A stretch of DNA of 64,000 nt from Mesonia profundi (GTDB lineage Bacteria; Bacteroidota; Bacteroidia; Flavobacteriales; Flavobacteriaceae). A program made the position numbers and the translations under genes. Shown here one piece after another: positions 1-64,000 of this stretch (position 1 is the stretch's first letter; each line of letters begins with the position of its first letter). The notes under the pieces are model-generated. The model saw only the letters and a list, made by a program, of their open reading frames with translations, did not search any database and had not been told where the DNA came from. The stretch spans positions 1 through 64,000 of the forward strand of contig NZ_JAVHUL010000006.1 of assembly GCF_031085155.1 (NCBI RefSeq). Reading direction: 5' to 3'.

Positions 1-125
1 AAAGTAGATTTTTTCCTATTTAGACTATCCACAATTTTTGCATAAAACTAAAATCCCACAACTTTTTGACTTGATCCATGTTTTGGGAGTATCGCATTCC
101 ATAACTTGTACTCGACTACAAATTA

Positions 126-160
126 TTAACTATTTTATTAACGGTGGTGTTAATAGTTAA
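126..160. other. Inverted repeat downstream of tRNA-Asn
   Basis: A 9-bp perfect stem (TTAACTATT and AATAGTTAA) encloses a 17-base loop. It lies beyond the tRNA terminator, close to the left edge of the window, so its context on the other side is unseen. No gene is recognisable in bases 1-173. Confidence 0.3.
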
Positions 161-173
161 GCTAATATTGAAA

Positions 174-216
174 TCAAAAAAGCCGAAAAGTTACTGTTTA
201 CGTATCTTTTCGGCTT
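174..216 (-). terminator. Terminator of tRNA-Asn
   Basis: The 10-bp arms AGCCGAAAAG and CTTTTCGGCT pair perfectly around a 16-base loop. Read leftward, the hairpin is followed by a run of six T, which is the expected form of an intrinsic terminator directly after the tRNA. Confidence 0.7.
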
Positions 217-218
217 TG

Positions 219-292
219 CTCCTCTTCTTGGGCTCGAACCAAGGACCCTCTGATTAACAGTCAGATGCTCTAACCAACTGAGCTAAAGAGGA
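219..292 (-). tRNA. tRNA-Asn (GTT)
   Basis: The leftward strand folds as a standard 74-nt tRNA. The acceptor stem is TCCTCTT with AAGAGGA and discriminator G. The D arm has the TAGCTCAGTTGGTTAGAGC pattern. The anticodon stem-loop is CTGACTGTTAATCAG with anticodon GTT. The T arm contains GGTTCGAGCCC. The CCA end is not encoded. An intrinsic terminator follows two bases later. It is the only tRNA I find in the window. Confidence 0.95.
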
Positions 293-379
293 GTTTATGT
301 CTTTCGCTAGGCATATGATTGCTTAGCGGATGCAAATATAAGCGCTTTTTTAATTTGTGCAAACATTTTTTGAACTTTT

Positions 380-1699
380 TTATTCAAATAACCAACGGTA
401 GACGTCGTTTCCATTGGCAAACAATACCAAAGCTATCAAAATAAAGAAACCTACCACTTGCGCATACTCCATAAACTTATCATTAGGCTTTCTTCCGCTA
501 ATTATTTCGTACAATAAAAACATCACGTGTCCCCCATCTAAAGCCGGAATAGGCAAGATATTCATAAAGGCCAAAATCATAGAAATAAGCGCTGTCGTTC
601 CCCAAAAAGCTCTCCAATCCCAAGCGTCTGGAAAAAGATTTCCTATCGCGCCAAAACCACCTACTTGCGTAGCTCCTTTCTTGGTGAATACATATTTAAA
701 CTGAGCTGCATAATCGTGTAACGTCCAATACCCGTAATCAAAACCTTTAGAAATGCTTTCTCCTAGGCTATATTCTCTCGTTTGGATGTTGATAGGTTTG
801 CCTTTAGGATAAACGCCAAATTGTTTCTCATCATCTAAGGTAAAAGGAATTTCCATTTTACTACCATCGCGCATCACCGTTAGAGTACCACTTAAAGACT
901 CTAAGTCGGCTTTCTTTTTTTGAAACTCGTGCCACTTTGTAAGCGGTTGCTCATTAAAAGCGATCACCTCATCTCCCTTTCTTAAATCTATCTGCTGAGC
1001 TATAGAATTTTCGGTCACAGAATCTATGGTAGTGGAAGCCATTCTGCTAAAGGGCTTCATATGTCCTGCCTTAAACAATTGTAAACCGATATCTTCTGGC
1101 ACACTAAGTTCTTCTTCAGATCCATCTTGGTGCAACACTTTTACCGTCTCTACACTACGCACCATAAAATGCTGACTAATCGCCACCTGATTTTCAAACG
1201 CCTCTCCGTTCACTTCCAAGATACGGTCTCCGTCCTCAAACCCGTATTCATGTAAAGGTTCCGCCACGGCAAAACCGTCTGGAATATCATCTTTAGTTAC
1301 AAAATCGCTTCCCCAAACAAACAACACCATCATATAGATAAAAAATCCTAAAAGAACATTTACCGTCACTCCTCCCAACATAATAATTAAGCGCTGCCAT
1401 GCGGGTTTACTTCTAAACTCCCATGGTTGCGGCGGCTGTGCCATTTGTTCCTTATCCATACTCTCATCGATCATTCCAGATATTTTTACATATCCACCCA
1501 GGGGCAACCATCCAATTCCGTATTCAGTGTCTCCTATTTTCTTTTTCAGAAGTGAAAATTTCACATCAAAAAACAAGTAGAATTTCTCTACCCGCGTTTT
1601 AAAAAGTTTCGCAGGAATAAAGTGCCCTAACTCGTGCAGGACGATCAAAAAAGATAAGCTTAATAATAATTGTATGGCTTTTATCGCAAATGGACTCAT
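380..1699 (-). CDS. rseP: RseP-type site-2 protease (intramembrane zinc metalloprotease)
   Basis: This 439-residue membrane protein has the zinc-binding HELGH motif at residues 22-26 in the first membrane segment. PDZ-like sequence fills the middle (about 130-300), and the second catalytic motif NILPIPALDGGH lies near residue 385 with closing hydrophobic segments. In the RseP family these features cut membrane-bound anti-sigma factors or signal-peptide remnants inside the inner membrane. The length is normal for the family. It is transcribed leftward after a leader of about 140 nt containing a short ORF. Its usual Bacteroidota neighbour dxr is not next to it here. The substrate cannot be told from the sequence. 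Confidence 0.93.
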   Translation of the reverse strand: MSPFAIKAIQLLLSLSFLIVLHELGHFIPAKLFKTRVEKFYLFFDVKFSLLKKKIGDTEYGIGWLPLGGYVKISGMIDESMDKEQMAQPPQPWEFRSKPAWQRLIIMLGGVTVNVLLGFFIYMMVLFVWGSDFVTKDDIPDGFAVAEPLHEYGFEDGDRILEVNGEAFENQVAISQHFMVRSVETVKVLHQDGSEEELSVPEDIGLQLFKAGHMKPFSRMASTTIDSVTENSIAQQIDLRKGDEVIAFNEQPLTKWHEFQKKKADLESLSGTLTVMRDGSKMEIPFTLDDEKQFGVYPKGKPINIQTREYSLGESISKGFDYGYWTLHDYAAQFKYVFTKKGATQVGGFGAIGNLFPDAWDWRAFWGTTALISMILAFMNILPIPALDGGHVMFLLYEIISGRKPNDKFMEYAQVVGFFILIALVLFANGNDVYRWLFE

Positions 1700-1722
1700 A
1701 GTCGTAATTCTTAATCCCTCAT

Positions 1723-1818
1723 TTAGGGTTTAATTCTCCGAGGTTCGCTCGTGCCGTTAGGACTAGCTTTTCTCGAAACCTTAAAATAGTTTTTTAATTT
1801 ACACCTCCCTGTTTGCAT
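1723..1818 (-). CDS. Candidate 31-residue leader ORF upstream of rseP
   Basis: An ATG-started ORF of 31 codons lies in the leader between the leftward promoter and rseP. It has an in-frame stop just upstream. The peptide is very basic (it ends in EPRRIKP) and has no membrane segment. Its stop codon falls within a hairpin with arms TTAAACCCT and AGGGATTAA, which ends about 7 bases before the rseP start. I do not recognise the peptide. It may be a regulatory leader peptide, a small protein, or chance. Confidence 0.3.
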   Translation of the reverse strand: MQTGRCKLKNYFKVSRKASPNGTSEPRRIKP

Positions 1819-1844
1819 GGAGGTTCTTGATTTTTAAAATCGCA

Positions 1845-1852
1845 CAAAAGTA
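1845..1852 (-). promoter_or_regulatory. Promoter -7 element for rseP leader
   Basis: On the leftward strand this reads TACTTTTG, a perfect match to the Bacteroidota -7 consensus TAnnTTTG. No clear -33 TTG was identified. It would give a leader of roughly 140 nt before rseP. Confidence 0.5.
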
Positions 1853-1938
1853 ATCTTTTCTTTCCGCTTACAAAAACACAGCCACGCATTCCTTCGTGTT
1901 AAAACTATAGAAACATAAAAATTATTAAGATTCTTTGG

Positions 1939-2053
1939 GCGTTTAGGGCAAAAAAGCCCTACCAGGCTATCCGTTATACCTGCCTGCCCCCTTTCGGCAG
2001 GTCTTTTCTTCCGCAAAAGCGTCATAAAAGGATGCCACTACTATCCTTAACGC
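1939..2053. repeat. Compound inverted-repeat intergenic element
   Basis: The 115-bp element is bounded by imperfect inverted ends, GCGTTTAGGG on the left and ATCCTTAACGC on the right. It contains two smaller hairpins, AGGGC-aaaaaa-GCCCT and CCTGCC-(7 bases)-GGCAGG. It separates the divergent rseP and SCO1 promoters. The shape is typical of non-coding dispersed repeats in flavobacterial intergenic DNA, but only one copy is present here, so its repeat status rests on memory of such elements and not on this window. Confidence 0.45.
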
Positions 2054-2097
2054 AAAACAAAAACCTCAACTCATTTCATGCTCTCGGTCAAAGAGCG

Positions 2098-2105
2098 TAT
2101 TTTTG
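2098..2105 (+). promoter_or_regulatory. Promoter -7 element for SCO1-like gene
   Basis: TATTTTTG is a perfect TAnnTTTG element 24 bases before the ATG. Its presence argues against the upstream in-frame TTG as the start codon, because that codon lies inside the promoter. Confidence 0.6.
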
Positions 2106-2129
2106 CACTACCTAAAATTAAGAGTTCTC

Positions 2130-2810
2130 ATGTTACAATTTTTTGCCAGATATAAGTATTTAGCGATTGTACTTTTAGTGCTTTCGGCCATCATCGTTTC
2201 CCTCATCTATCAACAACTTAAACCCGCTCCTAACCTGCCTATTTACCAACCCAGTATGGTAAATGCCGAGTTGGTAGATTCTACCATGCAGTATGTGCGG
2301 AAATACCATAAGATCGCCGACTTTAAGCTCGTCAACCAAAACGGAGATACGATCACCCAAGAAGATTACGCCAATAAAATTTATATAGCCGACTTCTTTT
2401 TTACCACCTGCCAGACCATCTGTCCCATTATGACAGACCATATGAAGAAAATTCAGGACGAATTTAAAGATGATGACGAAGTGCTTTTACTTTCTCATAC
2501 CGTAACTCCCGAAATTGATAGCGTACCTCAACTTAAAAAATACGCACTTAAAAAAGGAGTTATCGATGAAAAATGGAATTTGGTCACCGGCGATAAAAAA
2601 CAAATCTACGAACTCGCCCGTAAATCTTACTTCGTGGTAAAAACCCAAGGTAGCGGCGGTGCCTACGATATGATCCATACCGAGAATTTTGCGCTTATCG
2701 ACAATCAACGTCGCATCAGAAAGTTTTATGATGGTACGAGCCCAGATGCTATCGACGAATTAATCGAAGACATTGCGACCCTAAAAAAGATTCAAAGCGG
2801 CCAAGATTAA
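2130..2810 (+). CDS. SCO1/SenC family copper-binding thioredoxin-fold protein
   Basis: This is a 226-residue protein with an N-terminal membrane anchor (about residues 11-27) and a thioredoxin-like domain. The family signature CQTIC gives the copper-binding Cys pair at residues 94 and 98. The third ligand of the family is a later His, here in the segment DMIHTENF. SCO proteins deliver copper to the CuA site of cytochrome oxidase or act as thiol reductases on the outer face of the inner membrane. The ATG start is preferred over an upstream TTG that lies within the promoter. No oxidase genes are adjacent, so the partner is inferred only from the family. Confidence 0.9.
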   Translation: MLQFFARYKYLAIVLLVLSAIIVSLIYQQLKPAPNLPIYQPSMVNAELVDSTMQYVRKYHKIADFKLVNQNGDTITQEDYANKIYIADFFFTTCQTICPIMTDHMKKIQDEFKDDDEVLLLSHTVTPEIDSVPQLKKYALKKGVIDEKWNLVTGDKKQIYELARKSYFVVKTQGSGGAYDMIHTENFALIDNQRRIRKFYDGTSPDAIDELIEDIATLKKIQSGQD

Positions 2811-2851
2811 GGTTTTAACGATTAAGGCTTTACTAGGTCGTTTTTTTCTTT

Positions 2852-2859
2852 TACTTTTG
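2852..2859 (+). promoter_or_regulatory. Promoter for the feo operon
   Basis: TACTTTTG fits the -7 consensus TAnnTTTG exactly. A TTTA that resembles the -33 TTTG lies exactly 19 bases upstream (2829-2832). No obvious Fur- or MntR-type palindrome was seen around it. Confidence 0.6.
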
Positions 2860-2886
2860 CTTGTTTAAATTCAATCTAAATAAACT

Positions 2887-3117
2887 TTGAAAGTAACGAT
2901 AGCCGATTTAAAGCGTGGACAACACGGAATCATCAAAGAATTTACCGATGACTCCATCCCTCTAAAACTTTTAGAAATGGGTTGCTTGCCTGGTAATGAT
3001 GTAGAATTGGTGCAAATAGCTCCTTTTAAGGATCCCCTATACCTTAATATTAACGGAAGCCACTTGGCAATACGAAGGGAAACCGCTATAAAAATAGAAA
3101 TTGATTTGATAGAATAA
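2887..3117 (+). CDS. feoA: FeoA family ferrous iron transport accessory protein
   Basis: This is a 76-residue SH3-like protein with the FeoA core: KRGQHGIIKEF near the N-terminus, LLEMGCLPGNDVELV in the middle and a final LAIRRETAIKIEI strand. FeoA is a small cytoplasmic partner of FeoB and is thought to regulate iron entry. The start codon appears to be TTG, since no ATG precedes the conserved sequence. It ends one base before feoB begins, so translation of the two is probably coupled. Confidence 0.92.
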   Translation: MKVTIADLKRGQHGIIKEFTDDSIPLKLLEMGCLPGNDVELVQIAPFKDPLYLNINGSHLAIRRETAIKIEIDLIE

Positions 3118-3118
3118 C

Positions 3119-5218
3119 ATGGCAAAACAAATAAATGTTGCTCTTATAGGAAACCCTAACACTGGTAAAACTTCTGTATTTAATCACCTCACAGGCCTTA
3201 ATCAACAAGTAGGAAACTACCCAGGAATTACCGTAGAAAAGAAAGAAGGAGTTTGTAAACTTTCGCGCGGCTTAAAAGCTCACATTATTGACTTGCCGGG
3301 AACCTATAGCCTTAATGCTTCGTCTTTAGATGAGAATTTAGTCATTGAGCTCCTGCTTAATAAAAACGATAAAGATTATCCAGATGTTGCTGCAGTGATT
3401 AGCGATGTCGAAAACCTAAAAAGAAATTTACTTTTATTTACCCAAATTAAAGATTTGGGTATTCCTACCATCTTAGTCATTAATATGGCAGATCGTATGG
3501 AGCGCAAAGGTATCAGCATAGATATTCCTAAGCTTGAAGAAAAACTAAACACCAAAATAGCTTTGGTGAGCTCTCGTAAAAAAACAGGCATTGAGGAGTT
3601 AAAGGAGCTCATCATCAATCACGGGAGAATCCCTACAGAGCCTTGCTTAAACGCTTCTTCTATAGATCCTCCATATTTTGAGCTTCTTAGAAAAGCCTTC
3701 CCTAACCAATCTTTATACAAGCTTTGGCTGGTGATTACCCAAGATGTGAATTTTGGAAACCTTAACCGAAAGGAGCTTAGTGCTTCCCCAGATTTTAGTC
3801 TAAAAAAGGAAAGTGAACTCAAACGTCTTCAGCAAAAAGAAACCATAAAGCGCTATCAATTTATTAATGCCGCGCTTAAAGAAACGCTTACCAAAGATCT
3901 TAATGCCGCAACAGATTTACGTGCGAGATTAGACCGCGTTCTCACTCATAAAGTTTGGGGTTACGTGATTTTCTTTTCCATCTTATTACTCATCTTTCAG
4001 GCGATTTACGATTGGTCCAGTTACCCCATGGATTTTATTGATATGGCTTTCGCCAATTTAAGCGAATGGTCTAAAGAGGCGCTTCCCTCTGGCGTTTTTA
4101 CCAACCTGATTTCTGAAGGGATTATCCCCGGACTTGGCGGAGTGGTTATTTTTATTCCCCAAATTGCATTTCTTTTTCTCTTTATATCGCTGCTAGAAGA
4201 AAGTGGTTATATGAGCCGAGTGGTATTCTTAATGGATAAAGTGATGAAGCGTTTTGGCCTTAGCGGAAAAAGTGTCGTTCCCTTAGTTTCTGGAACCGCT
4301 TGTGCGATTCCCGCGGTGATGGCCACACGAAATATTGAAGACTGGAAAGAGCGCCTCATCACCATCTTAGTGGTTCCTTTCACCACCTGTTCGGCTAGGT
4401 TACCCGTTTACCTTATTATTATTGCCTTAGTAATTCCCGATGAACGCGTTTTAGGAATTTTTAATTACCAAGGCCTAACCCTAATGCTGCTCTACCTTAT
4501 TGGCTTTGGGATGTCTATATTTTCGGCTTGGATCTTGAATAAGATTATGAGCCTTAAAAGCAAAAGCTATTTTGTCATCGAAATGCCAGATTATAAGCTA
4601 CCCTTGTTTAAAAACGTAGCCATTAACGTGATAGAAAAAACCAAAGCATTCGTTTTTGGCGCGGGTAAAATTATTTTAGCCATTTCTATTGTATTATGGG
4701 TATTGGCCAGTTATGGACCAGGAGAAGATTTTAATAATGCCGAAGCGGTAGTTACCCAAGAGTATGGAAATGAACTCTCTGAGCAAGAATTTAACAAGCA
4801 TGTTTCTTCTGTAAAGTTAGAGAATTCGTATATTGGGATTATGGGCAAAGCCATAGAACCCGCCGTTGCGCCTTTAGGTTACGACTGGAAAATTGGCATA
4901 GCCATTGTAAGTTCTTTTGCCGCCAGAGAGGTTTTTGTAGGTACTTTAGCCACCATTTATAGCGTTGGAAGTGATGACGAACAAACCATAAAAAATAGAA
5001 TGGCAGCAGAGGTGAATCCTATCCTTGGCGGACCTTTATTCACCTTTGCCAGTGGAATAAGCTTATTGCTCTTTTATGCCTTTGCTATGCAGTGCATGAG
5101 TACGTTAGCGATTGTAAAAAGAGAAACGAATTCATGGAAATGGCCTACCCTGCAGTTGGTGATTATGACTGCGATTGCCTATATAGCCGCGTTGGTAGCC
5201 TTTCAGGTTTTAAAATAG
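3119..5218 (+). CDS. feoB: FeoB ferrous iron transporter
   Basis: This is a 699-residue inner-membrane iron(II) transporter with an N-terminal GTPase domain. G1 is GNPNTGKTS at residues 11-19, G3 is DLPGTYSL near residue 60 and G4 is NMAD near residue 122. A helical linker follows, and from about residue 275 two Gate-type membrane regions contain the conserved SGTACAIPAVMATR and TTCSARLPVY segments. The length is usual for the family. It sits between feoA and a Cys-rich FeoB-associated small gene, making a complete feo set. Confidence 0.97.
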   Translation: MAKQINVALIGNPNTGKTSVFNHLTGLNQQVGNYPGITVEKKEGVCKLSRGLKAHIIDLPGTYSLNASSLDENLVIELLLNKNDKDYPDVAAVISDVENLKRNLLLFTQIKDLGIPTILVINMADRMERKGISIDIPKLEEKLNTKIALVSSRKKTGIEELKELIINHGRIPTEPCLNASSIDPPYFELLRKAFPNQSLYKLWLVITQDVNFGNLNRKELSASPDFSLKKESELKRLQQKETIKRYQFINAALKETLTKDLNAATDLRARLDRVLTHKVWGYVIFFSILLLIFQAIYDWSSYPMDFIDMAFANLSEWSKEALPSGVFTNLISEGIIPGLGGVVIFIPQIAFLFLFISLLEESGYMSRVVFLMDKVMKRFGLSGKSVVPLVSGTACAIPAVMATRNIEDWKERLITILVVPFTTCSARLPVYLIIIALVIPDERVLGIFNYQGLTLMLLYLIGFGMSIFSAWILNKIMSLKSKSYFVIEMPDYKLPLFKNVAINVIEKTKAFVFGAGKIILAISIVLWVLASYGPGEDFNNAEAVVTQEYGNELSEQEFNKHVSSVKLENSYIGIMGKAIEPAVAPLGYDWKIGIAIVSSFAAREVFVGTLATIYSVGSDDEQTIKNRMAAEVNPILGGPLFTFASGISLLLFYAFAMQCMSTLAIVKRETNSWKWPTLQLVIMTAIAYIAALVAFQVLK

Positions 5219-5331
5219 ATTCAAACGGAGCAGGTTCGTAAGAAATCGATCCTAAAAATGTAGGTTGATTTAAAGGCAATGCTCCCAAAATAATTAATCC
5301 TCACCTCGTGAGTAAATTAAATGGAGAAATT

Positions 5332-5478
5332 ATGTTACAAGAAATTTTAGTTATCCTTACTTTTCTAGTCGCTCTTATTTATTTGATTACCAAACTCGTT
5401 TGGACGCCTCCTTTCCTAAAAAAGAAGGTGAAATCTGGCGATTGTGGTAGTGATTCTAGTGGGTGCGGATGTTCTTAA
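5332..5478 (+). CDS. FeoB-associated Cys-rich membrane protein
   Basis: This 48-residue ORF starts at an ATG 113 bases after feoB. It has one N-terminal membrane helix (ILVILTFLVALIYLI), a short basic stretch KKKVK and a C-terminal tail with four Cys residues in the pattern CGSDSSGCGCS. That layout matches the small FeoB-associated Cys-rich membrane proteins found next to feoB in many Bacteroidota, whose role is not firmly known; iron relay is a common suggestion. Its last 23 bases overlap the end of the convergent gene on the other strand. Confidence 0.8.
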   Translation: MLQEILVILTFLVALIYLITKLVWTPPFLKKKVKSGDCGSDSSGCGCS

Positions 5479-5905
5479 CCTCTCTCTTTTCTTTAGGCAG
5501 ATGTTCTGTCACCTGAAGAGAATAGGTCAGGTTTTCTTTTTCTGAAGAAGCAGGATACGGATTCAGTTGATAAATAAAAATACTCTTCGTTTTAGCAATC
5601 GCTACCTCTATAGGGTCGTTTTGAAGCGAATTCCCCTTGAAGGTAATCTCCTTTTGACCTATTTCTTTGCCGTCTTTGCACCACATCACTACGACCTTAG
5701 CCTGCCCTGCCCAAACACACTCGGTGCCCGTAGGACAGCGAGAATCTTCAGTTACTTTTACAAAATCAAAGCTAAAATCCTCATGCACCTGTAAGGACTT
5801 CCCCATTTCTAGTTTCTTTACAATAACAGGTGGTGTTACTTTTTGTTGAGCTTGTATAGAAAAACTCATACCTATAATTCCGATAAGAAGGATCATTTTT
5901 TTCAT
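5456..5905 (-). CDS. Secreted protein of unknown function with CVWAG-type motif
   Basis: The 149-residue product starts with a clear signal peptide (MKKMILLIGIIGMSFSIQAQ). The mature part contains EDSRCPTGTECVWAGQAKV, with two Cys that probably form a disulfide, followed by beta-rich sequence. The motif occurs in small periplasmic proteins and lipoproteins of Bacteroidota without a defined function. I chose the inner ATG because it places the signal peptide at the N-terminus; longer in-frame starts exist up to base 5998. It converges on the feo cluster. Confidence 0.7.
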   Translation of the reverse strand: MKKMILLIGIIGMSFSIQAQQKVTPPVIVKKLEMGKSLQVHEDFSFDFVKVTEDSRCPTGTECVWAGQAKVVVMWCKDGKEIGQKEITFKGNSLQNDPIEVAIAKTKSIFIYQLNPYPASSEKENLTYSLQVTEHLPKEKREVKNIRTH

Positions 5906-6337
5906 AGCCATAAATATAGAATAAATTTTAATGCGATACATCATCCCAAAGAAGATCCTAATTCCTACCTCTTTTAGCTTATCCATAACATTTACCAAAA
6001 CCCAGAATTCAATCTAAGAAGTTAATGTAAATTCGGTTTCTACAATGTTTCGGTAATTTTAATGTCTACAAAGAGAAAAAAAAGAAATTCTTTTTATTGG
6101 ATTCAATTTAAGTGATAAATCGAATGATTTCAAATTTACACCTCAGTAAATTTTCACACAAACAAACCTCCAACTGACATAGGATACGAAAATAAACATT
6201 CATATTCACAATAAATAACTTTAATTTTACTATATTAACATATATATCTATTTATTATGGTATTTTTAACACAGCTTAGGTATGGAAACTGCTGAATAAA
6301 TACAGGAGTTACTATTTAATTAACTAAAAAATATATT
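5906..6337. other. AT-rich intergenic region without a gene
   Basis: I see no convincing gene here. The right part (about 6180-6340) is very AT-rich and must hold the promoter of the large secreted protein gene. The nearest motif is TATTTTTA near base 6265, one base off the -7 consensus. A leftward TAAATTTG lies at 6138-6131. Confidence 0.4.
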
Positions 6338-9300
6338 ATGTACACTTCTACCCACAAACACTTTCAGACTCGTATTTTATTGACCTTTTTTTCACTAATT
6401 ACCTTCATAAGCTGGTCACAAGGATTTGAAGATTTCACCAATTCAAGTGCTGGCAGTAGTTATTCAAACAATTCTTTTACAGGAAATAATAGCATCACCT
6501 GGACGTATGTTGAGTCTCGAAATGCCAATGGAGATGCTAATAGTGCAGGAATAAACCTTCCCGCCTTAATGTTGCGAAGATCCTCAGATGATAGTAAAGT
6601 AACTTCAAGTACCATTCTTAATGGAATAGGAAACTTCAGCGTAAAGCTCTATAAGGGGTTTACGGGTAGTGGAGATCGCCAAGTAGAATTGTTTGTGAAT
6701 GGGACTTCTTACGGGACTTCAACTCCTTTTGATGATTTTGACGCACATCTTTTTGAAGTCAATAATATTAATGAATCTGGAGGGGTTATTATCGAAATTA
6801 AAAATATTACTAGCAAGCAGGTAATTGTAGATAATATTACATGGACAAGCTTCGGAGGAGGTGGAGCAAACGCCAGTCCTTTTATTGCGAATATTGAACA
6901 AATTCCAAGTAATAATAATGTTACTTCTTCAGACAACGTATTGGTTTCTGCTGATATAGTTGATGCTGACGGGATTGCTTCGGCAGAAGTGCATTGGGGT
7001 ACTACTAGTGGAAATCTAAGCAACAGCATTGGGATGATATTAGACACCGGAGACAGTTATTCTACGACAAGTGCTATTCCTGCACATGCAGACGGTACCA
7101 TTGTATATTATGAAATTGAGGCCACCGACAACAACGCTACTCCGCTAACGATCACTAGCTCAGAACAAAGTTATACCGTTAAGGATCCAATCCCTTTTAG
7201 CATTCCTTATGTAAATGGATTACGAGATCAAAATGATTTGGATGAGGCTATTGATTTTGGTTTCGAATTTAATAATACCACACTAAAAACTTCTGCGGGG
7301 GGTTATATGAAAATCGAAAACGGAAGCATCGTTTCTCCAGCTATAGATTTCTCTGCTTATGATGTGCTTAGCGTGTCTTTTGATATGAGCACTTTTGGAG
7401 GAGATAACGAACAAGAACTTAGTATTTTAGTTTCCAACGACAATGGCTCTACTTATACTTCTATCGAAAATTTTCTCACTCCCTCAAATTACCTAACATT
7501 TGAGTACACCATAGACCTATCTTCTTTAAATGGAACCAACGGCCGCATTAAATTTGAAATGACGGGAGGCTCAAGTTCTATTCGTTTCAGGGATTTTAGT
7601 ATCTATAGACAATTTGTGTATTCTAATGGAGCCTGGACTCCATTTAATCCTGATGGCGTTGCCCTGAACACTGATGATTTACGTATCGCAGATGGTACAG
7701 CCGTTTTATCTATCAACAATTCGGTAAATAATATTACTATCAATACAGGAGCAAGCTTAGAAATTGAAGGCATTCTTACGATTGCAGGAGACATTACCAA
7801 CGACGGAGATATGGTCTTTAAGAGTACCGCTACCAGCGATGGAGAATTGGCAGCAGTCCCTGCAAGTTCTACCATTACAGGAGTTTTTACTGTAGAGCGT
7901 TACACGAGTGCCAATAGAGCTTATCGTTTTGTAAGTAGTCCTGTAACGACAAGTACTTCTATTCACGACAACTGGCAAGAAGGAGCAACAAGTGCTACCG
8001 ATAATCCAGCACCAGGTTTTGGAACACACATTACTGGAAGCACCACCGACCAACAAAATGGTTTTGATGGGACAGTAACCGGAAACCCGTCTTTATTTAG
8101 GTTAGATGCAGTCAATCAATCTTTTGTGGCTGTTACTAATACAAATGTGAATACGGTAAATGCTGGAGAAGGCTACTTACTTTTTGTGCGTGGGGATAGA
8201 AGCATAGATCTAGGAAGCAATGACTCGCACTCTTCCACTACGCTGCGTACTAAAGGCATACTTTTTACTGGCACTTTTACAGAAAACTCTCTCGTAAACA
8301 ATGTTCAGGGAGAATTCAATTTAATTGCAAACCCTTATCAAAGTGCAGTGAACATCAATACTGTAATTGCAGATTCTCAAAACTTGAACAGCATTTTCGC
8401 CTATGTATATGATCCTACTTTAGGAACCAATGGAACTTATGTAACTATAACTCTTTCAAATGGCAGCAATACCGCTGGCTCTTATGCAAATGGATTTTTA
8501 CAGCCTGGACAATCATTACAGGTGGCCACTGCAAATGATGGTCCTACTTCTATTGTTTTTAACGAAAATGCTAAAGCTCCGGGTAACCATACTTCAACAT
8601 TTAAAAATACTAAGCCTGCGGTTGAAAATCCACAGATTATTGGGCAGCTTTTTATAACAGAAAATTACACGGCGGGAGGTGTTACCCATGACAGCTTCGG
8701 AATTTATTTTTCTGAAGAGCTCAGCAATGAAGTGACTCAAGATGATGCTGTAAAACCTTTCAACTTCACCGAAAATCTTGGAATTGTAAATGGAGAGGAG
8801 ATTCTTAGTATCGAGCGTAGAGCTCTTCCGGTAGAAGAGGAAGAGATTCAGTTCTTTAGCAACAATTATAATCATAGCGATTATACTCTTCTATTGAACA
8901 TTGAGCAAATGCAAGACATTAACGTTTTCTTAAAAGACAATTACACTCAGGCAGAAGTTCCATTAGAGAATGGAGATAATGTGTATGCTTTTTCGGTAAG
9001 TCAAGAAATTGAAGCGAGTTTATCCAGCGACAGATTCAGTATTTATTTTGCAGAGGATGGACTTACTGTAGAAAATGCAACCCTAAATTATGGGATTGAG
9101 CTTTATCCAAACCCAACAAAGCCTGGTGATGCTTTTTATATGACCACCGGGAGCTTTGAAGGAGATGGCGTACAAGTAAGCATTACCGATATCTTCGGAA
9201 AAAGAGTCTACCAAGCAGAGCAAGAATTTAGTAACACCAAAGTAAGTATCAAACCAGAAAATCCGTTAAGCAGCGGCGTATATTTTGTACAGGTTTCTCA

Positions 9301-9340
9301 AAATGGGAAAAAGGTTGTCAAGCGATTGATGATTAGATAA
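6338..9340 (+). CDS. Large secreted protein with type IX secretion sorting domain
   Basis: This 1000-residue protein begins with a signal peptide ending near ISWSQ (about residue 28). An N-terminal beta domain (about 30-170) with FSVKLYKGFTGSGDRQVELF resembles modules found in flavobacterial extracellular nucleases. A Fn3-like segment and a large middle region with YRFVSSPVT follow. The last 80 residues, starting at LYPNPTKPGD, carry the features of a type A C-terminal sorting domain (ITDIFGKRVY, SGVYFVQV, KRLMIR) that directs export through the Por/type IX system. No catalytic motif is evident, so its surface or extracellular role is unknown. The gene stands alone with its own terminator. 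Confidence 0.88.
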   Translation: MYTSTHKHFQTRILLTFFSLITFISWSQGFEDFTNSSAGSSYSNNSFTGNNSITWTYVESRNANGDANSAGINLPALMLRRSSDDSKVTSSTILNGIGNFSVKLYKGFTGSGDRQVELFVNGTSYGTSTPFDDFDAHLFEVNNINESGGVIIEIKNITSKQVIVDNITWTSFGGGGANASPFIANIEQIPSNNNVTSSDNVLVSADIVDADGIASAEVHWGTTSGNLSNSIGMILDTGDSYSTTSAIPAHADGTIVYYEIEATDNNATPLTITSSEQSYTVKDPIPFSIPYVNGLRDQNDLDEAIDFGFEFNNTTLKTSAGGYMKIENGSIVSPAIDFSAYDVLSVSFDMSTFGGDNEQELSILVSNDNGSTYTSIENFLTPSNYLTFEYTIDLSSLNGTNGRIKFEMTGGSSSIRFRDFSIYRQFVYSNGAWTPFNPDGVALNTDDLRIADGTAVLSINNSVNNITINTGASLEIEGILTIAGDITNDGDMVFKSTATSDGELAAVPASSTITGVFTVERYTSANRAYRFVSSPVTTSTSIHDNWQEGATSATDNPAPGFGTHITGSTTDQQNGFDGTVTGNPSLFRLDAVNQSFVAVTNTNVNTVNAGEGYLLFVRGDRSIDLGSNDSHSSTTLRTKGILFTGTFTENSLVNNVQGEFNLIANPYQSAVNINTVIADSQNLNSIFAYVYDPTLGTNGTYVTITLSNGSNTAGSYANGFLQPGQSLQVATANDGPTSIVFNENAKAPGNHTSTFKNTKPAVENPQIIGQLFITENYTAGGVTHDSFGIYFSEELSNEVTQDDAVKPFNFTENLGIVNGEEILSIERRALPVEEEEIQFFSNNYNHSDYTLLLNIEQMQDINVFLKDNYTQAEVPLENGDNVYAFSVSQEIEASLSSDRFSIYFAEDGLTVENATLNYGIELYPNPTKPGDAFYMTTGSFEGDGVQVSITDIFGKRVYQAEQEFSNTKVSIKPENPLSSGVYFVQVSQNGKKVVKRLMIR

Positions 9341-9364
9341 ACCCATTCATTTTGAATCAAAACT

Positions 9365-9412
9365 AGACCGTTTTCACCTTCTTATTTTTCAGAAGAAAAA
9401 CGGTCTTTTTTA
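9365..9412 (+). terminator. Terminator of the T9SS protein gene
   Basis: AGACCGTTTT and AAAACGGTCT form a 10-bp perfect stem followed by a run of six or more T. It lies 25 bases after the stop codon. Confidence 0.85.
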
Positions 9413-9530
9413 TTCGATAGTTTTTAATTCCTAATTTTGAATTTTACAATAGTATCACTGTAGCTACTGTCTTTCCGATGAAGGAGGGATTTTTTGGATT
9501 GGAAAATGCAGATTAACGATGGGAGATTTT

Positions 9531-9570
9531 CAATTTCAGTTTCGAGTTCAACTTCAATTTCAATTTCTCA
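9531..9570. repeat. Low-complexity TTCAATTTC tract
   Basis: Degenerate repeats of a 6-base TTCAAT/TTCAGT-like unit lie between the T9SS gene terminator and pepA. No gene is present in bases 9413-9675. Confidence 0.5.
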
Positions 9571-9675
9571 CCTCTCCCTTCTAATTACTAGACACTGAAC
9601 ACTAATTTCTCCCTTTTAACTTTCAGCTTTATAGAAAGAATCGTACCTTATTTTTTTAACCCTAAATTTAATCTA

Positions 9676-11121
9676 TTGAACTCTTACCACCTATATCTCG
9701 ACTTAGTGTCGTTAGATGAAACTGAAAACAATTCAGAAAAAAACAATACCATTTTGCTTGTTTCCGCAGCAGAACAACTTCAGGAAAAATCATTAAATCC
9801 GATTCTAACTCAAAAAGTGAAAACCGCTTTTCAAGAAGAAAAGGATAAAGTGATGAGTTATGTGGATGAGGCTCAAAATTTTTTAGTGAGCCTCACCTCT
9901 ACAGATGTGGAAAAAAACAGAACCCTAGGAATTGCTCTGTACAAAGCTCTAAGCAAAGAGAATGTGGAGACTTCACGCCTGCAAGGTTTAAAAAACCTTT
10001 CTCCAAAGCAACGCAAAGCCTTTTTAGAAGGACTGGTTTTAGGAAGTTATCATTTTGGGTCTTACCTCAAAAAACAAGATAAAAAGAAATTAACCGTAAA
10101 CGTACCGAGCCACGACTTTACCGAAGCCCACGTACATGAAGTGCTGCAGGTAGCCAAAGCAGTAGCGCTTACACGGACTCTAGTGAATGAGCCGCCAAAT
10201 AAATTGGATTCTGTCATGTTTTCTGAACGAATTATAGAAGCTGGGAAAAACTGCGGTTTCACAACCGAAACGCTTCACAAAGAAGAAATTGAAAGCTTAG
10301 GCATGGGCGGATTATTGGGCGTTAACCAAGGATCTGAGGTTCCTCCTACCTTTAATATTATGACGTATCAACCTAAAGATGCGGTAAACACATCACCCTT
10401 ACTATTGGTAGGAAAAGGAGTTACGTTTGATACCGGAGGTTATTCTCTAAAAGTGGGTGGTTCTATGACTACCATGAAATCTGATATGGGTGGAGGCGCC
10501 ACCGTCGTTGGAATTATGGCTGCGATTGCCTTAAATCAGCTTCCGTATCACGTGATAGGAATTGTTCCTGCCACCGATAATAAAATTGACGGAAAAGCGC
10601 TCTTGGTAGATGACGTCATTACCATGATGGATGGCACCACCGTAGAAATTCAAAATACAGATGCCGAAGGGAGATTAATCCTCGCCGATGCGTTGACTTA
10701 CGCTAAAAGATATAATCCAGACTTAGTGATTGACATCGCTACCTTAACAGGAGCTGCTGCGGCTATCACAGGTTCGTTTGGGATTGCTATGGCTGGGAAT
10801 CAACAAGAGAAAATGAATAACTTAAAAAAATCAGGGGATGCCACTTATGAGAGATTGGTTCAGCTTCCTTTCTGGAAAGAATATGGAGATCTTTTAAAAA
10901 GTGAGGTCGCCGATCTTAAAAATATTGGAGGTCCCGTAGGTGGCGCTACCACTGCTGGTAAATTTTTAGAGCATTTCACAGATTATGATTGGATTCACCT
11001 AGATATTGCTGGACCAGCCTTCTTAAAAGAGGCTAAAGGATCGCTTCCTTCTGGCGGAACTGGAGTTGGTGTAAGACTTGTCTATGATTATATCCAAAAT
11101 CAAATCCGTAATAAGGCTTAA
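9676..11121 (+). CDS. pepA: Leucyl aminopeptidase (M17 family)
   Basis: This is a 481-residue cytosolic metallopeptidase that removes N-terminal residues from peptides and uses two divalent metal ions. The C-terminal catalytic domain shows the M17 ligand segments in order: GKGVTFDTGGYSLK near residue 255, MKSDMGGGATVV near 272 and the signature NTDAEGRLILADAL near 330. The N-terminal domain is poorly conserved, as is usual. The start codon appears to be TTG, because no ATG lies before residue 61 in frame. It is transcribed alone. Confidence 0.92.
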   Translation: MNSYHLYLDLVSLDETENNSEKNNTILLVSAAEQLQEKSLNPILTQKVKTAFQEEKDKVMSYVDEAQNFLVSLTSTDVEKNRTLGIALYKALSKENVETSRLQGLKNLSPKQRKAFLEGLVLGSYHFGSYLKKQDKKKLTVNVPSHDFTEAHVHEVLQVAKAVALTRTLVNEPPNKLDSVMFSERIIEAGKNCGFTTETLHKEEIESLGMGGLLGVNQGSEVPPTFNIMTYQPKDAVNTSPLLLVGKGVTFDTGGYSLKVGGSMTTMKSDMGGGATVVGIMAAIALNQLPYHVIGIVPATDNKIDGKALLVDDVITMMDGTTVEIQNTDAEGRLILADALTYAKRYNPDLVIDIATLTGAAAAITGSFGIAMAGNQQEKMNNLKKSGDATYERLVQLPFWKEYGDLLKSEVADLKNIGGPVGGATTAGKFLEHFTDYDWIHLDIAGPAFLKEAKGSLPSGGTGVGVRLVYDYIQNQIRNKA

Positions 11122-11167
11122 GTTTTAAAAAATCATCTTGCTCTTTCCCCTCTAAAAAGGAGGGACA

Positions 11168-11177
11168 GGGGGGGGGG
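11168..11177. repeat. Homopolymer of ten G
   Basis: An uninterrupted run of ten G occurs in otherwise AT-rich intergenic DNA, preceded by CCCCTCTAAAAAGGAGGG, which can form a stem. Nearby (about 11335-11380) lies sequence of the TCGAtacacCTCGAAgTTTCGAG type, resembling intergenic elements elsewhere in the window. No gene is seen in bases 11122-11422. Confidence 0.6.
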
Positions 11178-11422
11178 TAAAAAGAGTGGAATCATAATCA
11201 TAAATAGCTCTAAAAATAGATCGTTAATTAATGCCAGTGTTAACCCTGCTTAATGGTGCTTCGATGATTTTTGATGAAAAATTTTACACGCCTATCCAAT
11301 CGTGGAGAAAGACTATTTTATGAGGAAAAATGTTATTCTCGATACACCTCGAAGTTTCGAGCCAATCGAATTGACACATTTTTCTTAGCTTGAAATCAGG
11401 TATAAATAAACATCCAAATCAA

Positions 11423-11746
11423 ATGGCACCAGATCAAGATCGTTTAGAAGCTTTACAATGGAGTTTTGAACTCCTAGCTTTAGAGAATTCTAATCCTAAA
11501 ACAAATCAATCTCCAGCAGACTTAAAAAAAGCCTTGGTGCAGTACATAGATCGGTTGATTATAGATGATTTTAGTTTGCTGATTAGCCTCTTGTATCGCA
11601 TTGACATTCCTCAAGAAAAAGCGAGTCTTGCTTTAGCTGAAAAAAATGAAACTACTTCCGCAGGAGAAGTTTTGGCAGAACTGATTATTCAGCGGCAGCT
11701 ACAAAAGATAAAAACGCGAAGAGCTTATCGCGAAGGTAAGCTGTAA
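11423..11746 (+). CDS. Small hypothetical protein
   Basis: This predicted 107-residue soluble, mostly helical protein has charged ends (MAPDQDRLEALQWSFELLALE at the start and KIKTRRAYREGKL at the end). No domain is recognised. The first ATG is chosen; a TTG 33 bases upstream would add 11 residues. It converges with the metal ABC operon, with only seven bases between the stop codons. Codon use looks like that of its neighbours, so I judge it real. Confidence 0.6.
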   Translation: MAPDQDRLEALQWSFELLALENSNPKTNQSPADLKKALVQYIDRLIIDDFSLLISLLYRIDIPQEKASLALAEKNETTSAGEVLAELIIQRQLQKIKTRRAYREGKL

Positions 11747-11753
11747 CGGATCG

Positions 11754-12914
11754 CTACCCTCTAAATAAGAAAAACTTAGTTTTCAATTCCTCAATGGCCG
11801 TTTCTTTATTGGTTGTGATATACCTTAAAGCTTCCTGTGTAAACTCCTCGCCTTTTGGAGTTAGAGATGCAATTTGATTAGAAATCTGAATCAGGTTATT
11901 CCTTTTGGCAAGATCTAAAACCGTTCTTGCCTGTACTTTTTGCCAATTGATGTGATCTTGTAAATGATTCACGTGGCGTTCTTTGGAATCTGAATGGTTT
12001 TGCAAATGCAGTAAAAACACCAATAAAGAAACCTCTTTCCGCTGCTGACGTTCCCTAAAATACACCGAAAAAACACCTTGCTGGGGAGCGAAGAGATACA
12101 CTAGGAAAAATAAGATTCCTAAGACTGTTGTCATCGAACCTGCAATGGAAGCATCCAAAAGGTTAGCCATCCAATACCCTGCAATAGCCGAAAACACCCC
12201 AAATAAACATGCCAAGACCAGCATTTTTTTGAGATCATTGGTAAGTAAATAAGCGGTTGCCGCCGGCGCAATAACTAATGCAACAACCAGAACGGCGCCT
12301 ACAGCATCAAAAGCACCCACAATAGTTACTGAAGAAACGGTCATAAGGCCGTAATGTAAAATCATTGGCGAAAAACCCAAAGTGGCTGCCAGTCCTTTAT
12401 CAAACGTGCTTAGTTTTAATTCTTTAAAGAAAAGTATGAGTAACGAGATACTAATTAGTAAAATGGTTCCAATAACCCATAGTGATTTAGGTCCTATATC
12501 TGTACCACCAACTTCTAATCGGTCAAAAGGCGCAAAGGCCAGTTCTCCTAGTAAAACCGCATCAATATCTAAATGTACATCATTGGCGTTTTTAGCGATG
12601 AGAATTACCCCAATACTAAACAAAGCTGGAAAGACCAGTCCTATGGCTGTGTCTGCTTTTACCAAACCTGTCTTTTGAATAAATTCGACCATGACCACCG
12701 TGATGACTCCCGTTAAAGCAGCCAATAAAATAAGTAAAGGCGAATTGAGATCTTGGGTAATAAAAAAGCCCAATACAATTCCTGGCAAAATGGAATGACT
12801 AATGGCATCACTAATCATAGCCATTTTTCTAAGGACAAGAAAAGTACCCGGGATCGCACAAGCCATAGCCACTAATGCTGCAATAAGTTGAATTTCTACT
12901 TGTATACTAGTCAT
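11754..12914 (-). CDS. Metal ABC transporter permease with winged-helix-like tail (second permease)
   Basis: The product has 386 residues. The first 290 form the ABC-3 type (ZnuB/TroC/TroD) membrane domain, with MISDAISHSILPGIVLGF near residue 35 and GAFDAVGAVLVVALVIAPAA near 205. The last 95 or so residues are soluble and charged. They include a LASLTPKGEEFTQEAL-type stretch that resembles the end of a DtxR-like winged helix. Canonical permeases of this family stop near 280 residues. It overlaps the preceding permease gene by eight bases and is the last gene of the operon. Manganese, zinc or iron is the likely cargo. Confidence 0.87.
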   Translation of the reverse strand: MTSIQVEIQLIAALVAMACAIPGTFLVLRKMAMISDAISHSILPGIVLGFFITQDLNSPLLILLAALTGVITVVMVEFIQKTGLVKADTAIGLVFPALFSIGVILIAKNANDVHLDIDAVLLGELAFAPFDRLEVGGTDIGPKSLWVIGTILLISISLLILFFKELKLSTFDKGLAATLGFSPMILHYGLMTVSSVTIVGAFDAVGAVLVVALVIAPAATAYLLTNDLKKMLVLACLFGVFSAIAGYWMANLLDASIAGSMTTVLGILFFLVYLFAPQQGVFSVYFRERQQRKEVSLLVFLLHLQNHSDSKERHVNHLQDHINWQKVQARTVLDLAKRNNLIQISNQIASLTPKGEEFTQEALRYITTNKETAIEELKTKFFLFRG

Positions 12915-14022
12915 GACTTTTCCCTAATTCATTATACATCGTTGAAGCCTGATCATAACCTTTATGCGTCATAGACCATTCATTACCTGCGATCTTGATC
13001 AATTCTTGCTCCTCTAGCTTAGTGAGGGTTTTTTTGGTAAAGCCTTGAAAATTATTTAGAATTCTTATGGCGTGAGGGTGCGTAATATCGTCATGATTCT
13101 TTACGATACGGTACATAAAAGTGAGCGTCTTTTTAAGGTGTAATTCCTTTCGGTTTTGACGAAATCTTAATTCCCTAAACAATATTCCTCTACTTGGAGA
13201 GAACACAAAAGAAATCAATACAAATCCTGCTGCTACCAATACGATGACTGGTCCTGTAGAGAGGTTGTCTTGACTTGCACTAATCGCGGTTCCAAAAACA
13301 CCAGAAAAAGCACCAAATATAGAAGCCAAAATAATCATGGTTCCTAAACTGTTAGTCCATTGCCGCGCTGCCGCTGCTGGAGCAAGTAACATAGCACTCA
13401 TCAAAACCACGCCAACGGTTTGAAGCCCCATTACAATGGCTAATACGATAAAACTTGTAATAAGAATATCTAAGAATTTGGTATTAAAACCCAAGGTTTT
13501 GGTGTAGTCGGCATCAAAAAGCAGCAACTTTAATTCTTTCCAAAACAACAGTAAAACAATAAGACTTACTCCGGTTACAGTCGCCATCACCCAAACATCT
13601 TGCTCTACCAAAGTGGCGGCTTGCCCAAACAAGTATTTATCTAATCCCGCTTGATTGGCATTGGGCATTTTTTGAATAAAGGTGAGCAGCAGCATTCCAA
13701 AACCAAAAAATAAAGAAAGAATCAAGCCCAAAGCCGTATCACTTTTTAATCGGGTTCTTCTTACAATTCCTTTAATCCAAAAGGTTCCTATAAGTCCGCT
13801 AATTAAAGCGCCTATCAAGATAAGATTGGCATCTTTAACGCCGGTAAGAATAAAAGCTAGGGCAATCCCAGGCAAGGAAGCGTGGGAAATGGCATCTCCC
13901 AGCAAGCTTTGTTTCCGCAAGACGGCAAAACTACCCAGCATCCCACAAATCGCACCCAAAACCGTAGTTCCCAAGGTAATGGTACGCAAGGTGTAATTAG
14001 TAAAAAAATCGCTTAATTCCAT
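12907..14022 (-). CDS. Metal ABC transporter permease with winged-helix-like tail (first permease)
   Basis: This 371-residue protein has an ABC-3 family membrane domain to about residue 285 (LLGDAISHASLPGIALAF near 35, GLQTVGVVLMSAMLLAPAAAARQW near 205). A soluble C-terminal tail of about 85 residues follows. The tail contains a predicted helical pair and WSMTHKGYDQASTMYNEL, similar in spacing to the LTELGKNQAL segment of the regulator encoded in the same operon. It would pair with the second permease to form the membrane channel. It lies 48 bases downstream of the ATPase gene. Confidence 0.87.
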   Translation of the reverse strand: MELSDFFTNYTLRTITLGTTVLGAICGMLGSFAVLRKQSLLGDAISHASLPGIALAFILTGVKDANLILIGALISGLIGTFWIKGIVRRTRLKSDTALGLILSLFFGFGMLLLTFIQKMPNANQAGLDKYLFGQAATLVEQDVWVMATVTGVSLIVLLLFWKELKLLLFDADYTKTLGFNTKFLDILITSFIVLAIVMGLQTVGVVLMSAMLLAPAAAARQWTNSLGTMIILASIFGAFSGVFGTAISASQDNLSTGPVIVLVAAGFVLISFVFSPSRGILFRELRFRQNRKELHLKKTLTFMYRIVKNHDDITHPHAIRILNNFQGFTKKTLTKLEEQELIKIAGNEWSMTHKGYDQASTMYNELGKSHD

Positions 14023-14070
14023 GCTAAAATTTCTCTCTCTTTCTGAAATTTATTCTCGTGCTAAAACCGA

Positions 14071-14811
14071 TTACTGAGTAACGGCTACTTTATAATTAAT
14101 CCCGTAAGTCTTGGTAAGGTTATCATCATTAAAGATGTCTTTTACTTTTCCGGAAGCGATTCCCTTCACATTTAAGAAAGTCACCCAGTCAAAATATTCG
14201 GGTACGGTTTGTAAATCGTGATGTACCACAATAAGGGTTTTTCCCGCTTTTCTTAATTCTTTTAAAATATTGATAATGGCTTTTTCGGTGGTCGCATCTA
14301 CGCCCTGAAAAGGCTCATCCATTAAGTATATGGAAGCATTTTGCACCAAAGCCCGCGCTAAAAAAATACGTTGTTGCTGTCCCCCACTAAGCTGACTTAT
14401 TTGACGGTCTTTAAATTCTAACATTCCTACTTTTTCCAAAGCCTCTAAGGACGCTTTCTTCTCTTTCTGTCCGGGACGCTTGATCCAACCCAAGCTACCG
14501 TATGTTCCCATCATCACTACATCTAATGCGACCGTAGGAAAATCCCAATCTACACTTCCCTTTTGAGGCACGTAAGCGACCTTGTCTACTTGTTTTTTAT
14601 AAGGTTTTCCAAACACTTTAACGCTTCCCGCGATGGGTTTTATAATTCCTAAGATAGATTTAATGAGCGTAGATTTTCCGGCCCCATTAGGACCAACAAT
14701 GGCCATAAGAACCCCTTCTGGTACGACGAGATCAATATCCCATAACACAGGTTTATAATCATAGGCTACGGTAAGGTCATCTATTTGTATGGCTGGAAGT
14801 TGATCTTTCAT
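14071..14811 (-). CDS. Metal ABC transporter ATP-binding protein
   Basis: The 246-residue ATPase drives the metal importer of this operon. Walker A is GPNGAGKST near residue 40, the signature is LSGGQQQR near 142 and Walker B is IYLMDEP near 162, followed by the switch His in VVHHD near 197. Sequence and gene order match ZnuC/TroB/MntB-type subunits. It starts six bases after the end of the binding-protein gene. Confidence 0.93.
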
Positions 14812-14817
14812 TTGCTC

Positions 14818-15729
14818 TTATTTTAATGCGTTAACAATAGTGTTTACATTGTAAGAAAACATACCTATATAAGTCCCTTCGTCAGTTCCTGCGTTTCCAA
14901 GCGCATCTGAATATAAGGTGCCACCAATTTGCACATCAAAACCTTCTGACTTTACCGCTTGTTGCAAAGCTTCAATGGTTCTTTTAGGAACACTGGTTTC
15001 AATAAAAATGGCTTTTACTTTTTTTTCAATAATTAATTCGGCTAAGTTTTGCACATCCTGTACGCCTGCTTCGGTCGCTGTACTCAATCCCTGTAAGCCC
15101 ACCACCTTAAATCCATATTCTTCGCCAAAGTAATTAAAGGCATCGTGCGCCGTCACCAAGATGCGTTTTTCTTTAGGCAGGCTAGCAATAGTTTCTCGTA
15201 CCTCTATTTCTAACCCCTCTAATTTTTTTAAATAAATATCTTTATTCTTTTTATACAGCTCTGCATTCTTTGGATCTAATTCGCTTAAATGCTGAGTAAG
15301 ATTGACTGTAATTTGTTTCCAGTATTCAATATTGAACCAAATATGCGGATCAAAACTAGAAGCAAAATATTCAGACCCTATTAATTTCTTTTTATCCAAG
15401 ACCTCAGCTAAAGCAATGGTATTGGTGGTTCTTCCCATTTTTTCAAACACATCTACCAGTTTTCCTTCTAGGTGTAAACCGCTATAAAAAACCACATCGG
15501 CGCGCGTTAATTTAGAAACATCTCCTTCACTTGCTTTGTATAAGTGGGGATCTACGCCGCTTCCCATCAATCCTTGCACCTCAACCGCATCGCCTCCAAT
15601 ATTATGCACCAAATCAGTAATCATCGTGGTGGTGGTTACGATATTGAGTTTATTGGGATCATTAGCTGGAGCGTCTTTGCAAGCTGTAAAAAGAAGGCTG
15701 CAACAAAAAAGTAAAAGAAAGTGTTTCAT
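14818..15729 (-). CDS. Metal ABC transporter substrate-binding lipoprotein (TroA/ZnuA type)
   Basis: This is a 303-residue cluster A-I binding protein. The N-terminus has a lipobox ending at Cys 17 (LLFTAC). The expected metal ligands can be read in GVDPHLYKAS (His), DPHIWFN (His), TAHDAFNYFG (His) and YSDALG (Asp). A His at the third position is found in TroA and ZnuA, whereas PsaA/MntC-type manganese proteins have Glu there, so the ligand set alone points to the zinc/TroA side. It is the first transporter gene after the regulator. Confidence 0.9.
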   Translation of the reverse strand: MKHFLLLFCCSLLFTACKDAPANDPNKLNIVTTTTMITDLVHNIGGDAVEVQGLMGSGVDPHLYKASEGDVSKLTRADVVFYSGLHLEGKLVDVFEKMGRTTNTIALAEVLDKKKLIGSEYFASSFDPHIWFNIEYWKQITVNLTQHLSELDPKNAELYKKNKDIYLKKLEGLEIEVRETIASLPKEKRILVTAHDAFNYFGEEYGFKVVGLQGLSTATEAGVQDVQNLAELIIEKKVKAIFIETSVPKRTIEALQQAVKSEGFDVQIGGTLYSDALGNAGTDEGTYIGMFSYNVNTIVNALK

Positions 15730-15769
15730 AGGTATTTTGGTATGCCAATTAATAGATTAGATGCGGATT

Positions 15770-16423
15770 TCAATCTTCCACATAAATATGATCTGTTGCT
15801 GTTTTTGAAAGTGAAATCTCCTTTTCATCAACCTTAATGGTCATGCTTTCATCAAAACTTTCTATCTGCAAGACTTCAATGGATGTATCCATACCTATTC
15901 CCTGTCTGTCTAAATATTTCAAAAAAGAAGAACTGGTGTCGTTAAAACCTTTACAAACGGCACGATTTCCTGCTTTTAATTGAGACAATCGTTTTTTAGC
16001 GGCTTTGGGTAAGTTTCCATTGGCATCTGGAATAGGATCTCCGTGCGGATCATAATGGGGTCTGCCCAAAAATTTATCCAATTCTTCTACCAATTTGGCC
16101 GACTTTATATGCTCTAATTGTTCTGCCACTTCGTGAACTTCATCCCACTTAAAATTTAAGCGCTCTACCAAGAAAGATTCCCATAGACGGTGTTTTCGCA
16201 CCACCGATAAGGCTTGGTTTTTACCAAGCTCGGTTAATTGTACGCCATAGTATTTTCGATAATCCACCAGACTTTTATCGGCCAATTTTTTAACCATTTC
16301 GGTTACGGAAGCTGCTTTGGTATTCAATAATTCAGAAAGACTACTGGTAGAGACTCCATCATTGGTTTCTTCCTGCAAATGAAATATCGCTTTTAAATAA
16401 TTTTCTTCAGACTGTGTAAACAT
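15770..16423 (-). CDS. mntR: DtxR/MntR family metal-dependent repressor
   Basis: The 217-residue regulator has an N-terminal winged helix (SELLNTKAASVTEMVKKL), a metal-binding and dimerisation domain and a C-terminal FeoA/SH3-like domain. Ligand positions align with DtxR: His 78, Glu 82, His 97, Glu 101, Glu 104 and His 105. Glu 101 stands where iron-sensing DtxR has Cys 102, which is the manganese-type pattern. The residue aligned with MntR Asp 8 is Asn 8, which is unusual. It heads the transporter operon, faces the TonB receptor gene, and probably binds the two palindromes between them. Confidence 0.88.
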   Translation of the reverse strand: MFTQSEENYLKAIFHLQEETNDGVSTSSLSELLNTKAASVTEMVKKLADKSLVDYRKYYGVQLTELGKNQALSVVRKHRLWESFLVERLNFKWDEVHEVAEQLEHIKSAKLVEELDKFLGRPHYDPHGDPIPDANGNLPKAAKKRLSQLKAGNRAVCKGFNDTSSSFLKYLDRQGIGMDTSIEVLQIESFDESMTIKVDEKEISLSKTATDHIYVED

Positions 16424-16440
16424 ATAATTTAAATAAAGCT

Positions 16441-16448
16441 CAAAGATA
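16441..16448 (-). promoter_or_regulatory. Promoter -7 element of the mntR-transporter operon
   Basis: Read leftward this is TATCTTTG, a perfect TAnnTTTG. Transcription would begin about ten bases before the mntR start codon. Confidence 0.65.
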
Positions 16449-16471
16449 CATTATATATTTTGAAATAAACT

Positions 16472-16487
16472 TTTAGCTTATCCTAAA
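16472..16487. promoter_or_regulatory. Candidate MntR operator 1
   Basis: TTTAGCTTATCCTAAA has inverted TTTAG/CTAAA ends. It shares TTTAGCTTnnCCTAAA with a second site in front of the TonB receptor gene. DtxR/MntR-family boxes have this kind of end and length. It lies just upstream of the -33 region of the mntR operon. Confidence 0.6.
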
Positions 16488-16704
16488 TAAAATTTAAACA
16501 AGAACTACCTCCCAATTAATCAAGACAATAAATCCTTTTCAAGAAGACTTCCGTAAAGCTTTTATTGTACATATCACTCCTATTTTAGTGATTTTATAGC
16601 TAACGGAGATTCATATTATATAGCTTATCTATAAAATTATTCAGACAGCTATATTTAATTTTAAGCTATATTAAATTATATATTTCATTACTTTAAATAT
16701 TATT

Positions 16705-16720
16705 TTTAGCTTTGCCTAAA
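16705..16720. promoter_or_regulatory. Candidate MntR operator 2 overlapping the TonB receptor promoter
   Basis: TTTAGCTTTGCCTAAA matches operator 1 at 14 of 16 bases. It contains the -7 element TAGCTTTG (16707-16714), so a bound repressor would block the polymerase directly. It lies 12 bases before the receptor ATG. Confidence 0.65.
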
Positions 16721-16732
16721 AACAATAAAACC

Positions 16733-19036
16733 ATGAAAAAATTATTCCTTTTACTTCTATTTCCCCCAATGCTAGGCCTGGCTCAAGAAAAGATGAGCCT
16801 TCATGGGAAAGTAACCGATGGCGATAAACCTATACCTTTTGCGAATATTAGTGTAACCAACTCCTTCATTGGAACTGCCGCGGATATTAATGGAGCCTAT
16901 GAATTAAAAATTCCGAAAGGGAATTACTCCATTCAAGTGCAAGCAGTTGGTTTTAAGAGCCTTCAGCAAAACATAAATACGGAAGAGTATATCCATACAT
17001 CGCTTAATTTTAGTCTAAAGACAGATTTATTAGGCTTGGAAGAAGTGGTTGTGACTGGTACTCGGACAGAAAAACGTCGCATAGATTCTCCCGTAATTGT
17101 CAACTTGATAGATAGTAAAACGCTTGAAGAAGTAAGCGCAACAGACCTATCTGAAGGTTTACGATTTCAGCCAGGTTTGCGCGTAGAAGTAGATTGTCAA
17201 ACCTGTAACTACAGCCAGATTCGTATGAACGGTTTACAAGGAGGTTACTCACAAATCCTCATTAACGGACGTCCTATTTTTAGTCCGCTTACGGGTTTGT
17301 ATGGCTTAGAACAAATCCCTGTAAATATGATTGAGCGCATAGAAGTGGTTCGCGGTGGTGTTTCTGCACTTTATGGATCTAGCGCTATTGGCGGAACGGT
17401 AAATGTAATTACTAAAACTCCGAAGCAAAATAGTTACAGCGCCAGTTATACCTATCAAAACATAGATGGCAAGACTAACCAAAGTCTTATTAACGGAAAT
17501 GCAACCGTAGTCAGTAAAGCGTATAATGCGGGAGCAACTTTTTTTGTAAGCAGCAGAAGAAGAGAAGCTTTTGACGCCAATGGAGATAATTTTTCTGAAC
17601 TCCCAGAACTAAAAGATAATTCCTTTGGAATGAATGCTTTTTATCTTCCCTCTGAGAATTCAAAATTAGAAGTGAGTTTTAGCAGTTTATACGAATACCG
17701 TTACGGGGGCGAAATGATAGATAAGCCAGCTTATTTGGCTCAACAGAGTGAAGAGCGAGATCATCATGTATTGATGGGAAGTGTAGATTATCAACTTAAT
17801 TTTAATGAAGATAAATCCTCTTTTATTGCCTATTATGGAGGTCAACGTACAGACCGTGATCATTATACAGGGATCATCCCCGATGATGAGCAAGAAAAAC
17901 AGGTTTTTTTTGCTGCTCCCCCTTATGGAATTTCTGAAGTGATTACTCATCAAGGAGGTACCCAATTAAATCATAAATTTGATCAATTCTTAGGAGGTAC
18001 AACCGTACTTACAGGTGGTGTGGAATATGTGTATGACCATGTTTTTGATGAGATTGAAACCTATAATTATGAAATCAATCAGACCACAAAAAACTTGGGA
18101 GCCTTTCTACAAAACGATTGGGATGTTTCTAAACGCATTAATTTTCTTGCTGGATTTCGATTAGATAAGCACAATCTGTTAGATTATGCTGTATTTAGTC
18201 CGCGGCTCTCACTGCTATACAAGCCTCAAGAAAACACTCAGTTTCGCTTAGGTTGGGGAACAGGTTTTCGTGCGCCTCAAGCATTCGACACCGACCTACA
18301 TATCGCTTTTGCAGGTGGGGGAGTTTCAAGAATTTCTTTAGCCGATGATTTAACAGAAGAGCGATCCAATAGTTTTACGGCTTCTGTAAATTATGATAAA
18401 GCCACAGAGCATTTTATCGCTGGGTTTACCGTAGAAGGTTTCTACACCAAACTTAATGATGCTTTTTATCAAGCTCCTCTAGGTCAAGATGAATTTGGAG
18501 AACGGTTTGAAAAAAGAAATGGAAGCGGTGCAACCGTCAAAGGTTTTACCGTAGAAGCTAGATTAAATTATGACTATTTGATTGAATTGGAAGCTGGGTT
18601 TACCCTTCAATCTAGTTCATTTAATGACGCTGTTGAAAATATTGAGGGCCTTCCAGCAAAACGCCAATTCCTAAGAACCCCTGATGATTATGGGTACGCG
18701 ACCCTTACTTACAGTCCTACTAAAAAGCTGAAAGCAAGTGCAAATTTACTCTATACGGGTGCTATGGATATTATCCATTTTTCAGGTCCAGGAACCGGAC
18801 AAGATGTAGATGAATATGATGTTACCCCCGTTTTCACGGAACTTGGGATGAGACTTTCTTATGACTTTAATCTTCCAAATTTAAGTACAGGACTTAAGCT
18901 TTATGCGGGTATTAAAAATATCACTAACAGTTATCAAAATGATTTTGATTTGGGGAAAAACCGAGATAGCGATTATATATACGGGCCCGCAGCGCCACGT
19001 ACATTTTTTGTAGGACTAAAAATAAATTCTTTATAA
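16733..19036 (+). CDS. TonB-dependent outer-membrane receptor, probably for metal uptake
   Basis: This 767-residue protein has a signal peptide (MKKLFLLLLF...GLAQ), a carboxypeptidase-regulatory-like domain (about 25-100), a plug domain (GLEEVVVTGTRTEKRR, then VIERIEVVRGGVSALYGSSAIGGTVNVITK) and a C-terminal 22-strand barrel ending in RTFFVGLKINSL. The plug has CQTCNYSQIRMNGLQGGYSQ, a Cys pair that could bind metal. The ATG is preferred to an upstream TTG because that codon lies inside the promoter and operator. Its divergence from mntR and the shared palindrome suggest uptake of manganese or another metal complex. The exact ligand is not known. Confidence 0.9.
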   Translation: MKKLFLLLLFPPMLGLAQEKMSLHGKVTDGDKPIPFANISVTNSFIGTAADINGAYELKIPKGNYSIQVQAVGFKSLQQNINTEEYIHTSLNFSLKTDLLGLEEVVVTGTRTEKRRIDSPVIVNLIDSKTLEEVSATDLSEGLRFQPGLRVEVDCQTCNYSQIRMNGLQGGYSQILINGRPIFSPLTGLYGLEQIPVNMIERIEVVRGGVSALYGSSAIGGTVNVITKTPKQNSYSASYTYQNIDGKTNQSLINGNATVVSKAYNAGATFFVSSRRREAFDANGDNFSELPELKDNSFGMNAFYLPSENSKLEVSFSSLYEYRYGGEMIDKPAYLAQQSEERDHHVLMGSVDYQLNFNEDKSSFIAYYGGQRTDRDHYTGIIPDDEQEKQVFFAAPPYGISEVITHQGGTQLNHKFDQFLGGTTVLTGGVEYVYDHVFDEIETYNYEINQTTKNLGAFLQNDWDVSKRINFLAGFRLDKHNLLDYAVFSPRLSLLYKPQENTQFRLGWGTGFRAPQAFDTDLHIAFAGGGVSRISLADDLTEERSNSFTASVNYDKATEHFIAGFTVEGFYTKLNDAFYQAPLGQDEFGERFEKRNGSGATVKGFTVEARLNYDYLIELEAGFTLQSSSFNDAVENIEGLPAKRQFLRTPDDYGYATLTYSPTKKLKASANLLYTGAMDIIHFSGPGTGQDVDEYDVTPVFTELGMRLSYDFNLPNLSTGLKLYAGIKNITNSYQNDFDLGKNRDSDYIYGPAAPRTFFVGLKINSL

Positions 19037-19531
19037 ATGTTGAAATTTCTGAATAGTTATAGCATTACTTTTTGTTTGATTATGTTAGTCCAAACCGCTT
19101 TTTCGCAACAAGAGAAAGCGGTCAACTGGCTTAGCTTTGAACAATTGGAAGATTCATTAGCCGTGCACCCTAAAAAGGTTTTTATAGACTTTTACGCCAA
19201 TTGGTGTGAGCCGTGTTTAAAAATGCAAAAAGAGGTGTTCCCAGATAAGAAAGTAATAAAAATGCTTCAAGAAAACTTTTATGCGGTTAAGATGAACGTA
19301 GAAACAGAAGACACTATAGTTTTTGGAGGCCAATCTTTTGTGAATGAAAGAGGAAATAGGAGAAACCCCATTCATCAAATTCCACTGCTCATGGCTAGAC
19401 AAAAGAACATAGCTTTCTCGCTGCCCGCCGTGGTATTTTTAGATGAAAATTTTAAAGCTACTGCGCGCCATTTTCAATACCTAAATGTAAAGCAGCTGCT
19501 GAGTATTTTAGAAAAACAAAAAAACCTATAG
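19037..19531 (+). CDS. Secreted thioredoxin-family protein
   Basis: The 164-residue product has a signal peptide (to about AFSQ, residue 24) and a thioredoxin fold with the active site WCEPC (Cys 57 and Cys 60). It starts directly at the base after the TonB receptor stop codon, so the two are surely co-transcribed. It may keep a periplasmic partner or the Cys pair of the receptor plug reduced; that link is inference from gene order and the Cys motif. Confidence 0.85.
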   Translation: MLKFLNSYSITFCLIMLVQTAFSQQEKAVNWLSFEQLEDSLAVHPKKVFIDFYANWCEPCLKMQKEVFPDKKVIKMLQENFYAVKMNVETEDTIVFGGQSFVNERGNRRNPIHQIPLLMARQKNIAFSLPAVVFLDENFKATARHFQYLNVKQLLSILEKQKNL

Positions 19532-19570
19532 CTTAAAAGACAAAAGAAGTTGAAGTAAATTCTCTTAAGC

Positions 19571-19580
19571 TTCCGCGGAA
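19571..19580. repeat. Iterated palindrome TTCCGCGGAA, copy 1
   Basis: This intergenic copy has the context GCTTCCGCGGAAGTC and lies after the thioredoxin gene. It is one of eight copies in the window. Confidence 0.8.
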
Positions 19581-19725
19581 GTCATCACGCAAAGCATCAA
19601 AATTCAACTCATTAATTTGAACAAACTTCTAAAATCAATTATTTGAAGCAAATTTTAAGAGAAATTAATTTTAAGTAAATCTGAGGAACTTAAGTTTTGT
19701 TGATCCCAAACTTTGGTTGTTCATG

Positions 19726-19760
19726 AATTGGCTCCTACTTTATAGAAGGGGCCAATTTTA
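19726..19760 (+). terminator. Probable terminator of the TonB receptor-thioredoxin unit
   Basis: AATTGGCTCC and GGGGCCAATT pair over ten positions with one wobble, and TTTATTT follows. Apart from this and one palindrome copy, I see no gene in bases 19532-19832. Confidence 0.65.
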
Positions 19761-19832
19761 TTTATGATCGGGAAGCTTGAGGTACAAGGATAAAATTGTT
19801 AAATCAACACCTTATCAAATTTAAAATCAGAT

Positions 19833-20591
19833 TTACATTCCTCTTTCTTTCTGAATTTGCTCATAAGCCTCTTGCACCTTTAAGAATTTCTCTTCGGCTC
19901 CTTTTTTATAGGCTTCATCCATTCCTTGTAACTTATCAGGATGGTATTTTTTAGCCATGGTTCTAAACGCTTTTTTCACTTCCGCATCGGTAGCGCTTTT
20001 CTCGATTTCCAAAATTTTATAAGCACTTGTAGCATCGGCAGATTTTACAAACATGGCTTGGATGCTTTCAAAATCACGTCGGTTAATTTGCAAGTAACCC
20101 GCAATTTTCTGCAATTCATATAATTCTGCCGAAGAGATATGACCATCTGCTTGGGTAATTCCGAAGAGAAAATGAAGAATTTGCAAGCGCACCTCGTAAC
20201 TAGTTCGAGAACGCATATAAGCACAAATTCGCTGAGGTTCAATTTGCCTGTTTTTAATCACCTCATTAAAGGTTTTAAAAGTCGCATTGGCTCTTTCCTT
20301 ACCGTAGGACTGTACAAAATAAGAACGCACATAATCCAGTTCCCGCTGATTCACTTTCCCATCGGCTTTAATCACGACAGAGCACAAGGTGAGCAAATTC
20401 AGCTCAAAATCTCCCATAGAAACATTTTGTGCTTTTTGCTGCTGAAAGATATCTTGAAAGCCTCCACCGCTTCCTTTTACCCGCTTTCCTTTTAAGAAAG
20501 CTTCCACAAGACTGCCCAATAAAAAACCAAGAATGGCTCCCGGCCATCGCATATAAACCATTCCTAAAATGGCTCCAATCCACTTAATCAT
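19833..20591 (-). CDS. DjlA-like protein (TerB-like plus J domain)
   Basis: The 252-residue protein starts with a hydrophobic, glycine-rich membrane segment (MIKWIGAILGMVYMRWPGAI). A TerB-like helical domain follows (about 65-165; VVIKADGKVNQRELDYV and GITQADGHISSAEL repeats). A C-terminal J domain has the HPDK motif. This order is that of DjlA-type co-chaperones that stimulate DnaK at the inner membrane. The inner ATG is chosen because a TATATTTG promoter lies 18 bases upstream of it. A longer frame up to 20663 would have to start within or before that promoter. Confidence 0.87.
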   Translation of the reverse strand: MIKWIGAILGMVYMRWPGAILGFLLGSLVEAFLKGKRVKGSGGGFQDIFQQQKAQNVSMGDFELNLLTLCSVVIKADGKVNQRELDYVRSYFVQSYGKERANATFKTFNEVIKNRQIEPQRICAYMRSRTSYEVRLQILHFLFGITQADGHISSAELYELQKIAGYLQINRRDFESIQAMFVKSADATSAYKILEIEKSATDAEVKKAFRTMAKKYHPDKLQGMDEAYKKGAEEKFLKVQEAYEQIQKERGM

Positions 20592-20609
20592 ACTTTTCAC
20601 TTTGAAATG

Positions 20610-20617
20610 CAAATATA
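20610..20617 (-). promoter_or_regulatory. Promoter -7 element for the DjlA-like gene
   Basis: Read leftward this is TATATTTG, a perfect TAnnTTTG, 18 bases before the chosen start codon. Confidence 0.55.
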
Positions 20618-20702
20618 TAAGCTTCTGTGGTTTTATGGCTAAGAATAAAAATAACCTATCCATGTATTCATAAATGAGATATAGGATGTGCGTAGTTTTT
20701 GG

Positions 20703-20710
20703 TATCTTTG
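20703..20710 (+). promoter_or_regulatory. Promoter -7 element for the bacilliredoxin gene
   Basis: TATCTTTG is a perfect TAnnTTTG, 32 bases before the ATG. It lies inside the longer possible reading frame and so supports the shorter start. Confidence 0.6.
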
Positions 20711-20742
20711 GACTTTATAATTTGAACAAAAAAAATCGAAAT

Positions 20743-21153
20743 ATGTATCCAGCAGATTTAGTTAAACCTATGAAAGAAGAATTGACTTCTATAGGTTTTG
20801 AAGAATTACAAAGTGCAGAAGCCGTTGATCAAGCTATTCAACAAGAAGGAACTACCTTAGTGGTTGTGAATTCGGTTTGTGGGTGTGCTGCATCAAATGC
20901 AAGACCAGGAGCAAAAATGTCTTTAGAGAATAGTAAAAAACCATCGCATTTGGCTACGGTATTTGCCGGTGTAGATAAAGAAGCTACAGAAAAAGCACGT
21001 GCTCATATGGTACCTTTTCCTCCAAGTTCGCCTTGTATGGCCTTGTTTAAGGATGGAGAATTAGTGCATATGCTAGAGCGTCATCACATTGAGGGACGAC
21101 CTGCCGAAATGATTGCAGAAAACTTAAAAGACGCTTACAACGAATACTGCTAG
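20743..21153 (+). CDS. BrxA/BrxB family bacilliredoxin (YphP-like)
   Basis: This 136-residue thioredoxin-fold protein carries the CGC active site at residues 46-48 (VVNSVCGCAAS). It also has the family blocks HLATVFAGVDKEATEKAR and MVPFPPSSPCMALFKDGELVHMLERH. Family members remove bacillithiol from oxidised protein thiols. The first Met giving a normal N-terminus (MYPADLVKPM) is chosen; an upstream Met in frame would span the promoter. A strong terminator follows. Confidence 0.92.
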   Translation: MYPADLVKPMKEELTSIGFEELQSAEAVDQAIQQEGTTLVVVNSVCGCAASNARPGAKMSLENSKKPSHLATVFAGVDKEATEKARAHMVPFPPSSPCMALFKDGELVHMLERHHIEGRPAEMIAENLKDAYNEYC

Positions 21154-21176
21154 GCGAAACTAAAAGAGAAAATCTA

Positions 21177-21207
21177 AGGTCGTTCAAAATATGAACGACC
21201 TTTTTTT
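21177..21207 (+). terminator. Terminator of the bacilliredoxin gene
   Basis: AGGTCGTTCA and TGAACGACCT form a perfect 10-bp stem with a 5-base loop, followed by a T tract. Confidence 0.9.
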
Positions 21208-21263
21208 GTTATGCAAGCACAATTGTTTTAAAAAAATAATGAGCATGGCTCTAATTTAAAACT

Positions 21264-21271
21264 TATTTTTG
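21264..21271 (+). promoter_or_regulatory. Promoter -7 element for acyltransferase-desaturase-HD genes
   Basis: TATTTTTG is a perfect TAnnTTTG, 22 bases before the acyltransferase start codon. Confidence 0.6.
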
Positions 21272-21293
21272 CGTTTTAGACGTTGTTTTAGTT

Positions 21294-22031
21294 ATGAATA
21301 CTATTTTATCCTACCCCATTTCTGTGCTCTATTACTTCTGTTTTGGATTGGTGTTATTGATTTTTCATCCCATTCAATGGATTTGCTTCAATGTATTTGG
21401 TTATCAAACCCATAAAAAAAGTGTAGATTACCTCAACTTTTTTTTATTGCGTTGCCTTAATGTTTTAGGAACTAGAATTACGTTTGAGAATGATCAAAAA
21501 TTTAATAAAGACGTTCCGCATATTATTGTTGCCAATCACCAAAGCCCTTATGATATACCGCCTATATCTTGGTATTTAAGAGAAATTCACCCTAAATTTA
21601 TCAGTAAAAAAGAGTTAGGGAAAGGGATTCCTAGTATTTCCTATAACTTAAGCCACGGGGGCTCTATTTTGATTGATCGAAAAAACCCAAGACAATCTTT
21701 ACCCGAAATCAAGAAATTTGCACAATATTTGTTGGATACTAATAGAGCCGCAGTTATTTTTCCGGAAGGCACCCGAACTAAAGACGGAGCACCCAAAGAA
21801 TTTTCTCCTACCGGATTAAAAATGTTGTTTAAATTTTGCCCAGAGGCTGTTGTAGTTCCAGTAACCATAAATAACTCTTGGCAAATTGTGAAAAGAGGTC
21901 AATTTCCCTTAAGTTTGGGAGTACACCTAAAATGCAAAGTTCAACCCACCTTAAAGGTAAGTGATTATTCTACGGAAGATTTGATAAAAAAAGTAGAACA
22001 TATCATCACTAGAGATATTAAAAATTTATAA
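21294..22031 (+). CDS. 1-acyl-sn-glycerol-3-phosphate acyltransferase (PlsC family)
   Basis: The 245-residue inner-membrane enzyme has the PlsC motifs: HX4D as NHQSPYD near residue 80, then the FPEGTRTKDG block near 157 and VVPVTINNSW near 185. The N-terminus is hydrophobic. It should acylate lysophosphatidate in phospholipid synthesis. It lies 12 bases upstream of an acyl-ACP desaturase gene, which suggests joint control of membrane lipid composition. A second PlsC-type gene lies at the right end of the window. Confidence 0.9.
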   Translation: MNTILSYPISVLYYFCFGLVLLIFHPIQWICFNVFGYQTHKKSVDYLNFFLLRCLNVLGTRITFENDQKFNKDVPHIIVANHQSPYDIPPISWYLREIHPKFISKKELGKGIPSISYNLSHGGSILIDRKNPRQSLPEIKKFAQYLLDTNRAAVIFPEGTRTKDGAPKEFSPTGLKMLFKFCPEAVVVPVTINNSWQIVKRGQFPLSLGVHLKCKVQPTLKVSDYSTEDLIKKVEHIITRDIKNL

Positions 22032-22043
22032 ATACAAACTCAC

Positions 22044-23039
22044 ATGGATCCTCAAAAAAATATAAGATTAGAAGTAATGCAGCAATTGGAAAGTAAGGTC
22101 GATGGATTTATTGACCAATTCCTTATTCCTGTAGAAGAGATTTGGCAGCCTACAGATTTTCTGCCTAACTCTCAAGGAGATGGCTTTTATGACGAAGTAA
22201 CCGAAATTAGGGAGCTTGCAAAAGAACTTCCTTATGATTTTTGGGTAGTATTAGTAGGGGATACCATTACCGAAGAAGCTTTGCCTACCTACGAATCTTG
22301 GTTGATGGATGTAGATGGTGTAAGCCAACAAGATGGCGGAACTTCTTGGTCTAGATGGGTACGTTATTGGACGGCCGAAGAGAATCGTCACGGGGATGTG
22401 CTTAATAAATACCTCTACCTTTCGGGAAGAGTAAATATGATTGAAGTAGAGCGTACTACGCAACACTTGATTAATGATGGTTTTGATATTGGAACCGATA
22501 GAGATCCTTATAAAAACTTTGTATACACGAGTTTTCAGGAATTAGCAACCTATGTTTCTCACAACCGCGTAGCCAAATTGGCTCGTAATTATGGAAACAA
22601 ATCTTTGGCAAAAATGTGTAAAATCATTAGCGGAGATGAAATGCGCCACTATAATGCTTACAGTACGTTTGTAGATGAAATCTTTAAAATAGATCCTAGC
22701 AATATGATGATTGCATTTAAGGATATGATGAAGAATAAAATTGTGATGCCTGCGATGTTCTTAAGAGAATCTGGCGATAGTATGGGCGGTGCTTTTGATG
22801 AGTTTTCTAATTGTGCACAACGTATTGGAGTGTATACAGGGAACGATTATATTGATATTATGAAGCGATTGATTGTGCGTTGGGATATCGAAAAATTAAC
22901 CGGTCTTAATGAAGAAGCCGAAAAAGCTAGAGATTTTGTAACCAAGCTTCCTGCAAGAATGGAGCGCATCCAAAGCAGAATAAAAATTTCTGATGAGATT
23001 ACTCACTTTAAATGGGTAAACCCTGCACTTACTAAATAA
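22044..23039 (+). CDS. Soluble acyl-[ACP] desaturase (stearoyl-ACP desaturase type)
   Basis: The 331-residue protein of the diiron desaturase family has the first iron motif as EENRHGDVLNKYL (about residue 113) and the second as GDEMRHYNAY (about residue 202). These EENRHG and DExRH patterns are diagnostic of the soluble plant-type stearoyl-ACP desaturases, which introduce a cis double bond into acyl-ACP using oxygen and reduced ferredoxin. The length is close to the plant and actinobacterial enzymes. It is co-transcribed with the upstream acyltransferase and the downstream HD gene. Confidence 0.92.
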   Translation: MDPQKNIRLEVMQQLESKVDGFIDQFLIPVEEIWQPTDFLPNSQGDGFYDEVTEIRELAKELPYDFWVVLVGDTITEEALPTYESWLMDVDGVSQQDGGTSWSRWVRYWTAEENRHGDVLNKYLYLSGRVNMIEVERTTQHLINDGFDIGTDRDPYKNFVYTSFQELATYVSHNRVAKLARNYGNKSLAKMCKIISGDEMRHYNAYSTFVDEIFKIDPSNMMIAFKDMMKNKIVMPAMFLRESGDSMGGAFDEFSNCAQRIGVYTGNDYIDIMKRLIVRWDIEKLTGLNEEAEKARDFVTKLPARMERIQSRIKISDEITHFKWVNPALTK

Positions 23040-23696
23040 ATGCAAAAAGAATCTAAAGTCATTCAAGCCACCAAAGCTTTTGTAAAGAATGAATTACAAC
23101 ATGCCGAAGGTGGCCACGACTGGTTCCACATAGAACGTGTCTACAAAAATACCTTACAAATTGCTGCACAAGAAAAAGTGAACCTAGAAATTGTATCTCT
23201 GGGTGCGCTTTTACACGATATAGCCGATTCTAAATTTTATGATGGAGATGAAAGCATTGGACCTGAAAAAGCAAGCACTTTTTTAAAAAGCCTACATCTT
23301 AAAGAACCTGTGATAACGCACGTAAAAGAAATTATTAAAAATATCTCTTTTAAAGGCGGAAGCATTCAACAAACCTTTACTTCTCCAGAGCTTAATGTGG
23401 TTCAGGATGCCGATAGACTCGATGCCATTGGCGCCATTGGTATTGCACGTACTTTTAATTATGGAGGTTTTAAAAACCGAAAAATCTACGACCCTTCCAT
23501 CGCTCCGAAACTAGATATGAGCAAAGAAGAATACAAAAAAGGAGAAAATCCTACCATCAACCATTTTTACGAAAAACTCTTACTGTTAAAAGACCGCATG
23601 AATACCAAAACGGGTACTAAAATGGCCAAGCAACGCCACGAATTTATGGAGTTGTATCTAGAGCAGTTTTACGCTGAGTGGGAAGGAAAGCGTTAA
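23040..23696 (+). CDS. HD-domain phosphohydrolase
   Basis: The 218-residue predicted metal-dependent hydrolase has the HD signature in GGHDWFHIERVYKN, LLHDIADSKFYDGDE and VVQDADRLDAIGAIG. These give the H...HD...D set of the superfamily. YpgQ/YedJ-like members hydrolyse nucleoside triphosphates, but the substrate here is not known. The start codon follows the desaturase stop directly. Its stop overlaps that of the convergent radical SAM gene. Confidence 0.9.
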   Translation: MQKESKVIQATKAFVKNELQHAEGGHDWFHIERVYKNTLQIAAQEKVNLEIVSLGALLHDIADSKFYDGDESIGPEKASTFLKSLHLKEPVITHVKEIIKNISFKGGSIQQTFTSPELNVVQDADRLDAIGAIGIARTFNYGGFKNRKIYDPSIAPKLDMSKEEYKKGENPTINHFYEKLLLLKDRMNTKTGTKMAKQRHEFMELYLEQFYAEWEGKR

Positions 23697-24766
23697 AACA
23701 ATGTATACTGCGGATTTTTAAGTTCTAAATAGTGGCTTTTATCTAATGCTGGAATTTCCTTTACGGAAGAAAAGTATTTACCTCTAGCTATTTTAAACTG
23801 AAGCGCAATTTGCTTAGCAAACTCCCCTTCTCCCTTCATCCGAGTTCCAAACCGACTATCATTCAGATTTCCTCCGTGGCAAGCTTCAATTTGATGCAAG
23901 ACTTTTTCGGCTCTATCGGGTAATGCTTTTTCAATCCAATCTTTAAAAATTTCCGCGATAGCGCCATTTAAACGCACTACTGTATATCCCACAGACCTAG
24001 CTCCCAACTCGCTTACTTTTTTTACCAAAGGCAAAATTTCATGACTATTGATGCTAGGAATAATGGGTGCCATCATTACACTTACAGGAATCCCGTGCAT
24101 AGAAAGTTCTTCCACAGTTTTTAAACGTTGCTTTATGCTCGCCGTTCTAGGTTCTAACAACCTACGTGTTTCTTCAGACAAAGAAGTGATAGAAATATTC
24201 ACCCTAATGAGGTTAAGCTGAGCCAATTCTTTTAAAAGATCTAGGTCTCTTAAAATAAGGCTATTTTTAGTGATGATTCCTGTAGGATGCTTATATTGAA
24301 GCATCACTTCCAAACACTGCCGAGTAATTTGCAATTTGCGTTCTATGGGTTGGTAACAATCCGTATTTCCAGAAAAAACAATAGCATCACCCTGCCAGTT
24401 TTTAGTCTTTAGTTTTTGCTCCAATAATTGCGGCGCATTTTTTTTAACTAAGATTTGTTTTTCAAAATCTAAACCCGCACCATAACCCCAATATTCGTGT
24501 GTATTTCTCGCATAACAATAAATGCAACCGTGTTCGCAACCTTGGTAAGGATTGGCTGAATATCCCATACCCACATCTGGACTTTTTACTTTGTTAACAA
24601 AGCTCTTGGGAAAGACTTCCTGAAAATGGGTTTGTTGATCTTGAGGCTCTTCTCCTTCTTTATGGCAGTATTCCAAATATTCGGGATCTACGGTATGCTC
24701 GTGTTCCTGAAATTTGTTATGCGCATTTTTCTGCGCACCCCGACCTTTGATATAAGAAGTAGACAT
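23693..24766 (-). CDS. PA0069/Rv2578c-type radical SAM protein
   Basis: The 357-residue protein has the radical SAM cluster motif CEHGCIYC within YSANPYQGCEHGCIYCYARN (about residue 80), then the family block AIVFSGNTDCYQPIERKL and TGIITKNSLILRDLDLL. It resembles the SplB-like PA0069/Rv2578c group, which has no established reaction. The N-terminal GRGAQKN segment is also typical. It is a single gene with a promoter eight bases upstream of the ATG. Confidence 0.9.
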   Translation of the reverse strand: MSTSYIKGRGAQKNAHNKFQEHEHTVDPEYLEYCHKEGEEPQDQQTHFQEVFPKSFVNKVKSPDVGMGYSANPYQGCEHGCIYCYARNTHEYWGYGAGLDFEKQILVKKNAPQLLEQKLKTKNWQGDAIVFSGNTDCYQPIERKLQITRQCLEVMLQYKHPTGIITKNSLILRDLDLLKELAQLNLIRVNISITSLSEETRRLLEPRTASIKQRLKTVEELSMHGIPVSVMMAPIIPSINSHEILPLVKKVSELGARSVGYTVVRLNGAIAEIFKDWIEKALPDRAEKVLHQIEACHGGNLNDSRFGTRMKGEGEFAKQIALQFKIARGKYFSSVKEIPALDKSHYLELKNPQYTLF

Positions 24767-24774
24767 AAAAAAGT

Positions 24775-24782
24775 CAAAGTTA
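24775..24782 (-). promoter_or_regulatory. Promoter -7 element for the radical SAM gene
   Basis: Read leftward this is TAACTTTG, a perfect TAnnTTTG. It lies only eight bases before the start codon, so the transcript would have almost no leader. Confidence 0.5.
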
Positions 24783-24963
24783 ATTTATTTAATTGGATAA
24801 ATTCCTCTTTTAAGGATTATTTCCTATAAAAACGATATTCTATTTTAAAATGTAAGTACAAATCAAACTCTCTCCTTTATTTTCTAAATACCCTAATATG
24901 AAATAACACTAGACTTAAAAATCATCAAAGCAATGCAAAATCAAGTCTTATGTCTATTAGCCT

Positions 24964-24984
24964 CCGCCCGAATGATACGGGCGG
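24964..24984 (-). other. GC-rich hairpin after the enoyl-CoA hydratase gene
   Basis: CCGCCCG and CGGGCGG form a perfect 7-bp stem, flanked by longer imperfect complementarity (GTCTTATGTC and GGTCTTAGATC). A second small stem, AGTCG/CGACT, lies between it and the gene. There is no T tract, so termination is uncertain. Confidence 0.35.
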
Positions 24985-25013
24985 AAGCGGTCTTAGATCT
25001 TAGTCGCAGACGA

Positions 25014-25796
25014 CTACTTATTTGGGAAATCTGCTTTTCTTTTTTCTAAAAATGCGCTCGTGCCTTCTTTAAAATCTTCGGTATCGAAGCTTTTTCCAAA
25101 GTTCTCTACCTCTTTATCAAAACCATTTACGCCATCTTCATCATTGGCATTAATCGCCTCAATGGCTCTAGAAATCGCTACCATAGAATTACGCATAATT
25201 TTATGAGCGGTTTTACTAGCAAGCTCCATCAATTCTTCAGCGCTAGTCACATGATTCACCAAACCGTATTGTAAGGCTTGTTTTGCATCAATCATTCCTG
25301 CATTCATAATCATTTCCATCGCTCTTCCCTTACCCACTAATTGTGGCAAACGCTGCGTTCCTCCATAGCCAGGAATCACTCCCAAAGAAGTTTCTGGTAA
25401 TCCCATTTTGGCATTATCACTGGCGATTCTAAAGTGTGCAGCCATGGCTAATTCTAATCCGCCACCCAACGCAAAACCATTAATAGCAGCGATGACTGGT
25501 TTTTTAAAGTTAGCGATACGATCAAAGACTTCCTTTTGCCCTTTTGCAGCAAGGTTTTTCCCTTCTTCTACACTATAATCAGCAAATTCAGAAATATCTG
25601 CCCCTGCAACAAATGCTTTTTCTCCGCTTCCAGTAATGATGATTACTTTTACCTCATCGTCGGTTTCCAATTCCGCGAAAGCGCTATGGATTTCGCCTAA
25701 GGTTTCTCTGTTTAAGGCGTTTAATTTTTTAGGACGGTTAATGCTTAATTTTGCAATTCCGCTTTCTTTTTCTAATAAAATATTTTGGTAACTCAT
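25014..25796 (-). CDS. Enoyl-CoA hydratase/isomerase family protein
   Basis: The 260-residue crotonase-fold enzyme has the oxyanion-hole segments KAFVAGADISEFAD (about residue 60) and AINGFALGGGLELAMAAH (about 105). The two catalytic Glu of short-chain enoyl-CoA hydratases fit LPETSLGVIPGYGGTQRL (about 133-150). It probably hydrates crotonyl-CoA-like substrates in fatty acid or amino acid breakdown. It is the last gene of a leftward run with the histidine kinase and hemJ. The exact substrate is not determined. Confidence 0.9.
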   Translation of the reverse strand: MSYQNILLEKESGIAKLSINRPKKLNALNRETLGEIHSAFAELETDDEVKVIIITGSGEKAFVAGADISEFADYSVEEGKNLAAKGQKEVFDRIANFKKPVIAAINGFALGGGLELAMAAHFRIASDNAKMGLPETSLGVIPGYGGTQRLPQLVGKGRAMEMIMNAGMIDAKQALQYGLVNHVTSAEELMELASKTAHKIMRNSMVAISRAIEAINANDEDGVNGFDKEVENFGKSFDTEDFKEGTSAFLEKRKADFPNK

Positions 25797-25799
25797 GTG

Positions 25800-27251
25800 T
25801 TATATTTTAGGAAATTTAACTTTAAATGTGGTTCCTTCTCCTTCTTCCGAAGTAAAAGATATACTGCCTTTATAGGCTTCAATAATGGTTTTTATAATTC
25901 CCAAACCTAGCCCCATTCCGCTAGATTTAGTGGTGAACTTAGGTTCAAAAATATGGATTTTATTTTCTTCTGAAATACCTGTTCCGTTATCTTTTATAAG
26001 AATGCATACCGAATCTTCATCTGTTTTTACCGAAACTTCTACACGCTGCTGCGGATTTTCTTCTGAAGCTTGCAAGGCATTTTTCACCAAGTTGGTCACT
26101 ACCCTAATCAATTGAGTACGATCAAAGATGGCAAGAATTTCTTCCTCTTCCGGAAAGAATTCTATATTTCTTTCATTAAAAATATCTAGCGCTAACTTAA
26201 CGATTTTGGGAACGTTAAGCGTTTCATTTTGCTGTGCCGGCATCTTGGCAAAATTAGAAAACGCCGAAGCGATAGAACTCATGGTATCAATCTGCTGAAT
26301 AAGCGTCTTGGTGTAATCCCGAAGTTTCTCTTTAATCTCGGGATCTTCAGGATCAAAACGCCGCTCAAAACTCTGCACCGTTAATCGCATAGGCGTCAAC
26401 GGATTCTTAATCTCGTGCGCCACTTGCTTTGCCATTTCCCGCCATGCTTGCTCTCGCTCATTTGTGGCGAGTTTCACCGCGCTTTCTTCCAACTCATCTA
26501 TCATAGAGTTATAGGCTTTAATAAGCGACTTAATCTCTTCTGAAGTGTCTTTTATGGCAATCTTCTTGTTCTTTTTATCCAATCGCGTGGCATGGATTTT
26601 CTCACTTACCGTTTTTAAGGAAGAGGTAATGTATTTAGACAAAAAGTAAGAGAGTAAAATAGCAACCAAAATGAGTAATATATAGACTTGAGCTAAGATT
26701 TTCAAGAAATCCTTCAACTGCATATCTATAAATCCGTCGTCATCAATTTTAGGAAGGTTGAGAATCGCCAAGGGCTTAAAATAAGCATCGGTGATGTAAG
26801 TGTAGGAAGATTGATACTTCTTCCCGTCTTCTTTATAAAAACGAACGTATTTTTTATTTTCAGATCCTTCCAAAAGCAACAAGGCCTGTTTTGGCATCTT
26901 GGTTACTGAAGTATCTTTAAAAAAGGTCGCTTTAGAGGATTTGAGCAAACGTCCTTGAAGATCATAAAAATTAATTTCGGTGTTGTGAATGTTCTTAAGT
27001 TCGTGGATTTTTTTTCTAAAAATCAACGGAATATTCTCGGTCGTAACCTCGTAGGTGGTGGTTTGTATTTCATAATTGATACTCGCCCGTATGGAAGCCT
27101 CCTTTTGCTTCAGTTTATCTATTTGGTAGGCTTCGGCTTCTTTTTTATATTGATAAATGGTAACCACGGCAATTAGGACAGAAGCTCCTAACACCAAAAA
27201 TATCATGCTCAAAAAAATACGTGTTCGTAAAGAGCGTTTGAGCCACCTCAT
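25800..27251 (-). CDS. Membrane sensor histidine kinase (NtrY-like, without a linked regulator)
   Basis: The 483-residue kinase has a first membrane segment at about 13-33, a periplasmic sensor region (about 34-185), a second segment (about 187-207) and a HAMP-type linker. The dimerisation helix has phospho-acceptor His 279 in QVAHEIKNPLTPMRL. The ATPase domain has NLVKNALQAS (N box), DNGTGI (G1) and GMGLGLGII (G2). The His-box form is that of NtrY-like kinases. No response regulator gene lies next to it. It lies one base after hemJ and three bases before the hydratase gene. Confidence 0.92.
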   Translation of the reverse strand: MRWLKRSLRTRIFLSMIFLVLGASVLIAVVTIYQYKKEAEAYQIDKLKQKEASIRASINYEIQTTTYEVTTENIPLIFRKKIHELKNIHNTEINFYDLQGRLLKSSKATFFKDTSVTKMPKQALLLLEGSENKKYVRFYKEDGKKYQSSYTYITDAYFKPLAILNLPKIDDDGFIDMQLKDFLKILAQVYILLILVAILLSYFLSKYITSSLKTVSEKIHATRLDKKNKKIAIKDTSEEIKSLIKAYNSMIDELEESAVKLATNEREQAWREMAKQVAHEIKNPLTPMRLTVQSFERRFDPEDPEIKEKLRDYTKTLIQQIDTMSSIASAFSNFAKMPAQQNETLNVPKIVKLALDIFNERNIEFFPEEEEILAIFDRTQLIRVVTNLVKNALQASEENPQQRVEVSVKTDEDSVCILIKDNGTGISEENKIHIFEPKFTTKSSGMGLGLGIIKTIIEAYKGSISFTSEEGEGTTFKVKFPKI

Positions 27252-27252
27252 C

Positions 27253-27795
27253 TTACTTATTTTTATTTCTAATTCGTTTGTACACTTTAATGCCTAGCAT
27301 TAATAAAATTCCCAACACAAAAATGCCCGCTACGCCAAAAATCCAATTAAAAGTACCTTTTAAAATTACCAAAAACACGACCGAAAAAAGAATCAGCGTA
27401 GAGCCTTCATTAAACAAGCGCATTTGATTAGAAGTCCACTTAAAAATATCGTTTTGTTGTTGCTTAAAAATCTGATGGCACTTCCCGTGGTATATAAATA
27501 ACAACAAAACAAATGCCAGTTTTATATGCATCCAAGGTTGTGATAGCCACGCAGGTTGTAAAATCAATAACCACACCGCAAATAGCGTAGCTAAAATTGC
27601 CGAAGGCCACGTAATAATAGTCCATAACCTTTTGGTCATAATTTTTAACTGATCGCTTAAAATTTTTCTTTCTAGCTCATTTTTATCTTGGGCTTCAATA
27701 TGGTAAATAAATAACCTCGGGATATAGAACAAGCCCGCAAACCACGTAATCACAAAGATTAAGTGAAGGGATTTGATGTAATTGTAGTATTCCAT
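27253..27795 (-). CDS. hemJ: HemJ protoporphyrinogen IX oxidase
   Basis: The 180-residue protein has four predicted membrane segments. The N-terminus SLHLIFVITWFAGLFYIPRLFIYH has the conserved His (residue 11) and Arg (near 27) of the HemJ/UPF0093 family, and the central W-P and LAFVLLLFIYHGKCH segments also fit. HemJ oxidises protoporphyrinogen IX to protoporphyrin IX in the inner membrane. It lies a few kilobases from hemH and the other hem genes, which supplies the penultimate step of the pathway. The gene is tightly packed with the toxin gene upstream (no gap) and the kinase downstream. Confidence 0.88.
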   Translation of the reverse strand: MEYYNYIKSLHLIFVITWFAGLFYIPRLFIYHIEAQDKNELERKILSDQLKIMTKRLWTIITWPSAILATLFAVWLLILQPAWLSQPWMHIKLAFVLLLFIYHGKCHQIFKQQQNDIFKWTSNQMRLFNEGSTLILFSVVFLVILKGTFNWIFGVAGIFVLGILLMLGIKVYKRIRNKNK

Positions 27796-28080
27796 TTAAG
27801 GTTTTTTTGACGGGTTTTGGTGGGTGTTGAATATAGATAAAACAAGTATGGTTTCGTTTTTAACCTGATAAACAATCACAAACGGAAAACGATTTAAAAG
27901 TGCATGCCAAAAATCTTGCCTCTTTATAAATTGATGAGGCTTAGAGGATATTCTTTCTAAATTTTTGTACAAATCTTTCAAAAAACTTTCTCCCAAAAAG
28001 AGCTGTTGTGATTCATACCATGAAACAGCTTCATAAATTTCAAGATTTGCCCTAGAAGAAAGCCTCACTTTAAAAGCCAT
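27796..28080 (-). CDS. RelE/ParE-type toxin
   Basis: The 94-residue basic protein has the RelE/ParE fold pattern: LSSRANLEIYEAVSWYESQQ, a helix with FLKDLYKNLERISSKPHQF and the final strands FPFVIVYQVKNETILVLSIFNTHQNP. ParE-like members poison gyrase and RelE-like members cleave mRNA; the subtype is not clear here. It overlaps the antitoxin gene by 11 bases. The stop codon abuts the hemJ start, so hemJ may be transcribed with the pair. Confidence 0.85.
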   Translation of the reverse strand: MAFKVRLSSRANLEIYEAVSWYESQQLFLGESFLKDLYKNLERISSKPHQFIKRQDFWHALLNRFPFVIVYQVKNETILVLSIFNTHQNPSKKP

Positions 28081-28345
28081 ATTTTGTCTTCATATTAGAT
28101 TTTAATTCTTCTAAGGTATGGGTCTCTAGTTTGCCTTCCTCGTATAACTTTACATCGTGTTTTAAAGCCTGATAATGTTCTTTTGGAATCGAAAAATCAT
28201 CTTGAGTTACATAGCTTTCCTTTTCTTCTCTTACCGAAGCCTCCTCCAACAGAAGTCTCACCTCTTTTAGTTTATTCTCATCATTGCAATTTATAACTTC
28301 TTGCAACACATCAATTTTTAACTGATCCAACTCCTTCTTTTTCAT
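28070..28345 (-). CDS. Antitoxin of the RelE/ParE-type pair
   Basis: The 91-residue acidic and charged helical protein (KKKELDQLKIDVLQEVI at the start, LEELKSNMKTKYGF at the end) is encoded just before and overlapping the toxin, the usual antitoxin-first order. No DNA-binding domain is certain; the middle SIPKEHYQALKHDVKLYEEGK resembles addiction-module antitoxin tails. It has its own TATATTTG promoter. Confidence 0.8.
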   Translation of the reverse strand: MKKKELDQLKIDVLQEVINCNDENKLKEVRLLLEEASVREEKESYVTQDDFSIPKEHYQALKHDVKLYEEGKLETHTLEELKSNMKTKYGF

Positions 28346-28361
28346 AACACCTCATTTCTTA

Positions 28362-28369
28362 CAAATATA
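28362..28369 (-). promoter_or_regulatory. Promoter -7 element for the toxin-antitoxin pair
   Basis: Read leftward this is TATATTTG, a perfect TAnnTTTG, 16 bases before the antitoxin start codon. It separates the pair from the MATE gene upstream. Confidence 0.6.
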
Positions 28370-28390
28370 ATCATAAAGCTTTTAAAAAAT

Positions 28391-29758
28391 TTATACAGCT
28401 ACTTCTTCGTTTTTCAAAGGAATCAAATTCTTCTTAATTTCCCTATTTAAAAAGATTCCTGTAACAATGGTAGAAAGAAAATCGGCTAGCGGGAAAGAAA
28501 TCCAAACCCCCAGTTCTCCGTAATACTCTGGCAGAATTAAAATCAGTGGAATAAAGAAAAAACCTTGTCGGGTTAGCGTCAACAAGAAAGCGGGAGTCGC
28601 TTTCCCAATTGCTTGAAAGTACGCTGAACCTATCAATTGAAGCGAAATAATGGGTAATGCCGCAAAAACCCATCGCATGGCCGATGGGGTTTCTGCCAAT
28701 ATCGTTTCATCTGTGGTAAAAATGGCCACAATAGATTCTGGAAAAATCATGATGATTGCAAATACTCCCAAGGCTAAAGTTCCGGCATAAAAAATGGCTT
28801 TGTTAATCGATTCCCTAACTCTTTCGGGTTGATTAGCGCCGTAATTATAGCCGGCAATAGGCAAAAATCCTTGGGTCACTCCCAATACTGGAAATAGTGC
28901 AAACATGAGCATTCTTCCTACAATAGCATAGACCGTCACCGATGCCTCGCCGCCTATATTAAATAAAATATTATTCAGTAATAAATACGTAACACTCACA
29001 ACCGCTTGTCTTGCCAAGGTGACAAATCCCAACGAAGCTATTTCTTTTAAAATAGGAAAATCAAGTCTAAAGTGCGCCTTATTTAGTTTAAGCTCTGAAT
29101 TTTTTGAAAGGAAAAACCACAATACATAAGAAAAAGATACAAAGTATGAACCTGTTGTAGCCCACGCTGCACCCGCCATTCCCCAGTCAAACACGTAGAT
29201 AAAAAAGTAATCTGCAACTAAATTAAGAATAGAAGGCAAGATCATGGCAATCATCGCATATTTAGGTTGCCCTTCTGCTCTAATCACCGAATTTCCCATC
29301 ATGCTTAAAGCCAGAATAGGAACCCCGTAAAGTACAATGCGGTAATAAATTTCTGCCGGGGCGTAAATCTCTCCTTTTCCTCCAAAGGCAGGAATTAATT
29401 CTTTGATGAACCATAAGCCTAAAACCACCAACAAAATACACAAAACCAAGGTGAGTGTAATTTGGTTTCCAAAGGTTTTTAAAGCTTTCTTATAGTTGTT
29501 GGAGCCTAGAGCCCGAGAAATAATGGAAGATCCTCCAATCCCAATCGCCATTCCTAAAGCGGCAATAAAAAAGGAGACCGGCAAGACCACGTTGATGGCG
29601 GCAATCGCATTAGGTCCTATCCAGTTCCCAACAAAAATGGTATCAACCAAGATGTTGAGCGACATGACCAAAATCCCGATGGAAGCAGGTAAAGATTGCT
29701 TGATAAGCAGTTTTCCAATAGGCTCTTTTCCTAATGCCTCCGAATTTACTTTTGCCAT
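28391..29758 (-). CDS. MATE family efflux transporter
   Basis: The 455-residue inner-membrane protein has about twelve hydrophobic segments in two halves. Each half begins with a MATE-type block: LIKQSLPASIGILVMSLNIL and EIASLGFVTLARQAVVSV. GANQPERVRESI is typical of the second half. Such proteins export cationic drugs or metabolites using a sodium or proton gradient. The ATG overlaps the hemH stop codon by one base (TAATG), so it is translated after ferrochelatase. A link to heme or porphyrin export is possible but is inference from position only. Confidence 0.9.
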   Translation of the reverse strand: MAKVNSEALGKEPIGKLLIKQSLPASIGILVMSLNILVDTIFVGNWIGPNAIAAINVVLPVSFFIAALGMAIGIGGSSIISRALGSNNYKKALKTFGNQITLTLVLCILLVVLGLWFIKELIPAFGGKGEIYAPAEIYYRIVLYGVPILALSMMGNSVIRAEGQPKYAMIAMILPSILNLVADYFFIYVFDWGMAGAAWATTGSYFVSFSYVLWFFLSKNSELKLNKAHFRLDFPILKEIASLGFVTLARQAVVSVTYLLLNNILFNIGGEASVTVYAIVGRMLMFALFPVLGVTQGFLPIAGYNYGANQPERVRESINKAIFYAGTLALGVFAIIMIFPESIVAIFTTDETILAETPSAMRWVFAALPIISLQLIGSAYFQAIGKATPAFLLTLTRQGFFFIPLILILPEYYGELGVWISFPLADFLSTIVTGIFLNREIKKNLIPLKNEEVAV

Positions 29759-30798
29759 TATGAGCCTACACTTTCTTCTTGTTTTGCCTCTACCCAGGCG
29801 TTAATCCAGTTACTTAAGGTTTTCACCCAATCTTCCCGATCGTTTAAACAAGGAATTACGGTAAGTTCTTTTCCTCCATTTTCATGGAAAATTTCTTCTC
29901 CTTCCATCGCAATCTCTTCTAAGGTTTCTAAACAATCAGAAACAAAAGCCGGAGTTACAATGGCCATTTTTTTCATTCCGTTAAGGCCAAATTTTTCAAT
30001 GGTTCTATCAGTGTAAGGTTGTAACCATGGGTCAAACCCTAAACGCGACTGAAACGAAGTGCTGTAAGCATCAGGATTTAATTCTAATTTTTCGGCTACC
30101 AAACGCGTGGTTTCATAACACTGGTGACGGTAACAAAATTGATGCGCTGGCGATGCAGTTTGACAACACGTACCATCTATTTGGCAATGCGATTTGGTAA
30201 TATCACTTTTTCTAATGTGCCTTTCCGGGACACCGTGATAACTAAACAACAAATGCTCGTAATCTAATTTTTCTATCTTTTCGGCAATACTTCGCGAAAG
30301 AATTTCGATATAATCTGGTCGGTTATAGAATGGAGGTAAGGTAGTTATTTTCATCTCAGGGAAATGCTCTTTTTGCAACTCATCTGCCAAGACCACAATC
30401 GTCTCGGTCGTTGCCATAGCAAATTGTGGATACAAGGGCAATAACAACACCTCGTCTACTCCTTTTACATGCAATTCTTTTAAGCCTTGCTCTATGCTTG
30501 GCTTTCCATAACGCATGGCTAGGGAGATGGGAACTTCTGTAAATTTATCTATTTTTTGCTGTAAACGTTCTGAGAGAACAATAAGAGGAGAACCTTCTTC
30601 CCACCAAATCTTTTGGTAAGCGGCCGCAGATTGCTTAGGACGTGTATTTAAAACGATTCCTTTTACAATAAATGCACGAAGCAACCAAGGCACGTCTATA
30701 ACGCGTTCATCCATTAGAAATTCATCTAAATACTTCTTTACATCTTTGGGATTGGTGCTCTCTGGAGAACCTAAATTGACGAGTAAAACTCCTTTCAT
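29758..30798 (-). CDS. hemH: Ferrochelatase
   Basis: The 346-residue enzyme inserts iron(II) into protoporphyrin IX, the last step of heme synthesis. Family motifs are GVLLVNLGSPESTNPKDVKKYL at the N-terminus, the catalytic His in LLFSYHGVPERH (about residue 185), and SFQSRLGFDPWLQPYTD (about 245). A Cys-rich insert (CQIDGTCCQTASPAH) follows the active His. It has its own promoter and runs into the MATE gene. Confidence 0.96.
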   Translation of the reverse strand: MKGVLLVNLGSPESTNPKDVKKYLDEFLMDERVIDVPWLLRAFIVKGIVLNTRPKQSAAAYQKIWWEEGSPLIVLSERLQQKIDKFTEVPISLAMRYGKPSIEQGLKELHVKGVDEVLLLPLYPQFAMATTETIVVLADELQKEHFPEMKITTLPPFYNRPDYIEILSRSIAEKIEKLDYEHLLFSYHGVPERHIRKSDITKSHCQIDGTCCQTASPAHQFCYRHQCYETTRLVAEKLELNPDAYSTSFQSRLGFDPWLQPYTDRTIEKFGLNGMKKMAIVTPAFVSDCLETLEEIAMEGEEIFHENGGKELTVIPCLNDREDWVKTLSNWINAWVEAKQEESVGS

Positions 30799-30811
30799 TT
30801 CAATTTTTTTT

Positions 30812-30819
30812 CAAAAATA
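30812..30819 (-). promoter_or_regulatory. Promoter -7 element for hemH
   Basis: Read leftward this is TATTTTTG, a perfect TAnnTTTG, 13 bases before the hemH start codon. Confidence 0.55.
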
Positions 30820-30877
30820 ATGGTTTATACTAAGAATAGTATGCGTTGGGCTTTCCAATTTATCAATCTCTCGATAG

Positions 30878-31774
30878 TTAAATTAAATTGACCGACTGAA
30901 TATATTTTTTTGGGGTGGTGCCAAATTTCTTTCTAAAGGCAGCGATAAAGTGACTTGCCGTACTGTAACCCACTCTTAATCCTACCTCATTAACGTTATG
31001 TCGTCCAGTTTCTAAAAGCTTACGGGCAAAGTCCATTTTATAGTCAAATAAAAACCCAAAAACGGTATCACCATACACTTCTTTAAAGCCTTCTTTTAGT
31101 TTCTTAAGGCTCAAGCCAATCTCATCGGCGAGTTCTTGCAAACTTGGAGGCTCTGCCATACGCTGAATCATAATGTCTTTCGCTTTACGGATTTTGCGCA
31201 CGTTATCCTCATCGATTAAAAAAGGACACTGCTCTATATCGGCTTCCTCGGGACGGTTAAAATAAAGTCCCATCAACTCATAAGCTTTTCCTTTTAAGTA
31301 AATTTTCTTTACGGAAGGATGCAAGTTAAAATTGAGAATCTGACTTAAAACGACCGCCATCGACGGACTTATAGATTGTTCCTGATAATATTTTTTATCC
31401 CGGTTATCATCCGTTAAGAAATCAATGTAATTTGCCTCTTCAGAAAATAGAGAGTGTAATTTTTGGATGGAAATAATGATGCTCACCATCCAAGAATTAG
31501 CGTTTGCAGTAACGCTAAGCGGTAAATTTTTGGTGGGATTGTAAAGCAATAAGGATTTCTCTTCTCCTAGATGAAGTGCATAACTTCCCTGATTAAAACT
31601 AAACTGTCCCATTCCTTTTAAACAAAAATGAAACTGAATAAAATCACTGTGCATTTCCTTCTCAAAAAACTGATTATCAGACGTATCGTTCTGAAAAGTA
31701 AGAATATGAATTCCATCCTCTACAAGCAGTTTATGGAAAGTACTTTGAGCGTTATTTTCTGTCGTAGTATTCAT
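30878..31774 (-). CDS. AraC family transcriptional regulator
   Basis: The 298-residue protein has an N-terminal cupin-like sensing region (about 1-150) and a C-terminal AraC DNA-binding domain with two helix-turn-helix units: LQELADEIGLSLKKLKEGFKEVYG and VNEVGLRVGYSTASHFIAAFRKKFGTTPKKY. The form recalls PchR-like regulators of iron or siderophore genes. The inner ATG (MNTTTENNAQ) is chosen because the longer frame would run through the promoter and palindrome region. It lies between hemH and the divergent hemA operon and may control either. The effector is unknown. Confidence 0.88.
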   Translation of the reverse strand: MNTTTENNAQSTFHKLLVEDGIHILTFQNDTSDNQFFEKEMHSDFIQFHFCLKGMGQFSFNQGSYALHLGEEKSLLLYNPTKNLPLSVTANANSWMVSIIISIQKLHSLFSEEANYIDFLTDDNRDKKYYQEQSISPSMAVVLSQILNFNLHPSVKKIYLKGKAYELMGLYFNRPEEADIEQCPFLIDEDNVRKIRKAKDIMIQRMAEPPSLQELADEIGLSLKKLKEGFKEVYGDTVFGFLFDYKMDFARKLLETGRHNVNEVGLRVGYSTASHFIAAFRKKFGTTPKKYIQSVNLI

Positions 31775-31793
31775 GGTTAAAATTCTGTTTTTA

Positions 31794-31810
31794 TTTAGAA
31801 TCATTCTAAA
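31794..31810. promoter_or_regulatory. Fur/PerR-like 7-1-7 palindrome before the AraC gene
   Basis: TTTAGAATCATTCTAAA is a perfect palindrome with one central base. Its inner part TTAGAATGATTCTAA has the 7-1-7 form of Fur-family boxes and differs from the PerR consensus TTATAATNATTATAA at two positions. It lies between the promoter and the AraC start codon, a position suited to repression. Confidence 0.5.
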
Positions 31811-31840
31811 ATAATGAATCCGAAATCCTCGTTGACCCCA

Positions 31841-31848
31841 CAAAAATA
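31841..31848 (-). promoter_or_regulatory. Promoter -7 element for the AraC-type gene
   Basis: Read leftward this is TATTTTTG, a perfect TAnnTTTG, about 65 bases before the chosen start. Confidence 0.55.
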
Positions 31849-31888
31849 GCTTATTTCAACGAATTAGCGTAGATTCTACTTTAAAATA

Positions 31889-31931
31889 ACTTCTAACGAC
31901 AATAAAAGTACTTTTAACGTTACTTTTACAA
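31889..31931 (+). promoter_or_regulatory. Direct repeats upstream of hemA (candidate AraC-type operator)
   Basis: ACTTCTAACG (31889) and ACTTTTAACG (31910) are spaced 21 bases apart, two helical turns. A shorter third copy, ACTTTTACA, follows at 31922. Direct repeats with this spacing just upstream of a promoter are the usual arrangement for AraC-type activators, and such a gene is divergent here. Confidence 0.5.
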
Positions 31932-31943
31932 AAACATAGCAGC

Positions 31944-31951
31944 TACTTTTG
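31944..31951 (+). promoter_or_regulatory. Promoter -7 element for the hem operon
   Basis: TACTTTTG is a perfect TAnnTTTG, 30 bases before the hemA ATG. No good -33 element is seen, which is compatible with activator dependence. Confidence 0.6.
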
Positions 31952-31981
31952 TAGTCTAAATATTTAGGACCTTATTCTTCT

Positions 31982-33238
31982 ATGAAGAACTATCATATAT
32001 CTAAACACAATTCTTTTTATGCCATTGGCTTAAGCTATCAAAAAGCTGACGCTGACATTAGGGGGAATTTCAGCCTTAACGAAGAGCAAAAAAAGAACTT
32101 AATTAACGATGCCAAAAACGATGGTGTAGATGGCATTTTAATTACCTCTACCTGTAACCGTACCGAAATTTACGGCTTTGCTCAACATCCTTTTCAACTC
32201 ATCAAATTGCTTTGTCAACATACCAATGGTACGGTAGAAGAGTTTGAAAAAGTTGCTTACGTGTATAAAAACCAAGAAGCGATTTCGCATTTGTTTAAAG
32301 TGGGAACAGGATTAGACAGTCAGATTTTGGGAGACTTTGAAATTATAAGTCAGTTAAAACACGCTTTCAACATTTCTAAGAACCTAAGTATGGCCAATCC
32401 GTTTATAGAGCGATTGGTAAACTCGGTGATTCAAGCCAGTAAGCGAATTAAAAACGAGACCGAAATTTCTTCGGGTGCCACCTCGGTTTCTTTTGCATCG
32501 GTACAATACATCTTAAATCGTTATAAAAATGTTTCCAATGCGAAAATTCTACTTTTCGGAACTGGGAAGATTGGACGTAATACCTGTGAAAACTTGGTGA
32601 AACATACCAAGAACAATCACATTACCCTAATTAACCGAACTAAAGACAAAGCAGTAAAAGTAGCTGGCAAATTTGACCTTATTGTAAAAGATCATGCCGA
32701 TTTGCAGAGTGAAATTCGGGACACCGATATTCTTATTGTCGCTACGGGAGCTCAAAACCCTACCATCTCTAAAGAACTTATTTATTCTGATAAAAAGTTA
32801 TTGATTTTAGATTTGTCCATTCCTAAGAATGTGGCTAACGATGTAGCCGATTTGGAAAACGTACAACTCATTCATTTAGATCATCTTTCTCAAATGACTG
32901 ATGCCACACTAGAAAAGAGAAAAACCTTTATTCCGCAGGCAGAAGAGATTATAGAAGAAGTAAAAAAAGATTTTAATGCTTGGCTAGAGACGAGAAAATT
33001 CGCGCCAACCATTAAAGCTTTAAAGCACAAATTAAGACATATGAAAGACGAAGAGCTAGACTTTCAAAGCAGAAAGCTCAACGACTTTAATAATGAACAC
33101 GCCGAAATTGTAAGCAACCGCATTATTCAAAAAATAATGAACCAGTTTGCAAGTCATCTTAAGCAAGACAGCGACTCTACAGATGAAAGTTTGGCCCTGA
33201 TCCAAAAAGTTTTTCAATTAGAAGATTTATCGAAATAA
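31982..33238 (+). CDS. hemA: Glutamyl-tRNA reductase
   Basis: The 418-residue enzyme reduces glutamyl-tRNA to glutamate-1-semialdehyde, the first committed step of C5-pathway heme synthesis. The catalytic Cys 58 lies in TSTCNRTEIYG. LGDFEIISQLK follows, and the NADPH-binding loop is LLFGTGKIGRN (about residue 195). The C-terminal dimerisation helix is of normal length. It is the first gene of the rightward hem operon, six bases before hemC. Confidence 0.95.
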   Translation: MKNYHISKHNSFYAIGLSYQKADADIRGNFSLNEEQKKNLINDAKNDGVDGILITSTCNRTEIYGFAQHPFQLIKLLCQHTNGTVEEFEKVAYVYKNQEAISHLFKVGTGLDSQILGDFEIISQLKHAFNISKNLSMANPFIERLVNSVIQASKRIKNETEISSGATSVSFASVQYILNRYKNVSNAKILLFGTGKIGRNTCENLVKHTKNNHITLINRTKDKAVKVAGKFDLIVKDHADLQSEIRDTDILIVATGAQNPTISKELIYSDKKLLILDLSIPKNVANDVADLENVQLIHLDHLSQMTDATLEKRKTFIPQAEEIIEEVKKDFNAWLETRKFAPTIKALKHKLRHMKDEELDFQSRKLNDFNNEHAEIVSNRIIQKIMNQFASHLKQDSDSTDESLALIQKVFQLEDLSK

Positions 33239-33244
33239 GCTTAC

Positions 33245-34162
33245 ATGAGCACAACCATAAGAATTGGTACCCGCGATAGTGAATTAGCATTATGGCAGGC
33301 CAACAACGTAAAAAATAAACTAGAAGCTTTAGGCTATAAAACCCAATTGTTACCCGTAAAATCTACGGGTGATCTTAATTTAGATCAGCCTTTATACGAG
33401 ATGGGAATTACGGGTATTTTTACCAAAACCCTAGATATCGCGATGATCAAGGGAGACATAGATATTGCGGTGCATTCTATGAAAGACGTTCCTACCGCTT
33501 TACCTAAGGGCATTGTGCAAGCGGCCGTTTTACCTCGTGCCAACGTGCATGATATTTTACTACACAAAGGCTTAGATTTTCTCAAGTCTAGCGGAACTAT
33601 CGCTACCGGAAGTTTACGAAGAAAAGCACAGTGGTTGCACCATCATCCATCGCACAAAATCGTAAACCTACGCGGAAACGTGAATACCCGTTTAAGAAAA
33701 TTAGAAGATAACGAAGACTGGAACGGAGCTATTTTTGCCGCTGCAGGTTTAGAACGTATCAACCTAAAGCCAGAAACTCACCAAGTATTAGATTGGATGA
33801 CTCCGGCTCCCGCACAAGGCGCGATGCTTATTGTGGTGAATGAAAGTAACGTCTTCGCCAAAGAAGCCGTAGAAAAGCTTAATGACGAAAAAACAGCGAA
33901 ATGCGTTCACGTAGAGCGTGATTTTTTAAGAAAATTAGAAGGAGGGTGTACGGCGCCAATTGGAGCTTTAGCCGAATTTAAAAATGAAAAGGATATCTCC
34001 TTTACAGGAAACCTTTATAGCCTTGACGGAACACAAAAAATAGAAGAAAAAGCTATTTTTCAAGCAGATGATTACCAAAGAATTGGTGCGATTTTAGCTC
34101 AGAAAGTATTAGATAACGGCGGTAGAGAACTTATGCGCTCTATAAAAGCCGAATTAGAATAA
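33245..34162 (+). CDS. hemC: Hydroxymethylbilane synthase (porphobilinogen deaminase)
   Basis: The 305-residue protein joins four porphobilinogens into hydroxymethylbilane. It starts with IRIGTRDSELALWQANNVK and has the conserved VHSMKDVPTALP (about residue 80), GSLRRKAQ and NLRGNVNTRL blocks. The dipyrromethane cofactor Cys is in LEGGCTAPIGA (about residue 238). It lies between hemA and hemD with short gaps. Confidence 0.96.
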   Translation: MSTTIRIGTRDSELALWQANNVKNKLEALGYKTQLLPVKSTGDLNLDQPLYEMGITGIFTKTLDIAMIKGDIDIAVHSMKDVPTALPKGIVQAAVLPRANVHDILLHKGLDFLKSSGTIATGSLRRKAQWLHHHPSHKIVNLRGNVNTRLRKLEDNEDWNGAIFAAAGLERINLKPETHQVLDWMTPAPAQGAMLIVVNESNVFAKEAVEKLNDEKTAKCVHVERDFLRKLEGGCTAPIGALAEFKNEKDISFTGNLYSLDGTQKIEEKAIFQADDYQRIGAILAQKVLDNGGRELMRSIKAELE

Positions 34163-34171
34163 TAGTTGATC

Positions 34172-34822
34172 ATGCCAACGATACTCAGCACTAAAAAACT
34201 TGACAAGCATCAAGAGCAATTGATGCTAAATGCAAACATTAGCTTTGTTTCGTATGATGCTATCCGTATTTCTTTTTACAAAGAACTTCTCTTTCCTCAA
34301 AAAGTAGAAAACGCCATCGTTACCAGTAAAAATACTTGGCAAGCCATAAAAGATAAAATTTCTATCAAAAATGCTTTTGTAGTGGGCATCAAAACCACAC
34401 AGCTACTTCAAGAAAGTGGCATAGAGATTATAGAATCTACCGATTATGGAAAAGATTTAGCTCAAAAAATATGCAGTACTCATTCCGCTAAGGAATTTCA
34501 TTTTTTCTGCGGAAAACAACGAAGAGACGAACTGCCTACCCAATTAAAGATAAATAATATTTCCTTTACGGAAACACAAGTTTACGACACCCTAGAAAAT
34601 CACAGAGAATTCTCTCAAGAGTTTGATGGCATCCTGTTTTTTAGTCCCAGTGGCGTAAAAAGTTTTTGTGCGGTCAACGATATAAAATCGGCCACGGCAT
34701 TTTGCATTGGCACCACCACAGCAAAAGAAGCAGAAAAGTATACCAAGAATATCATCATTGCGAACCAACCCACTATCGAGAATGTTATTGTACAAGTGGT
34801 AAAAACCTATAAAAATGATTAA
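34172..34822 (+). CDS. hemD: Uroporphyrinogen-III synthase
   Basis: The 216-residue protein is placed by position in the hem operon and by HemD-like features: SKNTWQAI near residue 50, [14 protein letters not shown] near 150 and [10 protein letters not shown] near 175, the last two being the family's best conserved stretches. It closes hydroxymethylbilane with ring D inversion. The family is poorly conserved, so context matters. The ATG two codons after a possible TTG is chosen. It overlaps hemE by eight bases. Confidence 0.88.
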
Positions 34823-35840
34823 AAACGATTTATTTTTAAGAGCCTTAAAAGGAGAAACTGTAGAACGTCCACCAGTTTGGATGATGAGGCAAGCGGGAAG
34901 ATACCTTCCAGATTTTATGAAGCTCAAAGAGAAGTATGACTTTTTTACACGTTGTAGAACTCCAGAGCTGGCTACCGAAATTACAGTGATGCCTATTCAT
35001 CAAGTAGGAACAGATGCTGCAATTTTATTTTGTGATATTTTGGTAGTTCCGCAAGCGATGGGCGTAGAGATAGAAATGAGACCCGGCGTTGGGCCTTGGG
35101 TTCCCGATCCTATAAGAACGGCTAAGCAAGTAGATGATATCGTTGTTCCCAATGTTTACGAAGAATTGGGTTACGTGTACGAAGCGATTAAAATGACCAA
35201 GCAAGAATTAAACGACGAGGTTCCTTTAATTGGTTTTGCGGGTTCTCCTTGGACGATTTTATGCTATTTAGTGCAAGGTCAAGGTTCTAAGAATTTTGAC
35301 AAAGCCAAAGAGTTTTGTTTTACCAATCCTGTTGCAGCTCATCAGCTTTTGCAAAAAATTACCGACACCACGATTGCTTACCTAAAAGGAAAAGTAGAAG
35401 TAGGTGTAGATGCCGTACAATTGTTTGACTCTTGGGGAGGAATGCTTTCTCCTGTAGATTATCAAGAATTCTCTTGGCAATACATGCAGCAAATAATTGA
35501 TGCTTTAAAAGATGAAACTCCCGTGATTGCTTTTGGAAAAGGCTGTTGGTTTGCACTTAAAGAAATGAGTGAATCTGGAGCTTCGGCTTTAGGGGTAGAC
35601 TGGACGTGCTCTCCAAGAAATGCGCGTTACTTAAGTGGTGGAAACATCACCTTGCAAGGTAATTTTGATCCGTCAAGATTATTTTCTCCACCAAAAGAAA
35701 TCAAAAAGATGGTGCACCAAATGATTAACGAGTTTGGAAAAGACAAATACATTGCAAATTTAGGACACGGGATTTTACCTAATATTCCAGTAGATAATGC
35801 AAAAGCATTTGTGGACGCCGTAAAAGAATGGGAAGAATAA
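34815..35840 (+). CDS. hemE: Uroporphyrinogen decarboxylase
   Basis: The 341-residue enzyme converts uroporphyrinogen III to coproporphyrinogen III. It shows both family signatures, [17 protein letters not shown] near the N-terminus and [15 protein letters not shown] near residue 140. The catalytic Asp region [12 protein letters not shown] (about 75) is also present. It overlaps hemD and shares its stop codon with the next start codon (TAATG). Confidence 0.96.
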
Positions 35841-36328
35841 TGGCAATTTGGGCTCGCATTAAAAATTTAAAGTTCAAGCAACTTTTGGTGCTAGCCCAAC
35901 TTTCTATACAACATCCTACCTCAATTCTACCTACCTATAAAGCGACCAAAAATAGCATGGCGATTTGCGACAGGCGATTCGGAAACGCACATCACAAAGA
36001 CAATGAGACGAATGCTTTTAGGCATGCCTTATGGAATTTTTTAATTGCTGAATATTGCTTCCGCGGAAATGATTCCGTAAAGAAATCTGTAAATTGGGCA
36101 AAAAGAATCACCGACTTACACGAGCGACTTTCTCCCAACGAGCTACTTGCAAAAACGATGGATTTGCACAACAATCAGCAAGGTAGAGTCCTTTTTGAAG
36201 AAGGAATTAAGGAAGAACAAATTGTCTCGGTTCTTCAGCAAAAAATGAAGAAAGCTTTAAAAATTGTATCTCCCGAAGATGCAAAAAAAGCACCTCAACA
36301 ATTGATTTATATTGCTCATGAAAGATAA
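35840..36328 (+). CDS. Unknown His-rich protein inside the hem operon (DUF6973-like)
   Basis: The 162-residue soluble protein has no signal peptide. Two conserved-looking blocks can be read: NETNAFRHALWNFLIA (about residue 56) and MDLHNNQQGRVLFEEG (about 112), with AKRITDLHERL between them. The pattern RHAxWN...HE...MDxHNNxxGR resembles DUF6973-type domains, and its spaced His, Glu and Asp residues suggest a metal site; this is inference. It starts in the hemE stop codon and overlaps hemF by 11 bases, so it is firmly part of the operon. It has no known role in heme synthesis. Confidence 0.75.
   Translation: MAIWARIKNLKFKQLLVLAQLSIQHPTSILPTYKATKNSMAICDRRFGNAHHKDNETNAFRHALWNFLIAEYCFRGNDSVKKSVNWAKRITDLHERLSPNELLAKTMDLHNNQQGRVLFEEGIKEEQIVSVLQQKMKKALKIVSPEDAKKAPQQLIYIAHER
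36059..36068. repeat. Iterated palindrome TTCCGCGGAA, copy 2
   Basis: This copy lies inside the unknown gene of the hem operon, where it is read in a different frame from the other coding copies, as Cys-Phe-Arg-Gly. Confidence 0.8.
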
Positions 36329-37223
36329 ATTTTACAACTACATAGAAGGATTACAAGATCGAATTACCCAAAAACTGGAAGAAATTGATGGGAAAGCCAA
36401 ATTTCAAGAAGATCTTTGGGAAAGAAATGAAGGCGGTGGCGGAAGAACACGCGTTATAGAAAACGGAAACGTATTTGAAAAAGGCGGCGTCAATATTTCG
36501 GCGGTACACGGACCTCTAGATCCTGCGATGCAACAATATTTTAAAGTAGGAGACGTCAACTTTTTTGCCTGTGGATTGAGTTTAGTCATTCATCCTAGAA
36601 ACCCGATGCTGCCCACGGTTCATGCCAATTGGCGCTATTTTGAAATGTATGACCAAGAAGGAAATACCATCGACCAATGGTTTGGAGGCGGACAAGATTT
36701 AACGCCTTACTATCTTTTTGAAGAAGACGCCAAGCATTTTCATAGCGTTTGTAAAAAGGCTTGCGACCTTCACGGAAAAGATTTGTATCCTAAATACAAG
36801 AAGCAATGCGATGAATATTTCTGGAATTCACACCGCGATGAAGCCCGAGGCATTGGAGGTTTGTTTTTTGATCACTTAAAAAGCACCGATGAAAGATCTA
36901 TTGAAGACTGGTATGCTTTTGTAACCGAAATAGGCAATAGCTTTTTAGAAGCCTACGCTCCTATCGCAGAAAAAAGAAAAAATATCGATTATTCCAAAGA
37001 ACAAAGAGACTGGCAAGAAATACGAAGAGGAAGGTATGTAGAGTTTAATTTGGTTCACGATAAAGGAACTTTATTTGGCTTAAAAACCAACGGAAGAATT
37101 GAGAGTATATTTATGAGTTTACCGCCACACGTGCAATGGCATTACAATCATCATCCCGAAGAGGGCAGTGAAGAAGAGAAGTTATTGAAGGTATTGATGA
37201 AACCGAAAGATTGGGTGAGTTAG
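36318..37223 (+). CDS. hemF: Oxygen-dependent coproporphyrinogen III oxidase
   Basis: The 301-residue enzyme carries out oxidative decarboxylation of coproporphyrinogen III to protoporphyrinogen IX. Conserved blocks are GGGGRTRVIENGNVFEKGGVN (about residue 33), HANWRYFEMY, WFGGGQDLTPYY (about 130) and RRGRYVEFNLVHDKGTLFGL (about 235). Use of HemF rather than HemN fits an aerobic lifestyle. The ATG is preferred to a TTG two codons earlier. Its TAG stop is the first unit of a heptanucleotide array. Confidence 0.96.
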   Translation: MKDKFYNYIEGLQDRITQKLEEIDGKAKFQEDLWERNEGGGGRTRVIENGNVFEKGGVNISAVHGPLDPAMQQYFKVGDVNFFACGLSLVIHPRNPMLPTVHANWRYFEMYDQEGNTIDQWFGGGQDLTPYYLFEEDAKHFHSVCKKACDLHGKDLYPKYKKQCDEYFWNSHRDEARGIGGLFFDHLKSTDERSIEDWYAFVTEIGNSFLEAYAPIAEKRKNIDYSKEQRDWQEIRRGRYVEFNLVHDKGTLFGLKTNGRIESIFMSLPPHVQWHYNHHPEEGSEEEKLLKVLMKPKDWVS

Positions 37224-37295
37224 TAGTTAGTAGTTAGTAGTTAGTAGTTAGTAGTTAGTAGTTAGTAGTTAGTAGTTAGTAGTTAGTAGTTAGTA
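37218..37295. repeat. Heptanucleotide tandem array (TAGTAGT)n
   Basis: About eleven perfect copies of the 7-base unit TAGTAGT run without interruption, beginning at the last codons of hemF; the hemF stop TAG belongs to the first unit. Such arrays change copy number by slippage. No gene lies between this array and hemB. Confidence 0.95.
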
Positions 37296-37400
37296 AAAAT
37301 AAATATTTTGGAATGCAAAACGCTCACAAATAATTTTTTTTATAAAAAGTGCCAAAGGATAACAAATCCTTTTTCATGTAGAAGAAGTAAAATCAATAAT

Positions 37401-37437
37401 AAGCTAAAGGCTGAAAGCCAATAGCTAAATGCTAAAA
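37401..37437. repeat. Degenerate GCTAAA repeat before hemB
   Basis: The tract contains AGCTAAAGGCTGAAAGCC and AATAGCTAAATGCTAAA, imperfect repeats of a GCTAAA unit. The first possible hemB ATG lies inside it, which is a reason to prefer the second ATG. Confidence 0.4.
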
Positions 37438-37440
37438 AAA

Positions 37441-38430
37441 ATGTTTCCACTAAGAAGAAATAGAAGATTAAGAACCAACGAAGCGGTTCGCAGTTTGGTA
37501 AGACAACACATCTTAAGTCCGAAGGACTTTCAAGCTCCTATATTTGTGACTGAAGGAAAGCAGAAAAAAGAAGAAATTGCTTCCATGCCTGGTTATTATA
37601 GATTTAGCCTAGATTTATTGGCTAAAGAAGTTAAAGAGCTTTGGGATTTGGGCATAAAATCTGTCTTACTTTTTGTAAAAGTAGAAGAACACTTAAAAGA
37701 TAATAAAGGAACCGAAGCTGTCAACGCAGACGGATTGATGCAACGCGCCATTAAAACCGTTAAAAACGCCGTGCCAGAAATGTTGGTGATGACCGATGTT
37801 GCCTTAGATCCTTATTCGATGTACGGTCACGATGGAATTATTGAAAACGGACGCGTACTTAACGACGAGTCGGTGCAAGCCTTGGCACATATGGCTTTAT
37901 CTCACGCCCAAGCAGGAGCCGATTTTGTGGCGCCAAGTGATATGATGGACGGACGTATTTTGGTGATGCGTGAAACGCTAGAAACCGAAGGCTTCATCAA
38001 TACCGGAATCATGAGTTATAGCGCCAAATTTGCTTCTGCTTTTTATGGTCCGTTTAGAGATGCTTTAGATTCTGCTCCGGTAGACGCCAAAGACATTCCT
38101 AAAAACAAGAACAGCTACCAAATGGATCCTGCCAATAGAGATGAAGCGGTAAAAGAGACCCTGATGGATATTGAAGAAGGAGCAGATATTGTCATGGTAA
38201 AACCAGGTTTATGCTATCTTGACATTGTGCGTGACATTAGAAATGAAGTCAATGTACCCGTGTCAGTTTATCAAGTGAGCGGAGAATATGCGATGATTAA
38301 GGCCGCTTCAGAAAGAGGCTGGCTAGATCATGACGCTGTTATGATGGAGCAACTTACTGCCATTAAGAGAGCTGGAGCCGATTTTATTGCTACTTATTTC
38401 GCAAAAGATGCTGCCAAACTAATTTCTTAG
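37441..38430 (+). CDS. hemB: Delta-aminolevulinic acid dehydratase (porphobilinogen synthase)
   Basis: The 329-residue enzyme condenses two aminolevulinates into porphobilinogen. It starts MFPLRRNRRLR, which matches the family N-terminus; another ATG four codons upstream lies in repeat DNA. Schiff-base lysines are in GIMSYSAKFASAFYGPFRDA and ADIVMVKPGLCYLDI. The DVALDPYSMYGHDGI segment has Asp where Zn-type enzymes have a Cys triad, suggesting a magnesium-type enzyme. It follows hemF after 217 bases of repeat-rich DNA. Confidence 0.95.
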   Translation: MFPLRRNRRLRTNEAVRSLVRQHILSPKDFQAPIFVTEGKQKKEEIASMPGYYRFSLDLLAKEVKELWDLGIKSVLLFVKVEEHLKDNKGTEAVNADGLMQRAIKTVKNAVPEMLVMTDVALDPYSMYGHDGIIENGRVLNDESVQALAHMALSHAQAGADFVAPSDMMDGRILVMRETLETEGFINTGIMSYSAKFASAFYGPFRDALDSAPVDAKDIPKNKNSYQMDPANRDEAVKETLMDIEEGADIVMVKPGLCYLDIVRDIRNEVNVPVSVYQVSGEYAMIKAASERGWLDHDAVMMEQLTAIKRAGADFIATYFAKDAAKLIS

Positions 38431-38438
38431 TATCTTTG
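38431..38438 (+). promoter_or_regulatory. Promoter -7 element after hemB
   Basis: TATCTTTG is a perfect TAnnTTTG starting at the first base after the hemB stop codon. It could drive the small secreted protein gene 55 bases further on. Confidence 0.45.
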
Positions 38439-38492
38439 GCAAGATTTTAGATTATGTCAATTTAGACATCTAATTTGGTATAAAACCAATTT

Positions 38493-38843
38493 ATGAACGC
38501 CACGTATTTACATTCGTTAAGATTTTTTACGGTCTTTTGTGTGCTTTTGTTATCCTTAACAAGTGCGGCAAAAGATCGTAATGCTCTTTTTGATGCTGTA
38601 AATACGGTTCAAGAAACAGTTTCTTCGGCTTCTAATGCACAAAAATTTTATGCGGTAGAAGAAATTTCGGTAGCAAGCCCTTCTTACGATATTGAAAATC
38701 AATGGGATGTTGATGCTTACTCGAGTACTTATTTTAGTTTAAAAACATTTTCTTATGTGGAGCCTCCACTGGTCAGTTATATTTCTATAGACCATAGAGC
38801 TCAAATTTACGAACACCTCTTTCCCTTCCATTTTTTTTATTGA
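38493..38843 (+). CDS. Small secreted hypothetical protein
   Basis: The 116-residue product has a signal peptide (SLRFFTVFCVLLLSLTSAAKD). The mature part is polar, with ETVSSASNAQKFYAVEEISV and a C-terminal HLFPFHFFY. I recognise no family. A promoter-like TATCTTTG lies upstream and a codon pattern like its neighbours supports expression. Function unknown. Confidence 0.55.
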   Translation: MNATYLHSLRFFTVFCVLLLSLTSAAKDRNALFDAVNTVQETVSSASNAQKFYAVEEISVASPSYDIENQWDVDAYSSTYFSLKTFSYVEPPLVSYISIDHRAQIYEHLFPFHFFY

Positions 38844-38893
38844 TTGATTCGGTTTTACTCGCAATAGCGACGTCTTACTGAATTAAAAAAAGT

Positions 38894-38911
38894 TCGCTTC
38901 CGCGGAAGCGA
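38894..38911. repeat. Iterated palindrome, longest copy (18 bp)
   Basis: TCGCTTCCGCGGAAGCGA is a perfect 18-bp palindrome in intergenic DNA, containing the TTCCGCGGAA core at 38898-38907. It is the most complete of the eight copies in the window. Confidence 0.9.
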
Positions 38912-38939
38912 TAATACCATCTTAAAAAAATATACAATA

Positions 38940-39383
38940 ATGGATATTCAATCTATAGAATTGGGAATGCTGTTCCTTATCTTATTTACAGCTCCCGTGG
39001 CATACGCCGTAATGGGCAAATCGAGAAGAAAAAAAGCATCTTTAAAAAATATTAAAGAGAAAGCAGCCACACATCAAATCAATTTAAAAGAAATAGATCT
39101 ATTCTCTAATGCTTTTATTGGCATTGACGAGGAACATGCACAACTTGTTTACGGACATTTAGAGAGCCTAGACAAAAAAATTCACATTCTAAACTTAAAA
39201 AATTACAGTGTAGAACTTCTAGAGAAAAGAAAAAAAGACAAGTCTATCGAGCGCATTGCGTTGGTGTTTAAATCCCCAAAAGAGACGCATCAATTTGATT
39301 TATATCTCGAGGAAGAGGATACGGAAACCTCTGCCGTTGAACAACTCGAACTCGCCCAAAAGTGGCAAGCTAAATTGAGCTAG
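38940..39383 (+). CDS. Membrane-anchored hypothetical protein
   Basis: The 147-residue protein has one N-terminal membrane helix (IELGMLFLILFTAPVAYAVMG), then the basic stretch KSRRKKASLKNIKEK and a cytoplasmic beta-rich domain ending in an acidic helix. The domain segment AFIGIDEEHAQLVYGHLESL reads like a small PH-like fold, but this is only an impression. A terminator-like hairpin follows directly. Function unknown. Confidence 0.6.
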   Translation: MDIQSIELGMLFLILFTAPVAYAVMGKSRRKKASLKNIKEKAATHQINLKEIDLFSNAFIGIDEEHAQLVYGHLESLDKKIHILNLKNYSVELLEKRKKDKSIERIALVFKSPKETHQFDLYLEEEDTETSAVEQLELAQKWQAKLS

Positions 39384-39388
39384 TATTT

Positions 39389-39435
39389 AAAAATAGGCTG
39401 TTTTAAAAAGCGTTTAGGCAGCCTATTTTAAATTT
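39389..39435 (+). terminator. Terminator after the membrane-anchored hypothetical gene
   Basis: AAAATAGGCTG and CAGCCTATTTT pair perfectly over eleven bases, followed by AAATTT. Confidence 0.65.
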
Positions 39436-39469
39436 CTGTATACCTGCTTTCTTTCCTAAAATTAGTTTC

Positions 39470-39570
39470 TGTCACTCCCGAAGCTTCAGGAGGCCGCAGT
39501 CGAAAAGTTAAACAAAACGTCTCGACTCCCCGCCAGAATGAATTCTTTCGGGCTGGCGCTCGACGTGACA
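39470..39570. repeat. Intergenic inverted-repeat element (TGTCAC...GTGACA)
   Basis: The ends TGTCAC and GTGACA are inverted, and the interior holds several TCGA-containing stretches (GCAGTCGAAAAG, TCTCGACTCCCC, GCGCTCGACG) and GCCAGAATGAATTCTTTCGGGCTGGC, which is itself self-complementary. This composition is far more GC-rich than its surroundings. It resembles dispersed flavobacterial intergenic elements known for TGTCA ends. No gene lies in bases 39384-39684. Confidence 0.55.
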
Positions 39571-39684
39571 TTAGCACTATTACTTGATTACATTGGACAC
39601 TAAACGGCTTATTTTAAATTTTAAATAAAAATTAAGTCTTGCAGTCATATTAATTTTTACCTTGTTCTAAATTAATATACTCTC

Positions 39685-40791
39685 ATGACGCTACTCCTCA
39701 TTTATGCTTTTATTTCTATTTTCGTTTCCTTCTTATGTTCTATTCTTGAAGCCGCTTTATTAAGCTTTACGCCTACGTTTGTACGTATAAAAATTAAAGA
39801 AAAGAAAAGCTATGCTAAAACCTTATCCGAATTTAAAAAAGATGTAGACGTGCCTCTTACGGCTATTTTAACGCTCAATACGATTGCACACACCGTAGGA
39901 GCTATCCTAGTAGGAAACCAAGCTGGGAAGCTGGCGATTGAAGGCGGTTTTGATTATTCTTTTTTAGGAATCAATTTTGTAGGTCTAGTTTCGGCTATCA
40001 TGACGATTCTCATTTTGATTTTATCAGAAATTATTCCTAAAACCATTGGCGCTAGTTACTGGAAATCTTTAGGGAATTTCACAGCAAAAACACTGCGAAT
40101 TATTATTTTTCCGCTCAAGTATACCGGTATTTTATGGTTGCTTTTATTAACGACTAAACTCATTGGAAAATCGGCACACGCGAATACGATGAGTCGGGAA
40201 GAATTTATGGCCATTACCGATGCAGCCGAGAAAGAAGGGGTTTTTCAAGAAAATGAATCTACTTACATTAAAAACATGCTCGTTTTTAAATCGGTTTTAG
40301 CAAAAGATGTGATGACTCCGTTTTCTGTTGCGCTTACGGTGGAAGAAGACACTAGCATTCGAGATTTCATTTCGGCACATAAGAACTTAAAATTTTCTAG
40401 AATTCCTATTTATAAGTCCACCCCCAATAACATTACAGGCTTTGTATTAAAAGATGAAATTTTAGAACATATGATTGATGAAAAAGGTGACGATACCCTG
40501 CTTCAATTAAAAAAAGACGTTTTAATCGCACACTACGAGACACCTATTCCTAGACTTTTTGAATTGTTTATCGACCAAAAATCCCATCTAGCCATGGTCA
40601 CCGATGAATTTGGGAATACGGTAGGCCTCATCACTATGGAAGATATTATTGAAACGCTTTTAGGACTCGAAATTATGGATGAGAGTGATAATGTGGAAGA
40701 CATGCAGCTTTTAGCTCGCAAAAATTGGGAAAAGCGCGCCAAGCAAATGGGATTATTTACAGGTGACACTAATGAAAAAAGCGAACAATAA
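39685..40791 (+). CDS. CNNM/CorC-type transporter (DUF21 plus CBS pair)
   Basis: The 368-residue protein has an N-terminal DUF21 membrane domain (about 1-180; SILEAALLSFTP and LNTIAHTVGAILVGNQ). A cytoplasmic CBS pair follows (about 200-345), with AKDVMTPFSVALTVEEDTSI and HLAMVTDEFGNTVGLITMEDIIETLLG. The family is linked to magnesium or cobalt efflux and includes so-called hemolysin C proteins. It lacks the extra C-terminal CorC domain. It overlaps the ogt gene by 20 bases. Confidence 0.92.
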   Translation: MTLLLIYAFISIFVSFLCSILEAALLSFTPTFVRIKIKEKKSYAKTLSEFKKDVDVPLTAILTLNTIAHTVGAILVGNQAGKLAIEGGFDYSFLGINFVGLVSAIMTILILILSEIIPKTIGASYWKSLGNFTAKTLRIIIFPLKYTGILWLLLLTTKLIGKSAHANTMSREEFMAITDAAEKEGVFQENESTYIKNMLVFKSVLAKDVMTPFSVALTVEEDTSIRDFISAHKNLKFSRIPIYKSTPNNITGFVLKDEILEHMIDEKGDDTLLQLKKDVLIAHYETPIPRLFELFIDQKSHLAMVTDEFGNTVGLITMEDIIETLLGLEIMDESDNVEDMQLLARKNWEKRAKQMGLFTGDTNEKSEQ

Positions 40792-41254
40792 ATACCATCT
40801 TTCTACTCCTATAGGAACCGCTCTCATAGAAGGAAATGAGAACGGCATAGAGAAAATTAGCATCTTGTCTGAAGCTCCGCAACCACTCATTCAAGATCAA
40901 GAATTATTGGAAGCCGGTCAGCAATTGGAAAGCTATTTTAAAGGAGAGCTTCAGGAGTTTACTTTTCCTATTCAACCTCAAGGAACCGATTTTCAGCAGC
41001 GCGTATGGAAAGCTTTACTCACCATTCCTTACGGAAAAACGATGTCTTACTTAGAACTTTCTAAACAACTGGGCGACCCTAAAGCCATTAGAGCGGTAGC
41101 TTCGGCTAACGGAAAAAACCCCTTATGGATTATCGTTCCTTGCCATCGTGTAATAGGAAGTGACGGTTCCCTTACCGGCTACGCGGGCGGACTTTGGCGA
41201 AAAAAATGGCTCCTAGAACACGAAAGTCCTGCAAAGCAACAGTCTTTGTTTTAG
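40772..41254 (+). CDS. ogt: Methylated-DNA--protein-cysteine methyltransferase
   Basis: The 160-residue repair protein removes alkyl groups from O6 of guanine. The acceptor Cys lies in IIVPCHRVIGSDGSLTGYAGG (PCHRVIG). The helix-turn-helix RAVASANGKNP and the upstream GTDFQQRVWKALLTIPYGKTMSY block are typical. The ATG is preferred to a GTG three codons earlier. It overlaps the CNNM gene and is probably co-transcribed. Confidence 0.95.
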   Translation: MKKANNKYHLSTPIGTALIEGNENGIEKISILSEAPQPLIQDQELLEAGQQLESYFKGELQEFTFPIQPQGTDFQQRVWKALLTIPYGKTMSYLELSKQLGDPKAIRAVASANGKNPLWIIVPCHRVIGSDGSLTGYAGGLWRKKWLLEHESPAKQQSLF

Positions 41255-41410
41255 GATTTTTAAATAGATACTTGAGTTCATATAATTCGTTGCAGTATAT
41301 TTACCGAGTAAGCTTATAAATAGAAAAACTACTTTTCTTTACGGAATTATTAAGTACTCCTATTCAATTTTTTATGTTCATAAGTATCAACATCTCATTA
41401 AAATTAAATC

Positions 41411-42370
41411 ATGCCTTCAGAAAAACAAAAACAGGAAAAAACAAGATTACACGCCAGAAATAGAAACCGAGAACGCTATGATTTAAACGCATTAATCAAG
41501 GTAAAACCTGAATTAAAAACACATCTCAAACCCAATAAATTTGGTGTTGAATCTATCGATTTTACTAATCCCGCTGCGGTGAAGCTTTTAAATAAAGCCT
41601 TACTTCATCATAATTACGGCATAAAAAACTGGGATTTCCCCGACGAAAATTTATGTCCGCCTATTCCTGGAAGAGCAGATTACATTCATCATATCGCCGA
41701 TTTATTGGCAAAAAACCATTCGGAAAAAATACCTACAGGCGACAACATTACCTGCTTGGATATAGGTACAGGCGCAAGTTGCATTTATCCCATTATAGGA
41801 ATTACAGAATATGGCTGGAAGTGTATTGGGACAGATATTGACCCTACATCGATTGCGTCGGCGAAAAACATTGTCAATTCCAATCCTTCCCTTAAAGGAA
41901 ATATTGATTGCAGGTTACAAAAAGATCCGCGTAATTTTTTTCAAGGGATTCTTAAAGAAGAGGAGAAAGTTGATGTGGTAGTATGCAACCCGCCATTCCA
42001 TTCTTCGATGGAAGAAGCTCAAAAAGGAACTCGGAGAAAAGTAAAAAACCTATCGGGTAAGAAAATGGAAATCCCTGAACAAAATTTTTCTGGGATTAGC
42101 CATGAATTAATTTATGAAGGCGGGGAAGTTAAATTTATTCAGAATATGATTTGGGAAAGTAGAAAGTTTGCTAAAAACATTCATTGGTTTTCCACTTTAG
42201 TTTCCAAACAAGCCCACCTTAAAGGATTCCATAAATTATTAGAAAAAGTAGAGGCTCAGGAAATCAAAGAGATTCCTATGGGAACGGGGAATAAAAGCAG
42301 TAGAATCATCGCTTGGACATTTCTTTCTCCATCAGAGCAAAAAAAATGGGCAGAAATGAGGTGGTCGTAA
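41411..42370 (+). CDS. rlmF: 23S rRNA (adenine(1618)-N(6))-methyltransferase
   Basis: The 319-residue SAM-dependent enzyme starts with the basic LHARNRNRERYDLNALIK that is characteristic of RlmF. The SAM loop is CLDIGTGASCIYPIIG (about residue 117) and the catalytic motif is NPPFHSS (about 195), followed by LIYEGGEVKFIQNMI. It methylates A1618 of 23S rRNA. The gene stands alone. Confidence 0.93.
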   Translation: MPSEKQKQEKTRLHARNRNRERYDLNALIKVKPELKTHLKPNKFGVESIDFTNPAAVKLLNKALLHHNYGIKNWDFPDENLCPPIPGRADYIHHIADLLAKNHSEKIPTGDNITCLDIGTGASCIYPIIGITEYGWKCIGTDIDPTSIASAKNIVNSNPSLKGNIDCRLQKDPRNFFQGILKEEEKVDVVVCNPPFHSSMEEAQKGTRRKVKNLSGKKMEIPEQNFSGISHELIYEGGEVKFIQNMIWESRKFAKNIHWFSTLVSKQAHLKGFHKLLEKVEAQEIKEIPMGTGNKSSRIIAWTFLSPSEQKKWAEMRWS

Positions 42371-42654
42371 TAGTTAAAAAATAAGTAGTTTTAAATGTTT
42401 ATAAGCCGAAAAATTCTATACTAAAGAGATTCTTAGACGCGGGACTTAAGAAAGACCCACTATCATTTTTTCTATTGTTAAAATGACTCTTTTTACGGAG
42501 AAGTGGAAAAGGCTTTTTCTGATGAATTAAAATGAGTGAGAGAAAAGTATAATGGTAAAAAGAAGCGAAGCAAACACAAAACCTCAGCAAAGCACCAAGT
42601 TAATTTTAATTTTTTAATACCTTTAAATGTTAATGCTAATCCTCGCACGCTTTT

Positions 42655-43797
42655 ATGAAATTTCTTAAAAAACTTCTGCTCAGTCTTGTTTTTATTTTAG
42701 GCTTGGCCGTTCTTTTATTGTACGTTTTTGATGCGGAATATATTTTACGAGGCGTAAGAATCACCTACTTAAAAGGCTATAAAACCGCTTACATCGACGA
42801 TTATACCGAGTTTGATAATCGTACCATTAAAGCTTCAGAAGAAACTCAAGCTTGGCCGCAACACTCCGATTATAATTCCGCGGAAGCGACACAAAAATTA
42901 AAATCTACCAACGAAGAACTGGGCAGCGTTGCATTCCTAATCATTAAAAACGATAGCATTTGGTATGAACATTACGCAGAAGGTTACAGTAAAACTTCGC
43001 ATACCAATTCCTTTTCCATGGCGAAAAGCATCACCTCGGCACTTTTAGGAAAAGCCATCCAAGACGGTTTTATAAAAGGCTTAGATCAACCCGTGGCAGA
43101 TTTCTATCCGCAGTTTGATACTCGCCTTAGCGTAGGCGATTTGTCTTCGATGTCTTCGGGGCTTAATTGGGAAGAAAATTATTACAGTCCGTTTTCTATG
43201 ACTGCTCGGGCTTATTTAGATGACGATATCAAAGACTTGATTTTATCCTTAAAAGTAGAAGAAGAACCGGGTAAAGCGTATAAATACCTTAGCGGAAACA
43301 CGCAGCTTTTATCGATGATCATCGCAAAAGCAAGTAAAAAAACTCTTTCTAAATATTTAAGCGAAAGTTTCTGGAAACCTATGGGAATGCAAACCGATGC
43401 GTTTTGGCAATTGGACGATGATCAAGAAGGAGAAGAAAAAGCCTACTGCTGCATTGCCAGTAACGCACGAGATTTTGCCAAATTTGGAAAACTCTACATG
43501 CAACATGGAAAATGGAACGAAGAAACCTTGTTGCATTCTAGTTTTGTGGCGACTTCTTTAAAACCCCGGTTTAAAGAAAGTCCGGAATATGGTTACGGCT
43601 TTTGGTTAAGCAATCACCTCAACAAAAAAATGTTTGTGATGCGCGGTATTTTGGGCCAATATGTGATTAGCATTCCCGAAGATGATGTAATTGTGGTACG
43701 TTTAGGTCACCAACGCGGAGGATATTCAAACGACCGACCTTTTACAAATGATTTTTACACTTACGTGGAAGAAGCCTATAGCATGCTTCAACTTTAA
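42655..43797 (+). CDS. Class C beta-lactamase-like serine hydrolase
   Basis: The 380-residue protein is anchored or exported by an N-terminal hydrophobic segment (about 6-25). The catalytic SxxK motif is S121-M-A-K124 in SFSMAKSITSALLG, and the second motif is YKYLSGNTQ (Tyr/Ser-x-Asn type) near 218. Such proteins are often peptidases or esterases on the periplasmic side and not true beta-lactamases. An iterated palindrome encodes Asn-Ser-Ala-Glu-Ala at residues 74-78. It lies nine bases before the DUF4153 gene. Confidence 0.88.
   Translation: MKFLKKLLLSLVFILGLAVLLLYVFDAEYILRGVRITYLKGYKTAYIDDYTEFDNRTIKASEETQAWPQHSDYNSAEATQKLKSTNEELGSVAFLIIKNDSIWYEHYAEGYSKTSHTNSFSMAKSITSALLGKAIQDGFIKGLDQPVADFYPQFDTRLSVGDLSSMSSGLNWEENYYSPFSMTARAYLDDDIKDLILSLKVEEEPGKAYKYLSGNTQLLSMIIAKASKKTLSKYLSESFWKPMGMQTDAFWQLDDDQEGEEKAYCCIASNARDFAKFGKLYMQHGKWNEETLLHSSFVATSLKPRFKESPEYGYGFWLSNHLNKKMFVMRGILGQYVISIPEDDVIVVRLGHQRGGYSNDRPFTNDFYTYVEEAYSMLQL
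42876..42885. repeat. Iterated palindrome TTCCGCGGAA, copy 4
   Basis: This copy lies within the serine hydrolase gene and is read as Asn-Ser-Ala-Glu, with GCGA following on the right. Confidence 0.8.
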
Positions 43798-43806
43798 CAC
43801 AAAACG

Positions 43807-45555
43807 ATGAAATACTTTAACGAATTACCTTCCAAAACGATTGCCGCATTTAAGCGATTTCCCATTACCATTACGTGGTCTATATTGGGGAGTATTTATG
43901 TGGTTCTTTTAATTGCCACAGAAGCACGCATTTTTGACGATTATACCGCAGAAATGCTCACTTTAATCTTAGGTGTAAGTTGGTTGATTGGTGCTCAATT
44001 CTTTTCAGAAAGTTTGCGCGATAAAAGAATAGGTTGGCTCGTAAAATTAGTGATCATTGGCTTGTTGGCGACCTATTACTTTTCATTTCCCAAAGAAGAA
44101 TTTTTATCCAACCCCATTATTTATATCCGTTGGTTTTTGCTCTTCTTGGCAGGACATATTTTTGTGTTTTTCGCACCTTTTTTAAGACAATGGGATAAAA
44201 TAGACTATTGGAATTATTTACAAAATATTGTAATTAGTATCGCTAGAGCTGCGTTGTTTTCTTTTGTAATATTTGGTGGTGTGGCATTGGCTATTTTAGC
44301 GGTAGATCAATTATTCAACATCTCGATCAACGATGATATTTACGGCCAATTGTATGTAATTTGTTTGGGTGTGGTGAACACGTTTATCTATTTGTCAGAT
44401 TTTCCAAAAAAAATCCACAACACTCAAGAACTTAGGTACAGCAAGGCTTTAGATGTATTTTTAAAATTTATCCTCATTCCTATATTAGTACTTTATGTAG
44501 TTATTGTGTATGCATACACGGTTAAAATTGTATTGCTTTGGGAACTCCCTCAGGGTTGGGTTTCTTACCTCATCACCATTCTCGCCATTATTGGTTTTAT
44601 CATTCAGATCATTATAGAACCCGTAAGAAAAACACATCCCAACGCTTTGGTTAGGAAGTTCTATCCTTACTTCTATTTTTTATTATTGCCTTTGCTGGTT
44701 TTACTTTTTGTGGCTATCTACACACGATTAACCGATTATAACTTTACAGAAAACAGGTATTTCTTAGTGGTATTGGCTGTTTGGATTTTGGGCATCAGTT
44801 TGTATATGATTATTAGCCAAAAGAAAAAATTAAGTCTCATCCCCATTTCCCTATTTATTTTATGCATCCTTGCCAGTTATGGGCCTTGGAGTGCTTTTAA
44901 TGTATCGGTGAGAGCTCAAGCAGGAGAACTAAAACAGTTGGTTAACAAAATTAAATCTCAACCAGAAGAGCTCATTTCTTTTGATGAAGCTTCGCAATTT
45001 AGAAATATTGCAACCTATTTAAAAGAAAGGGATAAATTACACGAGTTAGACGCCACACTGGGCTTTAAAACCAGTTATATAGAAAATAGTTATTCTGCTG
45101 GTAAACGATTATTGGACTCTCTTTACGGGGGTGACAAAGCCAAAAGCATTACCAGTCATAATACCTATCAAAACGATTATTACTATTACAATCAACACGA
45201 TTATAACCAACAGGTTTACTTAAATATAGAGGGTTACCAGACTTTGGTAGAAATGCATCTAATAAGAAGCGAAGATCATCGCTATCAAATGTCCCACAAC
45301 GCAAATCATTTGGTGATTAAAGACCAAGAAAATATCTTGATAGATTTTGATATTGATGCCGCTTTAATTGAAAGTATCAAACAATATCAAGATCTAGATA
45401 AGGCGCCGCAAGAAGAATTGTCCTATAGCTTTACTAATGATTTAGGAAATTATAAATTGATTTTAAAAAACTTAAGATTTAATAAAACGAGTAAAACTTC
45501 TATTAGCCTAATTCATTTAGATGGCTATCTACTTATTGAAACTAAAACCAACTAA
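43807..45555 (+). CDS. DUF4153 domain-containing membrane protein
   Basis: The 582-residue protein has about ten to eleven membrane segments in residues 20-365, with blocks such as LSDFPKKIHNTQELRYSKALDVFLKFILIP that are typical of DUF4153. The C-terminal 200 residues are soluble and include the tyrosine- and asparagine-rich NTYQNDYYYYNQHDYNQQ. The function of the family is unknown. It follows the serine hydrolase gene closely and is probably in the same transcript. Confidence 0.85.
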   Translation: MKYFNELPSKTIAAFKRFPITITWSILGSIYVVLLIATEARIFDDYTAEMLTLILGVSWLIGAQFFSESLRDKRIGWLVKLVIIGLLATYYFSFPKEEFLSNPIIYIRWFLLFLAGHIFVFFAPFLRQWDKIDYWNYLQNIVISIARAALFSFVIFGGVALAILAVDQLFNISINDDIYGQLYVICLGVVNTFIYLSDFPKKIHNTQELRYSKALDVFLKFILIPILVLYVVIVYAYTVKIVLLWELPQGWVSYLITILAIIGFIIQIIIEPVRKTHPNALVRKFYPYFYFLLLPLLVLLFVAIYTRLTDYNFTENRYFLVVLAVWILGISLYMIISQKKKLSLIPISLFILCILASYGPWSAFNVSVRAQAGELKQLVNKIKSQPEELISFDEASQFRNIATYLKERDKLHELDATLGFKTSYIENSYSAGKRLLDSLYGGDKAKSITSHNTYQNDYYYYNQHDYNQQVYLNIEGYQTLVEMHLIRSEDHRYQMSHNANHLVIKDQENILIDFDIDAALIESIKQYQDLDKAPQEELSYSFTNDLGNYKLILKNLRFNKTSKTSISLIHLDGYLLIETKTN

Positions 45556-45632
45556 TACCAATTTTACCTTAAAATAGGATTGGTATAAATAGAAATGTTG
45601 AAGGCAATCAACGTATTTGATAGTGGATTGCC
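45553..45632 (+). other. Two hairpins after the DUF4153 gene
   Basis: ATACCAAT/ATTGGTAT form an 8-bp stem at once after the stop codon, and GGCAATC/GATTGCC form a second stem at 45603-45632. Neither has a clear T tract, so termination is only possible. Confidence 0.35.
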
Positions 45633-45721
45633 TATGCTTTTAGTCTGAAGTTTTAAGTCTTGGTAGATCACAAATATCAGTTATCATAATTTTTGTAACT
45701 TTAAGAGTAAATCCATTTAGC

Positions 45722-46435
45722 ATGCTCAAAAAACTGCAACTCGAACATATTCTATTTTTAGATATTGAAACCGTACCCGAATTTTCTGCTTACGCGGAAT
45801 TGAGCGAAGTTAAAAAGCAACTCTGGGAACACAAATCCCAATACCAACGTAAAGAAGATGTGAGCGCCGAAGATTTTTATGATCGTGCCGGCATTTGGGC
45901 TGAATTTGGTAAAATCGTTTGCATTTCTGTAGGTTATTTTGCGCCTAAAGCAAATCAGCGTAGTTTTAGAATCAAGACGTTCTACGGAGAAGAAAAGCAG
46001 CTCTTACAAGATTTTAAAGACTTATTGAACACCTATTTTAATCAGGCTCAGCACTTGCTTTGCGCTCATAATGGAAAAGAATTTGACTTTCCTTACATCG
46101 CTCGCAGAATGATTATTCACGAGATAGAATTGCCTTCAAAATTAGATTTATTCGGGAAGAAACCTTGGGAAGTTCCTCATCTCGATACGCTCGAGCTTTG
46201 GAAGTTTGGTGATTATAAACATTACACCTCTCTCAAATTACTCACCAACATATTGGGAGTTCCTTCTCCCAAAGATGATATTGACGGCTCCCAAGTGCGG
46301 GATGTTTTTTACAAAGAAAAGGATGTGGAACGCATTGTGAGCTATTGCGAAAAAGATGTCATAGCCATTGCACAAGTGTTTTTGAAATTCCGTCAAGAAA
46401 AACTCTTGAACGAATCTGAAATTACTTCAGTTTAA
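45722..46435 (+). CDS. Predicted 3'-5' exonuclease (PolB-like DEDD family)
   Basis: The 237-residue protein has the exonuclease motifs ExoI LFLDIETVP (Asp 14, Glu 16), ExoII CAHNGKEFDFPYI (about residue 120) and ExoIII YCEKDVIAIAQVF (about 218). This order and spelling fit the DNA_pol_B_exo2 group, stand-alone relatives of the proofreading domain of family B polymerases. The role in DNA repair or RNA processing is unknown. It converges with the candidate small RNA. Confidence 0.88.
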   Translation: MLKKLQLEHILFLDIETVPEFSAYAELSEVKKQLWEHKSQYQRKEDVSAEDFYDRAGIWAEFGKIVCISVGYFAPKANQRSFRIKTFYGEEKQLLQDFKDLLNTYFNQAQHLLCAHNGKEFDFPYIARRMIIHEIELPSKLDLFGKKPWEVPHLDTLELWKFGDYKHYTSLKLLTNILGVPSPKDDIDGSQVRDVFYKEKDVERIVSYCEKDVIAIAQVFLKFRQEKLLNESEITSV

Positions 46436-46511
46436 AAAAAAAGATGCCACTAAAAATAAAAAGCCCGGGAACCACCCCGAGCTTTACCCATATGAAAAAT
46501 TGATGCTTCAT
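46422..46511 (-). CDS. Doubtful 29-residue hydrophobic ORF within the candidate RNA
   Basis: An ATG-started frame reads MKHQFFIWVKLGVVPGLFIF and then SGIFFFKLK. It would be a small membrane peptide, but its codons run straight through the terminator stem and T tract, so transcription would usually stop before the end of the frame. It is listed only because a hydrophobic peptide in this position is curious. Confidence 0.15.
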   Translation of the reverse strand: MKHQFFIWVKLGVVPGLFIFSGIFFFKLK

Positions 46512-46608
46512 GTTTTATCTCAAACAGGAATAGACCTTAGTACCATTCCTAGATATAGCATATAAACACCGCCCGAAAGCCAATTTATGGGGTCTTACAT
46601 AAACCCAT
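46441..46608 (-). ncRNA. Candidate structured small RNA with terminator
   Basis: The leftward strand has a near-consensus promoter (TTAATTTG at 46620-46613 with TATG 19 bases further upstream). Hairpins follow in order: TTATGGG/CCCATAA, AGGAAT/ATTCCT and ATGAA/TTCAT, then a strong terminator. There is no leftward gene for this to be the leader of, since the next gene to the left is on the other strand. The length would be about 150-165 nt. I cannot assign it to a known family. Confidence 0.45.
46452..46485 (-). terminator. Terminator of the candidate small RNA
   Basis: Read leftward, AAAGCTCGGG and CCCGGGCTTT pair over ten bases with one wobble around a 6-base loop, and TTATTTTT follows. Confidence 0.7.
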
Positions 46609-46893
46609 AAGCCAAATTAACAATTAAATTTAGAAATTCCATACTCAGAGACTTATTTCTCTTCATTTTCTTTAAAAAATTTTGTCTTTAATTCTATAAA
46701 AAGTTTTTTTCATCTAACGATTCTTCTGAAAAGAGTCTACAAAGTTTCTTTTTAAAAATAGAATTCAGTGGCATGTGAGTTCTCCATCTACTTCTAGTTC
46801 GGTTTATCTTAATCGTTAAAAACCCTTAAGAGCATCGCTTAACTTCAAATAATTTGTATTTTTCGGTTTACTTTAAAATCGATTGATTTCTTT

Positions 46894-48582
46894 ATGCACC
46901 CACAAGAATTACTTAACGTAAAAGAGCTGGAAGTTAGCTTTACCTCTAATGATTTAGAGAAGGTGGTGCTGCATAATATTTCGTTTCAATTGTATAAAAA
47001 TAAAATTTTAGGCGTCGTGGGAGAGTCTGGCTCTGGAAAATCGATTACGGCCTTGAGTATTTTAAAATTATTGCCTCCCATTGCGAAAATCAGTAAAGGA
47101 GAAATTCATTTTCTAAGAAAAAATTTAGCGCTTACTCCAGAAAAAGAAATGCAAAGCTTACGCGGAAATGAAATCTCCATGATTTTTCAAGAACCCATGA
47201 GCTCTTTGAATCCTTCATTAACATGTGGCTTTCAGGTACAAGAAATTCTTTTAAGGCATACCGGAATCACTTCCGCGGAAGCGAAACAAAAAACCTTAGA
47301 ACTCTTCGAAAAAGTAAGATTACCCCGACCAGAAAGTATCTTCGGATCTTATCCTCATCAAATTAGCGGCGGACAAAAACAGCGGGTAATGATTGCGATG
47401 GCCATCGCTTGCAAACCCAAATTACTCATTGCAGATGAACCGACAACCGCCTTGGATGTAACGGTGCAAAAAGAGATTTTAAGCCTCTTAAAGGAGCTGC
47501 AAAAAGAAACCGGAATGAGTATTTTGTTTATCTCTCACGACTTGGCTTTGGTTTCTGAAATTGCTGACAGAGTCTTAGTCATGTTAAACGGTTCTATTGT
47601 GGAGCAAAACACGACCAAAGAGATTTTTCATCATCCACAAGAGGAATACACCAAGGCTTTATTGGCGTCAAAACCGAATACTAAGGAACGCTTAAAACGT
47701 TTGCCTACGGTAAAAGATTTTATAGATAGAAAAGACCAAAGTGTTTTAGAAACTCTTCAAGAAAGAGAAGATAGACACGAAAAGATTTACAGTCAGCCTG
47801 CATTATTAGAAGTAAAAAATATAGAAAAAGAGTTTATCTCTAAGGCTGGGATTTTTCAAAAACCAAATACCGTAAAAGCGGTGAACGGCGTAAGTTTTAA
47901 AATTTACGAAGGAGAAACTTTGGGCTTGGTGGGAGAATCTGGCTGCGGAAAATCTACGCTAGGAGATGTGATTTTACAATTAACTCCCGCAACGGCTGGG
48001 CAAGTATGGTATAAAGGGAATGACATTACACAGCTTCCTAAAAAAGAACTTAGAAAACTGCGCAAAGAGATTCAGTTGATATTTCAAGATCCTTTTTCTT
48101 CTTTAAATCCGCGTATTCCAGTGGGAAAAGCGATTATGGAGCCTATGGAAGTGCATGGTTTGTATAAAAACAAAAAGGAGCGAAAAGCAAAAACACTCGA
48201 GTTATTAAAACGCGTAGGTTTGGAGGAAGAGCATTTTTATAGATACCCGCATGAATTTAGCGGCGGACAACGCCAACGGATAGGAATTGCACGAACCATT
48301 GCGGTAGAGCCCAAACTCATTATTTGTGACGAATCGGTTTCTGCGTTGGACATTTCGGTGCAGGCGCAAGTGTTAAACTTGTTAAATGAGTTGAAAGAGA
48401 AATTTGGATTTACGTATATTTTCATTTCTCACGATTTGGCAGTAGTAAAATATATGGCCGACCAACTTTTAGTTATGAATAAAGGAGAAATTGTAGAACG
48501 CGGTGATGCCGACAAGGTTTATGCACACCCAGAAAAAGAGTATACGCAAGAATTGATTGATGCGATACCAAAAGGATTATAA
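46894..48582 (+). CDS. Fused peptide ABC transporter ATPase (OppD-OppF type)
   Basis: The 562-residue protein has two complete ATPase domains in one chain. The first has GESGSGKS near residue 42, ISGGQKQR near 158 and LLIADEP near 180. The second has GESGCGKST near 350, FSGGQRQR near 453 and LIICDES near 475. Both end with the oligopeptide-transporter type C-terminal segment. It resembles YejF/GsiA-like fused subunits for peptide import. No permease or binding-protein genes are adjacent. An iterated palindrome encodes Ser-Ala-Glu-Ala in the first domain. Confidence 0.93.
   Translation: MHPQELLNVKELEVSFTSNDLEKVVLHNISFQLYKNKILGVVGESGSGKSITALSILKLLPPIAKISKGEIHFLRKNLALTPEKEMQSLRGNEISMIFQEPMSSLNPSLTCGFQVQEILLRHTGITSAEAKQKTLELFEKVRLPRPESIFGSYPHQISGGQKQRVMIAMAIACKPKLLIADEPTTALDVTVQKEILSLLKELQKETGMSILFISHDLALVSEIADRVLVMLNGSIVEQNTTKEIFHHPQEEYTKALLASKPNTKERLKRLPTVKDFIDRKDQSVLETLQEREDRHEKIYSQPALLEVKNIEKEFISKAGIFQKPNTVKAVNGVSFKIYEGETLGLVGESGCGKSTLGDVILQLTPATAGQVWYKGNDITQLPKKELRKLRKEIQLIFQDPFSSLNPRIPVGKAIMEPMEVHGLYKNKKERKAKTLELLKRVGLEEEHFYRYPHEFSGGQRQRIGIARTIAVEPKLIICDESVSALDISVQAQVLNLLNELKEKFGFTYIFISHDLAVVKYMADQLLVMNKGEIVERGDADKVYAHPEKEYTQELIDAIPKGL
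47271..47280. repeat. Iterated palindrome TTCCGCGGAA, copy 5
   Basis: This copy lies within the fused ABC ATPase gene and is read as Thr-Ser-Ala-Glu-Ala in a surface-type linker (GITSAEAKQ). Confidence 0.8.
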
Positions 48583-48584
48583 TT

Positions 48585-49442
48585 ATGAAAGAGAAGATTA
48601 CGCTAGACAAAGTGATGTCTAGTGCCCCAGATTTAATTTTATACGCTGCGCCAGTTTTAATTGCGCTCGCGCTACTTGAGTTTTATTTTAGCTGGAAACA
48701 GAAAAAAGAGCTTTACGAGAAGAAAGATTTTTTTGCTTCCCTAAGCATCGGACTCGTATCTGTGATTCAAAACCTGTTTATCAAAACCTTGCTGTTTGGA
48801 TCGGTGATTTGGGTGTATAATATTGTGCCTTGGAGTATTCCCGTTAATTGGGCGACTTCCATTCTTTGTTTTATCGTGCTAGACTTTTTTAGGTATTGGG
48901 CGCATCGATTTGGACATGAAACCAGTATTTTTTGGGCGACACATGTGACGCACCACAATTCAGAAAAGTATAATTTATCTACCTCTTTCCGACTTTCTTG
49001 GACGCAACAAATAAAAGTGGTTTTCTTTCTCCCGATAAGTTTTTTAGGATTTCATCCCGTCATCTTTTTTATATGTCACCAAATTGCGGTTTTATACCAA
49101 TTCTGGATTCATACCGAGTATATAAGAACGCTTCCAAAATGGATCAGTTATATCTTTGTAACGCCTTCTCACCACCGCGTACATCACGGAAAAAACGAAC
49201 ATTATTTAGATAAAAACTACGGATCTACCTTTATTTTTTGGGACAGAATTTTTGGGACTTTTCAACCGGAAGATGAACAAGCCGTCTATGGAATTTTAGA
49301 ACAGCCTAAACACTACAATCCGGTGAAACTGGTATTTCACGTGTGGGTAGATATTTTTAAGAATATGAAGAGAGCCGGGAGTATTAAAAAAGCAACGCTT
49401 ATTTTATTTCAATCGCCTAGCTCTTTAAAGAAGTATGAATAA
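48585..49442 (+). CDS. Sterol desaturase-family membrane hydroxylase
   Basis: The 285-residue protein has four or more membrane segments and the histidine boxes of the fatty acid hydroxylase superfamily: HRFGHE (about residue 107), HVTHHNSEKYN (about 120) and SHHRVHHGKN (about 200). These bind a diiron centre for oxygen-dependent hydroxylation or desaturation of lipids. The substrate is unknown; bacterial members are rarely true sterol enzymes. It begins two bases after the ABC gene. Confidence 0.9.
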   Translation: MKEKITLDKVMSSAPDLILYAAPVLIALALLEFYFSWKQKKELYEKKDFFASLSIGLVSVIQNLFIKTLLFGSVIWVYNIVPWSIPVNWATSILCFIVLDFFRYWAHRFGHETSIFWATHVTHHNSEKYNLSTSFRLSWTQQIKVVFFLPISFLGFHPVIFFICHQIAVLYQFWIHTEYIRTLPKWISYIFVTPSHHRVHHGKNEHYLDKNYGSTFIFWDRIFGTFQPEDEQAVYGILEQPKHYNPVKLVFHVWVDIFKNMKRAGSIKKATLILFQSPSSLKKYE

Positions 49443-49488
49443 ATCGTATTGGCTGTAGTTTAATAAAGCAATTAGCCTTCCATTTTTC

Positions 49489-49550
49489 TGTCATTTCGAC
49501 CTAGAAGGAATCTTTTCTTTTAGCATAAAGATTCTTCATTCTAAATGACA
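49489..49550. repeat. Intergenic inverted-repeat element (TGTCATTT...AAATGACA)
   Basis: The 62-bp element has inverted ends TGTCATTT/AAATGACA and an inner stem GAATCTTT/AAAGATTC, with TAGAAG/CTTC-type pairing between. It can fold into one long hairpin in either strand. It lies between convergent genes, so it may act as a terminator. The ends recall those of the element at 39470-39570. Confidence 0.6.
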
Positions 49551-49608
49551 AACCAAAATCTTATCAACGCACTATTAGACTAGAGCCACCTTATTTAATG
49601 ACGTTTGA

Positions 49609-50070
49609 TTAAATTATGCAAGAGTTTTGATATTCCATCAAGTATAAATCAAAACCTTTAGACCAATAGTCTTTTTTCACTTCCATCACTTTAAATCCGT
49701 TTTTCTCGAAAAAAGGATACACCAATTGGCTGGTGCGGACGATAATTTTTGAACTTTTCTTTTGCTGAAGAAGATGCTTTATTCGGTAAGTAATCAATTG
49801 ATTTCCTATGCCTTGCTGTTGGTATTGGGGATGAATAAAAGCCCAGCTTAAAATGCCTATATTGCCCTCTGTGTTTATTCCGCCGCAGCCTACAATTTTA
49901 TGAGCAAGTTCTACCACAAAGTAGTCTTCGCGTTCCGTTTCTAAATAGGTGATGAAATCTTTTTCTTCTTCTACAGAAAAGTAGGTAGGTGTATTGAGTT
50001 TTAGAAGTGCTACTAAAGCGGGTTGGTCTTTCTCTCTATAAACCCGAATATGTATTGCGTTTTCATTCAT
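49609..50070 (-). CDS. GNAT family N-acetyltransferase
   Basis: The 153-residue protein has the acetyl-CoA binding motif A in ILSWAFIHPQYQQQGIGNQLITYRI (Q-x-x-G-I-G form, about residue 92). It also has the terminal YPFFEKNGFKVMEVKKDYW that is usual for GNAT enzymes. The acceptor substrate is unknown. It is the last gene of the leftward run. Confidence 0.88.
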   Translation of the reverse strand: MNENAIHIRVYREKDQPALVALLKLNTPTYFSVEEEKDFITYLETEREDYFVVELAHKIVGCGGINTEGNIGILSWAFIHPQYQQQGIGNQLITYRIKHLLQQKKSSKIIVRTSQLVYPFFEKNGFKVMEVKKDYWSKGFDLYLMEYQNSCII

Positions 50071-50116
50071 AGGAGAAAGAGAAAAAATGAAATCTAGTCT
50101 TACCTAGAGGCTTTTG

Positions 50117-50494
50117 TTAAAGTACTTTCTGTGCCAAATAACGTTGCACCTCGTACACATCAATACTTTTATTAAATTTTTTACTTACGGAAGGAAGGTC
50201 TTCACTAGAAATCCAAATCTTAAGTTCGGCATCTAGGTCAAAGGTTCCTGCGGTTTCTAAAGAAAACCTAGAGATGTTTTTGTAAGGCAAGGATTTGTAT
50301 TCGGCTTTACTCCCCGAAAGGCCTTGCACATCAATTAGCACCAAACGTTTATTGGTAAACATAAAAGTATCTCGAAACAGTTTAAAACCTATTTCTATAT
50401 CTTCTCCTTCTACCAATAAACGACCGTATTTTTCAAGAAGTTTCTCTACAGAAACTTCACTGGAATTTCCTAGAATGCTATTGAATAATCCCAT
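50117..50494 (-). CDS. Bacterial PH domain-containing protein
   Basis: The 125-residue protein matches the bacterial PH fold group (YvbH/DUF1696-like): EIGFKLFRDTFMFTNKRLVLIDVQG is the characteristic block (about residue 35), followed by KTISRFSLETAGTFDLDAELKIW-like strands. The function of the group is unknown. It lies two bases after scoB and is probably co-transcribed. Confidence 0.8.
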   Translation of the reverse strand: MGLFNSILGNSSEVSVEKLLEKYGRLLVEGEDIEIGFKLFRDTFMFTNKRLVLIDVQGLSGSKAEYKSLPYKNISRFSLETAGTFDLDAELKIWISSEDLPSVSKKFNKSIDVYEVQRYLAQKVL

Positions 50495-50496
50495 CT

Positions 50497-51150
50497 TTAA
50501 AGTTTCATTTCGGGAATTTCTCCTTCGATTACTAATGTTCCTTCCGTTGCTTTTTGAATTTCTTCAGTACTGACTCCCGGAGCTCTTTCTAATAGTTTGA
50601 ATCCGTTTTCGGTCACCTCTAAAACTGCCAGATTGGTCACAATTCTTGTCACACATCCTACCCCTGTAAGCGGTAACGAACAACGCTTTAATAGTTTAGA
50701 ATCTCCAGCTCTATTGGTATGCATCATCGCAACGATAATGTTTTCCGCGGAAGCGACCAAATCCATCGCGCCTCCCATTCCTTTCACCATTTTCCCGGGG
50801 ATTTTCCAGTTGGCGATATCTCCATTTTCGGCCACTTCCATTGCGCCCAAAATAGTAAGATCAACGTGTTTTCCACGAATCATCCCAAAGCTCATCGCCG
50901 AATCAAAGAAACTAGCGCCTGGTAATGCGGTGATGGTTTGTTTCCCAGCATTGATCAAATCTGGATCTTCTTCTCCTTCAAAAGGAAAAGGCCCCATTCC
51001 TAGAATCCCGTTTTCACTTTGAAACTCTACGTCTATATCGTCATTTACAAAATTGGCCACCAAAGTAGGAATCCCAATTCCTAAGTTGACATAATACCCG
51101 TCTTTTATTTCTTTTGCTATGCGTTGCGCTATTCCGTTTTTATCTAACAT
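50497..51150 (-). CDS. scoB: 3-oxoacid CoA-transferase subunit B
   Basis: The 217-residue beta subunit has the catalytic Glu in VEFQSENGILGMGPFPFEGE (SENG motif, about residue 46). It also has GIGIPTLVANF near the N-terminus. Together with subunit A it transfers CoA from succinyl-CoA to acetoacetate or a similar acid. The inner ATG (MLDKNGIAQR) is chosen because the eight residues before it lie in TTTGAAAAT repeat DNA. It is separated from scoA by an unrelated gene and repeats. Confidence 0.92.
   Translation of the reverse strand: MLDKNGIAQRIAKEIKDGYYVNLGIGIPTLVANFVNDDIDVEFQSENGILGMGPFPFEGEEDPDLINAGKQTITALPGASFFDSAMSFGMIRGKHVDLTILGAMEVAENGDIANWKIPGKMVKGMGGAMDLVASAENIIVAMMHTNRAGDSKLLKRCSLPLTGVGCVTRIVTNLAVLEVTENGFKLLERAPGVSTEEIQKATEGTLVIEGEIPEMKL
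50743..50752. repeat. Iterated palindrome TTCCGCGGAA, copy 6
   Basis: This copy lies within scoB and, on the leftward strand, is read as Ala-Ser-Ala-Glu (DLVASAENIIV). Confidence 0.8.
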
Positions 51151-51200
51151 TTTTTCAATTTGAAAATTATACAATTTAATAATTTGAAAATTATAAAGCT
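51149..51200. repeat. TTTGAAAATTAT repeats between scoB and the S23-type gene
   Basis: Two copies of TTTGAAAATTATA, 32 bases apart with an ACAATTTAATAAT stretch between them, lie at the start of scoB. They match in type the larger array on the other side of the S23-type gene. Confidence 0.55.
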
Positions 51201-51544
51201 TTACTCGAGCTTATAATTTTCGAAAGTATTCTTATAATTACTTCTATTTCTTCTACTAAAAATTTTGACGGAGCAGGATAACTTGAAGAGGCTTCACAAA
51301 GTTTTAACCAGTACAAGGTCTCATCTGCTTCCTTAGCCGAAATTTTTAATTTATGAATAAAATCTCTCTTACTTTCCGCATTTTGAGCTTCCCACACGTT
51401 TGCTCCTATGGAGGTCCCACTTTTAAAAAGTTGAGAAGAAAGTTCGTACCTGTGAAGTTTTCTTAACTCTTCGGTATACTCCATTATGGCCAATGAAAAA
51501 TCGAAACTCTTTTTGACAATTATATTTTCTTTGTCATTTCTCAT
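51191..51544 (-). CDS. Four-helix bundle protein (S23/intervening-sequence type)
   Basis: The 117-residue helical protein has the S23 family signature: LHRYELSSQLFKSGTSIGANVWEAQNAESKRDFIHKLKIS, shown here as separate helices, and LYWLKLCEA near residue 85. Members are encoded either inside 23S rRNA intervening sequences or as free genes in Bacteroidota; their function is unknown. It splits the two CoA-transferase genes and is flanked on both sides by TTTGAAAAT repeats, which suggests insertion. The second Met is chosen (MRNDKEN). Confidence 0.85.
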   Translation of the reverse strand: MRNDKENIIVKKSFDFSLAIMEYTEELRKLHRYELSSQLFKSGTSIGANVWEAQNAESKRDFIHKLKISAKEADETLYWLKLCEASSSYPAPSKFLVEEIEVIIRILSKIISSSKAL

Positions 51545-51589
51545 GTTCAAATTCAATCATTAGCTCCTTTAAATTAATCTATGATGCCT

Positions 51590-51717
51590 CGATTTTCAAA
51601 TTACCTAATTTTCAAATCAACACAATGGTGCATCTTCAAATCGTCGCTTTAGCGCATTTTCTAATTAACACATTGCCACATTAAAAAATTTTCAAATTAG
51701 CACATTTTCAAATTAAT
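51590..51717. repeat. Degenerate ATTTTCAAATT array
   Basis: Six copies of ATTTTCAAATT or close variants are separated by ACA- or GCAC-rich spacers (for example ATTAGCACATTTTCAAATT). The array fills the space between scoA and the S23-type gene. Confidence 0.8.
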
Positions 51718-52415
51718 TATTTTTCCCTCACCGTTTTCTGCTCTATTCTCTTTTCGTAATCTTTTCCTTGGAAAATACGCTGTACAAAGATTCCTGGAAT
51801 ATGAACTTGATTTGGGTCTAACTCTCCCGGTTTTACCAATTCTTCTACCTCAACAACGGTCACTTTTGCAGCTCCGCACATACAAGGATTAAAGTTTCTT
51901 GCCGTTCCTTTAAAAATAAGGTTTCCGGCTTCATCTCCTTTCCAAGCTTTGATAAAAGCAAAATCTGCTTTATAAGCTTCTTCTAATACATACATTTTTC
52001 CGTCAAAATCACGTACTTCTTTTCCTTCGGCTACTTCGGTTCCATATCCTGCAGGGGTAAAAATTGCAGGAAAACCTTGTTGTGCCGCTTGACATTTTGC
52101 TGCCAAAGTACCTTGCGGAGTTAATTCTACATCCAGTTCTCCACTAAGCATCTGGCGCTCAAACTCGGCATTTTCTCCCACATAAGAAGAGATCATTTTC
52201 TTGATTTGATTTTTCTTCAGCAATAAACCTAATCCAAAATCATCTACACCTGCATTGTTAGAAATACAAGTGAGGTCTTTTACATTTTTATTTACCAATT
52301 CTGAAATGGAGTTCTCAGGAATTCCGCTAAGTCCAAATCCGCCAAGCATAAAAGTCATTCCATCTTGAATGCCTTCTAAGGCTTCTTCTACATTATTTAC
52401 TGTCTTTCTTATCAT
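51717..52415 (-). CDS. scoA: 3-oxoacid CoA-transferase subunit A
   Basis: The 232-residue alpha subunit has [19 protein letters not shown] (about residue 18), the family's CoA-transferase signature, and [16 protein letters not shown] (about 50). With subunit B it forms the ketone-body or acetoacetate CoA-transferase. It starts 12 bases after the PBP1A stop codon, so it may be read from the ricT-gldH-PBP1A transcript. Confidence 0.93.
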
Positions 52416-52427
52416 AAGAATATATTT

Positions 52428-54755
52428 TTATAGATCTAGTTCTTCTGTAATTTCTTCTCCAGCTTCTGTCGCTGCATTTTCTGATGAACTGGTATCACAA
52501 TCGATATCAATCGTAAGCTCTTCTGGTTTTTCAAAAGCGCCATCAGAAACTTTTAAGTCTTCATCTTCATAGACTTTTTTCATATAAAGTCCCCAAATAG
52601 GAAGTGCCATCGTTGCTCCTTGCCCGTATCTTATCCCAGGAAAGTGAACCGATCTATCTTCTCCACCTACCCAAACTCCAGTAGTTAAATTAGGAACAAT
52701 TCCCATAAACCATCCATCACTTTGATTTTGTGTAGTCCCTGTTTTACCCGCAATAGGATTCTTAAATGCATAAGGGTGTCCTGTAACGACATCTTTATAA
52801 TAAGGAGGAGACCAGGTCGTTTTTAATCGGGTTCCAGATCCGCCTTGGGTTACACCTTCCATCAAATTAATGGTCACGTAAGCCGCTTCTTCACTCATCA
52901 CATCTCTACTTTCTGGAACGTGTTGATAAAGCACCGTTCCATTTTTATCTTCTATACGCGTTACAATCACGGGTTTCACATAGACTCCTTTATTGGCAAA
53001 GGTGCTATAGGCCGAAACCATTTCGAAAACACTTAAATCTACAGAACCCAATGCTATTGCGGCAACAGGATCTATATTTCTAGTATCCATTCCCAACTTA
53101 TCCAATAAATCGATGACTGGCTCTGGTCCAATTTTATCTATTAATCTCGAAGTAATCGTGTTTAAAGAGTTGGCTAGAGCGTACTTAAGACTTACCATAC
53201 CACCATATTTTCCTCCACTGTTTTTTGGTGTCCAATCTTTAGTCACCCCATGTTTTCCTGCAGGAATCGTGTGTAACGTATTGGGAAGTTCGTAACACGG
53301 CGAAAGATGTAATTGGTCTATGGCCGTTGCATACACAAAAGGCTTAAAGGTAGAACCTACCTGTCTACGCGCTTGTTTTACGTGTTCATATTTAAAGTGT
53401 CGTAAATCGATTCCTCCTACCCAAGCTTTTACTTCGCCAGTTTGAGGCTCCATAGACATCATTCCTGCATTTAGAAAAGATTTGTAGTAAAGAATAGAAT
53501 CCCTAGGCGTCATAATGGTGTCTTTTTCTTTCTTCTCGTTCCAGGCGAAAACAGACATCGGAGTCTTTTTATCAAAAGAGGCTCTTATTTTATCTTCTGA
53601 AATGCCTTTATTTTTCATTTCCCACCAACGCACACTATTTTTCATCGCGCGCTCCATAATGCGATCTCTTTCATCTGAAGAGATTTTTCTAAACGGAGCC
53701 GTTTTATTTTTCACATTTTGCTTATCAAACTCCCGCTGAAGGTTTCTCATATGCTCTTCTACCGCTTCTTCGGCATAAGTTTGCATTCTCGAGTCAATAC
53801 TGGTATACACCTTAAGACCATCTCTATAAATATTATAAGTATCTCCGTTTGCTTGCGGATTTTCTTTGGCCCAACCTTTTAGAAAGTCTCTTAAGTACAT
53901 TCTAAAATAGGTTGCTAATCCAGACTGATGGCTTTCGGGACGGTAGTCGATTTCTAAAGGAAGTGCTTGAAGTGAGTCTTTTTCTTGTTCTGTAATAAAC
54001 TCTGCTCTTTCCATTTGTTTCAACACCACATTTCTCCTGTTGGTTACTCCTTCAGGATTTCTACGCGGATTGTAAAGAGAGGAGTTTTTAAACATTCCCA
54101 CCAATACAGCAGCTTCTTCTACTTTTAACTCTTGTGGATCTTTACCGCCAAAGTAAATTCGAGAAGCAGATCTAATTCCCACGGCGTTATTGTTAAAATC
54201 GTAGATGTTAAAGTACATCGCCAAGATTTCTTGTTTGGTATAACTGCGTTCTAGGCGAACCGCAATTACCCATTCTTTAACTTTTTGGGTGACCGCTTCA
54301 AAAATATTTCTAGACCTTATCCCTGTAAATAATTGTTTTGCCAACTGCTGTGAAATGGTACTTGCTCCTCCGTTAGTTCCCAAATAAGCAACCGCTCTTA
54401 TGGTTCCTTTGGCATCAATTCCCGAATGGTTATAATACCTTACGTCTTCGGTAGCTACCAAAGCGTTGATTAAATTAGAAGGCAATTCTTCGTACTTGAT
54501 AGGTGTACGGTTCTCATTATAATACTTCCCCAGCGTCTGCGCGTCTGAGGAAAAAACTTCTGTTGCTAAATTGGTTTCAGGATTCTCCAACTGTTCAAAG
54601 CTTGGCATCTCTCCTAGCATTCCCCACCCTGCCATCAAGAAAATCGCTACAATTAAAACAATTCCCAAAGCAAAAAGCTTCCAAAAAATACCAATGTACT
54701 TTCTAAAAGAATTTTTTTCCTTCTTCTCTTTTTTATTTGACTGTGTTTTTGCCAC
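52428..54755 (-). CDS. Penicillin-binding protein 1A (bifunctional transglycosylase/transpeptidase)
   Basis: The 775-residue class A PBP has a cytoplasmic Lys-rich start and a membrane segment at about 25-47. The glycosyltransferase domain has ATEDVRYYNHSGID (about residue 91) and GGASTISQQLAKQLF (about 130). The transpeptidase domain has SxxK as GSTFKP (about 465), SLN (about 530) and KTGTTQ (about 670). It polymerises and crosslinks peptidoglycan on the outer face of the inner membrane. It overlaps gldH by 23 bases. Confidence 0.94.
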   Translation of the reverse strand: MAKTQSNKKEKKEKNSFRKYIGIFWKLFALGIVLIVAIFLMAGWGMLGEMPSFEQLENPETNLATEVFSSDAQTLGKYYNENRTPIKYEELPSNLINALVATEDVRYYNHSGIDAKGTIRAVAYLGTNGGASTISQQLAKQLFTGIRSRNIFEAVTQKVKEWVIAVRLERSYTKQEILAMYFNIYDFNNNAVGIRSASRIYFGGKDPQELKVEEAAVLVGMFKNSSLYNPRRNPEGVTNRRNVVLKQMERAEFITEQEKDSLQALPLEIDYRPESHQSGLATYFRMYLRDFLKGWAKENPQANGDTYNIYRDGLKVYTSIDSRMQTYAEEAVEEHMRNLQREFDKQNVKNKTAPFRKISSDERDRIMERAMKNSVRWWEMKNKGISEDKIRASFDKKTPMSVFAWNEKKEKDTIMTPRDSILYYKSFLNAGMMSMEPQTGEVKAWVGGIDLRHFKYEHVKQARRQVGSTFKPFVYATAIDQLHLSPCYELPNTLHTIPAGKHGVTKDWTPKNSGGKYGGMVSLKYALANSLNTITSRLIDKIGPEPVIDLLDKLGMDTRNIDPVAAIALGSVDLSVFEMVSAYSTFANKGVYVKPVIVTRIEDKNGTVLYQHVPESRDVMSEEAAYVTINLMEGVTQGGSGTRLKTTWSPPYYKDVVTGHPYAFKNPIAGKTGTTQNQSDGWFMGIVPNLTTGVWVGGEDRSVHFPGIRYGQGATMALPIWGLYMKKVYEDEDLKVSDGAFEKPEELTIDIDCDTSSSENAATEAGEEITEELDL

Positions 54756-55257
54756 TTTTATGTGTGTTATGAGTTGTTTTTTCTATTCTAAAACCTACTT
54801 CTAAAATTCCTTCCAGCTGTTGTATTCCTTCTACCTCTCCGTTTTCTCGCATCGCTTGTTCTAGAGTAACCGTATAGGTTCCTTCTTCCAAAAACCTTAC
54901 CTTTTCTTTATACCAAAGCTTATTTTCTTTAATCTCTCCAGCGCCCGCTCCCATAAACTTTCCGTTCGGATAAGCCATTTCATACTCTAAGGTATCGGTA
55001 ACCTGCTTCCCATTGGGAAATTTCATATTCGAAATTAAAAACAGGTTATTGTACTTATACGCACTACTATTCCTAACGTTAAAAAATAGGTTATACGTCT
55101 GTAAACTATCTAAATTTTTTATTTCGAACTCTACAAGTGAATCTTTTGACCAGGCCTCAGGAATACTTTTATATTGATCATAAACCTGATTAGAATCGCA
55201 AGAAACCATACTTACTGCGAATACAACCCCTAAGAACCATACTCCTAATTTACGCAT
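54733..55257 (-). CDS. gldH: Gliding motility lipoprotein GldH
   Basis: The 174-residue lipoprotein has a lipobox ending at Cys 20 (VSMVSC). SNQVYDQYKSIPEAWSKDSLVEF follows, a stretch typical of GldH. GldH is needed for gliding motility in Flavobacterium, probably on the periplasmic side of a membrane with other Gld lipoproteins. The ATG that places the signal peptide at the N-terminus is chosen; a longer in-frame reading would run backward through ricT. It overlaps ricT by eight bases and PBP1A by 23. Confidence 0.88.
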   Translation of the reverse strand: MRKLGVWFLGVVFAVSMVSCDSNQVYDQYKSIPEAWSKDSLVEFEIKNLDSLQTYNLFFNVRNSSAYKYNNLFLISNMKFPNGKQVTDTLEYEMAYPNGKFMGAGAGEIKENKLWYKEKVRFLEEGTYTVTLEQAMRENGEVEGIQQLEGILEVGFRIEKTTHNTHKSGKNTVK

Positions 55258-56488
55258 CTTTAGAGGTATTATTTTTTTTATGATTTGATTTTTTCTGTGG
55301 CTTTTTTTGTCCAGCTTTTGGATTATTATTCGTGTTTGCGTTCGCTTTTTGAGGCTTTCTTTTCTTTTTTCTTTTCTTTTTATTTTGAGATGATTTTGGC
55401 TTATCAAAACGCGTTAAACTATCTTGACCCACCACATTGCTAAAGTCGATTTCTACTTCTTGCTGAAGCTGAGTAGCAAACTCTTCTAAGCTTGCAACAG
55501 GTTTTTTGTCTTTTGCTGCTTGGATAATGATTTTAGCTTGGTCTTTGGTAAGCTCGTGCCAATTCATCCACTCTCCTTCGTAAGCATACCACAACGAGCC
55601 TTTAAAAATATCTATTTTCTGACAAACTGCGGTTCCCTTTTGCGTTTGTAATTTGGCATCTTGTCTAGGAAATTCTTTAAGCGCATCTAAATATGAATCT
55701 AACTCATAGTTTAAACAACATTTTAACTTTCCGCATTGTCCCGCTAATTTCTGCGGATTTAAAGATAACTGCTGGTACCTAGCCGCAGAAGTAGTCACGC
55801 TTCTAAAATCTGTCAACCAAGTAGAACAACACAATTCCCGACCACAAGAACCAATTCCGCCTAGACGGGCAGCTTCTTGCCTAAAACCTATTTGTCGCAT
55901 TTCTATACGCGTTCTAAACTCTTGTGCAAATTCTTTAATTAGCAGTCTAAAGTCTACGCGTTCTTCGGCTGTATAATAAAAAGTGGCTTTAGAAGCATCT
56001 CCCTGAAACTCAATATCACTAATCTTCATTTTTAACTGAAGACGGATTGCAATCTCACGAGCACGAACCTTCATAGGCTCTTCTCGTTCTCTTGCCGCTT
56101 GCCAAATATCAATATCTTTTTGAGAGGCTTTTCTATATATTTTAAGTACTTCTTCACTATCTACTTTTACTCGCTTTTTTTTCATTTGTACGCGAACCAA
56201 TTCCCCCGTAAGAGTAACCACGCCCACATCATGACCCGATGAAGCTTCTACTGCTACCACATCGCCCATACTTAAGGTAAGCTTTTCTGTATTTTTGAAA
56301 AAGTGTTTTCTTCCGTTTTTAAAACGTACTTCTACACATTGAAAAGCTTCTTGCCCATTGGGCAAAGCCATATTTGATAACCAATCGAAAACAGTAAGTT
56401 TATTACATCCATCGGTTCCGCAGGTCCCATTATTCTTACATCCTTTTGGCTGACCGTCTTTTCCGGTCGAGCAACTTCCACACCCCAT
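55250..56488 (-). CDS. ricT: PSP1/RicT family protein
   Basis: The 412-residue protein has an N-terminal Cys-rich head (MGCGSCSTGKDGQPKG, CGTDGC), then the PSP1 domain (about 60-310). GSCGRELCCSTWLTDF and AGQCGKLKCCLNYELDSY give the conserved Cys pairs of the RicT/YaaT group, which bind an iron-sulfur cluster in the Bacillus Ric complex. The last 60 residues are a Lys-, Asn- and Gln-rich disordered tail (KKKRKKKRKPQKANANTN). It heads the ricT-gldH-PBP1A run. Confidence 0.88.
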   Translation of the reverse strand: MGCGSCSTGKDGQPKGCKNNGTCGTDGCNKLTVFDWLSNMALPNGQEAFQCVEVRFKNGRKHFFKNTEKLTLSMGDVVAVEASSGHDVGVVTLTGELVRVQMKKKRVKVDSEEVLKIYRKASQKDIDIWQAAREREEPMKVRAREIAIRLQLKMKISDIEFQGDASKATFYYTAEERVDFRLLIKEFAQEFRTRIEMRQIGFRQEAARLGGIGSCGRELCCSTWLTDFRSVTTSAARYQQLSLNPQKLAGQCGKLKCCLNYELDSYLDALKEFPRQDAKLQTQKGTAVCQKIDIFKGSLWYAYEGEWMNWHELTKDQAKIIIQAAKDKKPVASLEEFATQLQQEVEIDFSNVVGQDSLTRFDKPKSSQNKKKRKKKRKPQKANANTNNNPKAGQKKPQKKSNHKKNNTSKDA

Positions 56489-56964
56489 ATGTTCTATATA
56501 TTGAAATACATCGCAGCACTCTACACCACGTGTATTGAAAAATTAATACTTCTTTTAAAAGGGTAAATATACCAATTTATTGTGAGGCTGGTAAACCTGA
56601 GAAAATATAATGAGATAATATGTTTACACAGAAGTCTTAATGGGAAAATAAATTAAAGCTAACGCCATCAATATAGCAATCATGGCAGGGGAAAAAGCTT
56701 TCCAATTGATTTTAAATTATCCATAAAAAACTAAGAATCATCGGTCTTTCTCGTTCCTAAAAACAGGTGAAACTGAATAAAGTTAAGAAATAGAAAAGCA
56801 AGTTTCTTTTCTCTAAGAAGATGTTTAATTATATCGCGGGTAGAATCAAGAATTTGCAGGCAAGCCTATTCGAAAGACACGGTTAGACTTCTAGAAATCC
56901 TCTGCAAGAAATAAAAATGAACCGCATGAGTCAGCTTCTATTTAGATGAAAGAAGGCCTAAAAA
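56489..56964. other. Intergenic region without a recognised gene
   Basis: I see no coding frame with convincing content. A leftward TATATTTA near 56573 is one base off the -7 consensus and could serve ricT. The rest shows no repeats or clear hairpins until the trhO terminator. Confidence 0.4.
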
Positions 56965-57005
56965 ATAAAACCTCCAATAACAAGATTTTGTTATTGGAGG
57001 TTTTT
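56965..57005 (-). terminator. Terminator of trhO
   Basis: AAAACCTCCAATAACAA and its exact complement on the right form a 15-bp or longer perfect stem. Read leftward it ends in TTTTATTTTTT. It lies just after the trhO stop codon. Confidence 0.9.
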
Positions 57006-57010
57006 GATAC

Positions 57011-58042
57011 TTATGCTTTAAACTTCAGCACTTCAGATCTTCCTTTTTTAAAGATCTTATTGCTGTTATGTTTTCCTTTTCTTAAGGCTTTCTGCTCTTC
57101 ATAAGGAAGCGCATGCACTTCTTTACATGCATCTGAACAGCAATCATCCATCTTTTCGGCGCAAGCCTTACATTGTATAAATAATAAGTGACAAGCTTCG
57201 TTGGCACAATTGATATGCGTATCGCAGGCTTCACCACATTGGTGACACTTCGCTATCACATCCTCGCTAATTTTTTCCGCTCGGCGGTGATCAAAAACAA
57301 AGTTCTTTCCTATAAATTTATTTTCTAGCTCCAAATTGTCTACTTGCCTGGCGTATTCAATAATTCCGCCTTCTAGCTGAAACACATTTTTAAAGCCTTT
57401 ATGTTTGTAGTAGGCACTGGCTTTTTCGCAGCGAATTCCTCCCGTGCAATACATCACCAAGTTTTTATCTTCTTTGTGTTCTTTTAAATCTTCTTCAATG
57501 AGATCTAAAGAATCTCTAAAGGTATCCACATCTGGGGTAACGGCTCCCTGAAAGTGACCAATCTCACTTTCATAATGATTTCGCATATCTACCAACACCG
57601 TATTGGGGTCGTTAATAAGTTCATTAAATTTTTGGGCGTTGACATGAATTCCTTTTTGAGTGACATCAAAGGTTTCATCGTTTAAACCATCGGCTACAAT
57701 TTTATCTCGCACTTTCACTTTCAACTTCAAAAAAGATTTTACGTCATGTTCTATGGCGATATTCAATCGTACTCCTTCCAAAAAATAAATTCCGTCAAGG
57801 AAATTTTTAAACTCATGAAATTGTTTCGCGGGCACCGAAAGCTGCGCGTTAATCCCCTCCTGGGCCACGTAGATTCTCCCCAAGACCTCAAGTTGGTCCC
57901 AAGCCACAAATAAGTGGTTTCTAAAAAGTTCTGGATTGCCAATTTTGGCGTACTGATAAAAAGAAAGCGTTAAACGGTCTTCGCCGGCTTCGTCTAAAAG
58001 CTGCGCTCTCTCTTGTGCACTTAGCTTATTGTACAGTTGCAT
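57011..58042 (-). CDS. trhO: tRNA uridine(34) hydroxylase, rhodanese-like (TrhO/YceA)
   Basis: The 343-residue protein has an N-terminal acylphosphatase-like domain (FYQYAKIGNPELFRNHLF, RIYVAQEGINAQLSVP). A rhodanese domain follows, with the active loop CTGGIRCEKAS (about residue 200). The C-terminal Cys-rich segment (CHQCGEACDTHINCANEACHL) probably binds zinc. TrhO hydroxylates U34 of certain tRNAs using oxygen. A TATCTTTG promoter and a strong terminator flank it. Confidence 0.93.
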   Translation of the reverse strand: MQLYNKLSAQERAQLLDEAGEDRLTLSFYQYAKIGNPELFRNHLFVAWDQLEVLGRIYVAQEGINAQLSVPAKQFHEFKNFLDGIYFLEGVRLNIAIEHDVKSFLKLKVKVRDKIVADGLNDETFDVTQKGIHVNAQKFNELINDPNTVLVDMRNHYESEIGHFQGAVTPDVDTFRDSLDLIEEDLKEHKEDKNLVMYCTGGIRCEKASAYYKHKGFKNVFQLEGGIIEYARQVDNLELENKFIGKNFVFDHRRAEKISEDVIAKCHQCGEACDTHINCANEACHLLFIQCKACAEKMDDCCSDACKEVHALPYEEQKALRKGKHNSNKIFKKGRSEVLKFKA

Positions 58043-58082
58043 GCTATACTAATTTTAAGATTTACAAAAGTTTTGAAAGCAG

Positions 58083-58090
58083 CAAAGATA
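58083..58090 (-). promoter_or_regulatory. Promoter -7 element for trhO
   Basis: Read leftward this is TATCTTTG, a perfect TAnnTTTG, 40 bases before the trhO start codon. The upstream side is the T tract of the neighbouring terminator. Confidence 0.55.
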
Positions 58091-58103
58091 CTACAAATAG
58101 AAC

Positions 58104-58146
58104 ATAAAAAAAATGCCCGAAACTTTTGTTTGGGGCATTTTTTTGA
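58104..58146 (-). terminator. Terminator between trhO and recA, beyond the small ORF
   Basis: AAAAATGCCCGAAAC and GTTTGGGGCATTTTT pair with one wobble around a short loop, with A and T tracts on both sides. It lies between two divergent genes, so it must end something transcribed from the recA side, most simply the 51-residue ORF to its right. Confidence 0.8.
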
Positions 58147-58197
58147 ACGGCTAATTCGTTATTAATTTTTTTAAAAAATCTAAAAATATCAATAACG

Positions 58198-58353
58198 CTA
58201 GCCACCGTCCACTTTACAGCTACTCATAAAATTTACCGTAGCTCCGCCGTGACGGGAATTCAAAATCATATTTTTCTTAAGAGATCTCATAGATGTTCTC
58301 CTTGCTTTTATAGTAGATGCAAGAAAACTAAAAAGGTTGCGTACAATACCCAT
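58198..58353 (-). CDS. Candidate small basic protein (51 residues)
   Basis: An ATG-started frame with an in-frame stop just before it encodes MGIVRNLFSFLASTIKARR, then SMRSLKKNMILNSRHGGATV and NFMSSCKVDGG. The first half is amphipathic and basic and the end is Gly-rich with one Cys. An intrinsic terminator lies 52 bases downstream. I do not recognise it; a small protein, a peptide precursor or the coding part of a regulatory RNA are all possible. Confidence 0.4.
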   Translation of the reverse strand: MGIVRNLFSFLASTIKARRTSMRSLKKNMILNSRHGGATVNFMSSCKVDGG

Positions 58354-58447
58354 TTAGCAATTAAATATCACCTTCAAACTCGTTCGTTTTCTGTAATATA
58401 CTTCATAATTAAACCGATATAAGATTGTCACGAAGCAAAACTTATAG

Positions 58448-58455
58448 TACTTTAG
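58448..58455 (+). promoter_or_regulatory. Promoter of recA
   Basis: TACTTTAG is one base off TAnnTTTG, with TTGT 19 bases upstream (58425-58428) as a -33 element. It lies 35 bases before the recA ATG. No clear LexA-type palindrome was seen. Confidence 0.5.
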
Positions 58456-58489
58456 CAGCACTTGAAGTTAATACAGAAAGCGACAGATT

Positions 58490-59515
58490 ATGAGCAAAGA
58501 AAAAAACAACGAAAAAGAAAAAGAAGCAAAATTAAAAGCCTTAAAACTAACCTTAGATAAGTTAGATAAGACTTACGGGAAAGGAGCCGTAATGAAAATG
58601 GGCGATCAAGCCGTACAGGATGTAGAAGCCATTCCTTCGGGCTCTTTGGGCTTAGATTTAGCCTTAGGAGTACACGGTTATCCTAGAGGTCGTGTGATTG
58701 AAATATACGGACCAGAATCTTCTGGTAAAACTACCTTAACGCTTCACGCTATTGCAGAAGCTCAAAAGGCAGGAGGTATTGCTGCTTTTATTGATGCAGA
58801 GCATGCATTTGATCGTTTTTATGCTGCCAATTTAGGAGTAGATATTGAAAACTTGATCATCTCTCAACCCGATCACGGAGAGCAAGCTTTGGAAATTGTA
58901 GACAATCTTATTCGCTCTGGCGCTATAGATATTATTGTTATTGACTCAGTTGCTGCCTTAACTCCAAAAAGTGAAATAGAAGGAGAGATGGGAGATTCTA
59001 AAATGGGGCTTCACGCCAGATTAATGTCTCAAGCCTTAAGAAAATTAACGGCTTCTATTAGCAAAACTAAATGTACTGTCATCTTTATTAACCAGTTGCG
59101 GGAAAAGATTGGGGTGATGTTTGGAAACCCAGAAACCACTACAGGAGGAAACGCACTAAAATTCTATTCTTCGGTTAGATTGGACATTAGGAGATCTACC
59201 CAAATTAAAAATAGCAATAGCGACGTTTTAGGGAACAAAACCCGAGTGAAAGTCGTGAAAAATAAAGTAGCTCCGCCTTTTAAAATGGCAGAATTCGACA
59301 TCATGTATGGCGAAGGAATTTCTAAAGTAGGAGAAATTATAGATATAGGAGTAGACTATGAAATCGTAAAGAAAAGCGGTTCTTGGTTTAGCTACGAAGA
59401 CACCAAATTAGGTCAAGGTAGAGATGCGGTAAAAGCACTTTTAAAAGACAATCCAGACTTGATGGATGAGCTTGAAACCAAAATTACCGAAGCTATTAAA
59501 TTAGCTAAAGCTTAA
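58490..59515 (+). CDS. recA: Recombinase RecA
   Basis: The 341-residue recombinase binds single-stranded DNA and ATP for homologous recombination and the SOS response. Walker A is [10 protein letters not shown] (about residue 75), Walker B region [14 protein letters not shown] (about 145), and the L2 loop sequence [26 protein letters not shown] (seen here in two parts) is at about 200. The length is normal. It stands alone with a promoter and a terminator. Confidence 0.98.
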
Positions 59516-59536
59516 AAGAATTTTATTCTTCAGATT

Positions 59537-59566
59537 AAAAAATCTCGCTCTTGGCGAGATTTTTTG
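59537..59566 (+). terminator. Terminator of recA
   Basis: AAAAAATCTCGC and GCGAGATTTTTT pair perfectly around a 5-base loop, with a T tract following. Confidence 0.92.
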
Positions 59567-59648
59567 ATTTCATACGCAACCATTCTGATAATTAAACATC
59601 TATAGATAAAACCCTAACTCTGTATTTTACAAAGAGTACTATTATTTT

Positions 59649-60065
59649 ATGAAGAATTTTACCCTATTTCTTTTACTTCTTGTGATGTTCACAAGTTGTA
59701 GCAGTGATGACATCAATGATATTGATTTTACGTACGAATTAATGCCGGTTAGCTTGGTAGATATTCCAGATACCTTAACCTATGGCGAAGATTCATTTAT
59801 TACCTTGAGTTATCTGCGACCTTCCACTTGTCACGCATTCGCCGGTTTTAACCTTATTGAAAATGAGCATGAGATTAAACTAAGTATCTTAAATACAGTA
59901 ATACAAAACGGCTCTAATTGTGAAGACTTAGAAAATGTGACCGCATCTGAGATGTTTGAATTTCACGTAGAGCGAGAAGATTACTATATTTTTAAAATCT
60001 ATGAAGGACTAGACCAAGAAGGAAATGAAGTATATTTAACCAAAGAAGTAATGATACAGTTATAA
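59649..60065 (+). CDS. Small lipoprotein of unknown function
   Basis: The 138-residue product has a lipoprotein signal peptide with lipobox MFTSC (Cys 17) followed by SSDD, the usual start of a flavobacterial surface or periplasmic lipoprotein. Two further Cys (RPSTCHAF and NGSNCEDL) may form a disulfide in a beta-sandwich-like domain. It lies six bases before the ECF sigma gene and is probably in its operon. Confidence 0.7.
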   Translation: MKNFTLFLLLLVMFTSCSSDDINDIDFTYELMPVSLVDIPDTLTYGEDSFITLSYLRPSTCHAFAGFNLIENEHEIKLSILNTVIQNGSNCEDLENVTASEMFEFHVEREDYYIFKIYEGLDQEGNEVYLTKEVMIQL

Positions 60066-60071
60066 GGGTTT

Positions 60072-60617
60072 ATGAGTATTGAGAAGCTTATAAAGAATTG
60101 CAAAAAGCAAGATTTAAAGTCGCAAGAGAAGTTATACCATCTTTTCTCGCATAAGCTTTTTGCCGTTTCTTTAAAATACTCTAAAAATTACGCTGAAGCG
60201 GAAGACAATTTACAAGATGCCTTTATCACCATCTTCAAAAAAATGAAGCAGTTCTGTTTTAAAGGTTCTTTTGAAGGATGGATGAAGAGAATTGTAATCA
60301 ATACGGCTCTACAGCGCTACCGTAAACAGCAACATGTATTTGAAATTGTTCATGAAGAACGCATACAACAACCCGAAGTAGAGCTTCAAGAGGAAGAAAT
60401 TCCTTTAAAGTTTTTACTTCAAATTATACAAGAGTTACCAGATCGCTACCGCATGGTTTTTAACCTTTATGCTTTAGACGGTTACTCCCATAAAGAGATT
60501 GCAGAAACCATGAGTATTTCTGTAGGCACCTCCAAATCGAACCTTGCAAGAGCAAGAGGGATCTTAAAACAAAAAATTGAAGAAAGTCAAAAAAAAAATA
60601 ACGTACAGTCTGTTTAA
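60072..60617 (+). CDS. ECF-type RNA polymerase sigma factor
   Basis: The 181-residue protein has region 2 (AEDNLQDAFITIFKKMKQF, about residue 43) and region 4 (LPDRYRMVFNLYALDGYSHKEIAETMSISVGTSKSNLARAR, read here in parts, about 128-168) and nothing between them but a short linker, which is the ECF form. It would direct a small regulon. The next gene encodes a protein with a cytoplasmic N-terminus that may act as its anti-sigma factor. The signal sensed is unknown. Confidence 0.93.
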   Translation: MSIEKLIKNCKKQDLKSQEKLYHLFSHKLFAVSLKYSKNYAEAEDNLQDAFITIFKKMKQFCFKGSFEGWMKRIVINTALQRYRKQQHVFEIVHEERIQQPEVELQEEEIPLKFLLQIIQELPDRYRMVFNLYALDGYSHKEIAETMSISVGTSKSNLARARGILKQKIEESQKKNNVQSV

Positions 60618-60620
60618 GAG

Positions 60621-62153
60621 ATGAGTGAAAAGAAAAATATAGATCGTTTATTCCAAGAGAAGTTCAAAGATTTCGAGGCTTCTCCACATAAGCGGGTATG
60701 GAAAAATATTGAACAAGAATTAAAGAAAGATAAAAAGCGTAGGCTTATTCCTGTCTTATGGTATAAAGTTGCGGGAGTTGCTGCTGCCATTAGCTTACTT
60801 ATCTTTTTAGGAAATTCTTTCTGGCAAGATCAAGAGGTAGAAGTAGTAAATACGTCTCCTAAAAACAACAAGATTTTAGAGAATGAAGCCGAAAATTCCT
60901 TGCAAAATTCTGCGGAAGAAGAAGCGAAAGAAAATATCGTTTTTACTGAGCCAGCCTCTCCAAAAGAAAATGAGAACATTAAGGAAGAAAAAGAGCTAGA
61001 GAATCAGCGACAACTTGTAGAAAACGCTTCTAATTCTTCTTCAGATAAAGAAAAGTCGGGTTTAACAGCAAACCAACAAGATATCGCTTCCGCGGAAGCG
61101 CCAACAAAAAGAAAAGAAACCGAAACCGAAGTCTCTACAAACTCCAAAAACGAAAATGCTCTTAACGCAGACCCGAAATCTAAAAGAGACCCAAGTGAAA
61201 TCGCCGACTTAGACCTTAAGAAAGACAACAATCTCAACAAAGAAATTTTAGAAAAAGAAAATGCTTTGGCACAACGAGAAAAGGAATTCCAAGACTCGAA
61301 TAAAATCGCCGCTACACAGATCAAGAAAGACAGCAGTCTCACCAAAGAAATCTTAGAAGAAGAAAATGCTTTGGCGCAACGCGAAAAAGAACTCAAAGAA
61401 GAAAATACAACCGATAAAAAAGGTACTGAAAGTGAGAAATTTAGTCGCTGGAATATTAGGCCTAATGTTTCTCCTGTATATTATGGAAACCTAGGAGATT
61501 CAGGTAGTCCTATAGATTCTCAGTTTTCTAATAACGATGCTTCAGGCGAAGTGAGTATGGCGTATGGCGTAAATTTTGCTTATGCGATATCAAAAAAAAT
61601 AAAAGTACGTACAGGAGTGAGCAAAGTGCAGCTTAATTATAACACCAATGATGTGGCTTTCACTTCTTCTGTAGATCCGGTAGGCCTTACTAACCTCGAT
61701 GCTAATGCACAGACAAAAAACATACAAGTGGTTTCCCGCCCTTCTCGAGATATTCAAATTAACTCTCTAAGACCTAACATTAATCCATACACTTCTGGGG
61801 CCTTAAAACAACAAATTGGATTTATAGAAGTACCTATAGAGATTGAATATGCGCTATTAGACACGCGTTTTGGAATTCAGATTATTGGAGGTGCCAGTAG
61901 CCTGATTTTAAGTGAAAATGAAGTGGCTATAACTTCTGCAGAAGGAGTTACTAATCTTGGAGAGGCAAACAATCTTAACAAACTAAGTTTTAGCACCAAT
62001 CTGGGAGTAGGCTTTGGTTACGAGATATCAAAAAAATTAGATTTTAATGTAGAACCTACGTTTAAGTATCAACTCAATACCTTCTCAGGTAATACCAATG
62101 GTTTTAAACCTTACTATTTTGGGGTTTACACAGGAATCAACTTTAAGTTTTAG
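60621..62153 (+). CDS. Envelope-spanning protein: cytoplasmic head, coiled coil, outer-membrane barrel
   Basis: The 510-residue protein starts with a cytoplasmic segment of about 45 residues (RVWKNIEQELKKDKKRR) and one membrane helix at about 52-67 (VAGVAAAISLLIFLG). It then has 200 residues of acidic, Lys/Glu/Asn-rich coiled-coil sequence, including a 35-residue repeat (200-234 and 235-263). The last 230 residues read as an outer-membrane barrel ending in YYFGVYTGINFKF. It lies three bases after the sigma gene, so an anti-sigma role is likely by inference. It contains one palindrome copy. Confidence 0.75.
   Translation: MSEKKNIDRLFQEKFKDFEASPHKRVWKNIEQELKKDKKRRLIPVLWYKVAGVAAAISLLIFLGNSFWQDQEVEVVNTSPKNNKILENEAENSLQNSAEEEAKENIVFTEPASPKENENIKEEKELENQRQLVENASNSSSDKEKSGLTANQQDIASAEAPTKRKETETEVSTNSKNENALNADPKSKRDPSEIADLDLKKDNNLNKEILEKENALAQREKEFQDSNKIAATQIKKDSSLTKEILEEENALAQREKELKEENTTDKKGTESEKFSRWNIRPNVSPVYYGNLGDSGSPIDSQFSNNDASGEVSMAYGVNFAYAISKKIKVRTGVSKVQLNYNTNDVAFTSSVDPVGLTNLDANAQTKNIQVVSRPSRDIQINSLRPNINPYTSGALKQQIGFIEVPIEIEYALLDTRFGIQIIGGASSLILSENEVAITSAEGVTNLGEANNLNKLSFSTNLGVGFGYEISKKLDFNVEPTFKYQLNTFSGNTNGFKPYYFGVYTGINFKF
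61088..61097. repeat. Iterated palindrome TTCCGCGGAA, copy 7
   Basis: This copy extends to CGCTTCCGCGGAAGCG (61085-61100) within the envelope-spanning protein gene and is read as Ala-Ser-Ala-Glu-Ala. Confidence 0.85.
61218..61409 (+). repeat. 105-bp in-frame tandem repeat
   Basis: A 105-base unit, 35 codons, occurs once in full and once in part, with mostly silent differences. Both encode NKEILEKENALAQREKE-like sequence (second copy TKEILEEENALAQREKE). The unit length keeps the frame, so copy number can change without breaking the gene. Confidence 0.8.
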
Positions 62154-62184
62154 TTAAGTTAATTGAAGTTGAAGCAATGATGAG

Positions 62185-62216
62185 AAAAGCTCATCCTATA
62201 TAGGATGAGCTTTTTG
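62185..62216. terminator. Bidirectional terminator between convergent genes
   Basis: AAAAGCTCATCCTA and TAGGATGAGCTTTT pair perfectly with a minimal loop and have A and T tracts on the two sides. It serves the barrel protein gene and the convergent acyltransferase gene. Confidence 0.88.
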
Positions 62217-62229
62217 CTTTCTAGTCAAT

Positions 62230-62970
62230 TTAAATGGGTTTAGCTTCCAATTCGGTTAAGATTGCTTCTCTTACCTCTTGCTTTAATTTTGATTTATCCT
62301 CTGGAGCATAAGCTTCTGTAGGGAAAAAAGAAAGAATTTTAGCTCTCATCTTACCTGGACTTCCGCTAAAAAAAGTGTAAGAAAACCGCTTCTTATTATC
62401 ATAAAACACCAAGGGAACAATAGGAATTTGATGTTCTATAGCCAATCTAAAAGCACCATCTTTAAAAGAATCTAAAGCTACTGTTTCATCATCGGGGACT
62501 CCGCCTTCAGGAAAAATGCAAATACTCACCCCCTGGCTTAACCTGCGTTGGGCTTGGTTAAACACCTCTTTTCGGCTGTGCATACTATTGCGGTCTACCA
62601 AGATGCACGTGCGTTTATAGAAAAATCCAAATAAAGGAATTTTTGTCAACTCCTTCTTTCCTACAAAGACAAACGGATTTTTTACCGCGTGTAACATCAT
62701 CATAATATCCATCATAGAAGTATGATTGGCAACAAACATATAACTACGCCCTTTTTGAGGCTTTTCTTCTCTTTCTATCTTAGGCCTAAACCCCATCCCG
62801 TAGATAATGATTCTAGCCCAAAACCTAGCCACAACAAAGAACTGAGGATAAAATTTCTCTTTCGAAGTAAATAATAATAAAAGTGGAAATAAGAGTATGA
62901 TGGGTACTCCCATAAGCACATAAAACCAAATTCGCCAAAGCAAAATCACTGCATTTTTTAAAATCCTCAT
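62230..62970 (-). CDS. 1-acyl-sn-glycerol-3-phosphate acyltransferase (second PlsC family member)
   Basis: The 246-residue membrane enzyme has HX4D as NHTSMMD (about residue 83), FPEGGVPDD (about 155) and IPIVPLVFY (about 185). The N-terminus is hydrophobic (AVILLWRIWFYVLMGVPIILLF). It is about as long as the other acyltransferase in the window, but the FPEG block differs (FPEGGVPDD against FPEGTRTKDG), so the two may prefer different substrates. The promoter lies five bases from the start codon. Confidence 0.9.
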   Translation of the reverse strand: MRILKNAVILLWRIWFYVLMGVPIILLFPLLLLFTSKEKFYPQFFVVARFWARIIIYGMGFRPKIEREEKPQKGRSYMFVANHTSMMDIMMMLHAVKNPFVFVGKKELTKIPLFGFFYKRTCILVDRNSMHSRKEVFNQAQRRLSQGVSICIFPEGGVPDDETVALDSFKDGAFRLAIEHQIPIVPLVFYDNKKRFSYTFFSGSPGKMRAKILSFFPTEAYAPEDKSKLKQEVREAILTELEAKPI

Positions 62971-62974
62971 TTCT

Positions 62975-62982
62975 CAAAAATA
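62975..62982 (-). promoter_or_regulatory. Promoter -7 element for the second acyltransferase gene
   Basis: Read leftward this is TATTTTTG, a perfect TAnnTTTG. It ends four bases before the ATG, so the transcript should be leaderless or nearly so. Confidence 0.5.
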
Positions 62983-63015
62983 TAAAAATGTATTCAGCAA
63001 ACTCTATAAATAAAG

Positions 63016-63023
63016 TACCTTTA
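63016..63023 (+). promoter_or_regulatory. Possible promoter -7 element for trpS
   Basis: TACCTTTA is one base off TAnnTTTG and lies 14 bases before the trpS ATG. Confidence 0.35.
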
Positions 63024-63037
63024 CAAAAAAAAACATT

Positions 63038-64000
63038 ATGTCTAGAATACTAACGGGTGTGCAAAGTACAGGTACACCTCACTTAGGAAACCTTTTAGGG
63101 GCCATTATCCCAGCCATAGAAATGGCAAACGATTCTAACAATGAATCCTATTTGTTTATTGCGAATATGCACACGTTAACTCAAATTAAAGATGCAAAAA
63201 CGCTTAAACACAACACCTATTCGGTAGCGGCAACTTGGCTTGCCTTTGGTCTTGACATTCATAACACCGTATTTTACAGACAAAGCGATGTGCCACAAAC
63301 TACAGAATTAACTTGGTATTTAAGTTGTTTTTTTCCGTACCAACGCCTTACGTTAGCGCATTCTTTTAAAGATAAATCAGATAGGTTAGACGATGTGAAC
63401 GCTGGTTTGTTTAGTTACCCTATGTTGATGGCGGCAGATATTTTATTATATGATGCAGAGCTGGTTCCTGTAGGAAAAGACCAAATGCAACATATTGAGA
63501 TGACACGCGATGTTGCGACTCGTTTTCACGCACAAATGGGAGAAACTTTTGTCTTGCCAGAAGGTAAAATTCAGGAAGGCACCAAGTACATTCCGGGGAC
63601 AGACGGCGGAAAAATGAGTAAGTCTAGAGGGAATTACCTCAACCTTTTTGAAACCGATAAGAAACTGCGCAAGCAGGTGATGAGCATAGAAACCGATAGT
63701 ACTCCTCTTGAGGAACCTAAAAACCCCGACACCTGTAACGTGTTTAATTTATATAAAGTAGTCGCTTCCGCGGAACAAATTAAAGAAATGCGAGCTAATT
63801 ATGAAGGCGGAAATTATGGTTACGGTCACGCCAAGCAAGCTTTATTTGATGTCCTTGTTGAAAAATATGCGGTACAAAGAGAAAAGTACACGTACTATAT
63901 GAATAACCTTCATGAAATAGATGCCGCTTTAGAAACTGGAGCTCAAAAAGCCCAACAAACTGCTAATGAAGTGTTGAATAGAGTGAGAACAAAATTGGGA
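63038..64000 (+). CDS. trpS: Tryptophanyl-tRNA synthetase (cut at the window edge)
   Basis: The 321 visible codons run to the last base of the window without a stop. The class I signature is TGVQSTGTPHLGNLLGA near the N-terminus, with VGKDQMQHIEMTRDVA in the middle and the KMSKS loop as GKMSKSRGNYL (about residue 192). It charges tRNA-Trp. Bacterial TrpS has about 320-330 residues, so only the last few codons are probably missing. A palindrome copy encodes Ala-Ser-Ala-Glu near residue 243. Confidence 0.96.
   Translation, partial: MSRILTGVQSTGTPHLGNLLGAIIPAIEMANDSNNESYLFIANMHTLTQIKDAKTLKHNTYSVAATWLAFGLDIHNTVFYRQSDVPQTTELTWYLSCFFPYQRLTLAHSFKDKSDRLDDVNAGLFSYPMLMAADILLYDAELVPVGKDQMQHIEMTRDVATRFHAQMGETFVLPEGKIQEGTKYIPGTDGGKMSKSRGNYLNLFETDKKLRKQVMSIETDSTPLEEPKNPDTCNVFNLYKVVASAEQIKEMRANYEGGNYGYGHAKQALFDVLVEKYAVQREKYTYYMNNLHEIDAALETGAQKAQQTANEVLNRVRTKLG
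63766..63775. repeat. Iterated palindrome TTCCGCGGAA, copy 8
   Basis: This copy lies within trpS (context TCGCTTCCGCGGAAC) and is read as Ala-Ser-Ala-Glu. Confidence 0.8.

Follow-up and report, generated by a model that had tools for sequence, protein, structure and literature searches.

A palindromic word iterated across Flavobacteriaceae genomes, a putative site of chromosome marking

The palindrome in the window and in its genome

The window analysed here is a stretch of 64 kb, in which the 10-bp palindrome TTCCGCGGAA occurs eight times against an expected 0.07 copies (mean of 100 dinucleotide shuffles; maximum, one). All eight copies reported by the initial annotation were recovered as exact matches at the same coordinates, and its count of six coding copies was reproduced. 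The copy at 19571–19580 is spanned by no called ORF. The copy at 38898 also lies between called ORFs and forms the core of a perfect 18-bp TCGCTTCCGCGGAAGCGA (38894–38911). The copy at 36059–36068 lies in a DUF6973 gene (35828–36328, plus strand) and is read in a separate frame as Phe-Arg-Gly. The other five coding copies are read as Ser-Ala-Glu (SAE). They are located in a gene whose product has a Pfam Beta-lactamase domain (PF00144; 42655–43797, plus strand; site at 42876–42885), a tandem peptide-type ABC ATPase gene (46894–48582, plus strand; 47271–47280), a CoA-transferase subunit B gene (50497–51174, minus strand; 50743–50752), an outer-membrane beta-barrel-like gene (60621–62153, plus strand; 61088–61097), and an open frame that runs off the window end and is presumably trpS (63766–63775). 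A sequence scan also found one-mismatch variants, namely TTCCGCGAAA at 25671–25680, TTCTGCGGAA at 34505–34514 and 60908–60917, and TTACGCGGAA at 45790–45799 and 47158–47167.

The excess extends well beyond the window. The window's genome (G000, 3.08 Mb) contains 99 copies of TTCCGCGGAA and two of a reversed control. A second-order Markov model predicted 0.6 copies in 446 kb of G000 in which 41 were found; these stretches were picked around known sites, and the fair comparison is 99 copies with approximately 4 (0.6 scaled to the genome). Among the 10-bp palindromes with at least five copies in the G000 stretches, TTCCGCGGAA ranks first by Markov excess. The excess of the palindrome in both the window and the genome is confirmed; neither of the outcomes that the initial annotation named as refuting it, a genome count near the Markov expectation or copies limited to the window, was observed. 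Within the genus, the number of TTCCGCGGAA copies per genome ranges from 0 to 102, the latter in the sister species G002. In a tree of one ABC gene, the members of this genus are intermingled with Psychroflexus species; the genus is accordingly assigned here to Flavobacteriaceae and may be Psychroflexus-like.

The consensus around TTCCGCGGAA is approximately TCGCTTCCGCGGAAGCGA, a symmetric sequence of 16–18 bp that includes arms on both sides of the core. The extension of the copies toward this sequence, noted in the initial annotation, holds as a tendency, with one of the eight window copies a perfect 18-mer and seven carrying one to four mismatches. The tolerant positions inside the 10-mer are 3 and 4, and the outer arm bases also vary. 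The word is symmetric in its core and its consensus and has no orientation. No description of it was found in searches of the openly accessible literature, including that on palindromes of Flavobacteria and Bacteroidetes.

Conservation in place and codon choice

The sites are kept in place between sister species. Thirteen of the 15 sites in alignable DNA are unchanged between G000 and G002, whereas 7–9% of comparable 10-mers are unchanged (7.3% of GC-matched 10-mers and 8.9% of those with two CpGs); known sites guided the choice of the G000 stretches and of most of the first G002 set, which could favour shared sites, and a second G002 set was placed mostly without regard to sites. Aligned with the contiguous region at 430–510 kb of G002, the window shares all six of its alignable sites. 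The exact sequence is found in G002 at 36059, 42876, 47271, 50743, and 63766 and in the core at 38898, while 19571 and 61088 were not alignable to the G002 stretches compared. The variant at 47158 also recurs in G002, at the same 113-bp distance from the full site of that genome. Other members of the genus differ. At 36059, G003 has TTTCGCGGAA and five other aligned members lack the motif; the word is also missing from five other members aligned at 42876 and from 13 at 47271, and 12 others are one to three substitutions away at 50743.

These alignments bear on whether the copies are insertions of a mobile palindromic element spread through genes. One G002 site (L132) lies in an indel region, and the site at 47271 falls in a variable protein segment in which substitution and replacement are hard to separate. 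However, of the 36 alignments that compare other genus members with four window sites, 33 are gap-free in the stretch shown, and three of the four sites not shared by G000 and G002 differ by substitutions only. A mobile element of the REP or Rickettsia type is therefore largely rejected, and we regard an insertional origin as extremely unlikely.

Coding sites predominate in G000 (31 of 41), G002 (39 of 42), and G213 (67 of 76), although these and the other coding and intergenic counts are approximate because the ORFs came from simple longest-ORF scripts. The codons for SAE spell the word in 28 of 53 cases in G000 (0.55 expected) and in 31 of 77 in G002 (0.32 expected), counts and densities that are inflated by the selection of stretches around sites. 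The corresponding figures are two of 15 in G008, G010, and G014 (0.1 expected) and, in stretches from eight relatives that are poor in the motif, none of 16. A protein-level SAE motif is ruled out by this codon choice. The codon choice is bent toward the word; therefore, selection acts on the DNA.

A dialect with even spacing in other Flavobacteriaceae

In other Flavobacteriaceae, the word takes a dialect form, CGCTTTCGCGAAAGCG (T-type), which differs by a single symmetric base change and occurs at approximately 590–870 sites per genome. The form TTYCGCGRAA occurs 586 times in Nonlabens ulvanivorans, 617 times in G034, and 642 times in G213, a single contig, and the T-type 14-mer occurs 873 times in G543. 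T-type genomes use all reading frames (32, 20, and 15 sites in the three frames of G213). Strict 14-mers outnumber one-mismatch copies by 30 to 6 in G022, 23 to 1 in G034, and 15 to 2 in G543; G000 carries a sparse, less strict form of the word. Phage contigs carry the T-type dialect in two to six copies each. Viral contigs show no enrichment of the C-type 16-mer, which was found in six stretches, always singly, as against 14 for a reversed T-type control.

Approximately half of the sites are intergenic in G022 (17 of 31), G034 (12 of 23), and G543 (9 of 17), which could hint at another role in these genomes. This share, together with arms that can pair around CGCG, would suit an RNA hairpin or terminator that functions at the transcript level. 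However, the sites are mostly genic in G000, G002, and G213, and the coding variants that would pair as G-U in mRNA and those that would mismatch number 6 and 4 in G000 and 5 and 5 in G002, with no clear bias. A role in RNA is thus very improbable.

Three of the four T-type genomes show even spacing in the stretches covered (160 kb of G022, 120 kb of G034, and 60 kb of G543), with mean intervals of 3.7–5.4 kb. The coefficients of variation (CV) are 0.50, 0.38, and 0.32, respectively, compared with 0.96, 0.91, and 1.0 for placement-matched random sites, and none of 3000 random draws was as low in any of the three genomes. The G034 stretches were chosen before any positions were seen, while some positions in G022 and G543 had been seen beforehand. 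The 1300-bp cut-off for short intervals was set after the shortest G543 interval (1312 bp) had been seen; with 1500 bp, the count is 0 of 48 in G022 and G034, and one listed G022 interval outside the analysed stretches is 1288 bp. In G213, the CV is 0.83 for TTTCGCGAAA (P = 0.25) and 0.70 for TTYCGCGRAA (P = 0.006), and no origin or terminus pattern was evident by eye in 22 sampled 20-kb stretches. The spacing is not regular in G000 and G002 (CV 0.78 each; P = 0.41 and 0.24). Contig 1 of G002 has an origin-like GC-skew flip near 500 kb, close to the counterpart of the window, and 17 of its 24 listed sites lie at 440–650 kb, an interval picked after the data were seen.

The main rival to a chromosome-marking role is a DNA-uptake-type signal, in which the word would raise the uptake and recombination of conspecific DNA and transformation would spread perfect copies by molecular drive. 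The even spacing in G022, G034, and G543, the strictness of their 14-mers, the lineage dialects, and the intergenic excess in G022 and G034 are all consistent with it. DNA uptake sequences (DUS) have lineage dialects as well. According to PMC1939737, Karlin et al. read the significantly even distribution of the uptake sequences in Haemophilus as pointing to a function, though that paper itself describes them as more unevenly placed than would be expected of compaction sites. However, the known uptake sequences treated there are not palindromes (PMC1939737), phage contigs carry the present word, the spacing in G000 and G002 is not regular, and a search of the open literature gave no indication that an uptake sequence has been described in Bacteroidetes. 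We consider an uptake signal fairly unlikely.

The multi-kb regular intervals in the same three genomes and the occurrence of as many as six copies on phage contigs would fit a Chi-like signal for the control of recombination or degradation, which would protect or repair self DNA and would have been adopted by phages. Chi-type signals are asymmetric and oriented, however, and a strict palindrome gives no direction. Such a function appears clearly improbable.

Candidate readers and comparison with known systems

The initial annotation likened the word to HIP1 of cyanobacteria and offered a methylase site as one of three functions. The likeness holds for a genome-wide palindrome that is mostly in genes and under selection at the DNA level, and a CG-rich palindrome in genes does resemble HIP1 as described in PMC4390886. 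In Elhai's model, a HIP1-like word is tied to a DNA methyltransferase and made by methylation-directed repair. PF00145 methylases are present in G034, G543, G022, and G002, and G000 has an Eco57I-type methylase adjoining conjugation genes. However, a search for a cognate methyltransferase of the PF00145 and PF01555 families gave no match in G000. PF00145 is also missing from G007, G008, G009, and G014 and from G213 with its 642 TTYCGCGRAA sites, and PF01555 has no match in G002, G004, G009, or G010. Both families score above the cut-off in four of the eight genus members that are poor in the motif. No correlation of methylase and word was seen for PF00145 and PF01555 over the 16 genus genomes or for PF00145 over four high-copy genomes. 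A methylase explanation is thus weakly supported, with a partial exclusion that concerns these two families, and we judge it decidedly unlikely.

A Noc-like ParB paralogue was considered as the reader. ParB is single-copy in 14 of the 16 genus genomes, including G002, and has two copies in G000 and also in G003, which is poor in the motif. Since most genomes have a single ParB and the second copy of G000 sits with conjugation genes, no Noc-like paralogue tracks the word in the genus.

Of the three functions originally offered, a protein-binding site and a chromosome-organising element are favoured by the symmetry of the word, its conservation, and the even spacing in relatives, and the methylase site is poorly supported. 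A word that is kept in place as its surroundings diverge and is evenly laid in some genomes suggests that a protein uses it as a signpost. On the basis of these sequence comparisons, we propose, with a probability of roughly 0.5, that the copies of the word are bound by a putative dimeric protein with a role in marking or organising chromosomal DNA. The genome-wide excess, the codon choice, the use of all reading frames in T-type genomes, and the copies on phage contigs are in line with this proposal. A sequence-specific protein with two-fold symmetry would bind the word and mark its own chromosome at intervals, possibly to organise, segregate, or identify chromosomal DNA. Each site would serve a few kb around it, and a second nearby site would gain little, which would produce even spacing. 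Sites would arise mainly by substitution, and weak selection would retain each of them where it stands. The dialect, TTCCGCGGAA or TTTCGCGAAA, varies between lineages, and the network can be absent from a lineage. No binding protein for the word was found, which counts against the chromosome-marking reading, as do the irregular spacing in G000 and G002, the lack of an evident origin or terminus pattern in G213, the absence of a ParB paralogue that follows the word, the large intergenic share in G022, G034, and G543, and the missing enrichment of the C-type 16-mer on viral contigs. The even spacing and strictness would also fit an uptake- or repair-driven process. More tentatively, the word may belong to an undescribed chromosome-marking system of Flavobacteriaceae, with a 16-bp palindromic address approximately every 4–5 kb, a putative dimeric reader, and lineage dialects set apart by one symmetric base change; phages would copy the address and thereby have their DNA treated as that of the host.

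If the even spacing arises because a protein requires a site at intervals of a few kb, the word would be a directly testable code of chromosome organisation or self-recognition in a family of ecological importance, and one that apparently lacks the type of methylase behind the HIP1 model. It also provides a second, independent lineage in which to ask why highly iterated palindromes exist.

Compared with HIP1 and the alternate HIPs of cyanobacteria, the word is likewise a genome-wide palindrome with lineage dialects, and it is mostly coding in G000, G002, and G213. It differs in its longer consensus (14–18 bp), in that copies are evenly spaced in parts of some genomes, in that neither PF00145 nor PF01555 methylases accompany it consistently, and in its occurrence in another phylum. 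The DUS and USS of Neisseriaceae and Pasteurellaceae are also strict short words with many copies and reported even spacing, but they are non-palindromic, whereas this word is a palindrome and is found on phage contigs. Noc-binding sites, SlmA-binding sites, and matS are palindromic chromosome-organising sites present in tens to hundreds of copies, mostly in genes. The word shares these properties with them; it differs in that no ParB paralogue tracks it, no terminus bias is evident in G213, and T-type genomes contain approximately 590–870 sites.

Abundance and consensus of the palindrome

The initial annotation placed eight copies of the 10-bp palindrome TTCCGCGGAA in the window; all eight are present at those positions, against 0.07 in dinucleotide shuffles. 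The excess extends beyond the window: the Mesonia profundi assembly (G000; 3.08 Mb, 76 contigs) contains 99 copies, against two of the reversed palindrome. In 446 kb of this genome, TTCCGCGGAA is the top over-represented 10-bp palindrome among those with at least five copies, and 41 copies were counted against 0.6 expected under a second-order Markov model; however, these stretches were picked around known sites, and the fair comparison is 99 against a scaled genome-wide expectation of about 4. Base counts flanking the 41 sites gave the symmetric consensus TCGC-TTCCGCGGAA-GCGA, with inner arm bases C, G, and C at 65, 59, and 53 of 82 positions, respectively (both strands). The one-mismatch forms TTTCGCGGAA, TTACGCGGAA, and TTCTGCGGAA are also enriched in the sampled DNA. 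The degenerate pattern TTYCGCGRAA, which takes in TTCCGCGGAA (C-type) and the dialect TTTCGCGAAA (T-type, one symmetric base change), has 189 sites in G000, comprising 99 and 8 symmetric copies and 82 asymmetric ones.

Selection on the DNA word and conservation in place

The 41 sampled sites are read as Ser-Ala-Glu (29) or Phe-Arg-Gly (2) or lie outside called ORFs (10); the non-coding share of the sampled DNA is 11.5%. The suggestion that protein selection alone does not explain the copies was borne out by codon choice. Ser-Ala-Glu is spelled TCC-GCG-GAA in 28 of 53 cases in G000 and 31 of 77 in the sister species (G002), where codon use predicts 0.55 and 0.32, figures inflated because the stretches were selected around sites; the genome-wide count of TTCCGCGGAA nevertheless sustains the conclusion. 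In stretches of three other genus members (G008, G010, and G014) the spelling occurs in 2 of 15 cases (0.1 expected), and in those of eight motif-poor members in 0 of 16. Ser-Ala-Glu is thus the frame that proteins tolerate, and selection acts on the DNA word. The T-type genomes use all three reading frames (32, 20, and 15 sites in G213), and intergenic sites account for 17 of 31 in G022 and 12 of 23 in G034, against 9 of 76 in G213. Pooled over stretches of G000, G002, and these three genomes, coding sites tend toward the gene front (quintiles of 40, 41, 29, 27, and 25 of 162, with crude start calls).

Among 16 genomes of the genus, TTCCGCGGAA counts are 102 (G002), 99, 57, 52, 38, 21, 20, and 17, with six or fewer in the other eight. 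The alignable DNA of G000 and G002 is about 79% identical. In 126.8 kb of alignment, G002 has an exact match for 13 of 15 G000 sites, and the reverse comparison also gives 13 of 15, although shared sites may be over-sampled because many aligned stretches were picked around sites; identical background 10-mers amount to 7.3% (GC-matched) or 8.9% (with two CpG). Four sites are unshared: substitutions account for the difference at three, and the fourth is in an indel region. Between the window and the contiguous 430–510 kb of G002, all six alignable sites are common to both. Other genus members have unrelated sequence or near-matches at the same places; at site 50743, for example, 12 genomes differ from the word by one to three substitutions.

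A second palindrome, CCGTTAACGG, is over-represented in G002, with 10 copies in 770 kb (L118, L122, L123, L125, L126, L130, L239, L244, L246, and L251) of which the first 400 kb sampled contained 6, where 0.1 were expected. It frequently appears as TTCCGTTAACGGAA, which has the same TTCCG half-sites four bases wider apart.

Dialects, spacing, and phages

The TTTCGCGAAA dialect is the main form in the Nonlabens ulvanivorans genome (G022), which has 586 TTYCGCGRAA sites, those listed being mostly TTTCGCGAAA; eight genomes compared alongside it, including three Psychroflexus, have 1–15 each. A count over 199 genomes from the family gave two more with over 600 (G034, 617; G213, 642), and in all about 26 lie above the reversed control. 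Across 395 genomes from the order, copies of the 14-mer GCTTYCGCGRAAGC number up to 873 (G543), with 596 in G034; 53 genomes have any, mostly few copies, and the reversed control gives 0–2. Extension of the 10-mer to GCTTYCGCGRAAGC is almost invariant (30 of 31 in G022, 23 of 23 in G034). Within the genus of the window, G010 additionally contains 44 TTTCGCGAAA against 7 of the control; in its stretches L186 and L193–L198, GCAATTGC and TATCGATA were observed 13 and 18 times against 2.5 and 4.2 expected.

Sites in the high-copy genomes G022, G034, and G543 (160, 120, and 60 kb sampled) are separated by about 5.4, 5.3, and 3.7 kb on average, with interval CVs of 0.50, 0.38, and 0.32. When sites were placed at random with their coding and intergenic numbers kept fixed, the CVs were 0.96, 0.91, and 1.0, and no draw out of 3000 fell as low. 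Intervals below 1300 bp number 0 of 64 against 17 expected, with a cut-off chosen after the data were seen and one further listed G022 interval of 1288 bp. In G213, TTTCGCGAAA sites have a CV of 0.83 (P 0.25) and TTYCGCGRAA sites one of 0.70 (P 0.006). Regular spacing was not found among the G000 and G002 sites.

The T-type 16-mer CGCTTTCGCGAAAGCG was found in 41 viral-contig stretches. Eleven contigs carry at least two copies (maximum six in 37 kb), and recurring intervals make it evident that some represent a single phage or related ones. The reversed control and the C-type 16-mer occur in 14 and 6 viral stretches, never twice per contig. Of ten proteins from four multi-copy contigs, seven match portal, terminase, head, tape-measure, or integrase proteins and three match nothing; the integrase match is confined to one contig.

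Candidate readers and comparison with known systems

A methylase site had been suggested, with a cognate methyltransferase to be sought. PF00145 methylases are absent from G000, G007, G008, G009, G014, and the single-contig G213, and PF01555 methylases from G000, G002, G004, G009, and G010. A methylase partner was thus not found in the two families searched, which is not a full exclusion, and an Eco57I-type methylase adjoining conjugation genes is present in G000. ParB paralogues were considered as readers and rejected, as they do not track the word.

The conjugative element of G000 (G000:C5:66805-75487, L344; matched by G003:C19:165900-172435, L345) encodes, in the domains searched in G000, a T4SS coupling protein, DUF5712, DUF932, and a 601-aa ParB-domain protein, with TraM on the adjoining stretch L343. 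Three TTTCGCGAAA sites and one variant in G000, and four in the G003 stretch, lie no more than about 10 kb from the ParB gene and may serve the element itself in partition or transfer. On or near the element (L343:6038-11691 and L344:1345-4323, G000:C5) are possible defence genes, namely those for a KAP-NTPase, for a HerA-like helicase with a SIR2-like protein beside it, and for a fused restriction-methylase of Eco57I type. In G002:C1, GC skew and gene direction switch from minus to plus at about 480–520 kb, as at a replication origin; dnaA is on another contig, and the counterpart of the switch lies just right of the window. Window positions 6338–9340 encode a protein of 1000 aa that carries a T9SS type A sorting domain.

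The remaining signature combines a symmetric word, its positional conservation, and density-dependent spacing in high-copy genomes. We give a probability of about one half to its being read by a putative protein requiring a site at intervals of a few kilobases. The signature could also come from a drive such as uptake. Even spacing, seen for the word in stretches of G022, G034, and G543, is reported for uptake sequences as well, which are non-palindromic (PMC1939737); protein reading is favoured over such a drive because the word is palindromic and carried by phages. No account of the word in Bacteroidota was found in the accessible open-access literature (subscription papers and preprints excluded). 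The proposed parallel with HIP1 of cyanobacteria holds in part. A methylase link ties HIP1 and the alternate HIPs together (PMC4390886), and since no such link emerged from the families tested here, the word is not classed as a HIP in Elhai's sense; in its working, it is nonetheless closest to HIP1 and the alternate HIPs.
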